Assembly (NCBI GenBank): GCA_022539475.1
Contig: VCMS01000349.1
Location: 1 to 55,890 of the forward strand
Direction: 5' to 3'
Origin: Gracilaria domingensis
Taxonomy: Eukaryota; Rhodophyta; Florideophyceae; Gracilariales; Gracilariaceae
DNA length: 55,890 nucleotides
Of the stretch, positions 1 to 55,890 are shown piece after piece. Under the pieces are notes generated by a model, which worked only from the letters and a program-made list of their open reading frames with translations, made no database searches and was not told the DNA's origin. Each line of letters starts with the position of its first letter. The first letter of the stretch is position 1. The position numbers and the translations under genes were made by a program.

Positions 1-1397
1 AGGTACTTCCGGATTCCACTTTCAAGATTCTCGAAGACTCCGCTGCAACTGCCTTCTTCATTTCGTTCAGAACGACTAGGTGGAAAGTTATCACTGAAAT
101 CCATGGCACTTTAGACTGAGTCTCATGTAAAGCAACATTGACCATTCTGACAAACTCTTTGTTGAACTTGGGTTTGCAAAGTGATCCTGCATTCGCATCT
201 TCTTCACTCTCAACTTTTTCTTCTTTACGAGGCTCTTTTGAATAGTCGCAACAAGGCCAGAGCATTTTCAGGATATGGATCCTGCTTCTCTTCAATCTTC
301 GTCTCCAATGAAACAACTGGAGAAGCACTGGAAACCTGAGGTCCACGAAGCTGCTCAGGTAAAAGTATCTCATCGACATCTCGCTTCGTGGTGAGATCTG
401 GGTGATGCTCGTCGAAAGATCCAGTAGCAATGGCTGACAAAGCACCTTCTTGTGACTTCTGGTGAGCATCACTGTCCCTTGGAGTCTCTGATACAGATGT
501 CATTTCTTCCGGAGAACAATTGCGGCTGGGGTCCTCCGTCGACGCCGACCACTTTCGACACGTCTCAAGAACATGAAAAACTTTTCCACACCCATCAACT
601 TGAGTGTCATGGGCTGTTTTCGACCCAAAGCTTCTCGAATGACCAGCAGGCAGTTGAATGTGTGAAGAAAGTCTCTCTTCATCTTGGTCAACCACTGCTG
701 GTTGTGACTTCGTAACCAGTATATGAGGCTCTTCAACTTCAGCCACCAGCGAATCAATTTTATCATCAGTCGGCACAGTGTTTGTGGAAGAAACCTGTTC
801 CGACTGCTGCGAAATCTGTGGCGAGGGAAGGCCACTCGGAATGCTGCGTGATTCCCAAGAGTTCTTCCCGACTACGAAAGCTTTCACTAGTCTCTTCAAA
901 GCCTCATAGTCATCGGCACCACGATAGAAAACAAACCCAGCAAGCTCGATATGTTCACCAACAGCATTGCCGAGCAATGCAAACTTAGCTTCACTGTCGA
1001 GACCTGCTTCTTCGAGCAACAATTCCATCTTCTTCAAGGATCCTAACATGTCGGCACTATCGAGTCGCACCGACACTGTTTCGTGCGCAATTTTTTTTGG
1101 CTCTTCAACAACCCCAAAGTGGTCGATGAAGGCAGCCTTAACTTCTTCATAGTCCTCTGCTTCATCAGATAGGGAACCATCAATAACATACCAATCGTAG
1201 AAGAAGTCAAACGCTTCTCTCCGTAGGTATCGCAACAATTTGGCAGCCCGATCAACATTCTTGACCTCAGGTGCCAACACATTCTCAAAGTGTAGGAAGA
1301 ACTTCTTAACATCACAAGAAGACCCATCGAAATACATGATTCTGGAGGAAGCAGACGAAAGAACAGGCCCTCCTCGAGAGTACCATGTAAACGTCAT
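1..1397 (-). pseudogene. Gag-like ORF of copy 1, frameshifted and truncated by the window
   Basis: The first ~380 codons match the Gag-like protein of the complete copy (7859-10075). The reading frame then shifts because one C is missing in the run near 259, and ends at 225. Further single-base differences occur near 35, 104 and 169-172. The start codon (ATG at 1395-1397) lies inside the LTR, so translation would read across the LTR/primer-binding-site joint. All changes are one-base indels, so sequencing error near a contig end is as likely as true decay. Confidence 0.75.
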
Positions 1398-3350
1398 TTT
1401 TGTACCGAATGCGCAGAATGACGCGGGTGGTGACAAACCCAAGGAGGAGGTCGAGAGTACCAGCCTAGAAAGGCGAAACAAACCGATAAATGTAGCTCAG
1501 TGGTTTGTAAAAGAAAACAAACTGACAACCAACAGGCCTATGCCTGCAAGATTCAATGACAATGGCAAACAAGCAACAACGAACGATAAACCAAACGACC
1601 CATCTGCACGAACAAAGAAACCAAATAGTACCAGCGTACCAACAGCACTGAACACTTCTAGATGAAAAAACCAACAATCAATACAATAAGTAGAGCTTCA
1701 AAGCGCCTACAACTCGAGGCCTAAGCAATGAGCTCCAACAACTTGACAGACAACTAGATTAGCACCAACACGTACGACCACTCTCTCGGTCACATACGCG
1801 GCGCCAACCCAACTGAAAGACAGAACACAAGCCCAATCTTAGGGCACTGTTACATAAACACTGAAGAGACGGTGATGTTCAGAACGGGAGGAACAACCTG
1901 GTAGATAGTACGGATTTTCCAGATAGACGGAGACCAAGAACAAGTAAAGCAACTCAAGCAAACCAAATACGATGATAGAGAGAAAGGCAAATCAGCAAAG
2001 CAAATGACCAGAATAAACAAACAAGAAAGCAATCATCAACAAACAACTGAAGAGTAGCGAGGGCAAACAACAATAGCCGCAGCAGTGCAATACGGGCCCA
2101 TCGTAGGGCAGCACTGTGCGATACAACGGTGTCGGGGTGGGAGACCAAGCCACCCGAAGAGAACGAAAGGGAACCAAAGGAGGAAAGTTGGTGGCAGAGA
2201 AAGCACTGACTGTGCTGAAGGAAGTTGGGGATGCCAAGGGGAAAAGATGGGCTTCACGAAGAACGGGAGTGTGGGGACGAATAATGTAGGTGGTCTGGAC
2301 TTGATGATCTGGTCTTGATCGTGTGGTCTCACTGAGATGAGATGACGGCGAGAGTGAGAAGATGAGGGTCTATATAGACAGCCACATGCTGCGGCAGCTT
2401 CCAACATTCAATATGACATGTCACCATCGGTCGTGTGATACACGAATATTAGACACGAAGTTCCATTCCAAGTATTCATGGCAGACGAATGTTCTAGTTG
2501 CCGAAACCCTAAGCCAAGAAGTTGTACTCGCCCTTCTTATTGGGTGCGGGATGCATGCCGGAGTCATTGCTGATACTAGTAGCATGTTGCGTCACACATT
2601 ATGCGTTGAGGTGGAAGCAGCCAGGCTCCATGGAGATAGACTAGGTTGAATACATCATCTTGTCATAGCCACGCTGTCTCTCAGCGGCGCTGTCCTGCGC
2701 GCATCGGCGCCGTCTATGATAGAAATTAACGAGAGATCAATTGTGTCGCGTGGAACCACGCGCGAGATTGATGTTGTTGCGGACGTGTCGCGGCAGTGGC
2801 AGCATTCGTAGCACTTCACTAGTAGATCGTGGTGACACAGCATCATATGCGGTGTATAGGTAGCCGCATCACCATGCACTTTGCACACGGTCATAATGAC
2901 AGTCTCTGTCTGATACGAGTGTAGCAGCAAAGCCAGAAAGGGCAAGCTCCAGAACAGCACCAAGCAGCGAAATCATAGCGTAACGGCAGCGGGGCGGGTG
3001 CGCTGTAGTACGGTGTCCAGGGGTGCGGCGATGGGCGGAAAGTGAGCAACGAGTGGCGGCACCAATTGCAACAATCTTCGAGGCGGTGGTTGTGTGTGAG
3101 GCGTGCGGAAAGAGAGATGACACAGTGCTGCGCGGTCGGCGATGAGCGCAGCTGAAGCACCGCGGTCACTGTGCGGCGGCCTGTTCGGGTCGCTTCGAGA
3201 CGACGGAGGGAGCGATGGTGAGCCTCTGCGCTGTCTGGTTGTGCTAAATAAGCAACCAACCCTGCAAACCCTAGTTCCAGCAGTGCACTTTGATGTACGC
3301 CGTTCCGCCTCTTTCGTGTCATTTGTGGTACTGACGAATCCGCCTTTACA
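1386..3350 (-). repeat. 5' LTR of retrotransposon copy 1
   Basis: 1,965-bp LTR with inverted ends TGTAAA/TTTACA. On the minus strand a TATA-like TCTATATAGA lies at about 2370-2379, followed by pyrimidine-rich sequence, a plausible U3/R boundary. The LTR has no convincing long reading frame of its own apart from the start of the gag-like frame at its U5 end. Confidence 0.92.
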
Positions 3351-5021
3351 AATCATATGATGTCGACAGTCTATCGCGCTGTTAGCAGCGGTGCCTTGGA
3401 TTTGCGATAACAAGTCGCGCGACTTGCAGTAAAGTAGGCTTTTCCACACTACAACAAAGCAATTTCGAGACGCTGGCCTTTTTAATCTCAATCTCGCTGC
3501 TTACAGCCCTTCAAATATTTCGGGATCACTATCCAGATTTGTTGTTCAGAGCTCTCTGGCACTTTTCGTGATCAAAAGCTCGACAGCGTTGCCAACTCTG
3601 TAGCCCAAGGTACCGACTGCACGGGAGAAGATTGTGATCTTCGGTTTTTATTTCGTGGACTTGATCACCGAACAGAGTGAACAGATTGGAATGAACCGGT
3701 AACGTCATTCAGTGATAGGATGGAATGAAAATCTTCATTTTCTTTTTGAGAGGCATCGTCAATGTCGCTTCCAACTCAAATGGACGCATTGGTGCTTTCC
3801 ACCGGATGAACAGCATGTGATCATGACTGATTAATGTCGACTTGGAATGTTGCAGATTTGTGTCTGGAGCTCGCGTGGTTTGGGACGCCGGCGTTTCGAT
3901 AATAGCGTATTTTTCTCTAAATAGAAGTTAGCAAGTTTTGGCAAATCATGAGAATATGCTTCTTGACAAGAGTTTGATGCACTTTGTTGTATCAGAAGGA
4001 GAAGTCTCAAGTATTTGGTTGTCGTGTTTTACGAATTGTGCAATATGTCAATTGGCAAAGTAGCTGTTAGTTGTGGATGAACCACGTGTTGTAGAACGAT
4101 CTTCATCTATGTATGTACTGTAATGTTTCTTTTCCTTTTCTTTGACTCTTCCTTGTGACGTGATGCCTGTGGGGCCGTACATGGGTGCCCCATCCAGCGA
4201 TGGGACTGGAGCGAACATGATAGACAGATGTCCTCGACTCTGACAATTTTGTGGTGATTTGCTGCACGGGTTGAGGGCCTCAACTTGACTCAACTTGAGG
4301 CAGCTGCTGAAGAGGTTGGGAGTTACATTTAATTAACAGCGCAGGAGATTGCAGTTATTCCGCATATATTGGGTGTGTGGAATGTGAGGGTGAGCGTTTT
4401 GGCTGACCATAGGGACGTGGACGACATGGGTTGGAAGATACGTACGGGTCTCTTTGGAATAATGGTTGGAAGTTACGTACGGGTTTCTCGCGCATAATGG
4501 CGAGGAATTGCGGCTGTGATGAATGGTGGAGCTTTTCCGATTCCGTGTTGCAGCTTGTTGTATGAAAACTGCAGCTGTGCGCTTTCCAAAAATAAAACTA
4601 AAGAGTCAGGTAGCGCTGGTAAGTGTCTTGAACGCAAAGCGTGTGCTGTGAGTGATACTGACTTTTTGACTTGCAAATGTACAACAAAAAGATAAAATAA
4701 CTAGTGACAGCGTCAAAAGGTTGTACAAAAATATGTGAGGCGTGTTGTTGGCGGGTGCTGATTGCTCAGTTGAAGTTTCGGTAATATGCAGCTCGACGCG
4801 TTGACATATGAGTATTAACTGAAGGCCTCAGTGTCTCGAGTTTAGAACTCGGCACGTGCACAGCAGACTGCGACGAGCGCGTTTTCGGGAACGAGTTGGG
4901 TGGAGTGGACACGACGCGAGAGCGGAAGAGGTCAAGCGGCGACTCGAGAAAGCGTTGATGGATTACGTATGACTGACCGGATTCAAAAGTATGAACGCAG
5001 CACGAAGCTGTACCGATGGTA

Positions 5022-5725
5022 ACCTTCTCACCGGCGCAATTTGGAACGGATAGTGCACGGTATAATGAAAGATAATTTTTTGAGTAAAATGGCGCGTGCT
5101 TCAGATGCCAGAAAAGCATGACCGGCTCAATTTGATACGTTTGGGGCACTAACAACACTAAATGTACCTTCAGAGTAGTGACTAGTCTAATGTTCTTTTT
5201 ACTGCTATCTCAAGCAAAAAGTTGTCTATTAGTCATTGCCAGGCTCAGAAAATGCTTTTCTAGGTAATAAGGTTTACTATTGTAGAAATTGGGACGAGAT
5301 AAAAACAAAGCACCAATACTAACTCTTTTGTTTCTTACAAATCTATTACACTTGATTCATGAGCTTTAGTTGTAGTTTTACGTTGTTCAACACAAGAACA
5401 TGACATGAGCAATCGAAAAGTTAGTATACTCTTCAGTATTATCAAACTTCACCGGCAAACGTTTTCTGATCAGAATTGTTCACATACCTCTTCACGGTAG
5501 GTATCAAATATCCAATTTTTGGTATGCCAAATCTAGTGTTCTACCAGGGCCCCAAAGTAGGTACAAACCTTTAGATTTTGGAACCATTTATGTACACGTG
5601 TCCTAGACTTCCAACTTTTTCGTTGAACTGTTACATCTACGCACTGTGAAGAACATTTTTAGAGCTCTAAACGTATCAAATTGCGCCACTTATCAAATTA
5701 CGCCTTGGAGGAGGGCTACCCCTGG
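5022..5725. mobile_element. Unclassified ~704-bp insertion in unit 1
   Basis: Unit 2 reads straight through from GATGGTA to CGTGTAGTG (16181-16195). Unit 1 has about 704 extra bases here, flanked by GGTA on both sides (5018-5021 and 5726-5729), consistent with a 3-4 bp target duplication. Inside, inverted motifs of the form GGCNCAATTTGATACGTTT occur near 5120 and 5660-5685, and related GGCGYAATTTG motifs lie near both ends. No transposase ORF is present, so it would be non-autonomous. Confidence 0.55.
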
Positions 5726-5767
5726 GGTACGTGTAGTGTAGCAGAGGAGCTGCGCAACTGCATCTGC

Positions 5768-5772
5768 ATAAG
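5768..5772. repeat. Target-site duplication ATAAG, left arm
   Basis: ATAAG abuts the LTR end at 5773 and recurs at 12029-12033 just after the other LTR. This is a 5-bp duplication as made by LTR retrotransposon integrases. Confidence 0.92.
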
Positions 5773-7737
5773 TGTAAACGTCATTTTTGTACCGAATGCG
5801 CAGAATGACGCGGGTGGTGACAAACCCAAGGAGGAGGTCGAGAGTACCAGCCTAGAAAGGCGAAACAAACCGATAAATGTAGCTCAGTGGTTTGTAAAAG
5901 AAAACAAACTGACAACCAACAGGCCTATGCCTGCAAGATTCAATGACAATGGCAAACAAGCAACAACGAACGATAAACCAAACGACCCATCTGCACGAAC
6001 AAAGAAACCAAATAGTACCAGCGTACCAACAGCACTGAACACTTCTAGATGAAAAAACCAACAATCAATACAATAAGTAGAGCTTCAAAGCGCCTACAAC
6101 TCGAGGCCTAAGCAATGAGCTCCAACAACTTGACAGACAACTAGATTAGCACCAACACGTACGACCACTCTCTCGGTCACATACGCGGCGCCAACCCAAC
6201 TGAAAGACAGAACACAAGCCCAATCTTAGGGCACTGTTACATAAACACTGAAGAGACGGTGATGTTCAGAACGGGAGGAACAACCTGGTAGATAGTACGG
6301 ATTTTCCAGATAGACGGAGACCAAGAACAAGTAAAGCAACTCAAGCAAACCAAATACGATGATAGAGAGAAAGGCAAATCAGCAAAGCAAATGACCAGAA
6401 TAAACAAACAAGAAAGCAATCATCAACAAACAACTGAAGAGTAGCGAGGGCAAACAACAATAGCCGCAGCAGTGCAATACGGGCCCATCGTAGGGCAGCA
6501 CTGTGCGATACAACGGTGTCGGGGTGGGAGACCAAGCCACCCGAAGAGAACGAAAGGGAACCAAAGGAGGAAAGTTGGTGGCAGAGAAAGCACTGACTGT
6601 GCTGAAGGAAGTTGGGGATGCCAAGGGGAAAAGATGGGCTTCACGAAAAACGGGAGTGTGGGGACGAATAATGTAGGTGGTCTGGACTTGATGATCTGGT
6701 CTTGATCGTGTGGTCTCACTGAGATGAGATGACGGCGAGAGTGAGAAGATGAGGGTCTATATAGACAGCCACATGCTGCGGCAGCTTCCAACATTCAATA
6801 TGACATGTCACCATCGGTCGTGTGATACACGAATATTAGACACGAAGTTCCATTCCAAGTATTCATGGCAGACGAATGTTCTAGTTGCCGAAACCCTAAG
6901 CCAAGAAGTTGTACTCGCCCTTCTTATTGGGTGCGGGATGCATGCCGGAGTCATTGCTGATACTAGTAGCATGTTGCGTCACACATTATGCGTTGAGGTG
7001 GAAGCAGCCAGGCTCCATGGAGATAGACTAGGTTGAATACATCATCTTGTCATAGCCACGCTGTCTCTCAGCGGCGCTGTCCTGCGCGCATCGGCGCCGT
7101 CTATGATAGAAATTAACGAGAGATCAATTGTGTCGCGTGGAACCACGCGCGAGATTGATGTTGTTGCGGACGTGTCGCGGCAGTGGCAGCATTCGTAGCA
7201 CTTCACTAGTAGATCGTGGTGACACAGCATCATATGCGGTGTATAGGTAGCCGCATCACCATGCACTTTGCACACGGTCATAATGACAGTCTCTGTCTGA
7301 TACGAGTGTAGCAGCAAAGCCAGAAAGGGCAAGCTCCAGAACAGCACCAAGCAGCGAAATCATAGCGTAACGGCAGCGGGGCGGGTGCGCTGTAGTACGG
7401 TGTCCAGGGGTGCGGCGATGGGCGGAAAGTGAGCAACGAGTGGCGGCACCAATTGCAACAATCTTCGAGGCGGTGGTTGTGTGTGAGGCGTGCGGAAAGA
7501 GAGATGACACAGTGCTGCGCGGTCGGCGATGAGCGCAGCTGAAGCACCGCGGTCACTGTGCGGCGGCCTGTTCGGGTCGCTTCGAGACGACGGAGGGAGC
7601 GATGGTGAGCCTCTGCGCTGTCTGGTTGTGCTAAATAAGCAACCAACCCTGCAAACCCTAGTTCCAGCAGTGCACTTTGATGTACGCCGTTCCGCCTCTT
7701 TCGTGTCATTTGTGGTACTGACGAATCCGCCTTTACA
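5773..7737 (-). repeat. 3' LTR of the Gag-only retrotransposon
   Basis: 1,965 bp, beginning TGTAAAGG and ending GTTTACA on the minus strand. Apart from the extreme U5 end it appears identical to the 5' LTR. A TATA-like TCTATATAGA lies near 6758. Confidence 0.95.
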
Positions 7738-7752
7738 CACCCCCCAACTCAG
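7738..7752 (-). other. Polypurine tract
   Basis: On the minus strand the bases just before the 3' LTR read GAGTTGGGGGGTGTG, a G-rich purine run at the position where plus-strand synthesis primes in LTR retrotransposons. Confidence 0.8.
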
Positions 7753-7858
7753 CGGTCGCTACGCCTGGGCGACCAAGACGTGGCATAAGCATGATCAATG
7801 TTCAACATGTGATTGGCAGAGTGAATTTTCGAGTAACGTCTCAACTGAATGGTTTGAA

Positions 7859-10075
7859 TCAAAGCGAACTCATTTGTAGACAGCAGTAGTGTCCAAGCAG
7901 ATAAGAAGAAGCAAGCATAAACCGATAGAATGATGAAGAGCAGTGAATAAACGAATGAAGTAGCTGAATCCATTGAGCGATAATGATCAACCATACGAGC
8001 TTCTGGTTTGCGGTAAGGAACGGATTAACTGAGCATACAGAAGATTTCTTCCGGTGAGGGAAGAGACGAAGGTTCACTCGAACCGGAAATTGCAACCGGC
8101 GACGAAGAATGTGCGAAGTGCGTTCCGATAGCTTCTTTTGACGATCGTCCCTGACAGACACATGACGATTAACAACCAACTTGAATGACTTGGTGCACAA
8201 CGCTCGTACCGGCTTTTTCTCGTAGACTTTTCCACGCTCTGGTGGGCAACTGAGATATTCATAACAAGCAGAAACGTGACTTGATATCCTGTACTTCTTC
8301 TTGATAAAATCATCGCATATGCTGAAGAGAGTGAAAGACCAGGCAACCATACACTTGGTGAGTAGTGCACTAAGTAACCACTTCTGCATAGCTGTGGAAA
8401 ACTGAAACGGCTTTTGGATACGACTCTCATGTCTAACACGGCACGGAAGATAGTAGAAATGGTGAATCCTCCCTCCATTTTTCTCCCATGCTGTAGGATT
8501 CAAGAGAGGGTACTTGATGTGCGCGGCCAGACGTACGGCCTTTAGACCACAGTCGGAGCAAGAAGAAAGCTCGGATCCTGATTCATGCTGCAAAGAAGAA
8601 TGATCATTGTCTTCATGCTTCGCCGAAAGAACTTCTGACTGAATTTCTAGATTCCCGATCTCTGTGAGAGCTGCCAGAGTACTTCCGGATTCACTTTCAA
8701 GATTCTCGAAGACTCCGCTGCAACTGCCTTCTTCATTTCGTTCAGAACGACTAGGTGGAAAGTTATCACTGAAAATCCATGGCACTTTAGACTGAGTCTC
8801 ATGTAAAGCAACATTGACCATTCTGACAAACTCTTTGTTGAACTTGGGTTTGGCAAAGTGATCCTGCATTCGCATCTTCTTCACTCTCAACTTTTTCTTC
8901 TTTACGAGGCTCTTTTGAATAGTCGCAACAAGGCCCAGAGCATTTTCAGGATATGGATCCTGCTTCTCTTCAATCTTCGTCTCCAATGAAACAACTGGAG
9001 AAGCACTGGAAACCTGAGGTCCACGAAGCTGCTCAGGTAAAAGTATCTCATCGACATCTCGCTTCGTGGTGAGATCTGGGTGATGCTCGTCGAAAGATCC
9101 AGTAGCAATGGCTGACAAAGCACCTTCTTGTGACTTCTGGTGAGCATCACTGTCCCTTGGAGTCTCTGATACAGATGTCATTTCTTCCGGAGAACAATTG
9201 CGGCTGGGGTCCTCCGTCGACGCCGACCACTTTCGACACGTCTCAAGAACATGAAAAACTTTTCCACACCCATCAACTTGAGTGTCATGGGCTGTTTTCG
9301 ACCCAAAGCTTCTCGAATGACCAGCAGGCAGTTGAATGTGTGAAGAAAGTCTCTCTTCATCTTGGTCAACCACTGCTGGTTGTGACTTCGTAACCAGTAT
9401 ATGAGGCTCTTCAACTTCAGCCACCAGCGAATCAATTTTATCATCAGTCGGCACAGTGTTTGTGGAAGAAACCTGTTCCGACTGCTGCGAAATCTGTGGC
9501 GAGGGAAGGCCACTCGGAATGCTGCGTGATTCCCAAGAGTTCTTCCCGACTACGAAAGCTTTCACTAGTCTCTTCAAAGCCTCATAGTCATCGGCACCAC
9601 GATAGAAAACAAACCCAGCAAGCTCGATATGTTCACCAACAGCATTGCCGAGCAATGCAAACTTAGCTTCACTGTCGAGACCTGCTTCTTCGAGCAACAA
9701 TTCCATCTTCTTCAAGGATCCTAACATGTCGGCACTATCGAGTCGCACCGACACTGTTTCGTGCGCAATTTTTTTTGGCTCTTCAACAACCCCAAAGTGG
9801 TCGATGAAGGCAGCCTTAACTTCTTCATAGTCCTCTGCTTCATCAGATAGGGAACCATCAATAACATACCAATCGTAGAAGAAGTCAAACGCTTCTCTCC
9901 GTAGGTATCGCAACAATTTGGCAGCCCGATCAACATTCTTGACCTCAGGTGCCAACACATTCTCAAAGTGTAGGAAGAACTTCTTAACATCACAAGAAGA
10001 CCCATCGAAATACATGATTCTGGAGGAAGCAGACGAAAGAACAGGCCCTCCTCGAGAGTACCATGTGGACGCCAT
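7859..10075 (-). CDS. gag: Gag-like protein of non-autonomous LTR retrotransposon
   Basis: Predicted protein of 738 residues from the ATG at 10075, which lies inside the LTR; the same frame is open further upstream to 10159. Residues ~25-185 have the make-up of a retrotransposon capsid: helical, acidic, with an F-G-[VI]-type segment, and an N-terminal YFDGSSCDVKKFF that resembles the start of Gag capsid domains. The middle is Ser/Glu-rich and likely disordered. The last third is basic and Cys/His-containing, with CSDCG and several later cysteines, and could bind nucleic acid. No aspartic protease, RT, RNase H or integrase motifs are present. Assignment to Gag rests on position between LTRs and general character, not on a recognised family match. 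Confidence 0.72.
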   Translation of the reverse strand: MASTWYSRGGPVLSSASSRIMYFDGSSCDVKKFFLHFENVLAPEVKNVDRAAKLLRYLRREAFDFFYDWYVIDGSLSDEAEDYEEVKAAFIDHFGVVEEPKKIAHETVSVRLDSADMLGSLKKMELLLEEAGLDSEAKFALLGNAVGEHIELAGFVFYRGADDYEALKRLVKAFVVGKNSWESRSIPSGLPSPQISQQSEQVSSTNTVPTDDKIDSLVAEVEEPHILVTKSQPAVVDQDEERLSSHIQLPAGHSRSFGSKTAHDTQVDGCGKVFHVLETCRKWSASTEDPSRNCSPEEMTSVSETPRDSDAHQKSQEGALSAIATGSFDEHHPDLTTKRDVDEILLPEQLRGPQVSSASPVVSLETKIEEKQDPYPENALGLVATIQKSLVKKKKLRVKKMRMQDHFAKPKFNKEFVRMVNVALHETQSKVPWIFSDNFPPSRSERNEEGSCSGVFENLESESGSTLAALTEIGNLEIQSEVLSAKHEDNDHSSLQHESGSELSSCSDCGLKAVRLAAHIKYPLLNPTAWEKNGGRIHHFYYLPCRVRHESRIQKPFQFSTAMQKWLLSALLTKCMVAWSFTLFSICDDFIKKKYRISSHVSACYEYLSCPPERGKVYEKKPVRALCTKSFKLVVNRHVSVRDDRQKKLSERTSHILRRRLQFPVRVNLRLFPHRKKSSVCSVNPFLTANQKLVWLIIIAQWIQLLHSFIHCSSSFYRFMLASSYLLGHYCCLQMSSL
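10046..10063 (-). other. Primer-binding site
   Basis: The minus strand starts TGGTACTCTCGAGG immediately after the 5' LTR. TGG pairs with the CCA tail of a tRNA primer. I could not identify which tRNA. The same sequence follows the LTR of copy 1 at 1368-1385. Confidence 0.75.
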
Positions 10076-12028
10076 TTTTGTACCGAATGCGCAGAATGAC
10101 GCGGGTGGTGACAAACCCAAGGAGGAGGTCGAGAGTACCAGCCTAGAAAGGCGAAACAAACCGATAAATGTAGCTCAGTGGTTTGTAAAAGAAAACAAAC
10201 TGACAACCAACAGGCCTATGCCTGCAAGATTCAATGACAATGGCAAACAAGCAACAACGAACGATAAACCAAACGACCCATCTGCACGAACAAAGAAACC
10301 AAATAGTACCAGCGTACCAACAGCACTGAACACTTCTAGATGAAAAAACCAACAATCAATACAATAAGTAGAGCTTCAAAGCGCCTACAACTCGAGGCCT
10401 AAGCAATGAGCTCCAACAACTTGACAGACAACTAGATTAGCACCAACACGTACGACCACTCTCTCGGTCACATACGCGGCGCCAACCCAACTGAAAGACA
10501 GAACACAAGCCCAATCTTAGGGCACTGTTACATAAACACTGAAGAGACGGTGATGTTCAGAACGGGAGGAACAACCTGGTAGATAGTACGGATTTTCCAG
10601 ATAGACGGAGACCAAGAACAAGTAAAGCAACTCAAGCAAACCAAATACGATGATAGAGAGAAAGGCAAATCAGCAAAGCAAATGACCAGAATAAACAAAC
10701 AAGAAAGCAATCATCAACAAACAACTGAAGAGTAGCGAGGGCAAACAACAATAGCCGCAGCAGTGCAATACGGGCCCATCGTAGGGCAGCACTGTGCGAT
10801 ACAACGGTGTCGGGGTGGGAGACCAAGCCACCCGAAGAGAACGAAAGGGAACCAAAGGAGGAAAGTTGGTGGCAGAGAAAGCACTGACTGTGCTGAAGGA
10901 AGTTGGGGATGCCAAGGGGAAAAGATGGGCTTCACGAAAAACGGGAGTGTGGGGACGAATAATGTAGGTGGTCTGGACTTGATGATCTGGTCTTGATCGT
11001 GTGGTCTCACTGAGATGAGATGACGGCGAGAGTGAGAAGATGAGGGTCTATATAGACAGCCACATGCTGCGGCAGCTTCCAACATTCAATATGACATGTC
11101 ACCATCGGTCGTGTGATACACGAATATTAGACACGAAGTTCCATTCCAAGTATTCATGGCAGACGAATGTTCTAGTTGCCGAAACCCTAAGCCAAGAAGT
11201 TGTACTCGCCCTTCTTATTGGGTGCGGGATGCATGCCGGAGTCATTGCTGATACTAGTAGCATGTTGCGTCACACATTATGCGTTGAGGTGGAAGCAGCC
11301 AGGCTCCATGGAGATAGACTAGGTTGAATACATCATCTTGTCATAGCCACGCTGTCTCTCAGCGGCGCTGTCCTGCGCGCATCGGCGCCGTCTATGATAG
11401 AAATTAACGAGAGATCAATTGTGTCGCGTGGAACCACGCGCGAGATTGATGTTGTTGCGGACGTGTCGCGGCAGTGGCAGCATTCGTAGCACTTCACTAG
11501 TAGATCGTGGTGACACAGCATCATATGCGGTGTATAGGTAGCCGCATCACCATGCACTTTGCACACGGTCATAATGACAGTCTCTGTCTGATACGAGTGT
11601 AGCAGCAAAGCCAGAAAGGGCAAGCTCCAGAACAGCACCAAGCAGCGAAATCATAGCGTAACGGCAGCGGGGCGGGTGCGCTGTAGTACGGTGTCCAGGG
11701 GTGCGGCGATGGGCGGAAAGTGAGCAACGAGTGGCGGCACCAATTGCAACAATCTTCGAGGCGGTGGTTGTGTGTGAGGCGTGCGGAAAGAGAGATGACA
11801 CAGTGCTGCGCGGTCGGCGATGAGCGCAGCTGAAGCACCGCGGTCACTGTGCGGCGGCCTGTTCGGGTCGCTTCGAGACGACGGAGGGAGCGATGGTGAG
11901 CCTCTGCGCTGTCTGGTTGTGCTAAATAAGCAACCAACCCTGCAAACCCTAGTTCCAGCAGTGCACTTTGATGTACGCCGTTCCGCCTCTTTCGTGTCAT
12001 TTGTGGTACTGACGAATCCGCCTTTACA
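10064..12028 (-). repeat. 5' LTR of the Gag-only retrotransposon
   Basis: 1,965 bp, same length as the other two LTRs. It differs from them at its U5 end: + strand TGTGGACGCC instead of TGTAAACGTC, three transitions within eight bases. TATA-like TCTATATAGA near 11049 on the minus strand. Confidence 0.95.
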
Positions 12029-12941
12029 ATAAGGATGATCTGGACCCCACCGGTAGCTGTCACACGTGTGAGTGTGAGGTGCTTTGCCAGTGCACATGCA
12101 GTTTGCACATATGTCCAATCAGATTGATACAGCTTCATCGTTCTTCTCTTGCTAATGTGTTTGTTTCCATTTGTTTGAGCAAACCTCCCACCCTTTGTAT
12201 CCAACATGCATCGAACAGTACTTTTTTGTTTGTCTGTTTTAATGAGATGATATGACCATAATGAAAGGCAAACTTCGAACCGGAACCATGGTCAAACGCT
12301 TAGAATGCTCAAGACTTTGATCAAAACTTGGGATCAAAACTTGGGATGAAGACGCTCATCTGACTCCCAACGCTTTCGCACGCAGCTCGTCGATGATCGG
12401 CAATTGTACGTCCGTCTCACAAGGTAAAGAGCTGCAGAGCATCTTGCGCTTCATCACAAATACAATCCTCAAATAAATCAACTTCTTTGCGCCCTCGGAT
12501 ATCTGTTGTCATCAAAAAGGCAATTGTTGGTAGAACGTTTCACTGATTGCTTCCGTCAAGTATTCGTATTTTATCCATAGTTGTCTAAATCTACGAGGTG
12601 AGGTGGTACTTCTGTACCTAATATTAAACTAATCAGCGATCTTTCCGTTTGAACGCAACATGCTTTTCCCCCCGTGGAGCTTCGTTATACATATCGAAAG
12701 GATAAGTATCATATATCTTCAACATCCAGGGTTGCTGGCTGAAAACAAGGACCCTCACTCCGAAAAGGTCCCCAGCTCCAACACCTATCCATCCACTTTG
12801 CCTATTGCTTCCCACTTTCTTTCTGCTGCAGTCAGAGAGGTGCCTGGGAGAGCAAGTTAACGCATTTAACGTCATCAACCCAACTGCAACGTGTTTCAAC
12901 AATCTTTGCAGCGTGATATTCGACGCATTCATTGAGATGCC
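12029..12941. repeat. Duplicated unit 1, right arm: 3' flank of the membrane-protein gene
   Basis: Matches 16226-17333 of unit 2. Starts with the second ATAAG. About 270 bp around 12290-12565 have no counterpart in unit 2, so there is a further indel. The stretch 12633-12932 is strongly conserved with 17025-17324 and is open for 99 codons on the minus strand in both. Most differences between the two open frames change amino acids, so I treat it as 3' UTR or intron rather than a gene. Confidence 0.7.
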
Positions 12942-14402
12942 TCATACCGACTGCTCTTCTGGATCCAGTTGCACAGATCTGCGCCTCAACGTTGCCGTGA
13001 TATGTCCGCCCTTCTCTCCTCGTTCCACAGACAGAAAAGCATCCACGTCTGCCCTCGCCACCTCCTCACACTCATTTTCTTCAGCCCAGCGGCGAAGAAT
13101 CTGCCTTTCACCAAACACATTAGTTGGCATTTTTCTTCGTTTTGCGATCCACGAAACCAAAACGCTTCCGACGCACACTGTAATAACCCAACTTGCAGCC
13201 AACACAACTCCCCATTCCCGAACGGTGGCCGTCACACGTATTTTGGAACTCGCGAATTCATATTGTTCTGTCCATGATGACGTGCCGTTCATAACCGGTA
13301 CTTGGATTGTATCGCAGTGGCGATACACAATAGCATATTTGTTCAGATCACTGCTCCCTAGCCCGAAAATGCGAGAAAGGAACGAAGCATACGCGAGTGC
13401 ATTGGCTTCCGACTGGTTGTCTTCCAATGCCACCCCCCTAAAATAATGAGGAACAATCGATTGAACGTCAAACATCACCTCTGTGCTCCATTCTTCTGAT
13501 TCGCAATCGCCACCTCCATATTCAGCTAAGCTTGTGCCAAACGTAATGATCAGCGTGCCATTCTCATCAAAACCGCCCACGCATCCTAGTACCTGAACGA
13601 AAACAGCGCGCTTGTTCGGCAGTTTGGATGCTATCCCACTACATCTCCATGGCGTCCCACTTAGGTTTGCCAAAAAATACAAGAATGAGTGTTCTCCAGC
13701 AACAGTGGCTATTTGGTTACTGTTGAAAACATCTTTGGAACTCACATTAACCGCCCACAAATTGAAATTGTAAAACTCAACAGTTCCGTTCGAGTTCTCG
13801 TGGAGTTTTTGATACAGTTCGAACAGATCAACCTGATCGCTGAGAGAGTTCATGGGGTAGATACCCTCACCCTCGTACACCAGGTTTTGTTCTACTTTTT
13901 CACAAATAAAATTCAGTGCCCCGTCACTGGCCCTTACCCACACGGGACGGTAAAACCGGTATAATTCCTCCTCAAGCACTACACAGCTGTGAGCCATGGA
14001 TTCCACATCTCGATGATGAACGCATAGGTCAACAAGTTGATCCATCGTGCACATGCCTGTCCGATATTGCGCGCGTGTGATGTTTCCTTGTATAGGAGAG
14101 CGAGTAACCTGCGAGTCAACCGCGTATTCGAGCGCTATTTCAACTCCGTATGCTATCATTGTGATTACAAACAGCACCAATGCGAATGCAGTCTGTCCAG
14201 TTGTCAGCGTTTTGAGAAGATTATAGCGGTCCAAACGAATTCCAGATACAGCAACCGAATGTCCTCGATGTAGACTTAGGCGTCGCCGAAAGTGTTCAAA
14301 ACTGTCCAAACTCTTTCGCACAATGACATCAATCAGAATGGTTAGGATGAGATATTTGAGAACATTGAAAATTCTCACATCTATGTTGGTGTCGATCGTC
14401 AT
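12942..14402 (-). CDS. Uncharacterised membrane protein with cysteine-containing ectodomain (paralogue 1)
   Basis: 486 residues from the ATG at 14402. The upstream ATG at 14453 would add 17 residues, but its frame is not kept in paralogue 2, so the shared start MTIDTNID is preferred. Layout: a short N-terminal part with a moderately hydrophobic stretch, a transmembrane helix around residues 80-105, a ~300-residue ectodomain with several cysteines and N-glycosylation sequons (NGT, NVS, NLS), a second transmembrane helix around residues 410-435, and a ~60-residue charged tail. I recognise no family. A TATA-like GATATAAG (14471-14480) lies ~70 bp upstream and is conserved in paralogue 2. The stop codon overlaps a donor-like GTATGA; an intron ending in CTCTCCCAG near 12855 would replace the last residue with a few others. 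Confidence 0.82.
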   Translation of the reverse strand: MTIDTNIDVRIFNVLKYLILTILIDVIVRKSLDSFEHFRRRLSLHRGHSVAVSGIRLDRYNLLKTLTTGQTAFALVLFVITMIAYGVEIALEYAVDSQVTRSPIQGNITRAQYRTGMCTMDQLVDLCVHHRDVESMAHSCVVLEEELYRFYRPVWVRASDGALNFICEKVEQNLVYEGEGIYPMNSLSDQVDLFELYQKLHENSNGTVEFYNFNLWAVNVSSKDVFNSNQIATVAGEHSFLYFLANLSGTPWRCSGIASKLPNKRAVFVQVLGCVGGFDENGTLIITFGTSLAEYGGGDCESEEWSTEVMFDVQSIVPHYFRGVALEDNQSEANALAYASFLSRIFGLGSSDLNKYAIVYRHCDTIQVPVMNGTSSWTEQYEFASSKIRVTATVREWGVVLAASWVITVCVGSVLVSWIAKRRKMPTNVFGERQILRRWAEENECEEVARADVDAFLSVERGEKGGHITATLRRRSVQLDPEEQSV

Positions 14403-14470
14403 GCGTATTTCAATTCTTTTTGTCGTACTTCCTCCTGTCCTCTCTAGAGCCATAAAGGGAGGGGCGTCAT

Positions 14471-14480
14471 TCTTATATCG
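14471..14480 (-). promoter_or_regulatory. TATA-like box of paralogue 1
   Basis: GATATAAGAA on the minus strand, about 70 bp before the ATG. The same element is at the same distance from the ATG of paralogue 2, inside a well-conserved block. Confidence 0.5.
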
Positions 14481-16345
14481 CCACCGTCGATGTACACAGC
14501 GCTTCAGGTCCTGCCGCCCGTTCTGTTATGAAGTGGATGAGCTCAGTATTCACAACAATCATATTATGTCGATAGTGTATCGCGCTATTAGCAGCGGTGC
14601 CTTGGATTTGCGACAGCCTATAAAGTCTCGCGACTTGCATTAAAGTAGGCTTTTCCTAACTAGGACAAAGCATCTTCGACACGCTGGCCTTACTAATCTC
14701 AATCTCGCTGCTTACAGCCCTTCAAATATTTCGGGATCACTCTCCAGATTTGTTGTTCAGGGCTCTCTGGCACTTTTGGTGATCAAAAACTCGACAGCGT
14801 TGCCAACTTTGTAGCCCAAGGTACGGGAGAAGATGGTGATCTTGGGTTTTTGTTATTCGTGTATCTGATCACCGAACAGACTGAACAGATTGGAATGAAC
14901 CTGTAACGTCATTCAGTGATAGGATGGAATGAATGTTTTCATGTTCTTTTTGAAACGCAACGTCTACATTGCTTCCAACTGAAATGGCCGCAATGGTACA
15001 TGCCACTGGATGAACAGCATGTGATCATGACTGATTAATATCGACTTGGAATGTTGCAGATTTGTTTCTGGAGCTCTCGTCGTTTGGGAAACCAGCGTTT
15101 CCATAGTAGTGTATTTGTCTCTCAAGAGAAGTTAGCAAGTTTTGGCAAATCATGAGAATATGCCTCTGGACAGGAGTTTGATGCACTTTGTTGTCTCAGA
15201 GGAAGATATTTCAAATAATTGGTTGAGGCGTTTTACGAAATGTGCAATATGTCATTTGGCAAAGTAGCTGTTAGTTGTGGATGAACCACTTGTTGTAGAA
15301 CGATCTTCGTCTATATATGTGTACCTATATGTACATTAATGTTCTCCTTTCCTTTTCTTTGACTCTTGTTCGAGACGCGGCGCCTGTGAGGCAGTACATT
15401 GGTGCGCCATCCAGCGCACGATGGAACTGGAGCGAACTGGAGCGAACATGATAGACAGTTGTCCTCGACTGTGATAGTTGTGTGCTTGGTGGTTTGCTGC
15501 ACGGGTTGAGGGCCTCGACTTGACTCAAGTTGAAACAGCTGCGAACGAAGTTGGGAGCTACATAGAATGAACAGCGCAGGAGATTGTCGAATGTGAGGGT
15601 TAGCGTTTTGCCTGATCATATGGAAGTGGGAGAGATCTGTTGGAAGTTACGTACGGGTTTCTCGCGAATAATGGTATGGAGTAGCGCTTGTGATGGTGGA
15701 GCTTTTCCGTTCCGTGTTGCAGCTTGTTGTCTGTAAACACTGCAGCCTTGCGCTTTCCAAAAATAAAACTCAAGAGCCAGGTAGGGCTCGTAAGTGTCTT
15801 GAACGCAAAGCGTGTGCTGTGAGTGATACTGACTTTGTGACACTGTCTACAACAAATACATAAAATGAGTAGTGACAGATTCAAAAGGTTGTACAAGAAT
15901 ATGTGAGGCGCGTTGCTGGCGGGTGCTGATTGCTCAATTGAAGGTGAGGTAATGTGCAGCTCGACGGGTTGGCATAAGTGATCACTGAAGGCCTCAGTGT
16001 CTGGAGTTTAGAACTCGGCACGTGCACAGCAGACTGCGACGAGCGCGTTTTCGGGAACGAGTTGGGTGGAGTGGACACGACGCGAGAGCGGAAGAGGTCA
16101 AGCGGCGACTCGAGAAAGCGTTGATGGATTACGTATGACTGACCGGATTCAAAAGTTTGAACGCAGCACGAAGCTGTACCGATGGTACGTGTAGTGTAGC
16201 AGACGAGCTGCGCAACTGCATCTGCAAGAGGCCGATCTGGACGCACCAGTCTGTCACACGTGTGAGTGTGAGGTGCTTTGCCAGTGCACATTTAGTTTGC
16301 ACATGTCCAGTCGCCCTGATCAACGTTCCTCTTTAACTAGTGTGT

Positions 16346-16822
16346 TATACAAACGTTTAAAGCGTTCAAAACTTTTTCAAAACGTTTTAAATACTTTTCA
16401 CTAGTTTAAAACGTTCAAAGACACGTTCGAATACAATTTTAAAATCAACCCATAGAGAGGTCTCATTTAAACGTTCAGAGGACTGCGATCGAACGCGTGG
16501 CGCGCGCGGGGTAAAGGGGGTAGAGCGGGCGCGGCGGGCGCATGTGTGTGGGGAAGATGGGCGCGCGGTTGGAGGGAGTGTACGCTGTTACGGCGCGCGG
16601 CGGCACCTTGTAGCCTCCGCAGTGCGGAGTGCGCACGCCCCGGGGTGCAGACCAGTCCGCGCTCGCACGTGCGCGCGTGTGGTTGGCTGACGCGGCGTGT
16701 CCACGCTGCCAGTGCGGCTTACACCGCACCATTACAGCGATGTGCATTCACTGTAATGGTTTGAACGAGTTTGGAACGCTCCTTGTTTCAAATACGTTTA
16801 AAACGGGTTTAGCGTTTGTGTA
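16346..16822. mobile_element. 477-bp non-autonomous transposon with 8-bp target duplication
   Basis: TAGTGTGT flanks the insert perfectly at 16338-16345 and 16823-16830. Unit 1 has the single site TAATGTGT near 12149-12156 followed by the same downstream sequence. Termini form a short imperfect inverted repeat, TATACAAACG against TACACAAACG, and the subterminal parts are rich in AAACGTTTAAA/CGTTCAAAA motifs in both orientations. The core (16490-16740) is very GC-rich. An 8-bp duplication is typical of hAT, P and Kyakuja/Dileera/Zisupton elements; no transposase is encoded. Confidence 0.85.
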
Positions 16823-17333
16823 TAGTGTGTCCGTCTCCACTTGTTTGAGCAAACCTCCCACCCTTTATATCCAAAATGCATCGAAACAATACTTTTTTTC
16901 GTTTGTTTCCATGAGCGGATATGACCATTATGAAAGGCAAACTTCGAGATGGAACTGTACTTTTGTCCATAGCTGACTAAATCTACGAGGCGAGGCGGTA
17001 CGTCTGTAGCTAATATTCAACTAATCAGCGATCTTTCCGTTTGAACGCAACATGCTTTCCTCCCCGTGGAGCTTCGTTATACATATCGAAAGGATAAGTA
17101 TCATATATCTTCAACATCCAGGGTTGCAGGTCGAGAACACCGAACCTCACTCCGCAAAGGCCCCCAGCTCCAACACCTATCCATCCACTTTGCCTATTGC
17201 ATCCCATTTTCTTTCTGCTGCAGTCAGAGAGGTGCCTGGGAGAGCAAGTTAACGCATTTAACGTCATCAACCCAACTGCAACGTGTTTCAACAATCTTTG
17301 CATATCGATATTCGACGCATTCATTGAGATGCC

Positions 17334-18800
17334 TCATACCGACTGCTCTTCGGAATCCAGTTGCACAGATCTGCGCCTCAACGTTGCCGTGATATGGGCG
17401 CTCTTCTCTCCTCGTTCCACCGACAGAAAAGCATCCTTGCCGCCCGCCCCCGCCACCTCCACACATTCATTCTCTTCCGCCCAGCGGCGAAGAATCTGTC
17501 CTTCGCCGAACACTTTAGTTGGCATTTTCCTTTGTTCTGCGATCCACGAAACCAAAACACTTCCAACGCACACTGCAACCACCCAGCATGCAGCCAACAC
17601 GACTCCCCATTCCTGAATGGTGGCTGTTACACGTAATTCGGAGCTCGCGAATTCATATTGTTCTGTCCATGACGTACCGTTTATAGCCGGTACTTGGATT
17701 GCATCGCAGTATCGATACATAATAGCAAATTTGTTCAGATTCATGTCTCTCTTCGCGAAAATGCGAGAAAGAAACGCAGCGTACGCGAATGCGTTTGCTT
17801 CCGAATGGCTGTTTTCCAATGCCACCCCCTTGAAATAATGATGTACAACGGTCCGAACTCCAAACGGCACTTGTACGCTCCATTCTCCAGATTCGAGAGT
17901 GCCGGCTTGCGTTTCATATTCAGCACGCGCTGTGCCAAATGTAACAGCCAGCGAGCTATTTTCATCAAGACCGGTCACGCATCCATTTACCTGAACAAAA
18001 GCAGTAGCGCGAATCGGGTCATCGAGTGCCGTTCCCCCACACCTCCATCCCGTCCCACCTAGGTTCGCCAGAAAGTAAGAGATCGAATGTGTCCCAACAG
18101 GAGTAAAGTGTTGATGACTCTTGAAGACATCGCTGGAACTGACATTAACTTCGAAACTGAACCAGCCATCCGCAATTGTTTTGTTCGGATTCTCGTTTAG
18201 CGATTCAACAAGTTCATTTGTATCCGCGTCACGGCTAGACGAGTAAAGGGTTTTATAGATGCCCTCACCCTCATACACCTTGTTCTGCTCCACATTTTCA
18301 CAAAGCAAAGTCACTTTCCCGTCACTGTCCCTAACCCATACAGGACGGTAGAAACGGTATATTTCATTCTCAAAGACGACACACCTCTGTGCAATTGCTT
18401 CCATATCTAGGTGATGATTGCTCTCGTTACCCATCTGGTCCACCGTGCACATGCCTGTGCGATATTCCACGCGTGTGATGTTTCCTTGTATAGGAGAGCG
18501 AGTAACCTGCGAGTCAACCGCGTATTCAAGCGCCACTTCCACTCCGTATGCTATCATTGTGATTACAAACAGCACCAATGCGAATGCAGTCTGTCCAGTT
18601 GTCAGAGTTTTGAGAAGATTATAGCGGTCCAAACGAATTCCAGATACAGCAACCGAATGTCCTCGATGTAGACTTAGGCGTCGCCGAAAGTGTTCAAAAC
18701 TGTCCAAACTCTTTCGCACAATGACATCAATCAGAATGGTTAGGATGAAATATCTGAGAACATTGAAAATTCTCACATCTATGTTGGTGTCAATCGCCAT
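17334..18800 (-). CDS. Uncharacterised membrane protein with cysteine-containing ectodomain (paralogue 2)
   Basis: 488 residues from ATG at 18800, colinear with paralogue 1. The first ~130 residues, including the first transmembrane helix (TGQTAFALVLFVITMIAYGV), and the C-terminal ~110 residues with the second helix and charged tail are almost identical between the two. The ectodomain between them is strongly diverged but keeps cysteines and blocks such as YRFYRPVWVR, VYEGEGIY, FLANL-GT-WRC and FVQV-GCV-G-DEN. Several N-glycosylation sequons are present. Function unknown; a surface receptor or adhesion role is only a guess from topology. A TATA-like GATATAAG lies at 18867-18876. Confidence 0.85.
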   Translation of the reverse strand: MAIDTNIDVRIFNVLRYFILTILIDVIVRKSLDSFEHFRRRLSLHRGHSVAVSGIRLDRYNLLKTLTTGQTAFALVLFVITMIAYGVEVALEYAVDSQVTRSPIQGNITRVEYRTGMCTVDQMGNESNHHLDMEAIAQRCVVFENEIYRFYRPVWVRDSDGKVTLLCENVEQNKVYEGEGIYKTLYSSSRDADTNELVESLNENPNKTIADGWFSFEVNVSSSDVFKSHQHFTPVGTHSISYFLANLGGTGWRCGGTALDDPIRATAFVQVNGCVTGLDENSSLAVTFGTARAEYETQAGTLESGEWSVQVPFGVRTVVHHYFKGVALENSHSEANAFAYAAFLSRIFAKRDMNLNKFAIMYRYCDAIQVPAINGTSWTEQYEFASSELRVTATIQEWGVVLAACWVVAVCVGSVLVSWIAEQRKMPTKVFGEGQILRRWAEENECVEVAGAGGKDAFLSVERGEKSAHITATLRRRSVQLDSEEQSV

Positions 18801-18866
18801 GCGTATTCAAATTCTTTTTGTCGTACTTCACCTGTCCTCTCTAGAACCATAGAGACAGGGGCGTGA

Positions 18867-18876
18867 TTCTTATATC
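18867..18876 (-). promoter_or_regulatory. TATA-like box of paralogue 2
   Basis: GATATAAGAA on the minus strand, ~70 bp upstream of the ATG, matching paralogue 1 in sequence and spacing. Confidence 0.5.
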
Positions 18877-20040
18877 TCCATTGTCAGTCTATAATGTGCT
18901 TCAGCTCCTGGGAGATGCGGAAAAAGAACAAGATGTTATCGTTCACCTTCTGGTTGATTTCTAGTTTTGGGAGAATGGGTTGGAATGTAAAATTTCAACT
19001 TCACGTCAGGCACTTAGTCTCTAAAACTTCCTACGTACCCGCAGCGAAATCTCAGTAGATTGAGCTGTACCAGGAAAAGGGGTGAGAGTTAGTTTGCAGA
19101 GCGAGAAACAAGAGATCGGCTGACGTGCCCTTCGTCAATCGCGCGACGTCGACGGGCGCGCGTGATGCCGTTCATTTGCTGTGGACAACCATCCGGATCA
19201 AATAAATTCTCTTCTACGGTCCGCTCGAAAACTACTACGTTATAGACTACATAAGGTTACGACAGAGTAACGTCGTGTAAACGTCTTACTTTTGAGTACA
19301 ATATGTGACAATTCATCCTTTTCCCTCACCTCTTGAGGAGGATGAATTGTCTGCGGCCCGTTCCGTCATGTGATCGATGAGCTCAACATTCGCAACAGAA
19401 TGTCGACCTTGTATCGCGCGCTATCAGCAGCGGTGCTCTGAAGTTGCGACAGGGAATGGCGGGAAATGCAGAAACGAAAAGATCTTAAAACATAGAACGT
19501 CTGCTCCATTGAGTAGACAAAAATGCAGCATTGAAATCCATTTTACAGTATGGTGTTTTGCAGATTTAAGCTCAGTAGCAGTTTAAAGAAAAGCATTATT
19601 GTGACAAAACATCAGAAGATTCCGAAAGTATTACTTCATGATACCTGAAAAGATATCACCTGACGTCATCAAAGTTATTATGCTATTTCGTAATGATGAA
19701 TTGGATAACCTCAAGATTGAGCTCGAGCCCAAGAATTTGAGCTCTGAGGACGGACCAAATTTAAACGATAGAAGTTGAAAAGTAGAACGTCTTGCAGATT
19801 TTATGCAAAGTTAGCGAGGTGAGACTATAAGTATTTTTTTGTAGCATTGTCAATTTATTATATTTTACGTACAAAACACTGTAAAGGACAAATTCCAGCC
19901 TTAGCTTATATTCTTAGTCAAAATCGAGTATTTTCTCTTTGGTCTCCAGAAGCTGACATTTGATATCAACGAGAACATCAAGCAAATCACGATGTGTTGC
20001 CTGTGTGTTAAAGACCGTATTTCAACCTGGGGGAGAAGGA

Positions 20041-20202
20041 CAGGGGCGTATTTGTGACGGGCTATTTTCGAACAAATAGGCATTTGAGTGACTACAACAA
20101 CAAGAAACGTACCCAATAACATATTTTTTAAATATTTCTGAAGATATATGACTACAGATTTTGAAAGAAGTGGTGACTCTGCCTTTCACAAATACGCCCC
20201 TG
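20041..20202. mobile_element. hAT-type MITE (162 bp)
   Basis: Perfect 17-bp terminal inverted repeats CAGGGGCGTATTTGTGA, flanked by an 8-bp duplication GAGAAGGA/GAGAAGGC (20033-20040, 20203-20210, 7 of 8 identical). The CAGGG start and 8-bp duplication are hallmarks of hAT elements. No coding capacity. Confidence 0.85.
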
Positions 20203-20429
20203 GAGAAGGCCCTAACGATATGGCCATGTGCGGTATTATGCTTTTTACGAGAGAAAATTTCACCAAGGATTTATCTACCTTACAATCTGTCATTTCACCA
20301 TCGATCTTGCCTGGTTTGCGTAATTTTATAAACCTTCGTGCTGGTAAAAATTGTGTTATGCTTTTGGTCTTTTAAGTTTTTCCTTGGCAATTCCCAGCAA
20401 AACGTCAATTGACCTGAACCAATTGAAGT

Positions 20430-20600
20430 CAGGCGCGTATTTGTGACTGCTAAAGCGGCAGAATCAGCAGTCATTTAGTCATTGTATTGCTAGATCTAGT
20501 TGTCAAAACGCCTTAATAGTAATTAAAAATTCTCTGTTAGAGTAGTCAAGAGTCAATCTCCATATTTTGCCGAATGAGTCAGTCACAAAATACGGCCCTG
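20430..20600. mobile_element. Older hAT-type MITE relic (171 bp)
   Basis: Ends CAGGCGCGTATTTGTGACTG and, inverted, CAGGGCCGTATTTTGTGACTG. They resemble the MITE at 20041-20202 with several mismatches. Flanking octamers ATTGAAGT and ATATAATT match at only five of eight positions, so the duplication is weak or decayed. Confidence 0.6.
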
Positions 20601-22340
20601 ATATAATTGATCAATTAAAAAAAAAAGCAGGCTCTTCCTGGAACAAGGCAACTTGGAGACGCTTGCCTTCCTAATCCCAAATTTCTCTGCTTAAAGTGCT
20701 TCAGTTACTTGAGGATCATTCTCCAGAGCTGTTGTCAGGAGACCTCTCTCTGGCACTTGAATGTAATGTTCGGAGTCCAAAACTTGACGGTGTTGCCAAC
20801 TCAGCAGTCCATGTTACGAGGGGGAGATTGCGTCTTTGGCTTACTTACTCGTCCATCGAAGTTTCTTGGGCGGATCTGTTAATACGCGCATGACAATGTG
20901 GCGGCTAGGAGGAAGCTTGGTGATGCACACGTTACGAACACGGGGACGAGTCGTCCCAAAATCCTATCGCCGTCGTAAGTGTGTATTTCATGATCATGTG
21001 TCAAGCTTGACATGCTCGCAGCGGACGAAAAGTGGCGCTAAAAAAGCTCAAACAGCATTTGACCTTTGAGCAATGTTTGCTGACTTTTGCGCGAAATTGT
21101 TGGTTTCGCATCGTGGTGGCTTTCGTGTAAAATCACGGAGCTCGAGAGTAGAATTAGTCAAGACGTTCAACGATGATTATCTTAATCGCACGCGTTGCGC
21201 ATACCAAGGGTAGCTGGCAGGCAGATGTAATGTGCATGCAGAAAACGCATTTGCACACATTTGTAGAAATGATGTGCCAGTTGGATCGACATTGTTGCTG
21301 CTCAGAGCACGGAAGAGGAGTGGCGACATAGCCACGTACGGGCAAGAGCGTGGACTTGGGACAGACAGAGCAGAGGGAGTTTCGCATTGAAACATACCTT
21401 TTGTTGTCAAGGTGTTCTTTTTTTGTGCTGTACTTGGGTGCAGTGTTGCGGATTTGTGTAACACAGAAGACAGCGTACAAGCCGAAGTCACGCCTGATCA
21501 CCGTGCTTGGCTTGTAGCTGACGTGCTAGGAGAGAAAGTTTGAGACAGTACCCATCTTGTACGATAGTGGTAGCCATTCCTAGACTACTGCTAGATCTGT
21601 ATTAAAGGAGCGTCAGCCGGCCTTCCCCTCTGCCGGAGAAGGCCAGACTTCACCCAACCTCATTGTGTTACCATTAGTTTTGGGACGCAAGCGTTTGAAT
21701 GGTGCAGCCAAACTGGCTCAAGAAATTTTGAGAGGAGAGAGTGCAACAAGGTGTGACAAATGATGCGCATATGCGCTTCGGCTGGAGTTGATGCTGTTTG
21801 TTGTCTCAGCGGGGAGGAATAATATCTATCTGAGATAGTTGTGGGTGAATGGCTCATTGAAGAACGGCGTTGCTCTATGTCCCCTTGAAAAGTTTTGTTC
21901 GGTGTGAGCGCTGTCTGCGATGCAGCCGCTCTACGGACCGTGTGTCGGTGCTCGCATGCACAGCGCACGGTGGGGCCGGAGCGCGCGTGATGAACGCATC
22001 TGGGGCGACTGTGACAGTCCTGTGACAGTCGTGTGTGCTCGGTGGTCTGCTGCGCGGGTTGACGCAGCTCGGGGGGAAGTTGAGAGCTACTTTTGAACTG
22101 ACGGCGCTGGAAAGCGCAGCTATGGCGCAAAATATTGGCGTGTGCACATGAGCTGCGACGGATGAGCGTTGTTACTGATGTTCGAAACAGAGGGCGGGAG
22201 AGCCGGGTGCGTGCGGTGTAAGCTCGAAACGAACGCTGTGAGTGCGCGACAAAGAAAGAAGAAAGGGAGGTGGGCAGCTCAACGCGGTTGGAAGAAGTGA
22301 TGTGATGAGTGCATTGAAGGATCTCGAGTCTCGAGTGAAG

Positions 22341-23013
22341 CGCCTCGCAGACGTGGCGCGCAAATGCGTGTGAAAGAGCGGCGATTGTACTTGAATTGCG
22401 CTTTTTTCTCAGACAGTAGTAATAATTGAATTGCGTGGCCGCCGCCGCTTGCAACGATCAGCGCAGCTCGCCGGGCTGTGCGCTTTGACAACTGCGGCAC
22501 TAGCAGTCATCAATCACGGCGAGCGTGAAAGCGGGACACGTCGGCGGCAGTGGAGCGAGAAACGTCGAGCAGCCATCACCGGGGTGGCACTGCGGGCGTC
22601 TCCAGCGCTGCACGCGTAGTAGCAAAGCTTCATACTCCGAACACGAAGCGCGTGGCAGCGCTTTGCTTCACCACGGCAAGAGCCTCAAGCGGCGGCGGCC
22701 GCAGCCAGCAGCGCGCCGCTCGCGCGAGCCGGAAAGCGATCTGCCGCCGCGCCGCGGCCGCGCGATCAGTCGTCAGCGGCGGCGCCGCCACGCGCCACAT
22801 CTCCGCGCCGCGCCTCGCGCCGCGCCCCCCCCCCCCCCCCCGCGCGCGCGCACGCGCGCGCCAAAACAGCTCGCCGCAGCTCGCATACAGTAATAAGCGC
22901 GCCGCATCTCCGCGCCGCCGCGCGCCGGCCGCGCCGCGCCGCCGCGCCGCGCGCAGCGAGCCGCCGCCCCGCCGCGCCGCGCCCGCCCCGCCGCCGCCGC
23001 CCGCGCCCGCAGC
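22341..23013. other. GC-rich intergenic segment
   Basis: Composition rises sharply to very high GC. Low-complexity tracts include a C run followed by CG dinucleotides near 22827-22860. Long open frames here on both strands are a by-product of the lack of A/T-rich stop codons and show no domain; I do not call genes in them. The last part is presumably promoter/5' UTR of the gene at 23014. Confidence 0.6.
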
Positions 23014-23736
23014 ATGGCGCGCGCGCCGCCGCCGCGCGCACCCGCGCTGCTGCGCCCGCCGCCGCTGCTGCTGCTGCTGCTGCTGCTCGCGCTGGCGCGC
23101 GCGCAGCCGCCCGCGCCGCAGATCGGGCCCGTGGCGGCGCTGGGCGCCCTGCCGCCGCCAGAAGCGTCCGCAGAGCCCGCGCCCGCGCCGTCGCCCGAGC
23201 CCGACGACGGCGCCGAGGCGTCGCCGCAGCCCACGCTCGACGGCGACCTGTTCGCGCCGCCCACGCCCGACGACGACCTGCTCGCGCAGCCCACGCGCGA
23301 CGGCGACCTGCCCGCGCTGCCCACGCCCGACGGCGACCTGCTCGCGCAGCCCACGATGGACGACGACCTGTTCGAGCCGCCGTCGCCCGGCCCCACCCCC
23401 GACGCAGACCGCAGCCCCGACCGCAGCCCCGACGCCGTGCCGCCGCCGCCCGCGGAGTCGCCGCCGCCGCCGCCCGACGGCGCGCAGAGCGCGGAGCAGC
23501 AGCCGGACGACGGCGACGACGACGGCGGCGGCGGCATCGACGTGACGGGCGTCGTGCTGGCGTCCGTGTTCATCGTCGCCACCATCCTCCTCTCCGCGCT
23601 CGGCGTCCTGCTCTGCTCGCCCGCGCAGGCCCCCCCCGCGCCCGCCGCCGCCGCCGCGCCCGCCGCCGCGCCGCCGCCGCCGCCGCCGCCGCGCGCGCGC
23701 GCCGCCGTCACGCCGCCACCGCGCGCCGCGCTCTGA
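23014..23736 (+). CDS. Predicted type I membrane protein with 10-residue tandem repeat
   Basis: 240 residues from an ATG in good context (GCAGCATGG). The N-terminus is a signal-peptide-like Arg/Pro segment followed by a run of eight leucines and an ALARA-type end. Residues ~70-125 carry five tandem copies of a decapeptide P-T-x-D-[GD]-D-L-[FLP]-[AE]-x, encoded by a 30-bp repeat at about 23230-23382. A Pro/Asp-rich linker follows, then a transmembrane helix (VTGVVLASVFIVATILLSAL) at residues ~177-196, and an Ala/Pro/Arg-rich cytoplasmic tail. No family recognised. The regular Asp pattern would suit cation binding or cell-wall contact, which is inference. Lies upstream of CFIm25 on the same strand. 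Confidence 0.7.
   Translation: MARAPPPRAPALLRPPPLLLLLLLLALARAQPPAPQIGPVAALGALPPPEASAEPAPAPSPEPDDGAEASPQPTLDGDLFAPPTPDDDLLAQPTRDGDLPALPTPDGDLLAQPTMDDDLFEPPSPGPTPDADRSPDRSPDAVPPPPAESPPPPPDGAQSAEQQPDDGDDDGGGGIDVTGVVLASVFIVATILLSALGVLLCSPAQAPPAPAAAAAPAAAPPPPPPPRARAAVTPPPRAAL
23230..23382 (+). repeat. 30-bp coding minisatellite
   Basis: Five imperfect 30-bp units of the type CCCACG-x-x-GACG-x-CGACCTG in the gene at 23014, giving the repeated P-T-x-D-x-D-L decapeptide. Substitutions fall mostly where the residue varies, so the unit length is kept in frame. Confidence 0.75.
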
Positions 23737-23927
23737 CGCGCGCGCGCCACGTGCACACGTCGCGGCGGCGCCTCCTTTTCGCGCGCGCGCTTTTCGCGCG
23801 CGCGTTTTCCGCGCGCCGCGCGCGCGCCGCGCGCAATATGAGCGCGCGCGGCGGCGCGCCACCGCCGGCGCGCGCCGGCGGAGCGGCCGGGCGCGCGCAG
23901 CCGAGTCCCCCGCCCGCACGCAGCACC

Positions 23928-24175
23928 ATGACCGACGTGGCCGCCGAGCGCGCCGCCGCGTCCGCCGCGCCGCGCGCGCCGTCGCCCGCGCCGCCGCCGT
24001 CGCCGCGCGGCCCGCCCGCCGCCGCGCCGCGCGCCGCCGCCGCCGACGCGCTCGCGGACGCGCCCGCCGCCGCGGAGCGCGCCGCCGCCGCCGCGGGCGG
24101 CGAGGAGGGCGCCGCGGCGCTGCAGCGCGCGCCGCCGCCGGCGGGGCGGTCGCCGCCGCGCGACGGCGCGCACGC

Positions 24176-24211
<36 letters not shown>

Positions 24212-25210
24212 CGGCGCGCGCGAGCGCGCGCGCGAGCGCACGCCCGACCGCGCCGCCGAGCACAGTGGCGCGCCGCCTGGCGCGGACGCGGACGGCGGCG
24301 CGGACGGCGCGCGCTCGCACAGCTCGGCGGACGATCCGTTCGCGCAGCTGGACGTGGTGTCGACGATGGACCTGTTCGACGTGTCCAACTACACGTTCGG
24401 CATCAAGAACGAGCAGTGCCGCTGCAAGCTGATGCAGCCCGCGCCCGCGTCCAAGCCCGACCTGTACCGCCACCTGCGCGCGGCGTACCTCAAGCGCGGC
24501 ATCCGCCGCGCCGTGGGCGCGGTCATCCTGGTGCACAACCACCGCTTCCCGCACCTGCTGCTGCTGCAGCGCAAGGACGGCCGCGGCGAGTTTGTGCTGC
24601 CCGGCGGCCGCCTGCGCCCCGGCGAGAGCAACGAGGACGGGCTGCAGCGCAAGCTGCTGTCCAAGCTCACGCCGCCGCACGCGCCGCCCGCGCGCGCGCC
24701 GCGCGCCGAGGACGATGATGATGAGCACGACCGCATTGCTCGGCCCGACGTCGGTGAGAAATGTACGGTAACTTTTGTTTCTACTAAACAAAACACACAC
24801 ACAAGCAGCGCCCGCGTCGCCCCCGCGCCCCCCCGCCCCCGCGCTCCGCGCGCGCGCGCCCGTCGCCGCGCGCCCCGCCGCGCCGCTGCGCGCCGCCCAA
24901 CAAGATGTGCTGACCTGAGTCTCTGTTTTTTCCCCCCCCCCCCGCGTGTCGCGCCGCAGTGTGCAGCTGGTACGCCATCGATTTTGACCGCCGCTATTTT
25001 CCGTACGTGCCGGCGCACGTCACCAAGCCCAAGGAGGAGCTGCACATCTACGCCGTGTCGCTGCCGAGCACCTTCACCTTTGCCGTGCCCAACAACCTGC
25101 AGCTGCTCGCCGTGCCCATCTTCGACGTCTTCAACAACGCCGCCACCTACGGCGACGTCATCAGCTCCATCCCGTCCGTGCTGTCAAAGTACCACTTTAA
25201 CTACTGCTAG
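23928..25210 (+). CDS. NUDT21: CFIm25 / CPSF5, Nudix-fold subunit of mRNA 3'-end processing factor CFIm
   Basis: Two exons, 23928-24753 and 24960-25210, total 358 residues. The conserved part starts near FGIKNEQCRCKLMQP and includes the Nudix-fold core (GEFVLPGGRLRPGESNEDGL), then YPYIPAHITKPKE-like YFPYVPAHVTKPKEEL, and ends VLSKYHFNYC, matching the CFIm25 C-terminal pattern. As in the family, the Nudix box lacks the catalytic glutamates, so the protein should bind UGUA RNA with CFIm68/59 partners and not hydrolyse nucleotides. The start ATG (CAGCACCATGA) gives a ~140-residue Ala/Pro/Asp-rich extension, including 11 consecutive Asp from a (GAC)n tract at 24178-24210, not seen in the ~227-residue animal protein. 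ATG 23838 is an alternative start. Codons in the family region strongly favour C/G. Confidence 0.93.
24754..24959 (+). other. Spliceosomal intron of CFIm25 (206 bp)
   Basis: Donor G|GTGAGA at 24754, acceptor after a C-rich pyrimidine tract, CCGCAG at 24959. Phase 1. Joining the flanks keeps the frame and restores the CFIm25 alignment across the junction (…RPDV-V-CSWYAIDF…). Confidence 0.9.
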
Positions 25211-25376
25211 CAACCCGAACGCCCGCCCAGCTTGCGCCCCCACACACTCTGTACATACATAAAGAAAAGTTAAAAAAGCCCGTTGGATCATGTTTCACTG
25301 TCTCCTAGATACCTACAAGAGAAAAAAATTGTAACTGTGCTTTGTGTGTGAATAGATAAACTTACGCGAAGAGACC
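25211..25376. terminator. Convergent 3' ends of CFIm25 and RSH
   Basis: Only 166 bp separate the two stop codons. The stretch is A/T-richer than its surroundings; CATAAAG near 25258-25264 may act as the polyadenylation signal of CFIm25. Confidence 0.5.
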
Positions 25377-28300
25377 TCACCGTTCAATCTCTTCAATTTC
25401 CAGCTCCGACGCCGCCACGCTCTGACCGCTGCGCAGCAGTCTCAGAGACGCGGCGTCCTCCTCGTCGTCGCGAACAGCAGCAGCGCCGCCGCGCTCACGC
25501 CCGCGCGCGCACTCGCCAAAGTACTCGGCGCTCTCGTTGGGCCCCAGTCGCCGCGTCAGCTCCACCTCGTCGCACTCCTCAATGCGCTCAATCACGCACC
25601 GCAGGTGGTACGAGTCGCGCACCAGCAGCTCGAACGCCAGCGTCGCCATCAGCGTGTCCGCGTCCGTCACGGTGGCCGACCGCCGAATCGACGTGCCCAT
25701 GCTTGAAAGCACGCCGGACACGTACGAAAGCAGCCCGTTACAGTCCCTCGCCACCGCCACCATGCGCACTGGCTGCGCCGCCGCTCGCGAAACCTCCGGC
25801 GCTCCCGAGTCGCCGATTGCGTGAGCGCCGCGCCGTTCATACCGAGCGTCGTCCAGGTCCACCGCGTCAAACACGCCGTCGCCGTATTCCCTGGGCTTCA
25901 CGGCCCACTTCAGATCCACCACGTCGTTGCTGGAGCCCTGCTCGCACGCGCGCACCATGTGATTGCATTGTACTCGATGCACCAGTACCGCCTTGTTGGA
26001 CCCGCTGTTCAGACGTACACCCTTCACCTCATCTCCGCGAATAGGATGGCAGCACGGAGACAGGATAAATTCCACAACGGGCTCCTCGCCACGCCCGTCG
26101 CCCGCGCCGTCGTCGCCGCACGTATCAGACCGCCCGGCCTTGCCGCCGATACCCGCACCCCATCGCGAAAACGTGGAGTGTCTGCGGTCCCGCAACACGC
26201 TCAGTACCGTCCGTTCCAACGCGAACTGCTTCGGCGCGCGGCTCCCCTTCGCAACTGCGATGTAAAGGTCCTCCACCGTCGTCACGTCCTTCATGCCAAA
26301 GCAGGCGGACACAACCGCCGCCAGTCTTGGCATCACCTCGGCCAAACCAGCGTCCGACGGAATTGGTTCAAACAGCCGCCGCGCTTCATCCTCGAGAATG
26401 CGCCGCCCTCGGTCCAACATGTTGCCGCGGTCCTTGGCTCGCAAGAACTGCCGAATCTTCTGCCTCGCCGTTCGAGACTTTGCGTAACCTATCCACTCTG
26501 AGCACGGACCCGGCGACGATGGCGAGCTGATGATTCTCACCACGTCGGCGTTCTGCAGCTTGTAGTCAAACTCCACAGCCCTGCCGTTGACCTTCGCGCC
26601 TATCATTCGGTCCCCGACGTCAGAGTGAATCTGGTACGCCACGTCCACGGGCGTCGAATCCTTTGGAAGGTCAATGATGCGACCCTTGGGCGTGAACACG
26701 AACACGCGGTTCCCGAGCAGGTCTTTCCGAACGGCGTCCACGAGGTCTCTGGACGACGAGAACTCCTGAATGTACTCCCGGATGCTAATCAGCCATCCCT
26801 TTGTTCTCCGGCGCCATTCGAGGTCCAAACTTGCCTCTTGCTCGTTATCCTCATCCAGCTCTTGATTCAGGTTAAACCCGCTTGGACCGCGTTCCGACTG
26901 GAACAGCTCGGCCGCAATTCCTTCCTCCGCAATGCGATGCATCTCGGCGGTGCGGATTTGAATCTCCATGCTCAGAAAGGCAAACTTCTGCCCCAGCAAC
27001 ACCGTGGTGTGCAAACTCTGGTAGCCATTCGGTTTTGGGAAGGCAATATAGTCCTTCAGTCGCTTCGGAATGGGCTGCCACATGTTGTGGATCCTACCAA
27101 GCACGTGGTAGCACGCTTGGTTCGAGTCCACGCCGGGGTCCAGGTCCACCACAACGCGCATGGTCGCAATATCCATCATGGAGGACAGATTCTCGCCCGC
27201 TTGCATCCGGCGGTAAATGGAATACAGCTCCTTCGTGGAGCCGATCACTTCCACGGAGCGAATCATGTTGTACAGGATTCGGTCCTGCTCCAAAACGCTC
27301 TTCACGGTGGCTTCAGCGTTTTTCAAACTCTCGTGGAAGTTGGAGCGCGCAAGCATGGTTTCCACCTCGTACTTGAGATGTTGGTACTGCTCCGGATGAA
27401 GGTACATGAACGACAGCTCCTCAAGCTCGGACTTGATTCGTCTCATGCCCAACCGGTGCGCAAGCGGAGCGAAGAACTCGAGCGTCTCCTTCGAAATCTT
27501 CTTCTGCTTCGCGACGCTCATGTGCGCCAAGGTTCGCATGTTGTGCAGACGGTCCGCGAGTTTGACGATGATGACGCGCACGTCTTCCGTCATGGCCATG
27601 AACATGGCGCGAAGGTTATCGGCCTGCTTCTGCTGTTCTTCCTCCCGCTTCTGGCGCTCCTGCTGCCACGGGGGGATTCGGGGGGCGTCCGGCACGTCAA
27701 GCTCCGGGCGTGGGGGCGCCGGGGCGGTGAAGGTGGTGGTGGGGCTTCGCGGCGACTCGGCAGCAGCTTGAGCCATGGCCTTATCGCAGCGCACCTTCTT
27801 CGCAAGCTTGCTCAACTTTGTCTCCCCCTCGACTATCCGTCGCACGTCGCGCCCAAACAGAGTTTCCAGCTCGTCCAGCGTCACGGGCGTGTCCTCCACG
27901 GTATCATGCAGCAAGCCGGCAATAATGCAGTCGCGGTCCATTCGCAAATCGGCCAGGATGGCGGCGACGGCGACCGGGTGAATGATGAACGGCTCGCCAG
28001 ACTTTCGCTTCTGGCCGCGATGCGCAACCGTGGCCACCTCCAACGCGCAAAGCACGCGCTCCCGCGCGCGCGGCTCAAGATAGTCCAGCTTGGGGCGCAA
28101 GTCGCTCATGTAGCGCATGAGACTGGCGACCGACGGCAGCGGCTCGTGGCCGTGCAGCTTGAGCTGCACCGAGGTGACGAGCGGGCTCGGCTGCGGCGGC
28201 GGCACGCGCGGGATGGGCCGCCGCGCCGGCGGCGCCGACGGCGGCTGCCACGACGCGGGCGACGCGGGCGGGGCGGCGGTCTCCGTCGGCTCGTCGTTCG

Positions 28301-28436
28301 ACGCGGAGAGCGCGGCAAAGTGCGGGCGCGCGCGGCGCGCGGCCGCGCGCGGGAGCCGCTTGGCGGGCGTGCGCAGCGGGTGCGGCGCGGTGAGCGGGAG
28401 GCGGGCGCAGCCGCAAGAGAAGGCGGGCGCGTTCAT
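25377..28436 (-). CDS. RSH: Plastid-type RelA/SpoT homologue, (p)ppGpp synthetase/hydrolase
   Basis: 1,019 residues, intronless, from ATG at 28436 (MNAPAFSCGCARLPL). The Ser/Ala/Arg-rich first ~60 residues look like a plastid transit peptide. Order: HD hydrolase (~110-330) with HRGQKRKSGEPFIIHP and the intact HDTVEDT motif; synthetase (~370-530) with KRLKDYIAFPKPNGYQSLHT and EIQIRTAEMHRIAEEGIAAE; TGS (~578-640); helical domain; a Cys-containing zinc-finger-like segment around SPCCHPIRGDE (~795); C-terminal ACT (~890-965). Both enzymatic halves keep key residues, so it should make and degrade (p)ppGpp in the plastid. A ~55-residue Pro/Gln-rich insert lies between the two last helices of the HD domain (27640-27790). 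The same frame is open upstream to 28817 without a better start. Confidence 0.95.
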   Translation of the reverse strand: MNAPAFSCGCARLPLTAPHPLRTPAKRLPRAAARRARPHFAALSASNDEPTETAAPPASPASWQPPSAPPARRPIPRVPPPQPSPLVTSVQLKLHGHEPLPSVASLMRYMSDLRPKLDYLEPRARERVLCALEVATVAHRGQKRKSGEPFIIHPVAVAAILADLRMDRDCIIAGLLHDTVEDTPVTLDELETLFGRDVRRIVEGETKLSKLAKKVRCDKAMAQAAAESPRSPTTTFTAPAPPRPELDVPDAPRIPPWQQERQKREEEQQKQADNLRAMFMAMTEDVRVIIVKLADRLHNMRTLAHMSVAKQKKISKETLEFFAPLAHRLGMRRIKSELEELSFMYLHPEQYQHLKYEVETMLARSNFHESLKNAEATVKSVLEQDRILYNMIRSVEVIGSTKELYSIYRRMQAGENLSSMMDIATMRVVVDLDPGVDSNQACYHVLGRIHNMWQPIPKRLKDYIAFPKPNGYQSLHTTVLLGQKFAFLSMEIQIRTAEMHRIAEEGIAAELFQSERGPSGFNLNQELDEDNEQEASLDLEWRRRTKGWLISIREYIQEFSSSRDLVDAVRKDLLGNRVFVFTPKGRIIDLPKDSTPVDVAYQIHSDVGDRMIGAKVNGRAVEFDYKLQNADVVRIISSPSSPGPCSEWIGYAKSRTARQKIRQFLRAKDRGNMLDRGRRILEDEARRLFEPIPSDAGLAEVMPRLAAVVSACFGMKDVTTVEDLYIAVAKGSRAPKQFALERTVLSVLRDRRHSTFSRWGAGIGGKAGRSDTCGDDGAGDGRGEEPVVEFILSPCCHPIRGDEVKGVRLNSGSNKAVLVHRVQCNHMVRACEQGSSNDVVDLKWAVKPREYGDGVFDAVDLDDARYERRGAHAIGDSGAPEVSRAAAQPVRMVAVARDCNGLLSYVSGVLSSMGTSIRRSATVTDADTLMATLAFELLVRDSYHLRCVIERIEECDEVELTRRLGPNESAEYFGECARGRERGGAAAVRDDEEDAASLRLLRSGQSVAASELEIEEIER

Positions 28437-29708
28437 GGGGGAGGGGGGGGGCAGAAGGGGAAGAGGGGGGGAAGGAGAGGGGGAAGCGAGGCGGAGGAAG
28501 GCGCGCGGCGCAGGGGACGGAGTGGGTGGCGACCGCGGGGAAGGCGCCGCGGGGGGGGAGGGGGGTGCCTTAGGGTTGGCCGAGCTCAGCAGCGGCCGCG
28601 GGCCGCGGGGCAGAGCGTGAGCGCAGCGGCGTTGCGCGTCGCCACTTGACGGGAGCGACGTGGCCGCCGTCGCGGCGGCAGCCGGCCAATCGCAGCGCGC
28701 CGACGCAGCGTGTGCAATGGCATCGCGCCTCTCGCGCCATTCGCCGCGCGCAAAGCGCCGCCCAGATCGGCTCTCGCGCAGTCCGCCGCCACGCTTTCCG
28801 AATGGCCCCAGATACACCGCTGACAGAGGCTCATGTAAGCATTCCGCAGCTGTCAGCAGCGCGATGCCACAACAGCTCGTCAGCCTTAAACCCCGGAAAA
28901 TTTTAAGGGAAGGCTATCGTCGGTCCTCCAAAAATGAAGTACGCCACTCTTCCTCTGGTTCCAAACTGCGTTCGTGAATTGCTTGTGAGGGCATCCCCAC
29001 CGGTTTGACTAAATCCCAAAACCCATATTTGCCGGTCCTGCAATGGCTCTACAAAGGCACGACCTTGGTCACGCCAGCTCAAACACAGTAGATCTGCCCT
29101 AAACGTGCAACGTTTTAGGGCGTTTCTACTCGTCGGCCCAAATCCTAAAATAATGTTTCTATTTGTATGATTGTGATTCGTAGCGCAACATTCCCGTCTG
29201 TCAACGGATAGTCTGGCATAATCACCCCGAATGGCAAGTGGGCGCAAAGACCATACTTACGATAGGTTCCCAGATGCCCATCACCTTCAATGCTGGGTTA
29301 CCCCAAACAACGTTGTACTACACATATTTGACATGTCGTCTACCTCATCGTCTTTGACAGCTGATGAGACTGTCGATCAAGCAATTTTGCTTCTGCTTTT
29401 GTCCTTACAAACCGCTCCATCTACATGGCAGCGTGCAAATTTTCTAAAAAGCCGTAAAAAGTACATAGAAATACAACAACAGCGTGGTGTGTATCACAAT
29501 AATATTAACTAGTTCCATCGCAGCACAATTAATAAACCTATTTTTACTCACAAAGATTTTGAAAAAAGATACTTTGTCCCAAGATCAATATACCAAATAA
29601 TTTGAAAATTACTTTGTGTCACGAACAAATACTTTCAACAACACGACGACGCAACAAAACGTCATAGAGCAACCACTGACAAAAAACGGACTGCCGCCTT
29701 TTCCAAAC
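28437..29708. other. RSH upstream region and AT-rich intergenic DNA
   Basis: 28437-28840 is GC-rich with G runs (28440-28560) and is probably the RSH promoter and 5' UTR. From 28900 composition becomes AT-rich. A 93-codon frame at 29231-29512 (+) has an ATG but no recognisable domain, and I do not call it a gene. No other features seen. Confidence 0.6.
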
Positions 29709-30315
29709 TGTGGTAGAACCGATCGGTGCGAGCTGCTTGTGGGGAGCCCCGCGTGGGCTCGACCCTGCGAAAGAGTGAAACGCATGACACCTAATAGGTC
29801 GGCAGCACCCGCCGTTGCCTATAGTGCAAGGTGACCAAGTGGTAAATACGCCTGCACTGGTGTGCAGCAGGCACGTATAACCCTCGAGATCAGCAAAACT
29901 ATTAGAGGACTACTAGACGTACCAAATGGTGACTGTAGACCCGAACTAGTGTCGAATTAGCCTAGTTGGTGCTTCACTTTACCATTTGGTGTGGGAGGTT
30001 GGCGTCTTAGGGTTTTAGTACACCCGAGCGCCCCTCCGGCTCTCACGGACCTAGTGCCACTTGGGCCACCGGGAGGTGCATTTGTGGTGCACCACCCCGG
30101 CCACATATCTACACTACCTAGTAAATATTAATTCTAAATTAATGAAAATAAACAAATTAGTCCTTGCCATGCCTTTGCTTGAGCGTCTCACGTGGTACAG
30201 TAGACACTTGTGCTCAGAGGCCCGAAACGTCACCACTGGGTCTTGTAGAGCCCCCGTTGGTCCCGCGAACTATACTACGGACCCCCTTTCTACCGACAGG
30301 CACGCCTCGTGTGTA
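29709..30315 (-). mobile_element. Truncated Ty3/gypsy element in inverted orientation (one LTR plus polypurine tract)
   Basis: 29709-30279 is a diverged reverse-complement copy of the 572-bp LTR at 30575-31146. Beyond it, 30280-30315 matches the reverse complement of the polypurine tract and adjoining bases before the 3' LTR at 54970 (TACCGACAGGCACGCC shared). Similarity is lost after about 30315, so only the 3' end of a minus-strand element remains. With the LTR at 30575 it forms a head-to-head LTR pair separated by ~295 bp. Confidence 0.85.
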
Positions 30316-30569
30316 GAGCAACGCTCATCTATGAGTATTCTGACTGGACTAAGTCATATTTCCCGTTTACGGGTTTGCCTGGTACACGCCAGTATATGAC
30401 TAGTAGTTACTAGTGGTTGCCATTGGGATGGTTCGGACACGTGGGACACGGTGGAGCTGATCGGAGGTTGGCCACTAGACGTGGGCGGTTGCCACAATTA
30501 GTGGGAAGTTTAGTTAATATTATTTATTAATTTTAGTGAGGACACTACTTAGTGCGACGGCGTCGCCGC
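30316..30569. other. Spacer between inverted truncated element and complete Ty3 element
   Basis: About 250 bp without a gene, AT-rich near 30505-30535. No similarity to other parts of the window noticed. Confidence 0.5.
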
Positions 30570-30574
30570 CTTCG

Positions 30575-31146
30575 TGTAGTATAGCTCGGCCAGATCAACG
30601 GGGGCTCTACAAGACCAAGTGGTGACGTCACGGGCTCCCGGGCACGTGTGTCTACTGTACCACGTGGGACGCGCAAGCGCAGGCTTGGACAGGACTAATT
30701 AGTCTATTCTCGATAATTTAGAATTAATAATTACTAGGTAGTGTAGATATGTGGCCGGGGTGGTGCACCACAAATGCACCTCCCGGTGGCCCACGTGGCA
30801 CTAGGCCCGTGAGAGCCGGAGGGGCGCTCGGATGTACTAAACCCCCGAGCCGCCAACCTCCCACACCAAATGGTAAAGTCAAGCACCAACTAGGCTAATT
30901 TGACACCAGTTCGGTTCTACAGTCACCAATTGGTAAGTCTAGTAGTCCTCTAATAGTTTTGCTGACCTCGAGGGTTATACGTGCCTGCCGCACACCAGTG
31001 CAGGCGTATTTACCACTTGGTCACCGTGCACTATAGGCAACGGTGGGTGCTGCCGACCTATTAGGTGTCACGCGTTTCACTCCTCCGCCGGGTCGAGCCC
31101 ACGCGGGGCTCCCCACTAGCAGCTCGCACCGATCGGTTATACCACA
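30575..31146 (+). repeat. 5' LTR of Ty3/gypsy chromovirus
   Basis: 572 bp, TG...CA, offset from the 3' LTR by exactly 24,395 bp. Contains four exact ACCANNTGGT palindromes (30614, 30865, 30925, 31012). Confidence 0.95.
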
Positions 31147-31150
31147 TATT

Positions 31151-31166
31151 TTGGTCTCCCGACCTA
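31151..31166 (+). other. Candidate primer-binding site
   Basis: TGGTCTCCCGACCTAG begins four bases after the LTR. TGG would pair with a tRNA CCA end. Which tRNA is not clear to me. Confidence 0.6.
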
Positions 31167-31279
31167 GAAATCTGTGGATTACCAAGTGGTTTTGGGAAGG
31201 GAGGATTTGGAAGTCACGAGATACCCGAGTGGTTTGGTTCCCGTTGCCGAAGCAATTGGCTCCGACGCCAGTTACCTAA

Positions 31280-33547
31280 ATGGAGAAACGGGGCGCGCGC
31301 TACCCAAATAGGGCGCCGAGCGCTCCACCAAGTGGTCACCCCATACGGGGTTCAGTGTCCTATCCGGTGTTGGATAACCCGGAGGACCTGATTCGGAAGG
31401 AACGCCCACCGAGGGGGAAGAAGGTAGACCGAGAGGCTGGGGGCCCCTCGACCCTTCCCCGGGCTGACCAAGTGGACGGAGGAGCAGGCTCCGCAAGGGC
31501 GGAGCCCGCTCCTGTAACAACCCCAGTGGTAGACCAAATGGAGGTGCCAGTCGGACCGCGACTGGACTTGGACGAGGTCACCCGAGTGGTAGTTGATCGA
31601 GCCTCCCAGGAGGTCCTCGACAAGGTACCTGTGGTGGTGTTACAGTACCTCGAAAACGAGGTGCGAGGACACATCGACCGATTGGTTATGCTGGCTCTGC
31701 AGCAGCAGGGGGCTAAGCTTCAACCTGAGATGGTGGCCCAGGCCGCGCTCATGAAGCAAGCCCCCCGCCCGGCAGTAGAAGCCACCAAACCACTTGGTAT
31801 TCTCCATCCTACCCTTCCTACACAACCGATTGGTGAAGGATTTATCGACCGCATGGGGAAAGGGGCAGAGCCTCCAGGGATGGAGGGCCCGAGGTACGTG
31901 TACCTCCCCCAACCCACTGGTGTAGCTCCGTCAGGAGCACGTGATGGAGACCCTGATGGAGATTCGTCGAGCTCAGGAGACGAGCGTCGACGTAAACCAA
32001 ATGGTAAGAAGAAGAAAACCAAAAGGGGAAAGAGAAAGAGTCGCCGGTCGGACTCGGACTCTTCGTCCTCAGACACCGATTCGGATTCGTCAGGAGACGA
32101 CGACCGTACAGGTTCACGACGCAAGAGGAAGGACTCTCGCAAGAAGAAAGGAAAGAATCCCCGCAAGGGTAAGACCAAAAGGTATAACGATTCGGACTCA
32201 ACTTCCGACGAGGAGACTGACCTAGAGGTGCTTACGCCGCTCAATGATTTATTCACCAAAGCGGTTGACTATCGTACCTATAGGTTAGAGAACAGACAGG
32301 CTGAGTATACCAAAGAGGTAGCTCAGAAGATAACGAAGCATCATAGGAAGCTTCGTTTCCAACTGGGTGAAACTCGCTTTAGCGGGGATGACCCTATTGC
32401 GATCATTGATTTCCTTCAAAGGTTCAAGATCGCTTGTGATCAGAATGGGTTTTCAGAGGCAGCAGCCATGTGGCTGTTTCAATTCTACCTAACTGGTCAG
32501 GCTGGAGCGTTGCTCCACAGCCGCCTCCAAGGAAACACCATGGCGGTGGACGAAGACCAAACGGAAATGTTGACAACATACCCACAGGTGGTTAACTTCC
32601 TACTGGAAACCTACGCGACCGATGAGGTAATCCAGGAGGCGTACGCAGAGGTGCTTGCGTACCGCCAGCGCGCGGGACAAACCGAATTGGAATTCGCTCG
32701 CTCCTTATGGGCATTAGCCTCCCGCTGTGGAAGCGTCTTTACTACCAAAAGGTTGAAATCGATGTACGCCGACAACGTGGCGAAGTCTATCCGATCACAG
32801 GTTCGTAACTACCTAGCTACCAACCGCACGGTCGACTACAACGCACTAGCCGGCCATGCACAGGGACTAGGCGACACCGTTCGGTCAGGGGCCAGGAAAG
32901 ACTCCGCACCACTCGGCAAACCATCGAAGGAGAAAGGAAAGACCAGGCGGTCAGTGTTTGACGTAGAGGAAGAGAAGACCACTACGGAGGAGGCGTCCAC
33001 ACAATACGCCTCCCAGGGTCACCCAGTCCACTTGGTGCATGCGCAACCGACAACTCGATCGCACGGTAATACCTCTTGGTCCAGCTCGCTATCCAGCGAG
33101 CCACCCTCAAGACAAACCTCAGCTCCACCATCACAGGTATCCGTACTGGTCAGCCCGGTCCTAGCGGTACCATTCAAGCAATATGGTGAACAAGGACCAT
33201 ACCCGCAGCAACGGAGTGCAGTACCTACTGGAGGCCGTCCCCCATCGCGCGCGTCGTCGCTCGCGATGAAGGACCCCACAACCGGCAATCTCCTCTGTTG
33301 GTTCTGTTTGTCGCCCCACCACTTGGCAACAGCGTGCCCAAGTGTGGCTCCGCAGAACAGGAACGCTCTCCTGACTGCTCTCCAGCAGAACCACCAGGAT
33401 ATATTTGGGCCCCCGGCACGGAGCGCAGGCACGGGACACGCAAATGCGCGACCCAATGCAGCCACACCTCATCAGGTACACCTCGTCACGGAGCAGGACC
33501 AAACGGATCCCGCCCCGCAGGCGGAAAACGCCGAACAGTTGGGATAG
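31280..33547 (+). CDS. gag: Gag polyprotein of Ty3/gypsy element
   Basis: 755 residues from an ATG 134 bp after the LTR. Residues ~225-315 form a very charged Ser/Asp/Lys/Arg tract resembling SR or nucleolar proteins. The capsid region (~345-545) contains the retrotransposon Gag pattern around FSGDDPIAIIDFLQRFK and LEFARSLWALA. A single CCHC zinc knuckle, CWFCLSPHHLATAC (C-x2-C-x4-H-x4-C), lies near residue 672 and should bind RNA. The frame overlaps the protease frame by up to 250 bases, so pol is reached by frameshift or by separate initiation. Confidence 0.92.
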   Translation: MEKRGARYPNRAPSAPPSGHPIRGSVSYPVLDNPEDLIRKERPPRGKKVDREAGGPSTLPRADQVDGGAGSARAEPAPVTTPVVDQMEVPVGPRLDLDEVTRVVVDRASQEVLDKVPVVVLQYLENEVRGHIDRLVMLALQQQGAKLQPEMVAQAALMKQAPRPAVEATKPLGILHPTLPTQPIGEGFIDRMGKGAEPPGMEGPRYVYLPQPTGVAPSGARDGDPDGDSSSSGDERRRKPNGKKKKTKRGKRKSRRSDSDSSSSDTDSDSSGDDDRTGSRRKRKDSRKKKGKNPRKGKTKRYNDSDSTSDEETDLEVLTPLNDLFTKAVDYRTYRLENRQAEYTKEVAQKITKHHRKLRFQLGETRFSGDDPIAIIDFLQRFKIACDQNGFSEAAAMWLFQFYLTGQAGALLHSRLQGNTMAVDEDQTEMLTTYPQVVNFLLETYATDEVIQEAYAEVLAYRQRAGQTELEFARSLWALASRCGSVFTTKRLKSMYADNVAKSIRSQVRNYLATNRTVDYNALAGHAQGLGDTVRSGARKDSAPLGKPSKEKGKTRRSVFDVEEEKTTTEEASTQYASQGHPVHLVHAQPTTRSHGNTSWSSSLSSEPPSRQTSAPPSQVSVLVSPVLAVPFKQYGEQGPYPQQRSAVPTGGRPPSRASSLAMKDPTTGNLLCWFCLSPHHLATACPSVAPQNRNALLTALQQNHQDIFGPPARSAGTGHANARPNAATPHQVHLVTEQDQTDPAPQAENAEQLG

Positions 33548-34392
33548 AGGCCTTCCCCAACTGTCCGAAGACGGAAGGCCTTCCAGAACCAAGTGGTGCA
33601 AGTATGGACAATTACCCATTGGTTACAGGGGAGGAGAGCCTCATGGACGGCACCGAACCGATATGCTTTCTCAAGCATAGTAACTATAAGGTAAACGTCA
33701 CCCTCGGGTTTACTTCTAACCACTTGGTACCATGCGTCACTGTCCTGGACACCGGGGCAGGACCTAATCTGGTGAATGCCAAACTATTAACTAACAGACA
33801 ACTTAATAAGCTTCAGCCATGTACATTAACTAACCCACTGGTTGACGCCAACAACAGACCACTAACTGTCATGGGAGCGCTTACCATAATGGTATTGATT
33901 GACACCATGAGGGTCCGAGTTCGCTTCATAGTCGTTAACCAACTGGCAACAGACTGTATCCTTGGAACAACTTTTATAGACCAGCATGTCAGGGCAATTT
34001 TTCCACGTTCTAAGACAGTTCTGTTCCATAATGGCCCCCGGATCGCCATTATTGGTAACCACAAGGGTGCCTCGACGAAAGAGAACCGCACTCAACACCA
34101 ACCGGTCCCGGAAAACACACTCTCCAACAAGGTGCGATTGGCAAAGGCGGTAACAATACCGCCTATGAACCACTTGGTAGTGAAGGTCACATGCCAACAA
34201 CCTGGCCTGTTATCCATTCAGAACCATTCACGGTTGGCCGAACGACACATGATCTTAATGGCGAATGGTATAGTCGACAACATACCGACAAAACCGTTTC
34301 AGGTCTACCTGAGTAACTTCAGCAACCGCCCGGTCAAGTTGCCAAAACACACCGTAATTGGTCTTGCCTTACCCGTCTGTCTCTTGCAGATG
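33548..34392 (+). CDS. pol: Pol, protease part (5' half of a pol frame split by insertion)
   Basis: The frame is open from 33298 and overlaps the end of gag. The retropepsin-like active site is LDTGAG, about residue 155 of the open frame, in a typical Ty3 context. The segment ending KLPKHTVIGLALP is the usual protease-RT linker. At 34392 the frame runs into the nested DNA element; the open tail to 34668 is element sequence. Removing 34393-47566 joins this frame without stop to the RT part beginning at 47567. Confidence 0.85.
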
Positions 34393-34520
34393 CTAGTTTT
34401 TGGCGAGGGTCGTCCAGAAATTGGCAAGGGTCGTCCAGTAAATTTTTTGAAAAAATATCGAGATCAATTATTTCAAAATTTGCAGATAATTGCTTGGGTC
34501 GTCCAGAATCTCTGTGCAGT
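34393..34520 (+). repeat. Left terminal/subterminal region of the 13-kb element
   Basis: Starts CTAGTTTTTGGCGAGG. GGTCGTCCAG occurs three times (about 34409, 34430 and 34498). AT-rich between repeats. Such short subterminal repeats are usual transposase-binding sites in CACTA-type elements; that role is inferred. Confidence 0.6.
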
Positions 34521-34905
34521 AAATACTGGGGGGTTTTCCACTCGTGCTAGTTCTTTAGTCGAGGGCTACCTGAACTGTATTTCGCGAAGTCTAGGTTCAG
34601 TTTCCATTAAGGTGCACATTACACGATACCTTCTGCGGAATGATACCCTGCAACGCATGGAATACTAGTGCTAGTACAGATGATGCCCATTATGAAATCA
34701 TACCGTTTTATTCGTATCAATTCTTCTATCGACCGCTTTTGCTAACCACTACTTCGCTATATTACATGTACCATTTCCCCATAATGGATCGGGTGTAGGC
34801 GCAATCTGCGGCAGATGCCGCAGACTGCACCTCCACCATAGTGCTGGATCGGTAGAACACATACGCACTCCGAGAGGATGAGGCGCGAAGCGCCTCCTCC
34901 TCTCC

Positions 34906-34957
34906 GTTCCTCATGTAGGGAACCATGCCCAGATGCATGGTTCCCTACTTGAGGAAC
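34906..34957. repeat. Strong hairpin
   Basis: Inverted repeat GTTCCTCA-x-GTAGGGAACCATGC against its complement, ~24-bp arms with a 4-5 base loop and one mismatched position. Two smaller hairpins lie just before it (CTGCGGCAGATGCCGCAG near 34806 and AGGCGCGAAGCGCCT near 34881), so the stretch 34800-34960 is a cluster. Confidence 0.85.
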
Positions 34958-35593
34958 CTGCACCTGCAACTCGTGAGCTACGTCCGCATCAAAAGTCATT
35001 TACCTGTATACGCAAGCAGAAAGTATTCATAAGTTAGTCAATGATCCGTTAGATACATTTGAAATGCGATGGAACGTACCATTGATAAAACAAAACAGAA
35101 ACGTTGCGCTAGAAAAGTCGAGGGACCTGGTAACTCGCAAACGGAAGAAGAAGCAGGAAAGTGATCGGTTAGATTACCAGCCCACCATATCATCGTAAAC
35201 CGCGAAAGGTGTCGAAGCGAGAACTCACAAGCAAGGACACCGAGAATGCCCATGCAGCAAACATACCGCAAGACGCGATAAACGAGAATCTAGCCTATAT
35301 CCCAAACAAGTAGAGCTAGAGCTAGAGCCTATGGCGCAACGAAATGAACTATTGGTCGCGTACTTACAGTCGTCGGTTTGGGTTACCGGGTTCCCGTTTT
35401 CACCCTTCAACTCGTTCTATATCTTGAACAAATAGAAGAAGTTGAGGGTGATTAGCTTATTTCCTGCCGTTTCCATGTCGCAGAGCGCGAAGAAACGCGG
35501 TGAGGATTGGTTAGTTTAGAGCAAAGATACGTGGAAGGATATGGGAGAACGTACGAAAAGACTGCACGGAAAACATCCCTGAGATACGGATGA

Positions 35594-35668
35594 CTCCGTC
35601 CTACTTTCTTCCGCCCTCTACTTTATGGAGCCTCCATAAAGTGGAGGGCGGGAAAAAGTACGACGGAG
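35594..35668. repeat. Near-perfect 75-bp palindrome upstream of the transposase gene
   Basis: Arms of ~36 bp starting CTCCGTCCTACTTT and ending AAAGTACGACGGAG meet at GGAGCCTCC with almost no loop. A few mismatches. Located ~370 bp before the transposase ATG; could form a cruciform or an RNA hairpin. Confidence 0.85.
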
Positions 35669-36037
35669 CGGAGTATAACGCGATGATATCGATGGCATGG
35701 CTCACGACGGTAACGGAAGTTCGGACGTCGGAGGCGCGGCGGCGGCGGCGAAGGGAAGAGATTTATTTTTCTGTGCGAGATTGGACAAGTGTACAGCGTA
35801 CAACGTTGGGAAACCACAGGTTTATAACCAGTGGTAGATAATACGAGAAGTACACCCTTGTGTTGAGGTCGACGTGTACCTACGTTCCTTTTTGAACGAA
35901 AGCACGTGATTTAAACTCAAAATATATTCTCCGTTCTGAGCAAGACGTCGATATTGACTGTCGCTCGACCTCCTTCTCCCTTCGGACGCCCTTCCCTTGC
36001 AGTCTTTGTCGTCGTTTCTCGTTCAGTTCTTCTTCCC

Positions 36038-39000
36038 ATGGTCTACTACTGTACACATAAGAAGCGTGGGTGCCCCTTCGTTACTCGCCGAGGAGTCTTA
36101 TCCCTTCAACAGCATGTCAACCATTGCCCGTTTCGTCTGAAAGCAGCGCTGGAAGACGACAATAGCCGGCCCATTCGGAGAAGCAAGCGTCTCAAGCTTT
36201 CCGCGCCCGCGCCCGCATCTTCCGAAACGGTCACTGCCCCTTGTCGCCTTCCCGAGCCTCCAGTGTCCGAGGACATCGTCGACCCCACTCCGTGCGCCCC
36301 TCCCATTCCGGACACTTCGCATTGTGTTTCTCCTTCCCCGGTTCCCGCGTCATTAGAGCGAGAACACGGAAGCAGTTCCCGCCCAGTGCCTTCTGAGGAG
36401 GCCCTCGGTGATTTGCATATGGATTATCTCACGGTTTGTCTGGCTTCAGTAGCTTCCAACCTTGGTCATCGTGAGGCTGACGAGCTAATTGGGCTACTTC
36501 GGGACCCGCGATTCTCGCAAAAGCGATTCAACGAGACCATAACAAGTTCCAAGCGCTGTACAGAACTGAAGAACGCCATTTTCGAACGATACGCCTCAAA
36601 GGACGGTTTCAATCGCAGAACTGTCTCGCCAGAAGGATGTAAGTTCAGCGCCACCCTCTACACGAGAGACCCCGTTCAGACACTTGTGAAACAGCTCCAG
36701 TTGGCTAACAACGAAAACTCATTCTTCCACCCTATACCTCAGACCCACTCCACGAAAATATCTCACCCCATGTCCGGCTCTCTCGCAAGAGACGCCACCT
36801 CAAAACTTAAGGAAATGGTCATGGGCTCTTTGGATAGTAGAATAGTGTGGTACTCCCAAGAAATAAGTTACAGTGAATCTTTCGTAGGTCTTCTGCAGGT
36901 ATACACCGATAAGTCTTCAACAACTCTAAAGCAAACATCGGTTACCGCCTATCCTCTTCACCTCATATTTCTCAACTTTTCCGACCAGCTTCGCCGTAAG
37001 TGTATCCGTGACGACCTCACAGTAGTGGCATACTTCCCTACCACACTGATCGAGGTTTCCGCATCTGAAGCAGACGCAATGCCATTCGTTTCTAGCAAGT
37101 CTCTACGCGAGTCCAGGATGCAAATCCTTCAAGAATCTCTTCGTCAAGTCCTGGAGCCCATTCTAAATCTCAAGCAGAAAGGTTTTCAGTTCATCGGCGA
37201 AGACAAACTAAGTCGAGTGTGCCATCCTCTGCTTGCAAGTTATTGTGCGGACATTCCTGACGCTAAGGACATTCTGTCCATTCTTCATGGGACCAAAACG
37301 GAAAGCCCGTGTCATAGATGCAAAGCCCCTCGCTCATCTTTATGCAGTCCTATTCCCACCTCATTCAACGGACGTTCTCAGAAGCACACGAAAAGCATCC
37401 GAAAGACATACACAGCTATCTTGCAACATGCACAAAAAGACGAGGCGGAAAGACGTCCACGTCGTGCGAGGGAGGGGAGATCTCAAGCGGATACTCTGAT
37501 GCGTTCAAATTCCATATCTCTCATTCCTTCGTTCCTCGAAACTTCCGTAAGCCTTGGAATGATCCCGGGATTGTCTCCATACAGTCTGTTCTCATTCCAA
37601 CCATTACACAACTTGCATCTCGGCATCTCAAAGTTGATAAAAACGGCCACAATCGAGAGACTGCAGTCAGACACCCTGTGCACCACAATAGGAACATCTG
37701 CATCGCGTTCATTTCGAACGATACGCACCCAACTCCTCAACCATGCAAACGCAATTCTAGCTGCTATAGAACGCGATTCTCCTGCCAAAGGTTTACATAT
37801 CGATTTCTCCACGCAGGAGAAAGGCAAATCTTTGAATGGTATCTTCACGAAAGACGGTCTCCGTGGAATGCTGGAGGCCAAAAACTACAAAGCACTTGAC
37901 ATGGTCTTTCCCTTCATAGGAGCATTCTTTGACATATGCTGTGGAGAACAGAACGTTGCCCCAATCACAACCGTTTTCTCTCAGTTCTCGGACTTGCTCT
38001 CGACCTTATTCAGATACAATCGTGACCCGTATTGGACTGAAAGCTCTCTCCTGTGTCTTAGTTCGGAGATTGAAGCCTTCAAGCGTTCCGCAACAAAGAC
38101 TCTGGCGGATTTTCATCCCTCCAGACTGGGAAGTCTGAAGTTTCATCTTCTCGATCATCTCGTGGACGATATTCGCCGTCTGGGAAGTATCAAGTATTAC
38201 GACGCAGGCATATACGAACATGCACACCTGCTATTTAAAAGACACTACAAAAAAACGTCCAGAAGAACAGCAACGGCTGTGGAGGAGACTATTCGCTCCA
38301 TTGAGCACGGACATGTTAGAAAGCAATGGAATGGCAATACTCCTTACCAGCGTAATCCAGGTTTACCAGGAACTTCCACACAGCTTCCTCAGTTTGCAAT
38401 GAGAGGGCGTTCTTTCACTTTACGAGCTCTTCAACATTGTGTTTCAAGTATGTCCAGTTCAAAAACATGGACTGCTGTTAGAGAGATGTTCTCAAGTAGG
38501 GACACAAGGTCGATTCTTGATCAAATTGGTGAACAGGCCCTTCCTTCTTTCCTCAGTCTCGTGAAAGAAACACCGGATGAGCACTCTATTACATACTTCC
38601 CAGAAAAGACAAGGATAACTCTGGTGAATTCGGCCCTCGTGAAAGGCGGTTTCGTTCCGACTCTTGAACACTTCGATTCGTCTTCTAAGGCACTTAAGCT
38701 GGGACGACCCAAATACCCCATCATCCAACATGTCTTCGCTTCTCCAGCATTTGGTCCCAGTAGAAAGCCAAGGTTTTCCACTGTATTGGTAAGCGGAGAA
38801 GATTCAGAGACTTGGGTTGCCCAGGTAGTCGCTCTGATGTCGGCCACGTCGCGATTCGGAGCTATTGCAAAGGTCGCGTATTGTGCCAAAAGTCGCGGAT
38901 CAAGTGGGTGTGAAGCGCTAGTTTTCTCTAGTTTGATATATGTGCACGGCGTGTGCAGCGAAATCACTGCCGGAAGAGCCGGGAGGAGTGCTTTCGAAGG

Positions 39001-39076
39001 TCTCCGGAGGGTGCCAGAATGTGGCCAGAACGTGCCCGCGGGCGGGGGGGGGGGGGGGTCGGTCGTGTTAGGGTAG
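36038..39076 (+). CDS. Plavaka/CACTA-like DDE transposase
   Basis: 1,012 residues from the ATG at 36038 (CCCATGG). N-terminal zinc finger CTHKKRGCPFVTRRG...H-x3-C at residues ~3-28, then a disordered Pro/Ser linker. The core has the Plavaka/CACTA pattern: VYTDKSSTTLK with the first Asp, a YPLHLIFLNF segment followed by VVAYFPT, then CHPLLASYCADIPDAKDI with the second acidic site, SPCHRCKAPR (C-x2-C), and LHNLHLGISK, which corresponds to the HxLxLG block. It would cut and join DNA for the surrounding element. The final ~35 residues are translated from the foldback array that begins at 38959, so the natural C-terminus has been replaced or slightly shortened. Family assignment is from motif memory, with the exact subfamily unsure. 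Confidence 0.8.
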   Translation: MVYYCTHKKRGCPFVTRRGVLSLQQHVNHCPFRLKAALEDDNSRPIRRSKRLKLSAPAPASSETVTAPCRLPEPPVSEDIVDPTPCAPPIPDTSHCVSPSPVPASLEREHGSSSRPVPSEEALGDLHMDYLTVCLASVASNLGHREADELIGLLRDPRFSQKRFNETITSSKRCTELKNAIFERYASKDGFNRRTVSPEGCKFSATLYTRDPVQTLVKQLQLANNENSFFHPIPQTHSTKISHPMSGSLARDATSKLKEMVMGSLDSRIVWYSQEISYSESFVGLLQVYTDKSSTTLKQTSVTAYPLHLIFLNFSDQLRRKCIRDDLTVVAYFPTTLIEVSASEADAMPFVSSKSLRESRMQILQESLRQVLEPILNLKQKGFQFIGEDKLSRVCHPLLASYCADIPDAKDILSILHGTKTESPCHRCKAPRSSLCSPIPTSFNGRSQKHTKSIRKTYTAILQHAQKDEAERRPRRAREGRSQADTLMRSNSISLIPSFLETSVSLGMIPGLSPYSLFSFQPLHNLHLGISKLIKTATIERLQSDTLCTTIGTSASRSFRTIRTQLLNHANAILAAIERDSPAKGLHIDFSTQEKGKSLNGIFTKDGLRGMLEAKNYKALDMVFPFIGAFFDICCGEQNVAPITTVFSQFSDLLSTLFRYNRDPYWTESSLLCLSSEIEAFKRSATKTLADFHPSRLGSLKFHLLDHLVDDIRRLGSIKYYDAGIYEHAHLLFKRHYKKTSRRTATAVEETIRSIEHGHVRKQWNGNTPYQRNPGLPGTSTQLPQFAMRGRSFTLRALQHCVSSMSSSKTWTAVREMFSSRDTRSILDQIGEQALPSFLSLVKETPDEHSITYFPEKTRITLVNSALVKGGFVPTLEHFDSSSKALKLGRPKYPIIQHVFASPAFGPSRKPRFSTVLVSGEDSETWVAQVVALMSATSRFGAIAKVAYCAKSRGSSGCEALVFSSLIYVHGVCSEITAGRAGRSAFEGLRRVPECGQNVPAGGGGGGSVVLG

Positions 39077-39633
39077 CTACCCTAACACGACCGGACCCCC
39101 CCGCCCGCGGGCACGTTTTGGACGATTTTTTGAAAAAGGTGCGATTTTATGCCCGCGGGCGGGGGGGGTCGGTCGTGTTAGGGTAGCTACCCTAACACGA
39201 CCGGACCCCCCCGCCCGCGGGCACGTTTTGGACGATTTTTTGAAAAATGTGTGATTTTATGCCCGCGGGCGGAGGGGGTCGGTCGTGTTAGGGTAGGTAC
39301 CCTAACACGACCGGACCCCCCCGCCCGCGGGCACGTTTTGGACGATTTTTTGAAAAATTTGCGATTTTAAAATGTGCGATTTTATGCCCGCGGGCGGGGG
39401 GGGTCGGTCGTGTTAGGGTAGCTACCCTAACACGACCGGACCCCCCCGCCCGCGGGCACGTTTTGGACGATTTTTTGAAAAATGTGCGATTTTATGCCCG
39501 CGGGCGGGGGGGTCCGGTCGTGTTAGGGTAGGTACCCTAACACGACCGACCCCTCCCGCCCGCGGGCACGTTCTGGCCACATTCCGGCGCCTTCCTGGGA
39601 TCTCCCAAAACACGCCGCCCCGCAGTGATTTCG
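38959..39633. repeat. Foldback array of five nested palindromes
   Basis: The ends CGAAATCACTGC (38959-38970) and its complement (39622-39633) open inverted arms of ~85 bp ending in CCAGAACGTGCCCGCGGGCGG. Between them, palindromes centred at 39076, 39186, 39296, 39421 and 39531 repeat every 110 bp (once 125 bp, owing to a 15-bp internal duplication). Each centre reads GTTAGGGTA-[GC][GC]-TACCCTAAC inside longer GC-rich arms, and spacers are CACGTTTTGGACGA plus a T-rich stretch. Each spacer with its two half-palindromes is itself a ~110-bp unit with ~38-bp inverted ends. Confidence 0.92.
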
Positions 39634-39995
39634 GTACACCCGGCCGCCGGTACGTTGGCGCCGCTGTCCACGTGTATTTGCGGGAGTAGGCTCTACATGG
39701 AAGTGAATGAGTGTACTCTTGACTACTATGCAAAGCATTTGAAGATCACGATTAGACAGCGCGACCATTGCTCACGTGAGTCATCATTGCGTGAACTCCA
39801 CGACTCTAAAGCGTACAATCAGCGTGCGAGCGGCCACGGACAGGACACGGACGAGACTGGCAGTGCGCTGGGAGGAGCTGCCGAAAGCGGGGGTGCCCAG
39901 CGTAAGTCGCCATTTAAAAGGCTCGCATCCGTTCTTGTATCGTCCAGAGCGAGCGTATTGTTGATATACACCTTTCACTGCAATAGCTGTTCAAC
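39634..39995. other. Intergenic region before ParB-like gene
   Basis: No supported gene. Short open frames without domains. Presumed promoter and leader of the ParB-like gene; no clear TATA element seen. Confidence 0.5.
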
Positions 39996-41495
39996 ATGAA
40001 GCCAACTCGTGTTCGAAAGCGTACGCAAAGCGTGACTCCTCGCACTCAGCGGAGCACTCGATTATTGCAAGGTGGAATGCGGGTTTCGCTGCAGATGGAT
40101 ATTGAGAATGAAGGAAAGGTGATAGTCGGGGAAGCGTTGTTGCATGGAATTGGAAGTGTTCTACGCCGCGAGTTGCACGGGAAGCAATTGGACCCAGGTC
40201 TTGTGGTGGTTCATAATATTCTCATCAGTCGAAGCAGTCAGACGTTCTACCCTTACCGGGCGGAGGGCCTGGATCTTCCACAATATATCCAGGATCTCCG
40301 GACGGCCCCTCCTTGGGATGAGAAAATGATGGAACCGGTGGCAGCCAGCATTCCGGCGTCGAAGCGAGGAACGGTGAGCGCTATGAGTGAGGTGATGACG
40401 CCGACAAGCCGCACGGAGCCAATTCGAAGTTCATCAACACCGAGAGGTAGCGCATCAGTAGCACCTCCGCGGGCAGGTCCGTCGTCTATTACGAAGCGGT
40501 CTATGGAGACGAGAGCATCCCCAGCTACGAAGCGGACAGGTCAAACAAAGTCTATCTCCGCTACGGAGCCCACTGCGTCGAAAAGGGCATCTGCTGCAAT
40601 GAATCAGACCGTCGACACAAGGGGATCTTCTGCGTCGAAACAGACGGTTCAGCAGGGGACGGCTGTGCAAGAGGAGGAAGATGAGATCATGAAAGGTCCC
40701 CTTCCAGACGCGGATGCGCAATCCGCACAAGGAGCTGAACCATCTGTACCCCAAACTGCACCAGAAACTGCGGAGCAGCAGGACGATGACGTTTTGTTTC
40801 TGTCCGCAAGAATGGCACGTTCAAGTGTTTCTGGCGAGCGGTCTGGAACACAAGGGACACCTACTCGGAGCAAGACGTACAGACGAATTCGTCAGAAGGT
40901 ACCAAAGGTGAACCTCAATCACTACCGGATGGTTGTTGTTACTGTTAACATCACTCTGGTGGACACTCCGCCCAATTTACTCCGTGGAGTAAGTAAACGC
41001 CACGTTGAAGCCCTTGTGAAGAGTATCGAGGAGCGGGGGATATTGCAGTCGATGGGTTCTCCAGTGGTGGCCTTACAAGATGCTACTACGGGAGAGAGGG
41101 ATGCTGACAAGGGACGCCTAAGGAAGAAGTGCTTCATTGTAGATGGTTTGCATCGTCTGAAAGCTATACAATATTTGGCAGCGACTGGTGCACAGAAGTG
41201 GAAGCGATTAGCCAGGTTTTGGCGTTGCAATCTGCTGATACGAAGAGATGGGAGGCCCATTGGGATGAAGGAATTGTTATGTGTTGCTTCGTACCTCAAT
41301 GAGTCGACGAGTACCATGCGAAGGATGATGTTTGCAGACAAGATACACTCTATAGTTAGTGTGGTCGCCATTCTAATTGAAGGTGTTGAGGGGGTGACGC
41401 CGGCAGACGTGGATCCTGCAGAAGTGACAGAAGTGTTGAAGGAGAGCCAACTGATTGGGACTGTGCAATTCGCAATTGAACATGTAGCGTCCTAA
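39996..41495 (+). CDS. ParB/sulfiredoxin-like domain protein
   Basis: 499 residues from ATG 39996. Residues ~1-105 are a compact basic/hydrophobic region of unknown fold. Residues ~110-300 are Ser/Thr/Ala-rich and repetitive (SSASKQT, SPATKRT, TEPTASKRA patterns), likely disordered. The C-terminal ~190 residues resemble the ParB N-terminal/Srx superfamily: VSKRHVEALVKSIEERGILQ, a PVVAL strand, then FIVDGLHRLKAIQYL, matching the [VI]-x-DGxHRxxA signature. In bacteria such domains bind or cut DNA or nucleotides. In a eukaryotic transposon it could help end binding or be captured cargo. Domain call is by motif only. Confidence 0.7.
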   Translation: MKPTRVRKRTQSVTPRTQRSTRLLQGGMRVSLQMDIENEGKVIVGEALLHGIGSVLRRELHGKQLDPGLVVVHNILISRSSQTFYPYRAEGLDLPQYIQDLRTAPPWDEKMMEPVAASIPASKRGTVSAMSEVMTPTSRTEPIRSSSTPRGSASVAPPRAGPSSITKRSMETRASPATKRTGQTKSISATEPTASKRASAAMNQTVDTRGSSASKQTVQQGTAVQEEEDEIMKGPLPDADAQSAQGAEPSVPQTAPETAEQQDDDVLFLSARMARSSVSGERSGTQGTPTRSKTYRRIRQKVPKVNLNHYRMVVVTVNITLVDTPPNLLRGVSKRHVEALVKSIEERGILQSMGSPVVALQDATTGERDADKGRLRKKCFIVDGLHRLKAIQYLAATGAQKWKRLARFWRCNLLIRRDGRPIGMKELLCVASYLNESTSTMRRMMFADKIHSIVSVVAILIEGVEGVTPADVDPAEVTEVLKESQLIGTVQFAIEHVAS

Positions 41496-41604
41496 CATTT
41501 CTGAAACTGCACTTAAGGTTGCTTTTAAGAGAAGTATGAAACTGAGAAGTCTATACAGCTGTCTATGCGGTACTTGTGGCAGTATGGTAACTGTATCAGG
41601 AAAA

Positions 41605-42444
41605 ATGGCAGAGGAACAGAGAGACTTGGCCGAAATTTCACCCAATACCTTGTCTAAGTTCATATATGCCAATGGTTACGGTATATTAAGTTCCGTTGAT
41701 GGAACGTTGAGAAGAGAAGGAGAGTCAATTCCAGAAGAAGTTGTGAAGTGTATGAAGTTCATTGACGAACGTGTTGGTTTCGGACTTGTCACAGGGGGTG
41801 ATGTGGGCGACGTGGAGGGGAAAATGGAAGGACTCGGAGACTATAAGTTTGGTGTCTCGGCGAATCATGGAGCTTTCCTGCGTTTCTCTGACGAGAAGGA
41901 AATTAAGGGTGCATTCAATGATCACACCCTTGACCACACTGTTGACGGACTACTGTTCCTGGCAAGGGATTTGAATAGGAGGCATGGTATTGTGAATGAT
42001 GATGAGAAGGGGTTCGTGGAGACCAGAAGTGATAGTGGCCTTCCCAATTTCGTGTACAAGAAACTGTGGCAGTGGAGAGAAGAAGTGGATTCTGCTATTG
42101 GGGACCTGTTGCAGAAGATGGATGCGTTTGTTATCTATCCCGGCGATAAAAGTTGCGAAATTGTGGACAAGCGATACACAAAAGGAAGCGGAGGAGCAAA
42201 TCTTGTGGATAACGAACCGAGATATATTGATACGGATGTTGTCGTGACGTTCGAAAGTGCTTTGAGAGACGGTCCTTTGCATGAGGTAGGCGTGTACGGC
42301 GTTCACGTCAAAGAAGATTGTATCCCGCGTGGAGTACACAACCTGTTCGAAAGCGTGGAGGATGTACATTCGACAATTATGTTGGTGGCTCTGTTGTACG
42401 GCTACGAGGAAAAGCAGCAGGATAAAAACCACCATGATTCATAA
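41605..42444 (+). CDS. HAD-superfamily (type IIB-like) protein, probably catalytically dead
   Basis: 279 residues from ATG 41605, the start that aligns residue for residue with the neighbour gene at 43369; an in-frame ATG at 41536 adds 23 residues. It follows the HAD layout of its neighbour, but motif I reads LSSVDGTL, where the nucleophile Asp30 is Ser. Motif II LVTGGD lacks the Arg/Lys after TG, and motif IV is FESALRDGP instead of FGNASNDGP. The frame is otherwise intact over its full length, so this may be a pseudoenzyme rather than debris. It faces the neighbour tail to tail, 52 bp between stops. Confidence 0.82.
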   Translation: MAEEQRDLAEISPNTLSKFIYANGYGILSSVDGTLRREGESIPEEVVKCMKFIDERVGFGLVTGGDVGDVEGKMEGLGDYKFGVSANHGAFLRFSDEKEIKGAFNDHTLDHTVDGLLFLARDLNRRHGIVNDDEKGFVETRSDSGLPNFVYKKLWQWREEVDSAIGDLLQKMDAFVIYPGDKSCEIVDKRYTKGSGGANLVDNEPRYIDTDVVVTFESALRDGPLHEVGVYGVHVKEDCIPRGVHNLFESVEDVHSTIMLVALLYGYEEKQQDKNHHDS

Positions 42445-42496
42445 AAGGGTATTGAGATATATACGACACTTTTATTACTGAGATCTCATATCATAT

Positions 42497-43369
42497 CTAA
42501 GTATTAAAGGCATCGTAGCACTTGAAACAAATTCCAAGAGCATTTCTAAACCTTTGACACTTGCATTTTCTGTACCCGTACAGTTCTGCCACCCTTCTGA
42601 TGGTCTCATGCACGTCCTCCACGCCATCAACAAGATATGTTACCGCTGCTGGATGGTCTTCTCCCTTCACATGAACTGCCAGGGTTGCCATTTCATATAG
42701 AGGGCCATCATTGGAAGCATTCCCGAAAGCAACGATTAAATGTGTGTCGAACTGGGGGTCGTTTTCAACCAAGGCTAGCGCCCCACTATTTTTCGTGAAA
42801 CGAATGTCCCCTATGTCACAGTTTTCAACTTGAGGGTACGCAACCAGGTTCGGAAAGGATGTCAACACTTTTGAAATACCGGAGTTAACTTCTGTTTTCC
42901 ACTTCGACAGTCCATTGTACGTGAAGTTAGGGAGTCCACTGTCTTTTCTAGTGCTCACCACTGCTTGTTGACGCTCTTCGTGAAGTCCGTGCGATTCATT
43001 TAAGGAGAGTGCAAGTCTCTCAAGTTCGGCTGCACATCTTTCGTAACCTTCCCTGTCAAGGTCCTGATCAATTTCGGTACCATTGGATAATCTCACCCGT
43101 GCGCCTTGGTTTCCAGAGATGCCAAAAGTGTAGCCACCCAGGTGCTCCATGAAACTCTCGGCATCCTCTATATCTCGCCCAGTAGCAATTCCGAAACCAA
43201 CGCGTGCGTTTATGTACTTCATGCATTTGACTGTTTCGGCAGGAATGTTTTCCCCAGCTCTTTTCAGAGTACCGTCAACATCACTAATCACGGCGTAGCC
43301 ATTTTCGAATATTTCGTTAGCCAGCTGCTGAGGAGTTACTTCTTGGGCTCTAACTTCCGAGTTATACAT
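42497..43369 (-). CDS. HAD-superfamily (type IIB-like) phosphatase
   Basis: 290 residues from ATG at 43369 (MYNSEVRAQEV); the frame is open further upstream without an ATG. Motif I VISDVDGTL (nucleophile Asp30, acid Asp32), motif II GIATGRD, a cap domain of the Cof/trehalose- or sucrose-phosphatase kind (C2, ~90-200), Lys in RFTKNSGALALVEND, and motif IV FGNASNDGP coordinating Mg. All catalytic positions are present, so it should hydrolyse a phosphorylated small molecule; the substrate cannot be told. Inverted paralogue of the gene at 41605. Confidence 0.85.
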   Translation of the reverse strand: MYNSEVRAQEVTPQQLANEIFENGYAVISDVDGTLKRAGENIPAETVKCMKYINARVGFGIATGRDIEDAESFMEHLGGYTFGISGNQGARVRLSNGTEIDQDLDREGYERCAAELERLALSLNESHGLHEERQQAVVSTRKDSGLPNFTYNGLSKWKTEVNSGISKVLTSFPNLVAYPQVENCDIGDIRFTKNSGALALVENDPQFDTHLIVAFGNASNDGPLYEMATLAVHVKGEDHPAAVTYLVDGVEDVHETIRRVAELYGYRKCKCQRFRNALGICFKCYDAFNT

Positions 43370-43996
43370 GTTTTGAAAGCTTTCGAAAGGGTTCGTTTTG
43401 CAAATGGGTGTGGGTATACGAATGAGAAGGATGTGATTGATGTTCACAAGGTGTTTCGTAGTATACAAAGAGTCTAAGAACGACCATATACGGGTATTGT
43501 AGTACTGTTTTAAAACGTTACTAGGAGGAGAAGTTTTTGCATCGATTTGAAGTAAAGAAAGGATGATTTAGTCATAAATTATATGTACGGGTTGAAGTGG
43601 GTAAAGAAAACTGTAAATATCTTTAACATGAGCTTAGAAATCAAGAAGAGTAAAACAACCTCCATTATGGGTTGAAACCCATAAAAGGTTTACCTTACTT
43701 TATACGGGTGCCCCAAGTAATGCAAACGCTTAGTTCTTCAGAAATATCACAATTTTTGTACTTGTTTCGTTACTAGTATCGTGCACTTTAATGATATGGA
43801 ATGACCATTTTCTATCTAGCAAAGTCTTAGCGAAGTATTAGTGATAAGGGATGTAGGATTTAAAGGGGCATATTTGAACCACAGAAGGACGAACAATATA
43901 AGTGATGTAATAGGAACAGGTCATTTCGATAAAGTAACTTTTATGTTTAACTATCTCTAAAAGGTTTACAACACCGAAAAGTCATGTGTTCTAACC
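43370..43996. other. AT-rich intergenic region in the 13-kb element
   Basis: No gene seen. Contains the short palindrome ATGGGTTGAAACCCAT at about 43666-43681. Confidence 0.5.
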
Positions 43997-44897
43997 TCAA
44001 AGCTGGGGGAATGGGGAGGGGGATAACTTTTCCTTAACAACGTTGACGTAGTTTGTATGAAAAGGAGCGTGGTCACCGCCTACAATGTTTCTTTCTTGGC
44101 GGGAAAAGTCGTAGAAGTACGCGTTCCTAAACTGAAAGTCGGAGAAAGAAGTAGGGAAGCCAACGAGAGTTTTCCCATATGCAAGAAGTCGCCCAACGGT
44201 CTCTTCCAGGTGGAAAGTAGTACCTGTCTTAAGCGAAACTATCTTCAACAGCTCTTTCATTATTGTGAGCACAACCGTACTGCACTCCGTAGCGACTACG
44301 TCCATAGGAATGAAACCTCTTGAGGCCCCGACGATGTTGAACGCTGATAGCCACACGAGCTTCTCATAATAGCTTACGAGAAATGTGTCTTCGTCGACAA
44401 CCTCGCAAGTGAGACCCATAGACCTAAACCTGTCTGCAACGTTGGAGGCCCACTTTCCTGTTGCGACAGTGAGACCATCCGGACTTTGAGGAGTGACACC
44501 ATCCTGCGGAGCTGCGTTTCTTGAGGGGACACCAACGTATAGGACAACTTTTGAACATTTGTCCACACCGAGCTTCGAAACCAATGGTATGATGTCTCCA
44601 TTCTGGAAGAAAACGAGATTCTCTCTGAGCGAATAAGGGCAACTGAAATACGGTCTCCAGGGTGTTCGTTCTTCCACAAACTAGTATCTGTACATCAGAA
44701 AGATGAGAGGTAGCAGCCATGCTGCAGAATTCGTGTGCGGAAATGACCATATCTTCTTCGTTCGCCAGCATGGTACCTATACGCCCCCTTCCAACAATAA
44801 CGGCCCGAGTCCTTCGGGCGGGAGATGAGGCCTGAGGGACGTCAGAGTATCTGGGACTCGGAGGCGGAGTCGGAGGCATGTCGGACTGGGAGTTCAT
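43997..44897 (-). pseudogene. Ketopantoate-reductase-like oxidoreductase, frameshifted
   Basis: From ATG 44897: an N-terminal Pro/Ser segment, then AVIVGRGRIGTML, the Gly-rich dinucleotide-binding loop. The frame carries on to VCGRTNTLETVF, after which the family pattern (LRENLVFFQNG, GLTVATGKWASNVADRF, YEKLVWLSAFNIVGA) continues in another frame to the stop at 43997. The shift lies at about 44625-44655, where one base is extra or two are missing. The family is the plant/algal NAD(P)-binding ketopantoate-reductase-like proteins, whose substrate is unknown to me. It is either a disrupted captured gene or a single sequencing error; both halves are otherwise well conserved. Confidence 0.75.
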
Positions 44898-45294
44898 TGC
44901 AAGTGTTCGATTGTTTTTGTGTGACGATAAAAAGGGAAGATGGGGCGGAGAACTGCTGGGGTAAAGAGTGATACGTAAGTACAAACGGTTGGGAAGCGCA
45001 GAACGGGAACATGGTTCACTTTGTGAAAGTGAGCGAAATGTATGATATGTGATTGTACTGAATGAATGATAGGCCTTGTATGAGACGACAAGCCACAAAG
45101 TGTGATGATGTTTTATGAAAGGTAGGTGGAAGAGTAGAAAGTGTGCAATGAATGAAACTGATTTCGAACCTGAGTTGTGAAGTAGTTGTAAAGTACGAGT
45201 TACGGGGAGCTTGAATACAGGATGAAAGGAGCCATTTTGGCTTCATAAATGAGGTGAACGGGTTTTATAGCTTCAATCGGATTGCCATAATTAA

Positions 45295-45615
45295 AAGGAT
45301 GGAGTTGGATTGCGCCCAAATACGTCTATAAAGGTCGTAGAAGCACTTATGAAGGAAGGAGTTGTAGGTATGTTATTGTTGATGACGGTGGAGCCAGGGT
45401 TTGGAGGACAGGCGTTTATGGAGGGTGTTCTTGATAAGGTGCGACATGCAAGGGAGTTATACGCAAGAATAGGGATACAGGTGGATGGGGGTATTGGACT
45501 GAGTACTGTGAAAGGAGTTGTGAAGGCCGGTGCAAACATTTCAGTTGCAGGATCTGCCATCTTTGGCTCGAGTAACCCAGCTCATGCCATAGCTGGTTTT
45601 CGAAAGGTTGGTTAG
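45295..45615 (+). pseudogene. RPE: Ribulose-phosphate 3-epimerase, C-terminal fragment
   Basis: About 105 residues matching the second half of the epimerase barrel: GLRPNTSIKVVEALM, LMTVEPGFGGQAFM, IQVDGGIGL and GANISVAGSAIFG, including the Asp of VDGG and the phosphate-binding GSAIFG. A stop codon (45292-45294) directly precedes the homologous part and no suitable ATG exists, so the N-terminal half, with its metal ligands, is missing. Likely a captured gene piece or exon. It could be translated from ATG 45355 as a shorter peptide. Confidence 0.85.
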
Positions 45616-45694
45616 AGATAGTAGCATAAATTTATTGTTTATTACATTGTTACCTTTACGTGTTATCACAACTAAATTCTCCGTCTCCATTGGA

Positions 45695-46035
45695 GATGTA
45701 TTTCTCTTGTATGACAACCGGGAAAGGATGTGAGAGAACATAAATATATCCCCAGTGGACGCTGAGAGGGAGGATGAACTACTCTACGTGCTATCATTGT
45801 TACCCATCCGGTGTTGAGTGGTGACATATTCTTTTTTTGTCACAACCCACACAGGATGTGACGGAAGAAGAACATGCCCCCAGTCGAGACAGAGGGTGAG
45901 CAACTCTAAGTACAATCACTAGTCCCTAGCTTGCCTCCACTGGCAATATCTTCCTGTTTTGCTATAACCATCGAGTGGGGTTATGGTGGAAGAGAAAAAT
46001 ATCGCCGGTCGAGGCGAGGTGGGTGGGGACTATGT
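45695..46035. repeat. Three degenerate tandem repeats (~125 bp)
   Basis: Three segments at about 45705, 45835 and 45958 share the order: a TTTTG[CT]-[CA]-[AT]AACC core, then GGATGTGA/GGTTATGG, GAAGA-[AG]-AA, a CCCCAGT-GA / CGCCGGTCGAG block and a GAGGGTGAG-type end. Similarity is modest. The last copy runs into the leader of the gene at 46249. Confidence 0.5.
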
Positions 46036-46248
46036 GAAGAGGAGGCAGAGAGATGGCGCTTAAATAGTGGAAGGTGCGGAGGTGTACAGTGGATGTTTTG
46101 GCGGGAAATGGGATGAGGGAAACAGGGACAATCATGGTGCTGGATATAGCCCGTGTGGTTGGACAGTGGGGGTGGACAGCACAGTTTAGCTCGATTGCAC
46201 TGTATCGCAGCGGAAACTTCGATCCAACTACTACTTCTTTTTCTGAAG

Positions 46249-47178
46249 ATGTCGAACGGATACGTGAAGGATGAGGAGCTGTGGGTGCTGTTGGAGGGGA
46301 AGGAGGTACCGCAGACGCCGTCACCAAAGCGGGAAGAGGACGTGATTACGGCGGCTGGTCGGATGTCGCAGAAGAAGGAAGTGGCTGAGGAAGGAAAGAA
46401 GTGTGAGGCGAGGAGAGGGGATGGTGATGAGGTGGAGAAGGGGGTAGAATTGGAGGTGGAGGGGGTCGCAATGGAGAGAAGGGGTGCGGTGCATCTGAGT
46501 CAGTTAGAGGTTGGAGACCAGATAGAGAGTGGGGGCGGAGAGGGTGACAGGGAGATGCGGTTTGTGGGGGAGATGAAGGCGAGGGTGGGGATGTTGGGGT
46601 TGGTGATGAAGGAGCAACTGGACGATGGAATTGTGGAGATTGTAACGGAAATGGGCGGTGTGGTGCTGAGTGGGGGTGGTAGTGGTGTTTCGGTTGAGGC
46701 GATTTCGAGCTTGCGGAATTCGTTGTCGGTATTGGGAGTGGAGATGAGAAATCATGTGTATGGGATAGTGGAGTGTGCGGGAAGGGAGGTTGGAGAGTTG
46801 CGGGAGGAGAATAGGGTTCTGAACGAGAGGTTGGACGTGCTGGAGAAGGAGGTGAAGGAGCTGTGCAAGAGGCAAAGATTGGTGGAAGAGGAGAGGGTGA
46901 AAGGAGGTGTGGAGGGAAAGACGGAGAAGGGAAGTGTGGGAAGGGTGGCGGTGCAGAAGGGGTCTCCTGTGACACCGAAGACAAAGGGTGGTGGGGTTGG
47001 GGATGGGAAGAGCCGTCTGAAGAAGAGGCGTAAGGAGATGAAGAAGGTGGTGGAGGAGGTGCCGCGGGAGGGAGTGGGAGCTCCGGTGGTGACTGGGTTT
47101 AGGAGTGCGGCGGAGGTAGCGCGGACTGCGAAGGGGATTCTGAGGGGACAGGAGGAGAGAAGGATGGGAGGGATTTGA
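46249..47178 (+). CDS. Uncharacterised coiled-coil protein of the 13-kb element
   Basis: 309 residues from ATG 46249 (GAAGATGTCG). Highly charged, with Glu/Lys/Arg in excess. A coiled-coil is likely around residues ~180-235 (EVGELREENRVLNERLDVLEKEV). A basic patch SRLKKRRKEMKK near residue 265 could be a nuclear signal or nucleic-acid contact. The composition is G-rich and the strand strongly purine-biased, unlike its neighbours. No family recognised. Layout (linker, coiled coil, basic tail) is similar to retroelement ORF1 proteins or transposon accessory proteins, but that is only a resemblance. Confidence 0.6.
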   Translation: MSNGYVKDEELWVLLEGKEVPQTPSPKREEDVITAAGRMSQKKEVAEEGKKCEARRGDGDEVEKGVELEVEGVAMERRGAVHLSQLEVGDQIESGGGEGDREMRFVGEMKARVGMLGLVMKEQLDDGIVEIVTEMGGVVLSGGGSGVSVEAISSLRNSLSVLGVEMRNHVYGIVECAGREVGELREENRVLNERLDVLEKEVKELCKRQRLVEEERVKGGVEGKTEKGSVGRVAVQKGSPVTPKTKGGGVGDGKSRLKKRRKEMKKVVEEVPREGVGAPVVTGFRSAAEVARTAKGILRGQEERRMGGI

Positions 47179-47566
47179 AGCCGTTTTGGGGCGAGGCGGG
47201 TATACGAGAAGGGGGAGAGTTGTGCACCTGACTTCTACAAAATGAACGCGTGATGGGCGAGAAATGGGTAAATAGCGGGGGTGGTGTGGACTGGGAAGAA
47301 GTGATGGGATGATTGAGGTGGGATGAGTTGCGATTGGCATTGCAACATGGGAGAAAATGGAAACGCAAACTAGCACGAGTGCAGTTTTGAGAGAGGGTCG
47401 CGGAAAAGAGTGAATGGGGTGGTGCGGCGAAGTAGAACCTCTACAAAAACTAGGGGACCCAAGAACTAAACTGCGCGAGATGGAATTTAATATTCCAAAA
47501 TTTCTTAATTTTTTGAGTGCCAGCCTCTGCTACCCCCTCGCGCGCCCCAAATAGCCCCAAAACTAG
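47179..47566. repeat. Right terminal region of the 13-kb element
   Basis: Non-coding. Ends in CCCCAAAACTAG at 47566. A block reading, in reverse complement, GCGCAGTTTAGTTCTTGGGTC lies ~95 bp inside and resembles the left-end block at about 34482-34500. CCTCTACAAAAACTAG at 47440-47455 is also similar to the left terminus, leaving some doubt about the exact end. Confidence 0.55.
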
Positions 47567-50500
47567 CTTAGTTTCCAAAGCGAACAGACTATATTCCACT
47601 TTGCAGAACACAGACGCCGGCTCCCCGTACGATCTTTACAATTATACCACAATGGTCCCACGAGGTCGTGGATGCTAAGGAACGGGGGGGGCAGTGTCAA
47701 TTCGTTGAATTCGTCGCGAACAGACCATATGGTGCAGCGACTAGCTGAGCGAGAAGACCAGAAACTGGAGCTCGACCCAGTGACCAATTGGAAGACGGAG
47801 GTGAATATAGGACTTGAAGGGGAAGAGCTCAGAGCTCGGATCCTTGGACTCCTGGAGCCATTCAGTACCATGTGGTCGGGTAAGCTGGGAGCCATTAAGG
47901 CCACCCAGCACAGGATTGACCTCAAACCGGACTCCCGTCCCATCCACCAACAGCCATACCGCGCGGGACATAAGGCCCGTGAGGTAGAGCTGGAGGAGGT
48001 AGAGCGGATGCTCCGCGAGGGGGTTATAGAACCGGCAAACTCGGAATGGGCTAGCCCTGTAGTGCTAGTCCAAAAACGAGGAGAGACCCGTATGAGGTTC
48101 TGTATTAACTACAGAAAACTTAATGCCGTAACGGTAAGGGACTCGTACCCCATCCCGAGGATGGATGAATGCATCGACTCCCTAGGAGATGCGAACATCT
48201 TTACCACACTGGACGCCAACTGCGGGTATTGGCAGATCGAAATACCAGAGAGTGACCGTGATAAGACTGCGTTTACATGCCACGCAGGCCTGTATCGCTT
48301 CTTACGCATGCCGTTTGGTTTAAGAAACGCCCCCGCTACCTTCCAAAGGGCGTTAGACATTATACTGTCTAAAGTGAAGTGGACAACCGCATTGGTATAC
48401 ATAGATGACGTAGTCATCTACTCGAGGTCCATAGAGGAGCACTTCTCACACGTCCAAGTGGTACTGCAGTTGCTACAAGAGGCAGGCGTGACCCTCAAAC
48501 TACGAAAGTGTATGTTCTTCAACCAAGAGGTAGAGTACCTAGGGCATACAATAAGCCCCGGGAAACTCGAAGTGACCAAACGGAATATCCGAGCGGTACA
48601 GGAAGCGAAGCTCCCTACGTCGCAGACGGACATACGATCCTTTATAGGTCTATGCAACGTCTACCGGCGGTTCATCAAGGGTTTTGCAAAGATAGCCGCA
48701 CCCCTGAACCGGAGGTTGCAGAAGGGGCAGCCCACACACTTTGACCACCTGGAAGAGGACGAGGTAGAGGCGTTCTATACATTGAAAGCAGCGCTTCTCT
48801 CGCCACCGGTACTGGCATTGCCCAAAACGGGACTCCCGTATACACTGGACACGGATGCGTCGGACGCCCAAATAGGTTGCTGCCTAATGCAGGAACAGGA
48901 GGACGGCAAGCTCGCACCAATTGGGTATTGGAGTAGAGCTCTTAACCAAGCGGAGCAGAACTACACCGTAACGGAGAAGGAATGCCTAGCGGTTGTTTGG
49001 AGCATGCTCATGCTACGTCCTTACCTATATGGTGTGCGCTTCACGCTCCGAACGGATCACGACTCCTTGAGGTGGATATTAGGCTTGGCGGACGCATCGG
49101 GTCGTCTGGCCCGATGGCGTCTGAGACTCTCGGAGTTTGAGTACGATGTGCAGTACCGCCCCGGGGTCAAGCACCGAGTGGCGGATGCATTGTCCCGGTT
49201 GAATACCGAAGGATTGGACACTGACCCAGTGGACGACGACATCCCATGCTTTACTATAGAACCAGCTAACCACGAGGTCAATGAAGTTCTGAAGGGATAC
49301 TGGCATGATGACAGTACGTACCAAGTGGTAGTGGAGACCCTCCTTCCTGTGGAGGAAGGGGAACACGCTCCAATCACCCGTGAGGAATTCTTACGCGAAC
49401 AGTCGACCGATAGGTTGTGCAAAACGCTCGCTGACGTACTTGGAAGGAAGGATTCTCATTTTGATGTCGACCACAATGGGTACCTCATCAGACGCTCACC
49501 TTTAGACGGAGCTCTCCAGAAGGTCGTACCTGAGTCATTAAGACAAAGGGTGTTATATCTGTCACACAATCCACGGCTTTCGGGACACCCTGGAGCCACG
49601 CGGTTGTACTATACCCTTCGGAGGCAATTCTACTGGCCGCATATGGCTAACGATGTATATACCTATGTGGCGCAATGCAATTCGTGCATTAAGACCCGAG
49701 GTGGTGTGGCGAAGCACAGGAAGTACCTAAAGCTATTCCCGGCGGCGGGGCCCCTGGAATTCGTAGCAATCGACATACTGGGGCCCCTGCCCAAGACCTC
49801 AGAGGGTTATCGCTTTGTAGTAGTCATAACCGACAGGTTCACAAAGCTCACCAGAGCCATACCTCTGAAGAACCAAACGGCAACGACACTAGCGACAGCC
49901 TTCCTGGAGAATTGGGTCTACCCGTACGGTGCTCCCATGTACCTACTGACCGATAACGGTTCGAACCTAGCTTCTAAGTTCTTCGAGGCGGTTTGTACAA
50001 TGCTAGGGGTCAAGCACTACTTTACCACGGCCTATCATCCGCAAACAAACGGCCAAGTGGAACGCTTCAATAAGACCCTAGTGGCACGCCTACGGCACTA
50101 TGTCGAAGAGCACCAAACCACATGGTCTGAGTATGTCCAACCATTGACATATGCGTACAACCTCCAGGTCCACAGGGTCACTCAAACAACCCCATTCGAC
50201 CTGGTACTTTCGCGAACACCACATGGTATTATCGTCCAGCCCGGACCTGACCGCTCGGAAGCGGCAGGGACACTCACACCGGCGAAGGTCAAGAGAGACA
50301 TACTCCAGAAGTTACGCGCCGCTTTGGCTGCTGCCAAAGTTAAGATGACAGCAGCCCAAGAACGGTATAAAGCGGACTATGACCGAACGGTGAGCAAAGT
50401 GACCAAAGTGGTAGCAGGAGACATGGTCTTCCTTGACGTGCCACCAAAAGGTAAGCGACCAACCCCAGCGGAGATGGAAGAGGACATCCGCCTTGAGGAG

Positions 50501-51094
50501 GATATCAATTCTAAACTACTACCCAAGTCCACGGGACCATACAAGGTGATTCGCTCCGACGAGCATACCGCTACGGTCATAATGGAAGGTTTGGAGAACA
50601 CGGTCTCCATCGACAGGATTGTCAAGGCCGCACAACCGACGACAGCGAATGCACAACCAATAGGTGAGCCAACGCAGCAGGAAGCGGAGAGGGAGCAAAC
50701 GTCTCCCATACCCCCTCCTATGATGAGTCAGCCGAGCGGTCAACCTTCCACCAGAGCCGTAACGGCTGCCCCCACGACCCAAGCGGCACAGGAGATCGAG
50801 CCTCGGCAAGACCAACGGGTCACACCACCCACGGGGAGCCACGCACTCCATGACCAAATGGAAGAGTCACACCCTCAAGTAGACACTCAGGAGTGCGCTA
50901 TTGACACCATTGTAGGTCACGAACACACCACAAAGGGTATGCGCTACCGGGTAAGATGGTATGGATGGTCGCCCGAGCACGACTCTATGGAACCACCTGG
51001 TCATATCCCTAACAACTTCATCATCCGATACTGGCGCAAACAAGGGCGAACGCCCCCACCAACTGGTATTGCTTCGCGTGGTACGCGTCGCTAA
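47567..51094 (+). CDS. pol: Pol, RT-RNase H-integrase-chromodomain part (3' half of split pol)
   Basis: Open from 47567; first ATG 47672 (1,140 residues from there). RT includes MPFGLRNAPATFQRAL and the catalytic YIDD (residues ~243-246). RNase H has DTDASDAQIG (~392) and TEKECLAVVW. Integrase has an HHCC finger (HPGATRLYYTL...CNSC), then D (VAIDILGPLP, ~700), D (LTDNGSN, ~760) and E (TNGQVERFNKTL, ~795). A chromodomain closes the protein (MRYRVRWYGWSPEHDSMEP, ~1090-1120), which usually targets integration to marked chromatin; with it the element is a chromovirus. All catalytic motifs look intact, but the 13-kb insertion separates it from protease. Confidence 0.96.
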   Translation, partial: LSFQSEQTIFHFAEHRRRLPVRSLQLYHNGPTRSWMLRNGGGSVNSLNSSRTDHMVQRLAEREDQKLELDPVTNWKTEVNIGLEGEELRARILGLLEPFSTMWSGKLGAIKATQHRIDLKPDSRPIHQQPYRAGHKAREVELEEVERMLREGVIEPANSEWASPVVLVQKRGETRMRFCINYRKLNAVTVRDSYPIPRMDECIDSLGDANIFTTLDANCGYWQIEIPESDRDKTAFTCHAGLYRFLRMPFGLRNAPATFQRALDIILSKVKWTTALVYIDDVVIYSRSIEEHFSHVQVVLQLLQEAGVTLKLRKCMFFNQEVEYLGHTISPGKLEVTKRNIRAVQEAKLPTSQTDIRSFIGLCNVYRRFIKGFAKIAAPLNRRLQKGQPTHFDHLEEDEVEAFYTLKAALLSPPVLALPKTGLPYTLDTDASDAQIGCCLMQEQEDGKLAPIGYWSRALNQAEQNYTVTEKECLAVVWSMLMLRPYLYGVRFTLRTDHDSLRWILGLADASGRLARWRLRLSEFEYDVQYRPGVKHRVADALSRLNTEGLDTDPVDDDIPCFTIEPANHEVNEVLKGYWHDDSTYQVVVETLLPVEEGEHAPITREEFLREQSTDRLCKTLADVLGRKDSHFDVDHNGYLIRRSPLDGALQKVVPESLRQRVLYLSHNPRLSGHPGATRLYYTLRRQFYWPHMANDVYTYVAQCNSCIKTRGGVAKHRKYLKLFPAAGPLEFVAIDILGPLPKTSEGYRFVVVITDRFTKLTRAIPLKNQTATTLATAFLENWVYPYGAPMYLLTDNGSNLASKFFEAVCTMLGVKHYFTTAYHPQTNGQVERFNKTLVARLRHYVEEHQTTWSEYVQPLTYAYNLQVHRVTQTTPFDLVLSRTPHGIIVQPGPDRSEAAGTLTPAKVKRDILQKLRAALAAAKVKMTAAQERYKADYDRTVSKVTKVVAGDMVFLDVPPKGKRPTPAEMEEDIRLEEDINSKLLPKSTGPYKVIRSDEHTATVIMEGLENTVSIDRIVKAAQPTTANAQPIGEPTQQEAEREQTSPIPPPMMSQPSGQPSTRAVTAAPTTQAAQEIEPRQDQRVTPPTGSHALHDQMEESHPQVDTQECAIDTIVGHEHTTKGMRYRVRWYGWSPEHDSMEPPGHIPNNFIIRYWRKQGRTPPPTGIASRGTRR

Positions 51095-51246
51095 GGAAGG
51101 GGGGGGGTTATCGAAGCCGTTGCACGCCACGCTACACGAAAAGCTAACTAACCTAACCTAACAGGAAAACAAAAGAAGATCAGAGATCACAATGCAAGAC
51201 ACTTTATTAGTCGAGAAGAATCCACGAGAGGGAACCACGAGGTGAC

Positions 51247-53463
51247 TTAGGAGGCCTTGGAGGACCCACGGCCACGTCCGCGTCCACGACTGGTTCCACG
51301 ACCGCGACCACGTCCACGGGAGGTCCCACGAGATGAAGCGGAACCTCCACGACCAGAGGACACCGACATAGGTCCGGCGGAGCTTCCGCCCCCGCCGCTA
51401 GCCGCGCTCGGTGGCGCACCACCACTTGGTAAGGGAGCAGAAGTACCAGCAGGTCCCGCAGGGGTACCGCTGCTGACTACCGGCATGGTATTCGCAGGAC
51501 CAGTGGGTGGATGGAAGGAAGGCGGTAAGCTAGACGGAGGGATGCCACCAGAGGTCGGAGGAGCAAGACCACTAGACGGCCCTGCACCGGGGGTCAGACC
51601 AGTAGGCGGCCTAGGAGCACCGGACGTCGGCGGAAGCGGAGCCGAACGGAAACCAGTTGAGAAACCACTTGGTGCTCCTGTCCCAGTGCTTGCTGGAGGA
51701 AGAGGAACGTTGTGAGGACCAAGCGGAGTATGGAAAGGTGCCGCAGGATCACCACCAGGAGGTCCACCAGGGAGTTGATACGTACCAAGGCCACCAAAGC
51801 CTACCATTGGGGTCGCAGGTTGCTGTGACGCAGGAGCGTACGGGTTGAAACTTTCCACAGGGGGTCGATGTAACGGCGCGTGGCCTTCCACAAGGTTGCT
51901 CAACTGACCAACATAGGCTGTCACCTCACGGTAGAGATTGCGCTGGAAGTAGTCGCGGAACTGTCGCAGCTCAGAAGTGCGCCGCTCGTGGTGAGCAACC
52001 ACGGGGAGCAAGTTGGTAAGAGTATCCACAGCGGTGAGGATGTCATTGGGACCAGGACGGTTGAAGTGCACCATCGGGGCGTGGTTGAGACGAGCCAGAG
52101 CGCTCCGTATCGCGCCACTATCACCACCAGGGGGCACCGGATTCACCGGAAGCGACTGGAAACCAACCCGAGGAGGCCCCTGGGCAGCCCGTCCGGGAGG
52201 GTAAGCAGCCGCCTGAGGGTTCGCCGGACCACTTGGAACAGGCGCAGCCACGCTGGTCGGAGGAGTAGCCTGTACAGGTGCCGACGGAGGCAATGCAGGG
52301 GACTCATAGTTCTCGGCAGCCACCATCACGGTATCGTCATTACCAAATGGGTCTTCGCCAGCCATGTGCTGCTGTTGGAGAGGCACGATGCTATGAACCT
52401 CCGGGTCGTAGACATCCCAACCCTGTTCAGGCCCCCAATTGTGGTTACTTACCGCAGTAAGGTAGCCATCCAACTGCTGCGCAGTATATTTGGTGCCCTC
52501 CACGATGTTGGAGAGCCCCATGGCACGAATGTCGCCGACCACATCGTTGGGAATATTGAAGATACGACCAACTGGTTGAGTTCCGCTGATCCCGACAGAC
52601 TTGTCAGGGCAGCGCGTGTCCCAAGTCACACCTTCCACGGAAGCCTGAAGGGCGAGGATAGCCACCATGACGGCCCACTCGCTGCGCGCGACCGACCAAA
52701 CGGCATATTCGTTGTTCCTCTCGAGGGAGATGCTACTACCAAAGTACGCAAGGACCGGCGGGGTCGGCACTTCCAGCCACTGACATACTTCATAGTGGTC
52801 CCACCAAGAGGGTCGATTGACGTACCATGCCCGGCGGTTGTGGTCGCTCTGCGACCAATACTCAACGTTGTGGAACAGGAACATGGTCCGCGTACGGTTG
52901 TTACGGTGACGAACACGGCTCTCAGCCATCGCATCGGTCGCCCACCTCCCACGGTCAGTCCAATAATTGGTATCCAAAGGGCGCTCAAAGGCGACGTACT
53001 CCAGATCGACCTCGAGGTGAGTAGCAGGTTCGTCCAAGCGGTGAAGGATATCTACCAAACGGCGGAAGTAGTGGACCTCCCCATCGCAGCGGATGAAGGG
53101 GAGATCCGACGGTACGGCCACGGGGATGTAGTATAGAAACTTCGTGTGTCGCTGCCGCGCATGGAAACACTGTTGTCGACCGAACCGGCTCTGCTTCTCG
53201 CCCTTGCGTGGTGGAGGAGGTGCCATAGGCACCGCCTCCAACCGGCGACAATCCCAACGGGCAATTGCGGTATACTGCGTGAGACCCATGTGGCGGAACC
53301 GCAAGGGACAGAGTGAGGAACTGATGTGGAAAGGCCAGTTCCCCAGAGCGACCAATTCGGCGGAGATATCGGCAAAGCGTGCACCATAGTGGGCATGCGG
53401 CTGCCCGTGCGTCCTATTAAGGTCATGAGGATTCAGCTGTTGAGCCTCCACCGTACCGGCCAC
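51247..53463 (-). CDS. Antisense accessory ORF of the Ty3 element
   Basis: 738 codons on the strand opposite gag-pol, between pol and the 3' LTR. The frame is open upstream to about 53561 without an ATG, so 53463 is not a true start. The first ~370 residues are rich in Trp, Tyr, His and Arg and look like a folded domain (AYFGSSISLERNNEYAVWSV, HNVEYWSQSDHNRRAWYV). The rest is Pro/Gly/Ala-rich and ends in a repeated GRGRGRGTSRG tail, typical of RNA-binding RGG proteins. I recognise no family. Length and composition argue it is a real gene and not a shadow, since no sense-strand gene overlaps it. Expression would need an antisense promoter; none is identified. Confidence 0.7.
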   Translation of the reverse strand: MAGTVEAQQLNPHDLNRTHGQPHAHYGARFADISAELVALGNWPFHISSSLCPLRFRHMGLTQYTAIARWDCRRLEAVPMAPPPPRKGEKQSRFGRQQCFHARQRHTKFLYYIPVAVPSDLPFIRCDGEVHYFRRLVDILHRLDEPATHLEVDLEYVAFERPLDTNYWTDRGRWATDAMAESRVRHRNNRTRTMFLFHNVEYWSQSDHNRRAWYVNRPSWWDHYEVCQWLEVPTPPVLAYFGSSISLERNNEYAVWSVARSEWAVMVAILALQASVEGVTWDTRCPDKSVGISGTQPVGRIFNIPNDVVGDIRAMGLSNIVEGTKYTAQQLDGYLTAVSNHNWGPEQGWDVYDPEVHSIVPLQQQHMAGEDPFGNDDTVMVAAENYESPALPPSAPVQATPPTSVAAPVPSGPANPQAAAYPPGRAAQGPPRVGFQSLPVNPVPPGGDSGAIRSALARLNHAPMVHFNRPGPNDILTAVDTLTNLLPVVAHHERRTSELRQFRDYFQRNLYREVTAYVGQLSNLVEGHAPLHRPPVESFNPYAPASQQPATPMVGFGGLGTYQLPGGPPGGDPAAPFHTPLGPHNVPLPPASTGTGAPSGFSTGFRSAPLPPTSGAPRPPTGLTPGAGPSSGLAPPTSGGIPPSSLPPSFHPPTGPANTMPVVSSGTPAGPAGTSAPLPSGGAPPSAASGGGGSSAGPMSVSSGRGGSASSRGTSRGRGRGRGTSRGRGRGRGSSKAS

Positions 53464-53972
53464 CGCAAGAGGGTTAACGTTGCTCGGGCCCGCGGCGGCT
53501 GCGTAGGGATCATACCCACCGCGCCGTAAGGGTCTTGACGAGAACGCGTACTCGACCGCGTGTTAGGCTTGAAGATGCCACCTCCGCGGCCGCGCGCCAC
53601 CCCAGGGGTCTTGCCAGACATCCTCGACCGGGAGGCAACAGTTTCGCGAACCGAATGGTTGACCTCCGCCGAGGGGGAGACTTCAGAAGCCGAATATCCC
53701 TTTATAGGGTCGAAGTGCGGCTCCTCCAATACCAAGTGGTTGGCCTCCACGGGAGCCTCGGCGCCCGATGGAAAGGACACAGGTGTACCGGTCTGGGACG
53801 GCAGACAGGGCTGCGAAGAGTCAACCACGTGGTAATTCGATTGAAACGGCGCCGTCTCACCCCCGGGGTCCACCACAACGGGAAGGGCGCACGTGATGCC
53901 CTCCTCGGCACCGTCTTCACGGCGTTCGAACGTCATCGACCACCCCGTTGGGGAAGCGGGTTGATCACCCAT
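53433..53972 (-). CDS. Possible 5' part of the antisense ORF, in another frame
   Basis: 179 residues from ATG 53972 (MGDQPASPTGW), acidic then basic, ending with GRGGG and an Arg/Ser stretch. It overlaps the start of the 738-codon frame by about 130 bases in a different frame. A frameshift, a very short intron or a mutation in this copy could fuse the two. No family recognised. Confidence 0.45.
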   Translation of the reverse strand: MGDQPASPTGWSMTFERREDGAEEGITCALPVVVDPGGETAPFQSNYHVVDSSQPCLPSQTGTPVSFPSGAEAPVEANHLVLEEPHFDPIKGYSASEVSPSAEVNHSVRETVASRSRMSGKTPGVARGRGGGIFKPNTRSSTRSRQDPYGAVGMIPTQPPRARATLTLLRWPVRWRLNS

Positions 53973-54956
53973 GAGGTATAAAAGGCGCGAGTTGGAGCGA
54001 GAGCGTGCCACGGAGGATACCAACCGAGAGGGGGAACACCACCAATTGGATGACTAGATGAAACCTGAGGGGTCACAGAGAACGGGCACGCCGCTCGAGC
54101 GAGCTGACACACCGTGAAAATGACCAGGGTTGTGCGCCGGCTGGACGGGTTCCGTGAACCAGGGAGGTTACAACCACCCCAGAGGGAACCTAAGGGACGG
54201 AAGGAGACCGCGAGGAACCAGGTGGAGGGGCGTTGAACGCCACGCAGTCGGGTAAACCCCTCGGCTGGACCTGAATCAAGCCTGAACACCCCGATGAGGC
54301 AGACACTAGGTAGAAGCGGCGTCAGCACCGGTACGGTCACGAAGTCTGAAGAGCCACGGGCAGGAGTCTCCTCACCCTCGACGCGGCCGCCCAAGGCAAC
54401 GACACCCCAGTGGCGCCCTCACTCAAGCGGAGAGACAGTACGTGTCGGAACCAACGAGGTATCACCTCAGTACGGCACAAGACCAAGTGGCCAACAGAGA
54501 ATAGGAGCGACACCACGAGGGGGCGGTGTGCCGATCGGTTGACAACTGCGAACCCCACCGAAGGGAGGCTCGAAACCAACTGGTAAGCCGGGACTAACCC
54601 GCCCAGGGGGAGGACGGACAGGGGAAGATGGAGTGACGGACTCCTCCGGGAGGGACCAAAGAGGCGAAGACAACCACGTGGTACCAGGCGCGCGACAAGA
54701 TCAACCTGAATGGTCGCGGTTCGCGGTTTCGCGTTCCAATACCACGAGGGACGTAAGGTACGATCGCACCTACCACAGGGGGTACGGCGGCGTGGGTAAT
54801 GGCGCTGCAGTGCATGTGGCGAGCCGCGCCGTGCACCGCGCCATCTTCGCGTCATCGCGAGACGCGCCGTGCGCCAGGCGATGCGCGCCGACGACCGTTT
54901 GGTGAAAAGGCGGCAAACGCCGTGGGACCTTCGCAGCCACGGGGCGTGCCTGTCGG
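53973..54956. other. Non-coding region before the 3' LTR
   Basis: No supported gene. It contains exact ACCANNTGGT sites at 54575 and 54673 and several near matches. Confidence 0.5.
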
Positions 54957-54969
54957 TAGGAGGGGGGTC
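54957..54969 (+). other. Polypurine tract of the Ty3 element
   Basis: GGTAGGAGGGGGG followed by TC immediately before the 3' LTR at 54970. The usual primer site for plus-strand DNA synthesis. Confidence 0.85.
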
Positions 54970-55541
54970 TGTAGTATAGCTCGGCCAGATCAACGGGGGC
55001 TCTACAAGACCAAGTGGTGACGTCACGGGCTCCCGGGCACGTGTGTCTACTGTACCACGTGGGACGCGCAAGCGCAGGCTTGGACAGGACTAATTAGTCT
55101 ATTCTCGATAATTTAGAATTAATAATTACTAGGTAGTGTAGATATGTGGCCGGGGTGGTGCACCACAAATGCACCTCCCGGTGGCCCACGTGGCACTCGG
55201 CCCGTGAGAGCCGGAGGGGCGCTCGGATGTACTAAACCCCCGAGCCGCCAACCTCCCACACCAAATGGTAAAGTCAAGCACCAACTAGGCTAATTTGACA
55301 CCAGTTCGGTTCTACAGTCACCAATTGGTAAGTCTAGTAGTCCTCTAATAGTTTTGCTGACCTCGAGGGTTATACGTGCCTGCCGCACACCAGTGCAGGC
55401 GTATTTACCACTTGGTCACCGTGCACTATAGGCAACGGTGGGTGCTGCCGACCTATTAGGTGTCACGCGTTTCACTCCTCCGCCGGGTCGAGCCCACGCG
55501 GGGCTCCCCACTAGCAGCTCGCACCGATCGGTTATACCACA
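54970..55541 (+). repeat. 3' LTR of Ty3/gypsy chromovirus
   Basis: 572 bp, same length and ends as the 5' LTR, followed by the target duplication CTTCG at 55542-55546. By eye only one or two substitutions separate the LTRs. Confidence 0.95.
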
Positions 55542-55546
55542 CTTCG

Positions 55547-55890
55547 CACCAGTAAAGTGCCCCAACCAGGGTGATCCTACCTCAAGGATCTTGGCTCTAG
55601 CCACTCTCGCCTTCGGCGGTGCACAACTCCTTATCGGAGGAAGTCCCCGTTGTAACGGTGCGGCTATCCACCCTGCGTCTCCACAGAACCCAACTTTGGG
55701 AGTGTTATAACCAGCTGTTGTCGTGTTCGACCCTGTATAGGGAATACCCCGGCGATACGCCGTACCTCTCTTTTCCCTCTCTCTCTCCTATCTTTCCCTT
55801 TCCCCAGTCCGTGGTTTCGTCCCTCTTCGAGGCTACTACACTCGCGTGCGAGTCACCCTTCTCTGCTCAAACTCTCAACGCCCCGTCGTG
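55547..55890. other. Right flank outside the Ty3 element
   Basis: No gene identified. A long pyrimidine tract (about 55765-55805) could be a core promoter of a gene beyond the window. Confidence 0.4.

Follow-up and report, generated by a model that had tools for sequence, protein, structure and literature searches.

An array of ACC-N4/5/6-GGT dyads under selection in a Ty3 retrotransposon of Gracilaria domingensis, and an antisense gene product as its candidate reader

A Ty3 retrotransposon of the red alga Gracilaria domingensis carries, from one LTR to the other, an array of the inverted repeat ACC-N4/5/6-GGT, and this array is under selection inside the genes of the element too. We give an even chance to the reading that the antisense protein of the element is a family-specific dimeric DNA binder which coats its own element, most likely as a protection against silencing.

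The dyad array of the window element

The window is the whole stretch of DNA that was analysed (55,890 nucleotides, contig VCMS01000349.1). The element in it is a Ty3 chromovirus by the order RT-RNase H-integrase of its pol and by a C-terminal chromodomain (Chromo, 26.2 bits vs a cut-off of 25.1). Its two LTRs are identical at 571 of 572 positions, and the 5-bp duplication CTTCG is present on either side of the element. The nested DNA transposon stands outside the dyad system and was used as an internal control. The features are as follows, dyads being ACC-N4-6-GGT.

29706..30262, minus strand: diverged inverted LTR copy, identity 91-92%; 7 dyads, 3 of them ACCANNTGGT
30575..31146, plus strand: 5' LTR, 572 bp, TG...CA; 9 dyads, 4 of them ACCANNTGGT
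31147..34373, plus strand: gag and protease part; 44 dyads, 7 of them ACCANNTGGT
31280..33547, plus strand: gag ORF of 755 aa, holding 27 dyads; a CCHC-like knuckle was read by eye
34374..47616, no strand assigned: nested DNA transposon encoding a transposase of the Plavaka type; no ACCANNTGGT and 4 dyads in its 13.2 kb
47617..51094, plus strand: pol part with RT, RNase H, integrase and chromodomain; 31 dyads, 7 of them ACCANNTGGT
51247..53463, minus strand: antisense ORF, 738 aa, with an RGG tail, candidate array reader; 18 dyads inside
53433..54023, minus strand: N-terminal part of the antisense gene, in another frame in the window copy
53464..54969, no strand assigned: start of the antisense gene, with the leader that extends to the 3' LTR; 15 dyads including 4 ACCANNTGGT
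54970..55541, plus strand: 3' LTR, 572 bp; 9 dyads, 4 of them ACCANNTGGT

The initial annotation had listed 29 copies of the palindrome ACCANNTGGT, and all 29 were found exactly where it had placed them. The window total is 32, the other three (29834, 29921 and 29981) being those that the inverted LTR near 29709 had correctly been said to keep. Scanning of the window revealed no ACCANNTGGT in positions 1-29705, beyond the 3' LTR or in the 13-kb nested element, where the annotation had seen none either. Dinucleotide shuffles of the window (n=100) gave a mean of 0.93 copies and a maximum of 4. When the two parts of the element were counted separately and with one LTR only, 25 copies of ACCANNTGGT were obtained vs 0.23 expected, and the same count of the backwards pattern TGGTNNACCA gave 2 vs 0.23. 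In the genome (77.9 Mb) ACCANNTGGT occurs 4164 times and TGGTNNACCA 1620 times, so that the density in the element is about 40-fold the genome mean, a mean that includes the family's own copies. The first three contigs contain 33 ACCANNTGGT places over at least 1.85 Mb, near the shuffled expectation, and 30 slices of family copies (4.7-5.2 kb, one being the window's own) hold 9-12 ACCANNTGGT each and no backwards pattern. The annotation had named two outcomes that would speak against a signal, a genome-wide density equal to that of the element and a loss of enrichment under codon or dinucleotide control; the element is far denser than the genome, and the enrichment survives both controls.

The earlier count understated the signal, as ACC-N4/5/6-GGT is far commoner than ACCANNTGGT. 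When each of the 64 trinucleotide inverted repeats was counted at spacers of 1-20, ACC-N4-GGT came first; next in rank were CCA-N2-TGG (46 vs 4.1 expected), which represents largely the same sites, then ACC-N5-GGT and ACC-N6-GGT. We counted 62 ACC-N4-GGT, 37 ACC-N5-GGT and 19 ACC-N6-GGT vs 4.6 expected for each, and 8 ACC-N7-GGT; other arrangements of the half-sites at spacers 0-15 reached at most 12 vs 4.6 (GGT..ACC), 13 vs 6.4 (ACC..ACC) and 10 vs 3.4 (GGT..GGT). The N4, N5 and N6 counts are unchanged when the two parts of the element are scored separately. ACCANNTGGT is a subset of these sites, 25 of the 62 ACC-N4-GGT having A..T inside. Changing any C or G of the N4 core brings the count to 0-1.03 of expectation, and 2.1-3.9 of expectation remains upon a change of the outer A or T. 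AAC-N5-GGT and ACC-N5-GTT, enriched 6.6-fold and 5.5-fold, respectively, were read as ACC-N4-GGT one base out of register.

The enrichment holds in each part of the element alone (p 2e-22 and 6e-27). With both LTRs included there are 127 ACC-N4-6-GGT dyads, one per 92 bp, and, in line with the initial annotation, the signal is element-wide and independent of reading frame: dyads occur at 8-16 per kb in the LTRs, in gag and pol, in the antisense ORF and in non-coding DNA, whereas the nested insert and the flanking DNA have 0.24-0.30 per kb, the 29.7 kb of flanking DNA holding 7 dyads only. The spacing of the dyads resembles random placement (CV 0.92, random 0.85-1.14), and no helical phase of their positions was found along the window element. 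All eight further family copies inspected (9.9 kb each, 81-97% identical) show the array, and the family has at least 40 DNA matches in the genome (40 of 142 candidates scored).

The palindrome had also been interpreted as an extended E-box with a CANNTG core, and this interpretation is disfavoured: the centre is free, the spacing varies from 4 to 6 and the half-sites of sister families differ (e.g. CCG...CGG), so that the families have CC-Nx-GG rather than CANNTG in common. A target array for an E-box/bHLH factor was rejected likewise, as a CANNTG of fixed spacing is lacking, 37 of the 62 ACC-N4-GGT sites being without the A..T pair that makes it and the N5 and N6 classes being enriched as well.

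Selection on the dyads was assessed by synonymous-codon shuffles (2000 per ORF) and by comparison of copies. ACCA..TGGT reached its observed number in 0 shuffles of gag (3 observed), 0 of pol (7) and 1 of the antisense ORF (3), and ACC.{4,6}GGT did so in 0/2000 in any of the three, with 27 dyads observed vs a shuffle mean of 6.3 in gag, 30 vs 8.0 in pol and 18 vs 5.5 in the antisense ORF; for the ACC-N5 class alone in the window pol the observed number was reached in 11/2000. A codon or peptide origin of the dyads was rejected on these shuffles. Constraint on synonymous sites, a check that the initial annotation had proposed, was likewise found: four-fold codon sites are 80-97% identical in the dyad core vs 62-79% outside in 7/7 copies tested (p 7e-3 to 1e-6; the 97% identical L038 left out), these copies sharing ancestry and thus not being independent tests of conservation. 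Four-fold sites of the spacer also lie above those outside (0.70-0.84 vs 0.62-0.79).

Across eight copies, between 8/18 (L032) and 20/21 (L038) of the exact sites are kept at aligned positions, whereas of all equally shaped windows in these copies 21-83% are kept. Identity amounts to 92-99% in the core, 79-95% in the central NN and 75-98% in the flanks, the central NN being less conserved than the core in 8/8 copies, by a narrow margin in L037. Relative to composition-matched windows, N4 and N5 sites are better kept in 8/8 copies and N6 sites in 7/8, one of them barely (L034, 6/16 kept vs 0.36 in controls); in L031 N6 sites are kept no better than controls (3/14 vs 0.30).

Sister families and the antisense gene

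Other LTR families of the genome were sampled by picking five elements from integrase hits by score group with their sequence unseen (150 of 1868 candidates scored), which yielded two Ty3 (L039 and L040) and three copia elements (L041-L043), with 232 masked bases in L039 and 2236 in L041. Two more Ty3 elements, each about 7 kb and partial, were added, L044 because of its antisense homologue and, from among the RNase H hits, L045 to serve as a control. Together with the window family this gives four families with an array, three represented by one copy each and two partial or masked, and four array-less elements.

L039 contains CCG-N3/N4/N5-CGG in 33/33/21 copies vs 3.95 expected, L040 contains 151 CC-N6-GG vs 61 expected, with CCG, CCT, CCC and TCC flanks, and L044 contains 20 ACC-N6-GGT vs 2.5 expected, along with 15 at N8 and 13 at N5. 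The best scores (-log10 p) are 46 for the window element, 18.9 for L039, 13.6 for L040 and 11.6 for L044, as opposed to 3.8 for L045, 3.8 for L041, 4.5 for L042 and 5.2 for L043; 60 shuffles of each gave maxima of 4.2-6.4, L042 and L043 lying just above their own (4.4 and 5.1). No such array was found in L045 or in the copia elements L041-L043, all of which are without the antisense gene. Two other stretches exceed their shuffles, positions 1-21 kb of the window, which are duplicated host DNA (7.0, with CGC-N12-GCG), and the nested insert (6.3, with CGC-N2-GCG). Both hold duplicated stretches, and the ACC..GGT dyad is enriched in neither.

The dyads thus differ between families yet share a CC...GG core. 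The enrichment of CC-Nx-GG is highest with a spacer of 4 in the window family and of 6 in L039, L040 and L044, and stays at 0.62-1.17 of expectation in the control L045. Codon shuffles reached the observed numbers in 0-1 of 2000 for the gag and pol classes of L039, in 0-2 of 2000 for the pol classes of L040 and, for ACC-N6 of L044, in 0 (pol) and 5 (antisense ORF) of 2000. The remaining L044 classes were mixed, with 688 (pol) and 0 of 2000 for ACC-N8 and 73 and 53 for ACC-N5. The four array families form one pol clade, being 43-66% identical to each other and 31-35% to L045. A chromodomain was detected in the window family, in L039 (below the cut-off) and in L040; in L044 only the sequence pattern indicates one, and searches of L045 and of the copia polyproteins found none. 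As the four families are one pol clade and share the chromodomain, the pairing of array and gene may go back to a single event.

The antisense ORF lies between pol and the 3' LTR in the orientation opposite to gag-pol, as is characteristic of aORF-3R. The gene is interrupted in its N-terminal part in the window copy; many other copies have the frame open over 935-946 codons, and others contain stops. Protein searches of the genome yielded at least 64 matches (61 of 1071 candidates scored), many with frames of more than 900 codons. Homologues are present in 4/4 array families, L044 having been picked for having one. The window protein matches those of L040 and L039 with E-values of 1e-8 and 2e-13, the latter two match each other with 2e-7, and the L044 homologue (629 aa) is 47% identical to that of L040. 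In 4/4 sampled array-less elements there is no convincing match: tblastn with 19 antisense-protein queries gave best E-values of 0.014 (L041), 0.17 (L042), 0.007 (L043) and 0.13 (L045), all over short stretches. Among window-family copies (n=8) the antisense ORF has a dN/dS of 0.10-0.15 and pol one of 0.12-0.21, showing that the antisense protein of this family is under purifying selection.

Pfam searches with the window antisense ORF and two relatives returned no domain at E 1, and phmmer with the window ORF as lone query returned nothing at E 0.001 (7997 candidates scored). A profile search identified 13 relatives, including one record each from Gracilariopsis chorda, Agarophyton chilense and a bacterial MAG, and a second profile search added two more; no Grande, RIRE2 or Retand name is among the profile-search relatives. 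Viral contigs searched with three relatives gave no confirmed match. The best hit to solved structures by sequence has an E-value of 0.85. A structure model with the window protein first has a mean pLDDT of 50, and for the relative P0001 AlphaFold2 gave a model that is confident through much of the region 85-460. Comparison of the P0001 model with solved folds gave none at E 0.001 and with viral folds none under E 0.001. A known DNA-binding fold is not supported for the antisense protein because the P0001 model matches nothing solved, and the P0001 core, with 48 K+R vs 44 D+E, has no strong net positive charge.

Target and reader of the array

The initial annotation had held that the signal acts on nucleic acid, either DNA or RNA, perhaps as a dispersed binding site. 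A dispersed binding site is indeed the most likely function predicted for it, and as to the target, double-stranded DNA is well supported by the site variants and most likely. In the N4 class mirror-image variants are enriched alike, GCC..GGT and ACC..GGC 2.40-fold each, TCC..GGT 3.50-fold and ACC..GGA 3.88-fold, CCC..GGT 2.12-fold and ACC..GGG 3.30-fold, and the wobble variant ACT..GGT, which would keep a stem, shows no enrichment (0.37). Variants that keep a stem by wobble are hence not favoured over their mirror images, in which an RNA stem would be broken. Short-spacer inverted repeats could fold into tiny hairpins, and an RNA or single-stranded hairpin signal would agree with the Watson-Crick symmetry that is enriched at the neighbouring positions -1 and +2 in the array families and with a strand bias within the spacer. 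At these positions, however, in most cases neither G.U nor A.C exceeds expectation; a partial exception that hints otherwise is L040 at N5 (G.U 14 vs 14.5 expected, A.C 6 vs 13.5). With spacers of 1-12, GG-Nx-CC, of equivalent hairpin stability, occurs at 0.60-1.40 of expectation. Three base pairs are, moreover, few for a stable stem. An RNA target is disfavoured because the G.U signature is absent, and we regard a hairpin signal as very unlikely.

The strand bias itself is seen in the 62 N4 sites, 53 of which have A/C as their second spacer base but 34 have G/T at the mirror position; it repeats in six further copies (e.g. 30 and 17 of 37 in L034) and was not seen in L039 (19 and 16 of 33). 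It is not predicted by a symmetric double-strand site and counts against the best reading. The symmetry across the L040 dyad is seen for several base pairs, more than a single half-site specificity accounts for.

On the reading that we prefer, the elements of a Ty3/chromovirus clade carry, along their whole length and in both LTRs, an inverted repeat particular to their family around a CC-N4..8-GG core, each dyad being a predicted double-stranded DNA site for a dimeric protein. The protein that the element itself encodes antisense between pol and the 3' LTR would most likely be the reader. Recognising a half-site and a spacing particular to its family (ACC-N4-GGT in the window family), it would coat copies of that family over their full length and leave sister families uncoated. 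This would most likely serve to keep the chromatin of the element active against host silencing, as VANC does for VANDAL. A self-encoded dimeric binder is the best reading because family-specific dyads selected as DNA co-occur with a conserved protein. The initial annotation had named a host factor, Gag, the chromodomain integrase and the RGG-tailed antisense product as candidate binders; the last is now the best candidate, and the E-box/bHLH host factor is unsupported. That the whole forms a clade-wide self-recognition code, in which each family bears in its LTRs and, by synonymous changes, in its genes from scores to more than a hundred copies of a palindrome of its own, read by an own antisense-encoded binder of new fold, serving the escape from silencing and representing a counterpart of VANC that arose independently in red algae, is a proposition to which we assign slightly less than an even chance.

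The antisense protein might instead bind the dyads for another step, such as compaction or escort of cDNA or copies, copy-number limitation or LTR transcription. The occurrence of sites in LTRs and coding DNA alike, with random-like spacing and no helical phase, would fit coating or compaction, and the RGG tail may suggest nucleic-acid condensation; compaction or escort, however, would not obviously need sister-specific half-sites, which self/non-self discrimination would explain better, and we rate these functions as rather unlikely. If another protein of the element, the chromodomain integrase or Gag, read the array, for example to bind the cDNA of the element or target existing copies, this would account for the presence of a chromodomain in all four array families and the failure to find one in L045 or copia. 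Array-less elements also have integrase and Gag, however, and pol of L040 and L044 is 66% identical though their preferred dyads differ. As the antisense proteins of these two families are 47% identical, the antisense gene tracks the motif change better than pol does, which makes integrase or Gag an improbable reader.

A host transcription or chromatin factor, be it an E-box protein or a silencer, could use dispersed sites, and ACCANNTGGT contains CANNTG, but the central bases are free, the dyads differ between sister families, unlike the sites of a single host factor, and the flanking DNA has those 7 dyads only; we consider host binding distinctly improbable. The chance that the array is an artefact of composition, codon use or repeats is negligible: the element is partly coding and G+C-rich, and some other stretches exceed their shuffles via duplications, but dinucleotide and codon shuffles, the four-fold constraint and the family-specific dyads contradict such an origin.

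Since a predicted binding site is paired with an antisense gene in each family, the function is directly testable. Were the preferred reading of a self-encoded binder true, a retroelement would have rewritten its genes so that a binding site stands about every 92 bp, sequence-specific self-marking would exist in LTR retrotransposons, a function would be given to an antisense retrotransposon ORF, and the families would provide a series, made by nature, of DNA-binding proteins that differ in specificity, each with its target.

Comparison with known systems

DNA uptake sequences, KOPS and Chi are short bacterial motifs, dense in coding DNA, which label it for a dedicated protein; unlike these, the motif described here is a family-specific palindrome in a retroelement. 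With chromovirus Ty3/Gypsy elements the window element shares the CCHC-like gag knuckle, the RT-RNase H-integrase order and the C-terminal chromodomain, and it differs from ordinary chromoviruses in its extra antisense gene and the element-wide dyad array. The antisense ORFs (aORF-3R) of the plant Ty3 elements Grande, RIRE2 and Retand, whose function is called unknown in the available portion of PMC7264820, resemble ours in position, orientation, residence in a Ty3/Gypsy element and lack of a known domain; that portion mentions no dispersed motif for them. The named relatives of our protein, in contrast, are two red-algal records and one bacterial MAG record, and, unlike Retand, which belongs to a non-chromovirus lineage according to the accessible part of PMC11963269, the array families carry a chromodomain.

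VANC proteins, as far as the accessible parts of PMC5735166 and PMC10398659 describe them, are encoded by the transposable element and recognise a short motif of their own family (YAGTATTAY and AGTTGTCC/AC in Arabidopsis VANDALs), with related families differing in their motifs and with an effect over whole elements of the same family; the motifs often stand in tandem repeats of non-coding regions. The likeness lies in a short family-specific motif that differs between related families, here ACC-N4-GGT, CCG-N3/4-CGG, CC-N6-GG and ACC-N6-GGT. Unlike VANDAL, a DNA transposon, the window element has LTRs, gag, RT, RNase H and integrase, and unlike the non-coding tandem targets of VANC, its flexible-spacer dyads are dispersed over gag, pol, antisense ORF and LTRs. 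The accessible part of the open-access literature searched yielded neither arrays of this kind in LTR retrotransposons nor the antisense protein family, and for this reason, together with the VANC features that it lacks, we take the system as new. The anti-silencing reading, if right, would make it convergent with VANC.

Symmetry of the dyad sites

Although it appears symmetric, the ACC-N4-GGT site of the Ty3/chromovirus-type element is strand-biased inside. In its 62 sites within 30575-55541 the second spacer base is A or C in 53 of 62, whereas the mirror position is G or T in 34 of 62, and the spacer strand bias was found again in further copies of this family. In L040:1-9901, another array-bearing Ty3 family of the same genome, the CC-N6-GG sites exhibit Watson-Crick symmetry at the inner neighbour (87 of 151 observed versus 39 expected), to which several kinds of base pair contribute. 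This symmetry exceeds what one half-site preference accounts for, and the excess perhaps reflects several binder specificities or overlapping registers.

Nested transposon and host DNA

25377-28817, minus strand: RelA/SpoT homologue with HD, RelA_SpoT, TGS and ACT domains
34374-47616: nested DNA transposon, 13.2 kb, with a Plavaka-type (KDZ) transposase

The nested transposon ends in short inverted repeats (CGTCTGT...ACAGACG) and holds several further ORFs beside the transposase. Within it, tandem units of ~110 bp cluster at 38978-39623 and are related to one another by 67-74 bp inverted repeats.

The RelA/SpoT homologue lies in host DNA adjoining the Ty3 element. Host DNA at 22001-26000, surrounding an ORF with a Nudix domain, has 69-75% GC, the rest of the window ~50%. 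Several direct duplications, with copies 4.3-11.2 kb from each other, lie in 1-18600, some being identical across 300 bp (e.g. 257-556 and 8935-9234).

Copia-type elements

TAGA-N4-TCTA is slightly over-represented in the copia-type elements L043:1-9901 (7 observed versus 0.10) and L042:1-9901 (4 versus 0.16).
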